A DNA stretch of 18,109 nucleotides from an uncultured Vogesella sp. (lineage in GTDB: Bacteria > Pseudomonadota > Gammaproteobacteria > Burkholderiales > Chromobacteriaceae). Positions 1-18,109 of this stretch are shown here, in pieces. The notes below the pieces were generated by a model. It was not told the origin of the DNA, did not search any database, and saw nothing but the letters and a program-made list of their open reading frames with translations. Each line of letters opens with the position of its first letter. The stretch's first letter is position 1. Both the position numbers and the translations under genes were made by a program. The stretch is taken from NCBI GenBank assembly GCA_946479405.1, contig CAMLGD010000048.1:1-18109 (forward strand), given 5' to 3'.

Positions 1-1
1 C

Positions 2-664
2 AAGATCACCTGGGCCAAGGGCTTCGACCTGAAGACCAAGCGCCCGATCTACAACACCGAAGGCCGCCCAACCAACCCGTTCGACCCGGCTACCCAGGGC
101 GAGGATGGCAAGGGCAAGCCGGTGTTTGCCGCGCCATCGTTCCTGGGCGGCAAGAACTGGATGCCGATGGCCTACAGCCCGAAATCCGAGCTGTTCTACG
201 TGCCCAGCAACGAGTGGGGCATGGACATCTGGAACGAGCCGATCAGCTACAAGAAAGGCGCTGCCTACCTGGGCGCCGGCTTCACCATCAGGCCGCTGTA
301 TGAAGACCACATCGGCGTACTGCGCGCCATGGACCCGAAAACCGGCAAGATCAAGTGGGAGTACAAGAACCCGGCACCGCTGTGGGCCGGGGTGATGAGC
401 ACTGCCGGCAACCTGGTGTTTACCGGCACGCCGGAAGGCTACCTGAAGGCGTTTGACGCCGAGAACGGCAAGCAGCTGTGGCAGTTCCAGACCGGCTCCG
501 GCATCGTCGGCAGCCCGGTGACCTGGCAGATGGACGGCCAGCAGTACGTGGCGGTGGTGTCCGGCTGGGGCGGTGCGGTGCCGCTGTGGGGCGGCGAGGT
601 GGCCAAGAAAATCACCAACATCTCGCAGGGCGGCAGCCTGTGGGTGTTCAAGCTGAGCCAGTAA
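2..664 (+). CDS. PQQ-dependent alcohol dehydrogenase, ExaA/PedE type (C-terminal part)
   Basis: Only the last 220 codons are present; the reading frame is open from base 2 and runs off the left edge. The protein is the end of a quinoprotein beta-propeller alcohol dehydrogenase, a periplasmic enzyme that oxidises primary alcohols with pyrroloquinoline quinone and passes electrons to a cytochrome c. Support comes from the repeated propeller blade motifs ([18 protein letters not shown], then [18 protein letters not shown]) and the closing stretch [13 protein letters not shown] followed by GGSLWVFKL. From memory this ending resembles ExaA/PedE ethanol dehydrogenases more than methanol dehydrogenases of the XoxF or MxaF type. 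The metal-site residues that would separate Ca2+ from lanthanide enzymes lie outside the window, so metal preference cannot be judged. The cytochrome c gene and the response regulator that follow are consistent with the electron acceptor and regulator of an alcohol oxidation system. Confidence 0.9.
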
Positions 665-715
665 CCCTTGACCAGCGCAGCGGCGGGGAACTGCCCGTCG
701 CTGCCGGGAGCAAAC

Positions 716-1036
716 ATGATCAAAGCAATGCATATCGTGCTGGCAGCCACTCTGCTGCTGCCCGGTTTGGCCGCGGCCGAGCCTTCGGTTGGCGAAACCC
801 TGGCCAAGAAAAACGGCTGTTTTGCCTGCCACAGCGTGGCGCGCAAAGTCATCGGCCCGGCTTACAAGGATGTGGCCGACCGTTATGATGGCGACAAGGG
901 CGCCTTGGACAAGCTGGTGCACAAGGTGAAGGATGGCGGCAGTGGCGTATGGGGCCCGGCGGGCATGCCGCCGCATCCGCAGCTGAAGGATGACGACATC
1001 CGTACTATCGTGAGCTGGGTACTGGCGCAGAAGTAA
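716..1036 (+). CDS. Periplasmic class I cytochrome c (c551-like)
   Basis: A 106-residue secreted monohaem cytochrome. Residues 1-21 form a signal peptide (Lys near the start, hydrophobic core, LAAA before EPS). The haem-binding motif CFACH is at residues 35-39, and the likely axial methionine is Met84 in GPAGMPPHP, an arrangement typical of cytochrome c551/c552 proteins of 80-90 mature residues. ATG at 716 is chosen because GGGAG stands 6 nt before it and the signal peptide then begins properly; an upstream TTG at 668 would add 16 non-signal-like residues. The gene starts 51 bp after the dehydrogenase stop with no terminator between, so co-transcription is likely, and a role as electron acceptor of the PQQ enzyme is inferred from that position. 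The signal peptide end contains one weak copy of the dispersed TTGGCCGC motif (767-774). Confidence 0.9.
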   Translation: MIKAMHIVLAATLLLPGLAAAEPSVGETLAKKNGCFACHSVARKVIGPAYKDVADRYDGDKGALDKLVHKVKDGGSGVWGPAGMPPHPQLKDDDIRTIVSWVLAQK

Positions 1037-1061
1037 GCGCTCTGGCATGCAGCATTGTCCA

Positions 1062-1073
1062 GGTTGGCCGCAG
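1062..1073 (+). repeat. Dispersed motif GGTTGGCCGCAG, exact copy
   Basis: An exact 12-base copy of the window's dispersed repeat, 25 bp after the cytochrome c stop codon in non-coding DNA. Confidence 0.75.
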
Positions 1074-1094
1074 CGCCAGTGTCGTGCGTAGCGG

Positions 1095-1106
1095 CACCGG
1101 CCGGTG
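1095..1106. other. 12-bp perfect palindrome CACCGGCCGGTG
   Basis: A perfect palindrome in the 177-bp gap between the cytochrome c and response regulator genes. It could be a protein-binding site, but GC-rich palindromes arise easily in this base composition and there is no independent support. Confidence 0.25.
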
Positions 1107-1168
1107 GCAACCCCGGCGCCCTGTTAGCGTGGCTGCGCTGCCGATCCGGCAGGCAGCTTGATCAATCC

Positions 1169-1192
1169 GACAACCGGCAGCAGCCGGTTGTC
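1169..1192 (+). promoter_or_regulatory. 10-bp stem-loop upstream of the response regulator
   Basis: GACAACCGGC and GCCGGTTGTC form a perfect 10-bp inverted repeat around the loop AGCA, ending 21 bp before the start codon of the response regulator. No T-run follows, so it is a poor intrinsic terminator. It may be a 5' leader hairpin or an operator; the role is not known. Confidence 0.45.
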
Positions 1193-1213
1193 CTGTTGTG
1201 CAGGTGAGCGAGC

Positions 1214-1867
1214 ATGGATGCAACGGTGCTGATTGCGGATGACCATCCGCTGTTTCGCGAGGCGATGCGGTTGGTGGTGGCCAGTGCGCTGGGCGAGGGC
1301 TGCGAGATTATCGAATGCGAGTCGCTGGATGAGGCGCTGGGCGCGGTGCGCGCCAATCCGGCCATCGAGCTGGCGATGCTGGACCTGAACATGCCGGGTA
1401 TGGATGGTCTGACCGGGCTGGCACGGCTGCGGCAGCAGGCACCCACGCTGCCGTTGATCGTGGTGTCGGCTGACGAGCGCATCCACACCGTGGAATCGGT
1501 GCTGGCGGTGGGGGTGTCCGGTTTCATTCCCAAATCATTCTCGCGCGAGCTGATGAGCGCGGCGGTGAATGCGGTGCTGGATGGTGAAATCTTTCTGCCG
1601 CCGGCGCTGGCCGACCGCGATACCGGGGTGCCGGCCAGCGATCCGCAGCAGCTGCAGGATCTGGCCAGCCGTCTGGCCCTGTTGACGCGGCAGGAGCGCA
1701 CGGTGCTGGATTACATCGTCAACGGCAAATCCAACAAGGTGGTGGCAATCGAGCTGAATATTGCCGAAAGTACGGTCAAGGCGCATGTGTCCGCCATCCT
1801 GCGCAAGCTCAAGGTGTCCAGCCGCACGCAGGCCGTCATCAAAGTGGGCGCGCTACTGCGGGTGTGA
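1214..1867 (+). CDS. LuxR/NarL-type response regulator (AgmR/ErbR-like)
   Basis: A 217-residue cytoplasmic two-component regulator. The receiver domain (residues 1-120) has the acidic pair Asp9-Asp10 in ADDHP, the phosphoacceptor Asp57 in LDLNMPGMDGL, Ser85 in VVSADE and Lys107 in IPKS. The LuxR-type helix-turn-helix (about residues 155-215) contains LTRQERTVLDYIVNGKSN and the recognition helix region AESTVKAHVSAILRKL. From memory, the start (DDHPLFREA) and the stretch LDLNMPGM.GL.GL resemble the AgmR/ErbR(ExaE) regulators that control PQQ ethanol oxidation in Pseudomonas; this assignment is supported by position, just after the dehydrogenase and cytochrome. No histidine kinase is in the window. 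The start ATG is preceded by a modest GAGCGAG ribosome site. The gene probably has its own leader, given the 177-bp gap and hairpin before it. Confidence 0.88.
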   Translation: MDATVLIADDHPLFREAMRLVVASALGEGCEIIECESLDEALGAVRANPAIELAMLDLNMPGMDGLTGLARLRQQAPTLPLIVVSADERIHTVESVLAVGVSGFIPKSFSRELMSAAVNAVLDGEIFLPPALADRDTGVPASDPQQLQDLASRLALLTRQERTVLDYIVNGKSNKVVAIELNIAESTVKAHVSAILRKLKVSSRTQAVIKVGALLRV

Positions 1868-1908
1868 GGGTGGCGCCGGCACTGGTCATGCCAAAGGCTT
1901 TGGCGTAG

Positions 1909-1920
1909 GGTTGGCCGCAG
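1909..1920 (+). repeat. Dispersed motif GGTTGGCCGCAG, exact copy
   Basis: An exact copy in the gap after the response regulator, extended to GGTTGGCCGCAGGC, the longer consensus shared by six copies. It sits just upstream of a weak terminator-like hairpin. Confidence 0.75.
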
Positions 1921-1927
1921 GCGCCGC

Positions 1928-1949
1928 ACGGCGCATGCCGTTTTTATTA
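1928..1949 (+). terminator. Possible weak intrinsic terminator after the response regulator
   Basis: ACGGC-GCAT-GCCGT forms a 5-bp stem immediately followed by TTTTATTA. The stem is short, and an overlapping alternative (GCGCC-GCAC-GGCGC) competes with it, so strength is doubtful. The position between two gene groups fits a terminator. Confidence 0.4.
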
Positions 1950-1967
1950 CCCTCGCAAGGAGCTTTC

Positions 1968-2564
1968 ATGCGCAAATTGCTGCTTTCCCTGCTGCTGGTC
2001 GGCAGCTTGTCCGGCTGCGGCTACAACAACCTGCAGGCGGGTGACGAAGAGATCAAGGCCAGCTGGTCCGAGGTATTGAACCAGTACCAGCGTCGTGCCG
2101 ATCTGGTGCCCAATCTGGTGAATACCGTCAAGGGTTACGCCACGCATGAACAGACCGTGCTGCAGCAGGTGACCGCCGCGCGGGCGCGGGTGGGCAGTAT
2201 CCAGGCCACGCCGGAACTGGCGGCCAACCCGCAGGCGCTGGCTCAGTTCCAGGCGGCGCAGTCGCAACTGGGCAGTGCGCTGTCACGGCTGCTGGTGGTG
2301 TCGGAGAACTATCCGCAGCTGAAGGCTGACGCCGGTTTCCGCGATCTGCAGGCGCAGCTGGAAGGCACGGAAAACCGCATCACCGTGGCGCGCAACCGCT
2401 ATATCAAGTCGGTGCAGGAGTACAACATCACCGTGCGTAGTTTTCCGTCCAACCTCACCGCCATGGCGTTCGGCTATCAGGTAAAACCCAATTTCAGCGT
2501 GGATAACGAAAAAGCGCTGGCCACTCCGCCGCGGGTGGACTTTTCCGCATCGCCGGCGCAATGA
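1968..2564 (+). CDS. LemA family lipoprotein
   Basis: A 198-residue membrane-anchored protein. Residues 1-17 are a lipoprotein signal ending in the lipobox LSGC (Cys17 lipidated). The remainder is the LemA helical fold: IKASWSEVLNQYQRRADLVPNL near the start, then VKGYATHEQ, and near the end the conserved RNRYIKSVQEYN with the FPSNLTAMAFGY signature. The family is widespread, and its molecular role is not settled. ATG at 1968 is favoured by the AAGGAG ribosome site at 1957-1962 and by the signal peptide; the open frame extends upstream to 1761 but there overlaps the response regulator. Its stop overlaps the ATG of the TPM-domain gene (ATGA), so the two are translationally coupled, a pairing common for LemA and TPM-domain proteins. 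Confidence 0.93.
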   Translation: MRKLLLSLLLVGSLSGCGYNNLQAGDEEIKASWSEVLNQYQRRADLVPNLVNTVKGYATHEQTVLQQVTAARARVGSIQATPELAANPQALAQFQAAQSQLGSALSRLLVVSENYPQLKADAGFRDLQAQLEGTENRITVARNRYIKSVQEYNITVRSFPSNLTAMAFGYQVKPNFSVDNEKALATPPRVDFSASPAQ

Positions 2565-3427
2565 CGGCGCGTTCGCTGTGGCAGCGTGGCCTGCTGCTGT
2601 TGTGGCTGTGTCTGGCCAGCAGCCTGCTACTGGCGCAGGTGGCGGTGCCGGCGTTGAGTGCCCGGGTGGTCGACCAGACGGCTACGCTCGATAGCCAGCA
2701 GTTGGCCGCGCTGGAGCAGAAATTGCAGGCGCTGGAGCAGGCCAAGGGCAGCCAGCTGGCGGTGCTGATCGTGCCCACCACCGGCGAGGAGACCATCGAG
2801 CAGTATTCGTTGCGCGTGGTGGAGCAGTGGCGGCTGGGGCGCAAGAAGGTGGATGACGGCGCGCTGTTGCTGCTGGCCAAAAACGACCGGACTCTGCGCA
2901 TCGAGGTGGGCTACGGGCTGGAAGGCGCACTGAACGATGCCACCAGCAAGCGCATCATCAGCGAGGTGATCGTGCCACATCTGCAAAACGGCGATTTCTA
3001 CGGCGGCATCGATGCCGGGGTGACACGCATCATCGCGGTCATCAACGGCGAACCGCTGCCACCGCCTGCGGCCAACGTGGCTGACAGCAGCGACGAGGTG
3101 TGGACCTTTGTGCCGTTTGCGGTGGTGTTTGCCACCATTTTGGGCGGCGCGTTGCGGCAGATGCTGGGCCGCTGGCTGGGTGCCGCCGGCAGTGCCGCGG
3201 CGGTGGGCACGATGCTGTGGTACCAGCTGGGCTGGGTATGGCCGGCGGGGCTGGTGGCGGCCGGGGTATTTTTGCTGACCTTGCTGTTGCGGCCGGGCCG
3301 TGGCGGTGGTGGTGGTTTTGGTGGTGGCCGCGGCGGTGGCTTTGGCGGCGGGCGCGGCGGTGGCGGTGGCGGCTTTGGCGGCGGTGGTGGTGGTTTCGGC
3401 GGCGGTGGCGCATCCGGGCGTTGGTAA
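2561..3427 (+). CDS. TPM-domain membrane protein (YgcG family) with Gly-rich tail
   Basis: A 288-residue protein. Residues 1-26 are a signal peptide. Residues about 36-160 form the TPM domain (RVVDQTATLD, then LAVLIVPTT, RLGRKKVDDGALLLLAKNDR, EVGYGLEGALND), which faces the periplasm. Two hydrophobic spans follow (about 180-198 and 212-243). The last 40 residues are almost only Gly with Phe, Arg and Ser (from about 247), typical of YgcG-like proteins. TPM domains have been linked to phosphatase activity in plant thylakoids and to membrane protein turnover or respiration elsewhere; the role of this one is unknown. It overlaps lemA by 4 bp. The Gly tail is encoded by a GGY/GGC run (about 3299-3416), a low-complexity stretch that could vary in length. 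One dispersed-motif copy lies inside the gene at 3066-3077, where it encodes PAAN. Confidence 0.9.
   Translation: MTARSLWQRGLLLLWLCLASSLLLAQVAVPALSARVVDQTATLDSQQLAALEQKLQALEQAKGSQLAVLIVPTTGEETIEQYSLRVVEQWRLGRKKVDDGALLLLAKNDRTLRIEVGYGLEGALNDATSKRIISEVIVPHLQNGDFYGGIDAGVTRIIAVINGEPLPPPAANVADSSDEVWTFVPFAVVFATILGGALRQMLGRWLGAAGSAAAVGTMLWYQLGWVWPAGLVAAGVFLLTLLLRPGRGGGGGFGGGRGGGFGGGRGGGGGGFGGGGGGFGGGGASGRW
3066..3077 (-). repeat. Dispersed motif CGTTGGCCGCAG within the TPM gene
   Basis: A reverse-strand copy with one difference at its first base, in the linker between the TPM domain and the first following membrane span. Confidence 0.6.
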
Positions 3428-3439
3428 GGTTGGCCGCAG
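3428..3439 (+). repeat. Dispersed motif GGTTGGCCGCAG, exact copy abutting a stop codon
   Basis: An exact 12-base copy beginning at the first base after the TAA of the TPM gene. Confidence 0.75.
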
Positions 3440-3443
3440 CGAC

Positions 3444-3471
3444 TTGCCAGCTGGCAGCCAGGCGCTACACT
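3444..3471 (+). promoter_or_regulatory. Putative sigma70 promoter of the DUF1289 gene
   Basis: TTGCCA (3444-3449) and TACACT (3466-3471) are separated by 16 bp and lie 33 bp before the DUF1289 start codon. The -35 region overlaps a perfect 12-bp palindrome, TGCCAGCTGGCA (3445-3456), which could be an operator or chance. Confidence 0.45.
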
Positions 3472-3504
3472 GCGGCGCTGGATGCCGAATCGAACAGGAA
3501 AGAC

Positions 3505-3912
3505 ATGCTGCAACAAGCAGAAACGCCGTGTATTGGCGTGTGCTCCACCGCCATTGGTGACGATGTCTGTCAGGGCTGCGCGCGCACTTTTGCCGAAATC
3601 AGTTTTTGGTACGAGTTGGACACCGCCGCCAAGGCTCGGGTGTGGGCGGCATTGCCGCGCCGACGGGTGTGGCAGGCGCTGGCCAAGGTGGCCGGTGGCC
3701 ATTTGCAGATCAACGACGGGCCGGATGGCGAGCAGGCGCTGTTGCAGCTGACCGATGGCCGCCTGCTGCAGCTGGCGCTGCCGCAGCAGCAGGGGGGCGA
3801 GCGTTTTGTGCCGCTGCAGTTGGGCGGGCAGCAGCTGTCGCTGACGGTTTCCGATACCGACTGGCCGCAGCGGCTGCAGCAGTTTTTGGCGCCGCCGCTC
3901 GCCGGGCGATGA
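3505..3912 (+). CDS. DUF1289 domain protein
   Basis: A 135-residue protein. The N-terminal DUF1289 module has the cysteine pattern Cys9-x3-Cys13 (PCIGVCS) and Cys22-x2-Cys25 (CQGCART), followed by FAEISFW, which looks like a small metal-binding module; its function is not known. The rest (residues 45-135) is Gln- and Leu-rich with no recognised fold, so this protein is longer than the usual 60-80 residue DUF1289 proteins. The start ATG has AGGAAAG just upstream; the open frame continues to 3100, but that part lies antiphase over the TPM gene. A plausible promoter lies directly upstream, so it may be the first gene of a short unit with the methyltransferase that follows after 87 bp. Confidence 0.8.
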   Translation: MLQQAETPCIGVCSTAIGDDVCQGCARTFAEISFWYELDTAAKARVWAALPRRRVWQALAKVAGGHLQINDGPDGEQALLQLTDGRLLQLALPQQQGGERFVPLQLGGQQLSLTVSDTDWPQRLQQFLAPPLAGR

Positions 3913-3999
3913 GCAAATCTTTGCTGGCCACGTGCAGTGTGGGTGCCAAGCGGCGCTGCGATGGTCAGCAGATCTATAGAGCAGGAGTGGACGGACAAG

Positions 4000-4599
4000 A
4001 TGGCAGTGAATAGTGGCGATGCCGCCTTTTGGGATATCCGTTACCAACAACACAGCATGCCATGGGATAGCGCCGGGCTGCCGGGGGGATTTGCCGGCCA
4101 GGCGCAGCGGCTGTTGGCCGCCGGTGCGCGGCGCGTGCTGGTGCCGGGCTGCGGTTCGGCATATGAGGTGGAGGCGTTGTTACAGCATGGCGCCCAGGTG
4201 CTGGCGGTGGATTTCAGCGCACCGGCGGTGGCGCGCGCCAGGACGCTGCATCCGCAGTGTGCCGATGCCATCGTGGAGGCTGATTTTTTCTCCACGGCGG
4301 TCGGCGGCGAGTGGGACTGGGTGTATGAGCGCGCTTTCCTGTGTGCGCTACCCCCGGCGTTGCGGCCACGGTACGCGGAGAAGATGGCTGCGTTGCTGCC
4401 GCAGGCTAGCTGCCTGGCAGGCTACTTTTACCTCGGCGACAAGCGTGGCGGGCCACCGTATGCCATTAGTGCTGACAGCCTGCAGGCGCTGCTGAGTCCA
4501 TATTTCACGCTGGAACAGCAGCTGCAGTTGCCAGGCAGCCTGCCGGTGTTTGGCCAGGACGAGTACTGGATGGTGTGGCGTAGAACGCAGGAAGCTTGA
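4000..4599 (+). CDS. TPMT-family SAM-dependent methyltransferase
   Basis: A 199-residue cytosolic methyltransferase of the thiopurine S-methyltransferase family. Support: FWDIRY at residues 10-15, the SAM-binding VLVPGCGSAYEVEAL (46-60), the acidic strand end AVDFS (69-73), EADFF (93-97), ERAFLCALPPALRP (110-123) and the family motif GGPPYAIS near residue 150. In bacteria such enzymes act on thiols, selenium or tellurium compounds, or halides; the substrate here cannot be read from sequence. The start is uncertain: ATG 4000 gives the usual family N-terminus but its GGAG is 12 nt away, while ATG 3961 and GTG 3937 would add 13 or 21 residues without clear ribosome sites. The stop codon lies inside the FNR-type box that precedes the chemoreceptor gene. 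Confidence 0.87.
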   Translation: MAVNSGDAAFWDIRYQQHSMPWDSAGLPGGFAGQAQRLLAAGARRVLVPGCGSAYEVEALLQHGAQVLAVDFSAPAVARARTLHPQCADAIVEADFFSTAVGGEWDWVYERAFLCALPPALRPRYAEKMAALLPQASCLAGYFYLGDKRGGPPYAISADSLQALLSPYFTLEQQLQLPGSLPVFGQDEYWMVWRRTQEA

Positions 4600-4609
4600 T
4601 CACTATCAA
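4596..4609. promoter_or_regulatory. Perfect FNR/ANR-type box upstream of the chemoreceptor
   Basis: TTGAT-CACT-ATCAA matches the TTGAT-N4-ATCAA consensus of FNR/ANR/CRP-family oxygen regulators at all ten defined positions. It overlaps the methyltransferase stop codon and stands 109 bp before the chemoreceptor start. A -10 element cannot be fixed: TGAATT (4632-4637) has the ideal class II distance but a poor sequence, and TATAGA (4638-4643) has a better sequence but lies 6 bp further away. Confidence 0.7.
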
Positions 4610-4718
4610 CGGTTGCTGAATAGTCAGTGCCTGAATTTATAGATAACATCGATAACCACCTGCGGTCCCGATTTATCACCGACGGTACACAACAAAAAAC
4701 CAAGAGGAGAAAGTGCGC

Positions 4719-6527
4719 ATGGACTGGTTCTGGAAGACCTATGACTTGATCGAGAAGACCTTCTGGAATTCTCTGACCAAAAAACTGTGCGCTTTTTTCT
4801 TTATCAGCCTGTTCCAGCTGATCCTCATCGGCTATGTCTATCTGGCGCTGAGCGATATCCGCGAACTGGTGAGCAGCCAGACCATCAACAGTGCCAGCCT
4901 GGCGCAGATTCATGCGCTACTGGACCGCACCATCTACTGGTCGTTTGCCATCTGGGCCGTATCGCTGCTGTTTATCGCCTTCATGGTGTGGTACCTGCGC
5001 TACCTGATTGTGCGGCCGATGCAGATGATCATCGACATCTTCCGCGAGATTGGCGCCGGCGAGGGCGATCTGTCGCGCGAGATCCCCACCATCACCCATG
5101 ATGAAATCCGCGATCTGTCGCTGTCGTATAACGAGTTCCTGCACAAGATGCGCGAGATCATCAGCAATGTGCGCACCATGACCATGCGCATTGCCATGGA
5201 TTCGGCCCGTACCCGCAAGACCATTCACGAGTCGGTGGAAAGCGCCGGCCAGCAGGCCGCGCTGGCCAGCCAGGTCAGCGTGTCCAGCGAGCGCTCCAGC
5301 AGCGGCGTGACGCAGGTATCGGCCGATACTCAGCAGATTTCCGAAACCACGCTCAACAACCTGGAAATCGCCCGCGCGTCGTATGCCGAACTACAGGATG
5401 CGGCCAACAAGATCGGCAGCGTCAGCGAGCGGGTAGGGCAGTTCAACCTGACCGTGGACGAGCTGTCCACGCGCTCGGCCAGCATCAAGGCAATTGTCGA
5501 CCTGATCAAGGAAGTGTCGGAGCAGACCAACCTGCTGGCGCTGAATGCGGCGATTGAAGCCGCGCGTGCCGGTGAGGCGGGCCGCGGTTTTGCCGTGGTG
5601 GCAGACGAGGTGCGCAAGCTGGCGGAGCGGGTGAAGGTGGCTACCGATGAGATCTCCGGCAATATCGACGGCATGCTGGGACTGGTGAAGAACACAAAGG
5701 ACGAGACCAATCTGATTACTTCCGACACGCATCAGGCGCGCGAAGTGGTAAACCGCTCCTCGCAGCACTTTGGCCGCATGATGGGCGACTTCGAAAGCAC
5801 GGCGCACAGCATGACGCAGATCGCCGGCACCATGAACGATTTTGCCAGCACCAATCGCCAGATTACCGCCAACGTGTCGGAGATCCACGCGTTGAGCAAT
5901 ACCGTGGCCGACAGCCTGAAACAGTCGGAAGATGTCTCGGTGGCGCTGTCGCGCGCGGCGGAAGAGGTGCAGGAGCTGGTGGCGCGCTTCATCCTGGGCG
6001 AGGGCGTGCTGGATGAGTCCATCGCTATCGCCAAGCAGGCGCGCGAACAGTTACAGAAGACCCTGCAGCAGGCGGCACAGGAAGGCTGCGATGTGTTCGA
6101 TCAGCGTTACCAGCTGATTGCCGGCACCAACCCGCCGAAGTACCACACCAATTACGATGTGAAGCTGGAGAAGTCGCTGCAACAGATTTACGACCGTGTG
6201 GTGCAGCAGGTAAGCGGCGGCCGCTTCTGCCTGATGGTGGACAACAACGGCTATGCGCCGACTCACAACAGTTTCTATTCCAAACCTCTGACCGGCGATG
6301 CCGCTACCGATCTGGTGGGCAGCCGCGACAAGCGCCTGTTCAATGATCCGACCGGTATCAAGTCGGCGCGCAGCCAGCAGCCGTTCTTGCTGCAGACCTA
6401 TATGCGCGATACCGGGGAAATCCTGTCGGAAATCGCCTTGCCGATCAGCATGAACAACCGCCATTGGGGGGCGATCCGTGTCGGTTTCGACCCGATGGTG
6501 ATGCTGGAGGCCGGTAGCAAGAAGTAA
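4719..6527 (+). CDS. Methyl-accepting chemotaxis protein with C-terminal sensor domain
   Basis: A 602-residue chemoreceptor. Membrane spans lie at about residues 23-44 and 72-97, with only about 28 periplasmic residues between them, too few for a classical ligand domain. A HAMP domain follows (98-150), then the methyl-accepting coiled coil (about 155-425) with the CheA/CheW-binding hairpin tip [20 protein letters not shown] (265-284) and [18 protein letters not shown] after it. Residues about 455-597 form an extra domain ([58 protein letters not shown]), a PAS/Cache-like sensor unit seen C-terminally in some receptors and signalling enzymes. Sensing is therefore probably cytoplasmic. No CheR-tethering pentapeptide is at the C-terminus. 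ATG 4719 is preferred over GTG 4713 because GAGGAG (4704-4709) is 9 nt from it. The FNR-type box upstream suggests induction at low oxygen. Confidence 0.93.
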
Positions 6528-6528
6528 A

Positions 6529-6540
6529 CGTTGGCCGCGA
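6529..6540 (+). repeat. Dispersed motif, degenerate copy CGTTGGCCGCGA
   Basis: A partial match (TTGGCCGC core intact) one base after the chemoreceptor stop codon and just before the shared terminator. Confidence 0.5.
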
Positions 6541-6550
6541 CGTCAGGCGT

Positions 6551-6587
6551 AAAAAAACCAAGGGGCCCAGGCGGGCCCCTTGTTATT
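6551..6587. terminator. Bidirectional intrinsic terminator between the chemoreceptor and the exporter
   Basis: CAAGGGGCCC and GGGCCCCTTG (6559-6568, 6573-6582) form a perfect 10-bp stem with loop AGGC. A seven-A run lies on the left, read as T-run on the minus strand, and TTATT on the right. It can end transcription of both converging genes, and is stronger for the minus-strand exporter. Confidence 0.88.
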
Positions 6588-6603
6588 GGCGCTGATCGGG
6601 CGT

Positions 6604-7164
6604 TCAAGCTATGAAGGTCAGTACCCCGACCACCACGAACAGGCCGGCGGCCACGCGGTGTACCAGTTCGGTTGGCAGTTTGCGGGCGGCCACTTCGCCC
6701 AGCAGCACTGCCGGGACGTTGGCGATCATCATGCCCAGCGTGGTGCCCAGCACCACGGAAACGGTATCGTGATAGCGGGCCGATAGCGCCACGGTAGCGA
6801 TCTGGGTCTTGTCGCCCATTTCGGCCAGGAAGAAGGCAACACAGGTCGCGCCGAACACGCCCAGTTTGTCCAGCAGGCGGGTTTCGTCATCCAGCTTGTC
6901 CGGAATCAGCATCCATACCGCCATGGCGATGAAAGACGCGCCCAGCAGCCACTTCAGCACATCCATATTGATATAGTCGCTGGCAAACTGGCCCAGCCAG
7001 GCGGCGCCGAAGTGGTTAAGAACGGTGGCGACGAAGATGCCCAGGATGATTGGCACGGGCTTCTTGAAGCGGGTGGCCAGCAGTAGCGCCAGCAATTGGG
7101 TTTTATCGCCGATTTCGGCCAGGGAAACAATGCCGGTAGACAGCAGGAAAGCTTGGGATAGCAT
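6604..7164 (-). CDS. GDT1/TMEM165 (UPF0016) family divalent cation exporter
   Basis: A 186-residue inner-membrane protein with about six hydrophobic spans in two homologous halves. Each half carries the family signature E-x-G-D-K-T: EIGDKT at residues 17-22 and EMGDKT at 115-120. Members of this family exchange Mn2+ or Ca2+ for protons; bacterial members have been linked to manganese export. ATG 7164 is chosen because TTTGGAG lies 6 nt upstream on the minus strand; a longer frame opening at 7272 would begin inside the riboswitch. The yybP-ykoY Mn2+-sensing leader in front supports manganese export as the function and gives its likely mode of control. It converges with the chemoreceptor gene at a shared terminator. 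Confidence 0.92.
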   Translation of the reverse strand: MLSQAFLLSTGIVSLAEIGDKTQLLALLLATRFKKPVPIILGIFVATVLNHFGAAWLGQFASDYINMDVLKWLLGASFIAMAVWMLIPDKLDDETRLLDKLGVFGATCVAFFLAEMGDKTQIATVALSARYHDTVSVVLGTTLGMMIANVPAVLLGEVAARKLPTELVHRVAAGLFVVVGVLTFIA

Positions 7165-7165
7165 G

Positions 7166-7239
7166 AAGACTCCAAAGGGGCTGCGCGCGACACATGACTC
7201 GTCAAGACGCAGCCCCTGCAAGGTCTGTGACGAATCATG
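7166..7239 (-). promoter_or_regulatory. Expression platform of the Mn2+ riboswitch
   Basis: Three pairings compete in the leader. Stem A joins 7229-7239 to 7193-7203 (11 bp, one G-U). Stem B joins 7208-7216 to 7177-7185 (GGGGCTGCG with CGCAGCCCC) and ends just before the ribosome site TTTGGAG. A third pairs AAGACTC (7239-7245, 3' side of P1) with GAGTCTT (7166-7172) over the ribosome site. A and B cannot both form as a simple nested structure. A translational switch is inferred; no T-run suited to termination is present. Confidence 0.5.
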
Positions 7240-7338
7240 AGTCTTGCCAGACATTGCTGTCGCTTGCGCCATGGCTGAACAGCCAAGTGTGTTGACGCAA
7301 GCCCCTGCTTTCTCGCAGGTCGGCTACTCCCTCAGGAT
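7234..7338 (-). ncRNA. yybP-ykoY manganese riboswitch aptamer
   Basis: On the minus strand the leader contains the conserved elements GGGAGTAGCCG and GTCAACACACTTGG, then CATGGCGCAAGCGACAGCAA and GGCAAGACTCATG, in the order expected for yybP-ykoY RNAs. The closing helix P1 can be drawn between ATCCTGAG (7331-7338) and CTCATGAT (7234-7241) with one mismatch. Known members of this class bind Mn2+ and turn on export genes such as mntP and UPF0016/GDT1 proteins, exactly the family downstream. The order of elements and the cognate gene make the assignment secure; the exact ends are approximate. Confidence 0.88.
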
Positions 7339-7374
7339 GGGGCGCATGATACCGCCAGCGCGTGGTGGCGGCAA

Positions 7375-7386
7375 GGTTGGCCGCAT
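7375..7386 (+). repeat. Dispersed motif GGTTGGCCGCAT next to the efp terminator
   Basis: A copy with only its last base different from the consensus, lying between the riboswitch and the efp terminator in non-coding DNA. Confidence 0.65.
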
Positions 7387-7419
7387 AAAAAAACCGGCAG
7401 CGCAGGCTGCCGGTTTTTT
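7387..7419. terminator. Intrinsic terminator after efp
   Basis: CCGGCAGC (7394-7401) and GCTGCCGG (7406-7413) form an 8-bp stem with loop GCAG, flanked by seven A on the left and six T on the right. On the minus strand the A-run becomes the T-run that ends the efp transcript; it would also work in the plus direction. Confidence 0.9.
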
Positions 7420-7435
7420 GAACAGAAACGAGCGA

Positions 7436-7999
7436 TTAGGCGCGTTTCTTGAATTCGTTGGTACGGGTGTCGATTTCGATCAGGTTGCCGATTTCAACGA
7501 AGGCCGGAACCGGGATTTCCAGGGTGGTGCCCTTGATGCGTGCCGGTTTCAGAACCTTGCCGGAGGTGTCGCCACGTACGGCCGGCTCGGTGTATTCCAC
7601 TTCGCGAACCACGGTGGTCGGCAGCTCAACGGAGATGGCCTTGCCGTTGTAGAAGGTCACTTCGCACTTGTCTTCCATGCCGTCGATGATGAACGGCACG
7701 ACTTCTTCCATGTTCTCGGCTTCAACTTCGTACTGGTTGAACTCGGTGTCCATGAACACGTACATCGGGTCGGCGAAGTAGGAGTAGGTGCACTCGCGCT
7801 TTTCCAGTACCACAACGTCGAACTTGTCGTCAGCGCGGTATACGGCTTCGGAAGCCGAACCGGTCAACAGGTTCTTCATTTTCATTTTTACAACGGAGGA
7901 GTTGCGGCCGGATTTGGAGAATTCGGCTTTCTGCACCACCATCGGGTCGCTGCCTACCATGAATACGTTACCAGCGCGGAGTTCCTGAGCGGTTTTCAT
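7436..7999 (-). CDS. efp: Elongation factor P
   Basis: A 187-residue translation factor that binds between the ribosomal P and E sites and rescues stalling at polyproline. It has the three beta-barrel domains and usual length of [16 protein letters not shown] at the start, the exposed loop [13 protein letters not shown], and a C-terminal ending ..[22 protein letters not shown]. The residue at the loop tip is Arg32 rather than the lysine of EpmA-modified EF-P, matching the form modified by arginine rhamnosylation. The modifying enzyme EarP is encoded immediately upstream on the same strand. The start ATG at 7999 has AGGA about 10 nt upstream. The 56-bp gap to earP has no terminator, so joint transcription is likely, though efp may also have its own promoter. 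A strong terminator follows. Confidence 0.97.
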
Positions 8000-8055
8000 G
8001 CGTTTTAAGTCCTAAAGTCTTGAATCAGAATGGAAACGGATTTCCAGAAAACCCG

Positions 8056-9207
8056 CTATTGTAGCTGCTTTTCGGCAAATTGCACCAGATTCGTCGCCAG
8101 GTCGCCGCGAGCCAGCAACGTCTGTGGCCACGCCAGCGCATGCGCCTGCCATGCCTGCAGTATCGTCAGCAGCCGCGGCCAGGCGTCCGGGGCCAGCGCA
8201 TCGCGGTTCCAGCCCAGGTTGAAGTCGCGGATCGTGGCGGCCAGTTCCGGTGCCAGTCCGGCAAGATAGCGTTGCAGGAAGGCTGCCAGTTTTTCCATGT
8301 GCGCGTCCTCGTCCTGGCGGTAGATATGCCAGGCAAACGGCCGACCGGCCCACTGCGCACGCACGAAGCTGTCTTCGCCGCGCACGATGTTCAGGTCGCA
8401 GCTCCACAGCAGGCGGTCGTAGCCGTCCTGGTCGCTCATCGGTAGCACGTAAATGCTCAGCGCGCCGTGCTGGTAGGCATCGCCGGCGTGGCCGGGCTGG
8501 CTGATACCGATGCCGGCCAGCACGTCCGGCAGCACGCGGCCCTGTGGTACCAGTAACTGCACCGGCGTGCTGCCTGCGGCCAACGTTGCACTCCACTGCG
8601 CCGCCGCCGGGGTGTCATAGGCAAACAGGCTGATGCGCATGCCGCCGGGTGGGCAGGGCGGCACGCCACGAGCCTGCCAGTAGCTATCCTGTGCGGCGCG
8701 ATCCGCCTGCCAGGCATCGCGCGCGGCCAACAGCCCGCTTTCGCACAGCAGGCCGCCGCTGTCGGCGTCAAAACCGGGAAAGAAAAAATATTTGGTCAGC
8801 GGCAGGCGCGGATGCGGCGAGGCCATGCGGTGGCAGCCGGCCACCCAGTCCTCGGCCGATAAGTATTCCAGGTTCAGCCACACCGGCTTGCGTGCGCGCA
8901 CTGCCATCGCCTGCTGGTAGGCCTCCGGCAGCTCGCAGGCGAAGGCCTCAATCACCACGTCGGCCACTGCGAAATCCACCGTGAACGGTTTGCCCCAGTG
9001 GCGCACGTGGATATCGCCCAGCGGCTGCTCGGGCAGGGTGACATCCAGCGCTGGTGCGATGCGCGCGAAGCTGGCGAGATCGTCCACCCACAGCGTTACC
9101 GCGGCGCCATGCTCGGCCGCCAGTTGGCGCGCCAGGCGCCAGGTCACGCCGATGTCGCCGAAGTTGTCGATCACGGTGCAGAAAATATCCCAGCGCAGGC
9201 GCGGCAT
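8056..9207 (-). CDS. earP: EF-P arginine rhamnosyltransferase EarP
   Basis: A 383-residue cytoplasmic inverting glycosyltransferase that transfers rhamnose from dTDP-rhamnose to Arg32 of EF-P. The N-terminal DIFCTVIDNFGDIGVTWRLA contains the two aspartates of the catalytic region (Asp14 and Asp18). The C-terminal nucleotide-sugar site is RGEDSFVRAQWAGRPF (276-291) with Glu278, followed by WHIYRQDEDAHMEKL. Length fits the family. ATG at 9207 is preceded by AAGGAG at good spacing. Its substrate gene efp lies 56 bp downstream, and the matching Arg32 confirms a complete modification pair; the dTDP-rhamnose genes are not in the window. The reverse-strand sequence at 8574-8585 is a dispersed-motif copy that encodes TLAAG. 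Confidence 0.96.
   Translation of the reverse strand: MPRLRWDIFCTVIDNFGDIGVTWRLARQLAAEHGAAVTLWVDDLASFARIAPALDVTLPEQPLGDIHVRHWGKPFTVDFAVADVVIEAFACELPEAYQQAMAVRARKPVWLNLEYLSAEDWVAGCHRMASPHPRLPLTKYFFFPGFDADSGGLLCESGLLAARDAWQADRAAQDSYWQARGVPPCPPGGMRISLFAYDTPAAAQWSATLAAGSTPVQLLVPQGRVLPDVLAGIGISQPGHAGDAYQHGALSIYVLPMSDQDGYDRLLWSCDLNIVRGEDSFVRAQWAGRPFAWHIYRQDEDAHMEKLAAFLQRYLAGLAPELAATIRDFNLGWNRDALAPDAWPRLLTILQAWQAHALAWPQTLLARGDLATNLVQFAEKQLQ
8574..8585 (-). repeat. Dispersed motif CGTTGGCCGCAG within earP
   Basis: A copy differing from the consensus at the first base only. With its flanks it reads ACGTTGGCCGCAGGC, the same 15 bases as the copy in nrdJ at 17536-17550, although the genes are unrelated. 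Confidence 0.6.
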
Positions 9208-9276
9208 GTCGGTCTCCTTGAATGGCTGCGCAGCATAGCGCAGGCGTTACGGCGAGACAAAGCGGATGCCGCAGGC

Positions 9277-9963
9277 TCAGCGGCAGGCTGTGCCCGGATA
9301 ACCCGGCAGCTGGCTGGCGGCGGCACTGCAGGCCAGTTGTTGTGCCTGTTTGAGCTGCTGCTTCAGGCTGCCGCGATCGATGCTGGCCCAGTGCAGCTGC
9401 TGCCCCAGCCAGCTGGCCCAGGCAAACTCGACAAAATAGACCTCGTCCTGTTTGGCGACATAACCCTTGTCCTGCAACAGGCCGGCCAGCGAGCGGTAGG
9501 GGTAGTCCGGCAGTGCAGCCAGGGTCGCAGGCAGTTTGCTTGCCGCCAACGGACGGCCCTGCTCGTCGCGCAGCCAGCTCCAGTGCCGTGCCGCCATGTC
9601 GTGCCAGAAGGTATCCGGCTGTGTCAGCCGGCCGATTACCTGCACGCTGGCGGTAGCCACGCCGAGGCGCAGTAGCGCACTGGCAAAGTGGTGACGATCC
9701 ACCAGGTACAGTGTGCCGCCGGGGCCGATCACTACCGGAATAGCCTTCTTGCGGATCTTGGCCGCCAGCTTGTCGGCGGATAGCTCGCGCAGCTCGTTGG
9801 CCTCGTCCTCCACCTGCAGCAGGCCAATGCCGGGTTGGGTGGGGTGCAATGCGGCCAACGGTGTGTCGCACCACTGCCCGATCGGGGTATCCATTTGGCA
9901 GGGGGCGGCGCTGGCGAAGGTGGCACCCAGTAGCAGTGGCAGGGTAAGCAGCAAGTGGCGCAT
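9277..9963 (-). CDS. Exported ParB-like protein (ParBc_2/PF08857-like)
   Basis: A 228-residue protein with a clear signal peptide (residues 1-19, ending ASA-AP), so it is periplasmic or secreted. The mature part resembles the ParB-like putative nuclease family PF08857: LAALHPTQPGIGLLQV (37-51), IPVVIGPGGTLYLVDRHHFASAL (75-97) with the conserved His-His at 91-92, then FWHDMAARHWSWLRDEQG and LPDYPYRSLAGLL, and FVEFAWASWLG. The family assignment is from memory of its motif order. A function in DNA partitioning is unlikely for an exported protein; the activity is not established. Cys22 and Cys32 could form a disulfide. It lies 69 bp upstream of earP on the same strand with no clear terminator between, so it may share a transcript, but a link to EF-P modification is not evident. 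Its ribosome site is weak. Confidence 0.75.
   Translation of the reverse strand: MRHLLLTLPLLLGATFASAAPCQMDTPIGQWCDTPLAALHPTQPGIGLLQVEDEANELRELSADKLAAKIRKKAIPVVIGPGGTLYLVDRHHFASALLRLGVATASVQVIGRLTQPDTFWHDMAARHWSWLRDEQGRPLAASKLPATLAALPDYPYRSLAGLLQDKGYVAKQDEVYFVEFAWASWLGQQLHWASIDRGSLKQQLKQAQQLACSAAASQLPGYPGTACR
9849..9860 (-). repeat. Dispersed motif CGTTGGCCGCAT within the ParB-like gene
   Basis: A copy with the full GTTGGCCGCA core, encoding PLAAL shortly after the signal peptide. Confidence 0.5.
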
Positions 9964-10030
9964 GAGCGGGCATCCGCAGTGAAAGCCGTCACGCTAAGCC
10001 GCCGCGGCTGCAGCTGGCAAGTGGCAAGCA

Positions 10031-10056
10031 AAACGGCCGGGCGTATGCCCGGCCGT
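10031..10056 (-). terminator. Intrinsic terminator after the glutamine synthetase-family gene
   Basis: ACGGCCGGGC and GCCCGGCCGT (10033-10042, 10047-10056) form a perfect 10-bp stem with a GTAT loop, 17 bp beyond the stop codon. On the minus strand the stem is followed by TTTTGCTTG, a short T-run. Confidence 0.8.
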
Positions 10057-10073
10057 GAGAGTGCAGCGACAAC

Positions 10074-11411
10074 TTACACGTGCAGCAGCAGGAAGCGACG
10101 CTCCCACGGGCTGATCACGTCGAAGTACTCGCGGTACTCGACTTCCTTGATGGCGCTGTAGGTGCGGATGAAATGCTCGCCAAAAATGTCGGCCAGCGGC
10201 TTGCACTTGAGCAGCATGTCGATGGCGTCGTCCAGATGGCGCGGCAGCTGGTGCGGCTGCTCGTAGGCGCTGCCGGTCAGTGGCTCGGCCGGCTGGATGC
10301 GCTGCTGCATGCCCAGGTAGCCGCAGGCCAGGCTGGCGGCCATCGCCAGATACGGGTTGACGTCCACGCCGGCCAGACGGTTTTCCACCCGGCGCGCTTC
10401 GGGGCCGGAATGCGGCACGCGCAGGCCGCAGGTACGGTTGTCGTAGCCCCAGCTCAGGTTGATCGGCGCCGAGGTAAAGCGGCTTAGGCGGCGGTAGCTG
10501 TTCACGTATGGCGCAAAGAACGGCATCGCCGCCGGCAGGTAGGTCTGCAGGCCGCCGATGAAGTGGAAGAAGGCATCGGACGGGCTGCCGTCGGCGTTGC
10601 TGAAGATGTTGTTGCCGTCGGCGTCCACCACGCTCTGGTGGATGTGCATTGCGCTGCCCGGCTGGCCCTGCATCGGCTTGGCCATGAAGGTGGCGTACAT
10701 ATTGTTGCGGATCGCCACCTCGCGCACGGTGCGCTTGAACAGGAACACTTGGTCGGCCAGCGCCAGCGGGTCGCCGTGATCCAGGTTGATCTCCATCTGT
10801 GCGGTGCCCATCTCGTGGATCAGCGTATCCAGGTGCAGGCCCTGCGCCTCGCACCAGTCGTAGATCTCGTCGAAGATGTTGTCGTATTCGTTTACCGCGT
10901 CGATGCTGAAACTCTGCATCCCGGCTTCGGTGCGCTTGGTGCGGCCAACCGGCGGGCGCAGTGGGATGTCTTCGTCGGGTTCTACCTCTACCAGGTAGAA
11001 CTCCATTTCCGGTGCCACGATGGCGGACAGGCCTTCCTGCTCGTACAGCTTGAGGATGCGCTTGAGCACGTTGCGGGGCGCGAGGTCGGCATCGCTGCCA
11101 TCAAAATTGACGCAGTCGTGGATGATCTGGGCGGTCGGTTCCTTGGCCCACGGTACCGGGCGGATGGTGCTGGCGTCGGGAATCAGCCGCATGTCCGGGT
11201 CGGCGACGGAGGTGAAGTCCTGCTCGGGGAAGTCGCCGGTCACGGTCATGCTGAGCACGGCTTCCGGCAGGCGCAGGCCCTCGGCCGGATTGTATTTGTG
11301 GCGCGGCACGATCTTGCCGCGCGCCAGTCCGGTCATGTCCGGAATCAGGCATTCCACTTCGGTGATGTGATTGTCGTCCAGCCATTGCTGGATTTGCTGG
11401 GCATTGGTCAT
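10074..11411 (-). CDS. Glutamine synthetase family, gamma-glutamylpolyamine synthetase-like
   Basis: A 445-residue cytoplasmic ligase of the GlnA superfamily. Metal and glutamate site residues are visible: Glu135 and Glu137 in APEMEFYL, Glu200 and Glu207 in HEMGTAQMEINL, and His256 and His258 in GSAMHIHQS. The end SPWERRFLLLHV and the start QQIQQWLDDNHITEVECLIPDMTGLARGK resemble the PuuA/SpuI/PauA enzymes that ligate glutamate to putrescine or other polyamines, rather than the main ammonia-assimilating enzyme, which is longer (about 470 residues) and carries a tyrosine adenylylation motif not found here. Substrate is inferred. No other polyamine genes are in the window. ATG 11411 has only a weak GAG upstream; a small ORF ending 12 bp earlier may provide translational coupling. 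A strong terminator follows. Confidence 0.88.
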   Translation of the reverse strand: MTNAQQIQQWLDDNHITEVECLIPDMTGLARGKIVPRHKYNPAEGLRLPEAVLSMTVTGDFPEQDFTSVADPDMRLIPDASTIRPVPWAKEPTAQIIHDCVNFDGSDADLAPRNVLKRILKLYEQEGLSAIVAPEMEFYLVEVEPDEDIPLRPPVGRTKRTEAGMQSFSIDAVNEYDNIFDEIYDWCEAQGLHLDTLIHEMGTAQMEINLDHGDPLALADQVFLFKRTVREVAIRNNMYATFMAKPMQGQPGSAMHIHQSVVDADGNNIFSNADGSPSDAFFHFIGGLQTYLPAAMPFFAPYVNSYRRLSRFTSAPINLSWGYDNRTCGLRVPHSGPEARRVENRLAGVDVNPYLAMAASLACGYLGMQQRIQPAEPLTGSAYEQPHQLPRHLDDAIDMLLKCKPLADIFGEHFIRTYSAIKEVEYREYFDVISPWERRFLLLHV

Positions 11412-11423
11412 AAAGAGTCTCGA

Positions 11424-11585
11424 TCAGGTATGGGCGCCGGAACTGGTAATGCGGCGCTCGTGGTTCAGCAGCGTTTTGCGGCGCTGTGCCAGGGTCAGAA
11501 AAGCCAGCGTGGCGCACAGGCGCTGGTCGCTGGGGTGGCGTGGCAGGGGCTGGCGCTGGAAGCCCAGCCCGGTCAGATCAATCAA
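11424..11585 (-). CDS. Possible small leader ORF, 53 residues
   Basis: On the minus strand GAAAGGA (11594-11600) stands 8 nt before a TTG at 11585 that opens 53 codons ending 12 bp before the glutamine synthetase-family start. Codon third positions are mostly G or C, as in the neighbouring genes. The peptide is basic (QRRKTLLNHERR) with no recognised motif. The frame also extends back to an ATG at 11657, but that part is AT-rich and lacks a ribosome site. It may be a real small protein, a coupled leader peptide or chance; I cannot tell. Confidence 0.35.
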   Translation of the reverse strand: MIDLTGLGFQRQPLPRHPSDQRLCATLAFLTLAQRRKTLLNHERRITSSGAHT

Positions 11586-11775
11586 AATGCGTGTCCTTTC
11601 GCGGTATAGAATGAAAGATGAAAATCGCCGCCTATTTTTGATGTTTAAAATCATCATCAGGCGAGCGTCATGCTAAAAGCAGCAAGCGCCTGGCGGCAAC
11701 TGTGCCACGCATTTGCTGCGGGCTGTTGTGGAAGAAAGACCACAATCATGTCCAGTGCTACAGGACTGTTTAATT
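11586..11775. other. Divergent promoter region, AT-richer
   Basis: The 364-bp gap between the divergent glutamine synthetase-family and DUF748 genes is AT-rich at about 11600-11660 and must hold promoters for both directions. I see no hexamer pair good enough to call. A 6-bp inverted repeat TTGTGG-N8-CCACAA (11726-11745) lies 31 bp before the DUF748 start and may be an operator or chance. Confidence 0.4.
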
Positions 11776-14700
11776 ATGAATGAAACCAATCCACCAGAAA
11801 CCGCGGTTGCCCGCCCTTCAATCGCCCGCCGCTGGGGGCGCCGCCTGGCCTGGAGTACCGCTGCGCTGGCGGCGCTGCTGGCCGGCCTGTGGGCCGGGGT
11901 GCCCAAAGCGGTGGATTACGCCGCGGGCAACTGGGCCAAAGACATCGGCCGCAGCCTGACGCTGGGCAAGGTGGAGTTTGCGCCGTGGGCGCTGCGCCTC
12001 ACCCTGCACGACGTCGTGCTGCGCGACCGCGACGGCAGCCAGCTGTTTAGCGCCGCGCGGCTGAACGTGGATGCCGAAGGGCTGCCGCTGTTGATCGGCC
12101 GCATCCAGCTTGCCGACATCTCGCTGGATACGCCGCAGCTGTGGGCCAAGCGCGATGCACAGGGGGAATGGAACTGGAGCCGCCTTGTGCACGATGCCAG
12201 CGGCCAGCCCAAGCCGCAGCAGTCGCCGTCCGATCCGCCCAAACTGCTGATTCGCCAACTGGCGCTGAACAAGGGTCAGGCGCATGTGCAGGATGCGCTG
12301 GGCGGCGATGTGCAATACCAGGTGCTGCCGCTGGACCTCCACCTGCAGAACCTGTCGACGCTGCCGGACAACCACGGTCGCTACCAATTGGCCGCAGAGC
12401 TGGACGATGGCACCCGGCTGGCGTGGCAGGGCAGCCTGCTGCTGCAGCCGCTGCAGTCCGACGGTGTGCTGAAAGTGGAAGGCTTCACCCTGGCCAGCAT
12501 CTGGCCCTATGTACAGCCGCACCTCAAGTTGGCCGCACCGCAGGGCAAGCTGGCGGCTACCGTGCCTTACCATTTTGACCTGGCTGGTGTCTCGGCCAGT
12601 GCCTGGTCGCGCGGTTTCAGTGCCCGGCTGGATGGCCTGGCACTGGTGGCGCCGCAGAGCGGCAGCCCGCTCAAGCTGGCCAGCCTGGCGCTGGCCGGCG
12701 GGCAGTTCGATCTGGTCAACCGCCAGCTGACGCTGGGCAGCCTGACCCTGTCCGGCGGCGAGCTGGCCACGGTGCTGGATGCGCACGCGCAGCCGGACTG
12801 GTTGGCCGCCATCCCCGTGGCCCAGCCCGGCGCGGCGGCAGCCAAGCCTGCGGCCAACCATGCCGCCGCGCCGGGCTGGCGTGTCAACCTGCCGCGCATC
12901 CGGCTGGAAAACTGGCAGTTGCGCGCCACGCATCAGGGCTTTATCGCGCCGCTGTCCGCCAGCCTCAAGCTGGACAGCCTGCAAGCCGCCGTCGCCGTCG
13001 ATGCCAACGGCGGGGTAAAGGTACAAGATGCCACGCTGGCGCTGTCGCAGTTGACTGCTGCCAGCGGTAGCCAGCCGGCATTTGCCAGCCTGGCCGGCGT
13101 GCAACTGGCCGGCAGCGAACTGGACCTGAACAAGCACAGCATTCGTGCGGGCGACATCACGCTGCAGGGGCTGCAACTGGCGCTGAACCGCAGCAAGGAC
13201 GGTAAGCTGGATATTGCCGAAGCACTGCGTCAGCGCCCCTCCGCCACGGCCGCGCCGGCCGCCGCAAGTGAGCCGCCGGCAGCAGCGGCCTGGCAGATTC
13301 GCTACCCTGAGTTGAAGCTGGCGGGCGGCAGCGTCAGCTGGCGCGACAGCAGCACTACCACGCCGGTGGCACTGCAGCTGGCCGATGTGGCGGCCAGCGT
13401 GTCTGGTGATCCGCAGCAGGGCTGGGCGCTGCAGCTGGGCGGCGGCGTTGGCCAGGGCAAGCTGCAGCTGGATGCCACGCTTGCGGCCAACCTGCAGGAC
13501 ATCAAGGGCCAGTTGCAGGCCAGCCGTTTGCCGCTGGCCGGCGTGGCGCCGTATGCGCTGGAGCAGACCGTGCTGCGCTTTGGCGGTGGCGAGCTATCGG
13601 CCGATCTGGGCTTTGCGCTGACCGGCAGCCGTTGGCAGGCCGATGGCAAGGCACAACTGGATAAACTGGCGCTGTTCGAGCCGGGGCGGCGCGAGCCGCT
13701 GCTGGGCTGGCAGCAGCTGGCCGTCAGCGGTATCAAGGCACAGCCGCAGCGGGTGAGCATTGCCGATGTGCGGCTGGTGTCGCCGCAGCTGCGCTTTATC
13801 CTGGACGAAAAGCGGGTACCCAACTTTGCGCACCTGATGAAGCCGCAGCCAGTCGCGGCCAAGTCGGTGGCCAGCGCCAAACCGGCGGCGGCTGCCGCAC
13901 CGGTAGTGGATGTGCGTGCCATCCGCGTGCGCAATGCGCGCATGGACTTTGCCGACCTGGGGCTGCAGCCCAGCTTCGGTACCCGCATCCACTCGCTGTC
14001 CGGCACCGTGCTGGGCCTGTCCAGCAAGCCGGGCCGCCGCGGCACGGTGACGCTGGATGGCCGCGTCGACCAGTTTGGCGACGTGCGCATCCGCGGTGCG
14101 CTGTCGCCATTCGAGGTGACGCGCGACCTGGACATGACGCTTAACTTCCGCAACATTACGCTGGGCAGCCTCAACCCGTACTCGATGACCTTTGCCGGCT
14201 GGCAGATCACTGACGGCCGCCTTACCACCGAGCTGCGTTACCTGCTGAAAGACCGCCAGCTCAAGGGTGACAACCGCGTGGTGATCGACCACATCCAGCT
14301 GGGTGACGAGGTGGCCAATTACGACGGCACGCGCCTGCCGCTGCGCCTGGCGGTGGCGCTGCTGGAAGACAGCGACGGCCGCATCGATCTGGCACTGCCG
14401 GTGGCCGGCAGCCTGGATCAGCCGGACTTCTCCTACGGCCATCTGGTGTGGCAGGCGATCCGCAACATCCTGGTGAAAGTGGTGACCGCACCGTTCCGCG
14501 CGCTGTTCGGCGGCGAGGGCTTCGACGAGATCTATGCCGATGCCGGCGACGACCGCATTCCACCGCCGGAACGCGAGAAACTGGGCAAGCTGGCCGAGCT
14601 GATGGCCAAGCGGCCCAAGCTGGCGCTGGCCATCGGCGGCGGTTATGCCGCCGAGGAAGACAGCCGCGAGCTGGCGCGTTACCGCGTCGACAGCGACATC

Positions 14701-15066
14701 CTCAAGCGCGCCGCCTACCAGCTGCAGGCCGACGAGCCGCTGCCGCTGCCGGACATGGGCGACCCGGCGATCCGCAAGGCAGTGGGCGATGTCTACGCCG
14801 CGCAGATCGGCCGCTTTGCCTGGCTGAAACGGGTGGCCAGCGAGAAAGACACCGCCGAGCGGGCACAGGCGATGCGCCAGGAGTTGCTGGCGGCGCAGAA
14901 GGTGGATCAGGCGGCGTTGAACGCGCTGGCCAAGGCGCGCGGCGAGGCGGCGCGGCAGTTGCTGCTGGCGGCGCAACCGGCGCTGGCAGACCGCATCAGC
15001 GTGCTGGACCCAGACAAGGTGAAGGCCGACAAGGATGGCGTACCGCTGCTGATCAAGCTGAAATAA
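11776..15066 (+). CDS. AsmA-like DUF748 protein
   Basis: A 1096-residue envelope protein. A basic start (RRWGRRLAW) leads into one membrane span at about residues 24-42, leaving the rest in the periplasm. Next come AsmA-type beta strands (GKVEFAPWALRLTLHDVVL, ADISLDTPQLW). The middle holds repeated beta segments with Ala/Pro-rich linkers. The C-terminal third carries the DUF748 core: FADLGLQPSFGTRIHSLSGTV, then the glycine stretch LSSKPGRRGTVTLDG, VTRDLDMTLNFRNI, GRLTTELRYLL, HLVWQAIRN and PFRALFGGEGF. AsmA-superfamily members are now viewed as bridge-like proteins moving phospholipids across the periplasm; that role is an inference here. ATG 11776 is preferred over the upstream TTG 11713 because AGGA lies about 10 nt before it and it gives the typical N-terminus. 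At least seven copies of the TTGGCCGC core lie inside the gene. It ends at a hairpin built from two motif copies. Confidence 0.9.
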   Translation: MNETNPPETAVARPSIARRWGRRLAWSTAALAALLAGLWAGVPKAVDYAAGNWAKDIGRSLTLGKVEFAPWALRLTLHDVVLRDRDGSQLFSAARLNVDAEGLPLLIGRIQLADISLDTPQLWAKRDAQGEWNWSRLVHDASGQPKPQQSPSDPPKLLIRQLALNKGQAHVQDALGGDVQYQVLPLDLHLQNLSTLPDNHGRYQLAAELDDGTRLAWQGSLLLQPLQSDGVLKVEGFTLASIWPYVQPHLKLAAPQGKLAATVPYHFDLAGVSASAWSRGFSARLDGLALVAPQSGSPLKLASLALAGGQFDLVNRQLTLGSLTLSGGELATVLDAHAQPDWLAAIPVAQPGAAAAKPAANHAAAPGWRVNLPRIRLENWQLRATHQGFIAPLSASLKLDSLQAAVAVDANGGVKVQDATLALSQLTAASGSQPAFASLAGVQLAGSELDLNKHSIRAGDITLQGLQLALNRSKDGKLDIAEALRQRPSATAAPAAASEPPAAAAWQIRYPELKLAGGSVSWRDSSTTTPVALQLADVAASVSGDPQQGWALQLGGGVGQGKLQLDATLAANLQDIKGQLQASRLPLAGVAPYALEQTVLRFGGGELSADLGFALTGSRWQADGKAQLDKLALFEPGRREPLLGWQQLAVSGIKAQPQRVSIADVRLVSPQLRFILDEKRVPNFAHLMKPQPVAAKSVASAKPAAAAAPVVDVRAIRVRNARMDFADLGLQPSFGTRIHSLSGTVLGLSSKPGRRGTVTLDGRVDQFGDVRIRGALSPFEVTRDLDMTLNFRNITLGSLNPYSMTFAGWQITDGRLTTELRYLLKDRQLKGDNRVVIDHIQLGDEVANYDGTRLPLRLAVALLEDSDGRIDLALPVAGSLDQPDFSYGHLVWQAIRNILVKVVTAPFRALFGGEGFDEIYADAGDDRIPPPEREKLGKLAELMAKRPKLALAIGGGYAAEEDSRELARYRVDSDILKRAAYQLQADEPLPLPDMGDPAIRKAVGDVYAAQIGRFAWLKRVASEKDTAERAQAMRQELLAAQKVDQAALNALAKARGEAARQLLLAAQPALADRISVLDPDKVKADKDGVPLLIKLK
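12848..12859 (-). repeat. Dispersed motif GGTTGGCCGCAG within the DUF748 gene
   Basis: An exact reverse-strand copy in an Ala/Pro linker (encodes PAAN), 46 bp after another core copy at 12802-12809 in the opposite orientation. Confidence 0.65.
13481..13492 (-). repeat. Dispersed motif GGTTGGCCGCAA within the DUF748 gene
   Basis: A copy with the last base changed, encoding LAAN. Confidence 0.45.
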
Positions 15067-15091
15067 ATCGGCGCCAACTGGTGTGTACCGT

Positions 15092-15133
15092 ACTGCGGCC
15101 AACCTTGCGACAAGGTTGGCCGCAGTTGTTTTG
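15092..15133 (+). terminator. Terminator made of two inverted dispersed motifs
   Basis: ACTGCGGCCAACCTTG (15092-15107) and its exact reverse complement (15111-15126) make a perfect 16-bp stem with loop CGA, followed by TGTTTTGG. It lies 25 bp after the DUF748 stop. Each arm holds an exact 12-base copy of the dispersed motif (15093-15104 and 15114-15125). Confidence 0.8.
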
Positions 15134-15201
15134 GCGGTGCGTAGCGGGCTGTTGTATCGGCACGGCACCCGCGGGCAACTCGGCTGGCCACTGGTACAGC
15201 T

Positions 15202-15215
15202 TTGATGGCTATCAA
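15202..15215. promoter_or_regulatory. Perfect FNR/ANR-type box upstream of nrdJ
   Basis: TTGAT-GGCT-ATCAA matches the FNR/ANR consensus fully. Its centre (15208.5) lies 41.5 bp before the start site expected from the TTAGAT -10 element, the standard class II activator position. Confidence 0.72.
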
Positions 15216-15224
15216 GGTCAATAC

Positions 15225-15240
15225 CCGCTATATCTAGTTA
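15225..15240. promoter_or_regulatory. NrdR-like box 1
   Basis: The core CTATATCTAG (15228-15237) matches the NrdR box core C-W-A-T-A-T-A-T-W-G at 9 of 10 positions if W is A or T; flanks match poorly. It overlaps the inferred -10 element, a repressing position. Confidence 0.5.
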
Positions 15241-15243
15241 GAT
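15238..15243 (+). promoter_or_regulatory. Inferred -10 element of the nrdJ promoter
   Basis: TTAGAT (4 of 6 to TATAAT) is called mainly because its distance from the FNR box is exactly that of a class II FNR promoter. No good -35 is present, as expected for such promoters. The start site would be near 15250, giving a leader of about 30 nt. Confidence 0.45.
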
Positions 15244-15256
15244 TCCATTTTTTCTG

Positions 15257-15272
15257 ACACCACATATAGCGG
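15257..15272. promoter_or_regulatory. NrdR-like box 2
   Basis: ACACCACATATAGCGG resembles the 16-bp NrdR box, with an ACAC start and ATATAG centre. Its core lies 32 bp (three helical turns) from the core of box 1, the spacing usual for paired NrdR sites. Parts of both boxes also make a 10-bp inverted repeat (15224-15233 with 15264-15273) that would cover the ribosome site. Confidence 0.52.
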
Positions 15273-15279
15273 GGATGGC

Positions 15280-18109
15280 ATGAATCGGGACAACGGCGCC
15301 GTGTTTGCGGAACAGGATATTTCGCGCGAAGTACTGCTGGAAAAATACGCCAAGAACGGCGAACAGTCGGTAACCGAAGTGCGTCAGCGCGTGGCGCAGG
15401 CGCTGGCCGCGCAGGAGCAGGACCCGCAACGCTTTGCTCCGTTGTTTTTCGAGGCGCTGGATGGCGGCTTCATCCCCGGCGGCCGCATCAACTCCGCCGC
15501 CGGCACCGACCTCAAGGCCACGCTGATCAACTGCTTCGTGCAGCCGGTGGGCGATGCCGTGTCCGAGGCCGAGAACGGCAAGGTCGGCATCTACGAAGCG
15601 CTGCTGCAGTCGGCCGAGACCATGCGCCGTGGCGGCGGTGTGGGCTACAACTTCAGCCGCATCCGCCCCAAGGGCGCGCGGGTGAAGGGCACCAACAGCC
15701 GTGCCTCGGGGCCGGTATCCTACATGCGCGTGTTCGACCGCAGCTGCGAAACGGTGGAATCCGCCGGCGCACGTCGCGGCGCGCAGATGGGGGTGCTGGA
15801 TGTGAGCCATCCGGACATCGAGGCCTTCATCCACGCCAAGGATCAGGGTGATCTGGCCAACTTCAATATCTCGGTGGGCGTGTCCGATGCCTTCATGCAG
15901 GCGGTGGATAGCGATGGCGACTGGGAGTTGACCCACGCCGTGGCGCCGGCGTCCGACGCCTTCCCCGACAGCTACCAGCGCGACGACGGGCTATGGGTGT
16001 ACCGCAAGCTGCGTGCCCGCGAGCTGTGGCAGCAGATCATGCACTGCACCTATGACCACGCCGAGCCGGGCGTGCTGTTCATGAGCAAGATCAACGCCGA
16101 CAACAACCTGTCCTACTGCGAGGTGATCGAGTCCACCAACCCTTGCGGCGAGCAGCCGCTGCCGGACTACGGCTGCTGCGACCTGGGCTCCATCAACCTG
16201 TGCAAGTTTGTGCGCCAGCCGTTTGGCGAGGCACCAAGCTTCGATTTCAAGGCATTCGAGAAGGTGGTGCGCACCTCGATCCGCATGCTGGACAACGTGC
16301 TGGATCTCACCGTGTGGCCGCTGCAGGAACAGCAGCGCGAGGCGCAGAACAAACGCCGCGTCGGCCTGGGCTTCACCGGCCTCGGCGATGCGCTGATCAT
16401 GCTCAAGGTGCGTTACGACAGTGAGGAAGGCCGCAGGTTGGCCGCAAGCATCTCCGAGCATATGCGCGATGCCGCCTACGATGCCTCGGTGGATCTGGCC
16501 ATCGAGAAGGGCGCCTTCCCGCTGTTCGATGCCGACAAGTACCTGGCGGCGCCGCACTGCGCCAGCCGCCTGCCGGACAAGATCAAGGCGCGCATCAAAA
16601 AGCACGGCATCCGCAACTCGCACCTGCTGTCCATCGCGCCGACTGGCACCATTTCGCTGGCGTTTGCCGACAATGCCTCCAACGGCATCGAGCCGCCGTT
16701 CAGCTGGTACTACACCCGCAAGAAGCGCATGGCCGACGGCACGCAGCAGGAATACCTGGTGGAAGACCACGCCTACCGCGTGTATCGCATGCAGGGCGGC
16801 GACACCAATGCGCTGCCGGAATACTTTGTCAGTGCGTTGCAGATGAGCGCGCTGGACCACATGCGCATGGTGGCGGCGGTGGCACCGTACGTGGATACCG
16901 CCATCTCCAAGACCGTGAACGTGCCGGCCGACTACCCGTTTGCCGACTTCGAAAGCCTGTACCTGGAAGCCTGGCGCGCCGGACTGAAGGGCATCACCAC
17001 CTACCGCCCCAACAGCGTGCTGGGCTCGGTGCTGTCGATTGAGCCGACGCCTGCGGCCAACCCTGCGCCCAGCCAGCAGCTGCCGCAGGACCTGGGCAAC
17101 CAGAATGATCCGGACCGCCGCATCACGCTGAACACTGCGCCCAGCCCGGCGCTGGCCAGCCTGAAATGGCCGCACCGGCCCAAGCTCAAGCATGGCAACC
17201 CGTCGTGGACCTTCATGGTGGAAGGCGAGGAGGGCGACTTTGCGGTGATGGTCGGCCATATCGAAGGCCAGCAGCCGGGCGAAGCGCCGCTGCCGTTTGA
17301 ATGCTGGGTCAACGGCGATGTGCCGCGCGGTCTGGGGGCGATTGCCAAGACGCTGTCCATGGACATGCGCTGCCGCGACCGTGCCTGGCTGGGGGCCAAG
17401 CTGGATGCGCTGGCCGCCACCCGCGGTGATCGTCATTACCGTGCCGAGCTGGGCGATGGTCCGGTGGGCAGCAGCGCCGCCGCCGCCGCGCTGGGCCGGG
17501 TGGTGAAATACCGCGTCGAGCAGCTGGGGGCGCTAACGTTGGCCGCAGGCGACACCACCCCGGTGATGGATGCGCTGTTTGCGCGCAAGGAGCCGAAATC
17601 CGGCACCGACGGCACCATCAGCTGGTCGGTGGACGTGAACAACCCGCAGACCGGCGACGACTTTGTGCTGTTCGTGAAGGAACTGGTGCTGCCCAACGGC
17701 CAGCGCCGGCCGTACTCGCTGTGGCTGGCCGGCCATTACCCGCGCGAGCTGGACGGGCTGTGCAAGATGCTCAGCCTCGACATGCGGGTGATCGATCCGG
17801 CATGGATCGGCATGAAGCTGCGCAAGCTGCTGAGCTACGCCGAACCGCAGGCCGACTTCTTCGCCCGCACCCCAGGCAGCGACAAGTCGCAGAGCTGGCC
17901 GTCCACCGAAGCGTACCTGGCGCGGCTGGTGATTCACCGCTACGCCATGCTGGGCATCCTCAGCGAGGAAGGCGTGCCAGTGGAGGAAATGGGGGTGATG
18001 GTGCCGGAACAGGGCGACCTGTTCGAAAGCGCAGTGGTGAGCGTGGCGCCGGCACAGATGGCCGGCAAGGCCTGCCCGGAATGCGGCAACCGCGCGCTGA
18101 TCAAGAAGG
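15280..18109 (+). CDS. nrdJ: Adenosylcobalamin-dependent (class II) ribonucleotide reductase, 3' end missing
   Basis: 943 codons are present and the frame is open to the window edge. The enzyme reduces ribonucleotides to deoxyribonucleotides using a thiyl radical made from vitamin B12 coenzyme, needing neither oxygen nor a second subunit. Visible features: NCFVQPVGD with redox Cys85; [36 protein letters not shown] with Asn287, thiyl Cys289, Glu291 and redox partner Cys300; and APTGTISL followed by NGIEPPF for phosphate binding. A Pro/Ala/Gln-rich linker at about residues 588-606 joins the barrel to a second region ending in the start of a zinc ribbon, [12 protein letters not shown], whose remainder is off-window. 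ATG 15280 follows GGGGA by 4 nt; an ATG at 15274 stops at once. Control by FNR and NrdR is indicated upstream. Three dispersed-motif copies lie within the gene. Confidence 0.95.
16436..16447 (+). repeat. Dispersed motif GGTTGGCCGCAA within nrdJ
   Basis: A copy with the last base changed, encoding RLAAS. Confidence 0.5.
17051..17062 (-). repeat. Dispersed motif GGTTGGCCGCAG within the nrdJ linker
   Basis: An exact reverse-strand copy, extended to GCCTGCGGCCAACC, encoding PAANP in the low-constraint linker between the two enzyme regions. Confidence 0.65.
17537..17548 (+). repeat. Dispersed motif CGTTGGCCGCAG within nrdJ
   Basis: A copy with the first base changed, encoding TLAAG. The Leu codon is TTG, in a gene that mostly uses CTG. 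Confidence 0.6.

What the first reader, a model, noticed from the sequence alone, without database searches (positions are those of the whole stretch)
1062..17548. Dispersed motif GGTTGGCCGCAG(GC): candidate undescribed DNA uptake sequence or genome signature
Reading both strands I count 27 copies of TTGGCCGC, 17 of GTTGGCCGCA, 10 of GTTGGCCGCAG and 7 of the full GGTTGGCCGCAG. A hand estimate with independent bases at about 64% GC expects roughly 0.02 copies of the 11-mer in both strands of this window. The 17 core copies split 8 forward and 9 reverse, which argues against strand-polar signals such as Chi or KOPS and against simple codon bias. Non-coding copies sit just after stop codons (1062, 1909, 3428, 7375, and a degenerate one at 6529). 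Coding copies encode LAA or AAN and often lie in linkers. This distribution is how DNA uptake sequences of Neisseriaceae behave. The motif differs from the uptake dialects I know, most of which are variants of GCCGTCTGAA; its reverse complement does contain CCTGC. Other explanations are a methylation target or a nucleoid protein site.
Basis: partly seen in the sequence, partly recalled or inferred. Interest (0 to 1): 0.85.

Follow-up and report, generated by a model that had tools for sequence, protein, structure and literature searches.

The report
New family of DNA uptake sequences
This bacterium's DNA is sprinkled with thousands of copies of a short 'self' tag, very like the tags some bacteria use to recognise and take up DNA of their own kind, in a branch of the family tree where such tags were reported not to exist.

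Summary
The window has 17 copies of GTTGGCCGCA (8 forward, 9 reverse); protein-preserving shuffles give 0.26. The window is from a Vogesella species near Vogesella sp. LIG4. The motif is a genus signature: the 11-mer occurs 493-890 times in 13 of 13 genomes of that genus, 0-22 times in the other 48 of the family. Sister dialects mark related genera: GTTGGCCGAA (Pseudogulbenkiania and others), GTTGGCCGAG (Crenobacter). Chromobacterium and 9 of 10 genomes of the Aquitalea genus show none; 386 genomes of other families show no excess of GTTGGCCGMA.

It behaves like a DNA uptake sequence: sharp mismatch spectrum, no replichore polarity, intergenic excess, depletion around terminase genes, an inverted pair forming the window's best terminator. 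ComEC and a pilin whose closest solved relatives are Neisseria ComP are present.

It departs from Neisseriaceae DUS: the invariant CTG core reads CCG, and the pilin lacks ComP's four-cysteine pattern; motif-negative genera have the pilin too. Uptake is untested. Verdict: new variant of a known kind.

The parts
1063..1072 (+). core motif GTTGGCCGCA, intergenic, 26 bp after the stop of the cytochrome c gene 716-1036
1910..1919 (+). core motif, intergenic, 42 bp after the stop of the response-regulator gene 1214-1867
3067..3076 (-). core motif, coding (TPM-domain gene 2561-3427)
3429..3438 (+). core motif, intergenic, 1 bp after the stop that ends at 3427
5399..5408 (-). core motif, coding (chemoreceptor gene 4719-6527)
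6531..6538 (+). degenerate copy (8-mer TTGGCCGC only) just after the stop that ends at 6527
7376..7385 (+). core motif, intergenic, 50 bp beyond the 3' end of the minus-strand gene 7436-7999 (EF-P-like; name recalled, not scanned)
8575..8584 (-). core motif, coding (gene 8056-9207, EarP-like; name recalled, not scanned)
9850..9859 (-). core motif, coding (ParBc_2 gene 9277-9963)
10940..10949 (-). core motif, coding (glutamine synthetase-like gene 10074-11411)
12528..12537 (+). core motif, coding (DUF748/AsmA gene 11776-15066)
12849..12858 (-). core motif, coding (DUF748/AsmA gene)
13482..13491 (-). core motif, coding (DUF748/AsmA gene)
15094..15103 (-). left arm of an inverted motif pair, intergenic
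15115..15124 (+). right arm of the inverted motif pair, intergenic
15092..15126 (+). inverted pair as a terminator-like hairpin (16-bp stem, 3-nt loop, T-rich tail) 27 bp after the stop of 11776-15066
   Evidence: 61-nt fold -40.4 kcal/mol, z -6.9; longest stem of 19 terminator-like sites; shuffles give a mean of 13.5 sites
16437..16446 (+). core motif, coding (ribonucleotide reductase gene 15280-18108, cut by the window end)
17052..17061 (-). core motif, coding (ribonucleotide reductase gene)
17538..17547 (+). core motif, coding (ribonucleotide reductase gene)

Best explanation
The motif is the primary DNA uptake sequence (self-DNA tag) of the genus Vogesella, core GTTGGCCGCA, wider consensus AAGGTTGGCCGCA[A/T]GC. 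It is one dialect of a family in Chromobacteriaceae: GTTGGCCGAA (perhaps ancestral), GTTGGCCGCA (Vogesella), GTTGGCCGAG (Crenobacter). Proposed mechanism: a DNA-binding minor type IV pilin on the cell surface, most likely the ComP-homologous pilin (in Vogesella next to a GspH/FimT-like pilin gene), binds the tag; the pilus pulls the DNA through the outer membrane; ComEC passes one strand inward; homologous recombination installs tag-bearing alleles. Repeated preferential uptake drives tags to accumulate wherever a 10-mer is tolerated: after genes, in linkers, as terminator stems; phage DNA carries few. SHOWN: the motif, its dialects, their distribution, and the presence of the pilin and of ComEC. 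INFERRED: that it acts in uptake, which pilin reads it, and the drive.
Against: No uptake or binding data exist. The ComP-like pilin is also in motif-negative Aquitalea and Chromobacterium, and ComP is their best solved relative too, so its presence does not diagnose a tag; 10 of the 25 genomes had supplied rows of the query alignment. It lacks the 4 Cys of ComP's DD region (2 in 12 of 13 Vogesella proteins, 3 in P0130). Charge is inconsistent: pI 5.6-9.4 in 12 Vogesella proteins, below 7 in 10 of 11 others read. The CTG core, invariant in the eight Neisseriaceae dialects, is CCG here. Tags are sparser than the range quoted for Neisseriaceae. Vogesella inverted pairs are rarely beside T runs (5% of arms; Crenobacter 72%). 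Two of 10 terminase stretches have normal density, though the terminase sits in a 5-8 kb gap. Over-even spacing is outside the simulated range only in G060, not in G038 or G046. Some comparisons show no excess conservation (G059-G058 5 of 11 vs 0.45; four distant loci 0 of 2 each). In the second structural look the minor pilin PilV ranks just above one ComP entry.
Confidence: 0.85

Rival explanations
1. It is an uptake sequence, but the receptor is not the ComP homologue: the GspH/FimT-like pilin encoded just upstream in Vogesella, or another pilin, reads it.
For: The two genes are neighbours in the four Vogesella loci read (G001, G060, G057, G053); the G060 neighbour is basic (pI 9.8) with 4 Cys and matches GspH PF12019. 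The ComP-like pilin also exists in motif-negative genera. FimT pilins bind DNA in other bacteria (recalled).
Against: Sequence and fold of the ComP-like pilin point to the family of pilins known as DUS receptors.
Confidence: 0.3
2. A site for a chromosome-organising protein or a methylation/restriction target (HIP1-like), multiplied for chromosome upkeep rather than uptake.
For: Very high copy number, strand symmetry and, in G060, even spacing would also suit an evenly spread binding site.
Against: Non-palindromic 10-13 base consensus with graded flanks; dialect switches at positions 9-10 between genera; use as terminator stems. No methylation data and no methyltransferase were examined.
Confidence: 0.08
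3. A replication- or recombination-polar signal (Chi, KOPS).
For: Such octamers are also abundant and core-genome biased (recalled).
Against: No polarity in the G060 sample: 72/72 in the 10 stretches of negative GC skew, 78/68 in the 10 of positive skew. Longer than Chi or KOPS.
Confidence: 0.02
4. A by-product of codon or peptide usage, or of a dispersed mobile repeat (REP/MITE).
For: Coding copies often read LAA, AAN or LAE.
Against: Codon-preserving shuffles lose it; 35% of G060 copies are intergenic and coding ones use six frame settings; in G060 conservation fades about four bases outside the core, so no longer unit was copied.
Confidence: 0.01

Closest known systems
DNA uptake sequence (DUS) dialects of Neisseriaceae, read by the minor pilin ComP
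   Same: 10-12 mer, about 2000 copies per genome, both strands, genus-level dialects, inverted pairs as terminators, depletion in islands (PMC3630211, PMC7371117). AGGTTGGCCGAA shares 9 of 12 bases in register with AG-mucDUS and AG-simDUS (chance about 0.005 in register, 0.01 with offsets): AG before the core, +1 G, +4 G, +6 C, +8 G, +9/+10 AA and one of +2/+3. The change of A to C at +9 in the Vogesella form parallels that from kingDUS to king3DUS. A ComP homologue is present.
   Different: The core CTG, conserved in all eight dialects, is CCG; Crenobacter also loses +10 A; the pilin lacks the four-Cys DD region; the hosts belong to a group reported without DUS or, for C. violaceum, without ComP; tags are sparser. 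The Vogesella and Crenobacter forms share only 8 of 12 (chance 0.03-0.08).
Uptake signal sequences (USS) of Pasteurellaceae
   Same: Kind of system: abundant symmetric self tags linked to natural transformation (recalled; PMC12616744 and PMC7811141 seen as listings and abstract starts only).
   Different: Unrelated sequence (recalled); no AT-rich flanks here.
HIP1 of cyanobacteria, Chi, KOPS, matS
   Same: Dense chromosomal oligomers.
   Different: HIP1 is a palindrome, Chi and KOPS are strand-polar, matS is local (recalled); this motif is non-palindromic, unpolar and spread.

Membership tests
Neisseriaceae DUS dialect | most over-represented 10-12 mer, many hundreds to thousands of copies per genome | tested here: met
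   density 0.44-0.72 per kb, i.e. one per 1.4-2.3 kb, sparser than the 400-1100 bp quoted in PMC7371117
Neisseriaceae DUS dialect | CTG at +6 to +8 | tested here: not met
   CCG in the register; invariance of CTG from PMC3630211
Neisseriaceae DUS dialect | A at +10 | tested here: inconclusive
   met in two of three dialects (GTTGGCCGAA, GTTGGCCGCA), not in Crenobacter GTTGGCCGAG
Neisseriaceae DUS dialect | inverted pairs in terminators | tested here: met
   window 15092-15126; Crenobacter 9 pairs, 72% of arms beside T-rich runs; Vogesella 31 pairs but only 5% of arms
Neisseriaceae DUS dialect | under-represented in horizontally acquired DNA | tested here: met
   8 of 10 terminase-centred stretches have 0-4 copies, 2 have 11 and 15; 10 controls have 8-13
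Neisseriaceae DUS dialect | promotes DNA uptake and transformation | not testable with these tools
   needs an experiment
ComP (DUS receptor pilin) | type IV pilin, ComP relatedness by sequence and fold | tested here: met
   P0130 itself scores 23.8 bits, under the PF16732 cut-off of 27.3, P0122 29.8, over it
ComP (DUS receptor pilin) | DD region held by two disulfides (4 Cys) | tested here: not met
   2 Cys past the first 28 mature residues in 12 of 13 Vogesella proteins, 3 in P0130, one of them in the long helix; 2-3 in the 11 others read; G046 not read properly. Definition from PMC4906244
ComP (DUS receptor pilin) | binds its cognate tag | not testable with these tools
   no binding assay
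Uptake sequence in the wide sense (DUS/USS kind) | symmetric, genome-wide, permissively placed self signature together with competence genes | tested here: met
   (of the competence genes only ComEC and pilins were sought)
Chi/KOPS | strand polarity relative to replication | tested here: not met
   20 stretches of one genome

The most novel reading that the evidence does not exclude
Tag-dependent, ComP-type self-DNA uptake is older than Neisseriaceae: it was present in the common ancestor with Chromobacteriaceae (ancestral tag near AGGTTGGCCGAA), diverged through a CTG-to-CCG core change and genus-specific swaps at +9/+10, and was lost repeatedly, for example in Chromobacterium, most of the Aquitalea genus and genus g4. 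This would overturn the published inference that DUS arose after the split from Chromobacterium. A ComP-like pilin without the second disulfide is the older form of the receptor.
Probability: 0.45. Interest if true: 0.82.

Novelty: new variant of a known kind. Interest (0 to 1): 0.74.

Why it matters
DUS are the best-known case of bacteria marking their genome for sexual exchange with their own kind, and they were dated to Neisseriaceae after the split from Chromobacterium. A second, diverged family of dialects next door, with a ComP homologue but without the core held to be indispensable, makes the origin, loss and dialect switching of such tags directly comparable between sister families. 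It offers environmental hosts, natural receptor-tag pairs for binding studies, and a way to spot foreign islands in these genomes.

Tried and rejected
Codon bias, peptide bias and base composition: rejected by codon-preserving shuffles. Mobile repeat: rejected, little conserved flank in G060. Replichore-polar signal: rejected on the G060 sample. PF16732 as a marker of ComP: uninformative, it hits 61 of 61 genomes and many hits are PilE-type pilins. Pilin charge as a marker of tag use: inconsistent. Classical DUS dialects in five of these genomes: 0-9 copies each in the stretches read. De novo 10-mer search in stretches of motif-negative genomes of g2, g3, g4, g8 and in L035, L019, L331: no comparable motif. 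DNA-repair gene proximity and methylation: not tested. Gene calls come from a simple codon-usage finder of my own, so intergenic fractions are approximate, and the low number of sites in divergent gaps (7 of 96 in G060) was not normalised for gap length. The EarP/EF-P tree has weak deep nodes and an outgroup nested inside, so losses versus gains are not settled. Print status rests in an open-access library; one search listed 20 of 53 papers holding one of the 11-12 mers (mostly primers by their titles), one search listed 9 of 10. Table S1D of PMC3630211, which lists over-represented 10-mers for Pseudogulbenkiania and others, could not be opened and may already hold a form of GTTGGCCGAA.
Full report
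WHAT WAS CHECKED. The window's own assembly is not held. By EarP/EF-P (names recalled, not scanned) the window sits beside G060 (support 0.58), and both with G001 (support 1.00). G060 is very probably Vogesella sp. LIG4 (its pilin is P0130, from a contig 100 bases longer than G060's). NCBI puts Vogesella in Chromobacteriaceae. I call genus g1 Vogesella on this ground.

DISTRIBUTION. GTTGGCCGCAG occurs 493-890 times in each of the 13 genomes of genus g1 and 0-22 times in the other 48 of 61 family genomes. GTTGGCCGCA occurs 2273 times in G001, reversed control 13. Across 399 genomes of the order, GTTGGCCGMA is at 1265-2307 in 8 of the 13 family-f1 genomes sampled (6 Vogesella, G011, G039), at 31-58 in the other 5, and at 0-83 in the 386 genomes outside the family; the GTTGGCCGAG form was not counted outside the family.

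SISTER DIALECTS. De novo ranking of 10-mers gave GTTGGCCGCA first in 12 of 13 Vogesella loci and second, behind an overlapping word, in G050; GTTGGCCGAA first in G038, G046, G039, G047, G049 and G011; GTTGGCCGAG first in G035 and second, behind an overlapping word, in G036. In G037 the 20-kb locus had only 3 copies of GTTGGCCGAA and it was not top, though TTGGCCGAAC is at 378 genome-wide. TTGGCCGAAC counts: G038 1278, G046 544, G037 378, G039 169, G047 159, G011 149, G049 136; G048 with 47 is within the 6-58 of the remaining genomes. GTTGGCCGAG counts: 1940 and 1590 in the two genomes of genus g5, 13-165 elsewhere. Stretches of Chromobacterium (G023), Aquitalea-genus G003 and G006, and g4 and g8 genomes gave no such motif. 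As a positive control the same ranking, run on 20 kb from each of two family-f44 genomes, returned overlapping words that spell the classical AGGCCGTCTGAA, with 34 and 25 copies of its 10-mer; a third genome of another family, G289, gave nothing.

ANATOMY. In 400 kb of G060 there are 290 perfect 10-mers and 0-20 copies of any one-mismatch form; A at -3 and -2, G at -1, and G, C at +12, +13 are preferred, with little further out. Sites are enriched between genes (G060 101 of 289 against 11.8% of bases, p 1e-24; four other genomes p 0.007 to 8e-10); G060 coding copies occur in all six frame and strand settings, those of the other genomes in four or five (gene calls are my own). Spacing, with copies within 60 bp merged, is more even than all 500 random placements in G060; in G038 and G046 the CV is lower than the simulated mean but within the simulated range. 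There is no replichore polarity (72/72 in ten stretches of negative GC skew, 78/68 in ten of positive skew). Whole sites are kept more often than average 10-mers in 9 of the 13 comparisons of the window with Vogesella loci (best covered: G060 9 of 14 vs 0.31; G001 5 of 12 vs 0.34) and not in 4 (0 of 2 each); and between other pairs 13 of 16 vs 0.63, 14 of 17 vs 0.60, 11 of 11 vs 0.57, 12 of 13 vs 0.53, 12 of 14 vs 0.56, but 5 of 11 vs 0.45 in G059-G058 (no significance test). Around the ten strong terminase hits in 19 genomes (phrog_2, E 2e-25 or better; weaker hits left out) there are 40 copies in 181 kb against 110 in 200 kb of control stretches; 8 of the 10 (one only 4 kb long) have 0-4 copies, and in the other two the terminase lies in a 5-8 kb gap. 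One of the ten was confirmed as a terminase by a second scan.

TERMINATOR. The pair at 15094/15115 folds into a 16-bp stem with a T-rich tail, z -6.9. In Crenobacter 72% of the arms of 9 inward pairs lie by T-rich runs, in Vogesella only 5% of the arms of 31 pairs, 14 of which abut with no loop.

COMPARISON WITH DUS. PMC3630211 (passages and section 6 read) reports no obvious DUS in Laribacter, Lutiella, Pseudogulbenkiania or Chromobacterium, no ComP in C. violaceum by BLAST, and dates DUS after the split from it. The sister family nevertheless has tags of the same build. AGGTTGGCCGAA and AG-mucDUS AGGTCGTCTGAA agree at 9 of 12 positions in register; a random 12-mer reaches that against eight dialects and both strands with frequency about 0.005 (0.01 with offsets), so common descent is suggested, not proved; the Vogesella and Crenobacter forms reach 8 of 12 (0.03-0.08). 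The CTG core is not kept, so I do not file the motif as a Neisseriaceae DUS dialect. It works, by all genomic signs, like one.

LIMITS. Uptake, binding and methylation were not measured. The paper library is open-access only, and the supplement of the key paper could not be read. Of PMC12061091, PMC4906244 and PMC7371117 I saw passages only.

Noticed in passing
L012, L014, L018, L021 and L023 (beside the EarP match): Chromobacterium loci carry many copies of repeat words such as CCCCACGCAC or GGGATGAACC near earP, which look like type I-E CRISPR arrays (recognised by recall).
   Followed up: no
G011 (genus g2; L177, L308): The one of 10 genomes placed in the Aquitalea genus with the GTTGGCCGAA dialect; it branches outside the five other Aquitalea read and its ComP-like pilin is very basic (pI 9.8).
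   Followed up: partly
L127 (G060) and L304 (G057): Low-GC stretches (49% and 46%) that still hold 13 and 10 motif copies per 20 kb, so either old acquisitions or DNA taken up from motif-bearing relatives.
   Followed up: no
L289 (G054) and L290 (G056): Terminase genes inside otherwise normally tagged DNA, in motif-free gaps of 5 and 8 kb: perhaps small phage remnants or domesticated elements.
   Followed up: no
G060 stretches L119-L138: Nine inward motif pairs abut exactly, making a 20-bp perfect palindrome TGCGGCCAACGTTGGCCGCA with no loop, unlike the mostly looped pairs of Crenobacter; function unknown.
   Followed up: partly
L188-L190 (G040, genus g8): The palindrome GGCCGCGGCC is over-represented (16 counts on two strands, i.e. 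8 places, in 60 kb vs 1.7 counts expected), perhaps a different genome signature in that genus.
   Followed up: no
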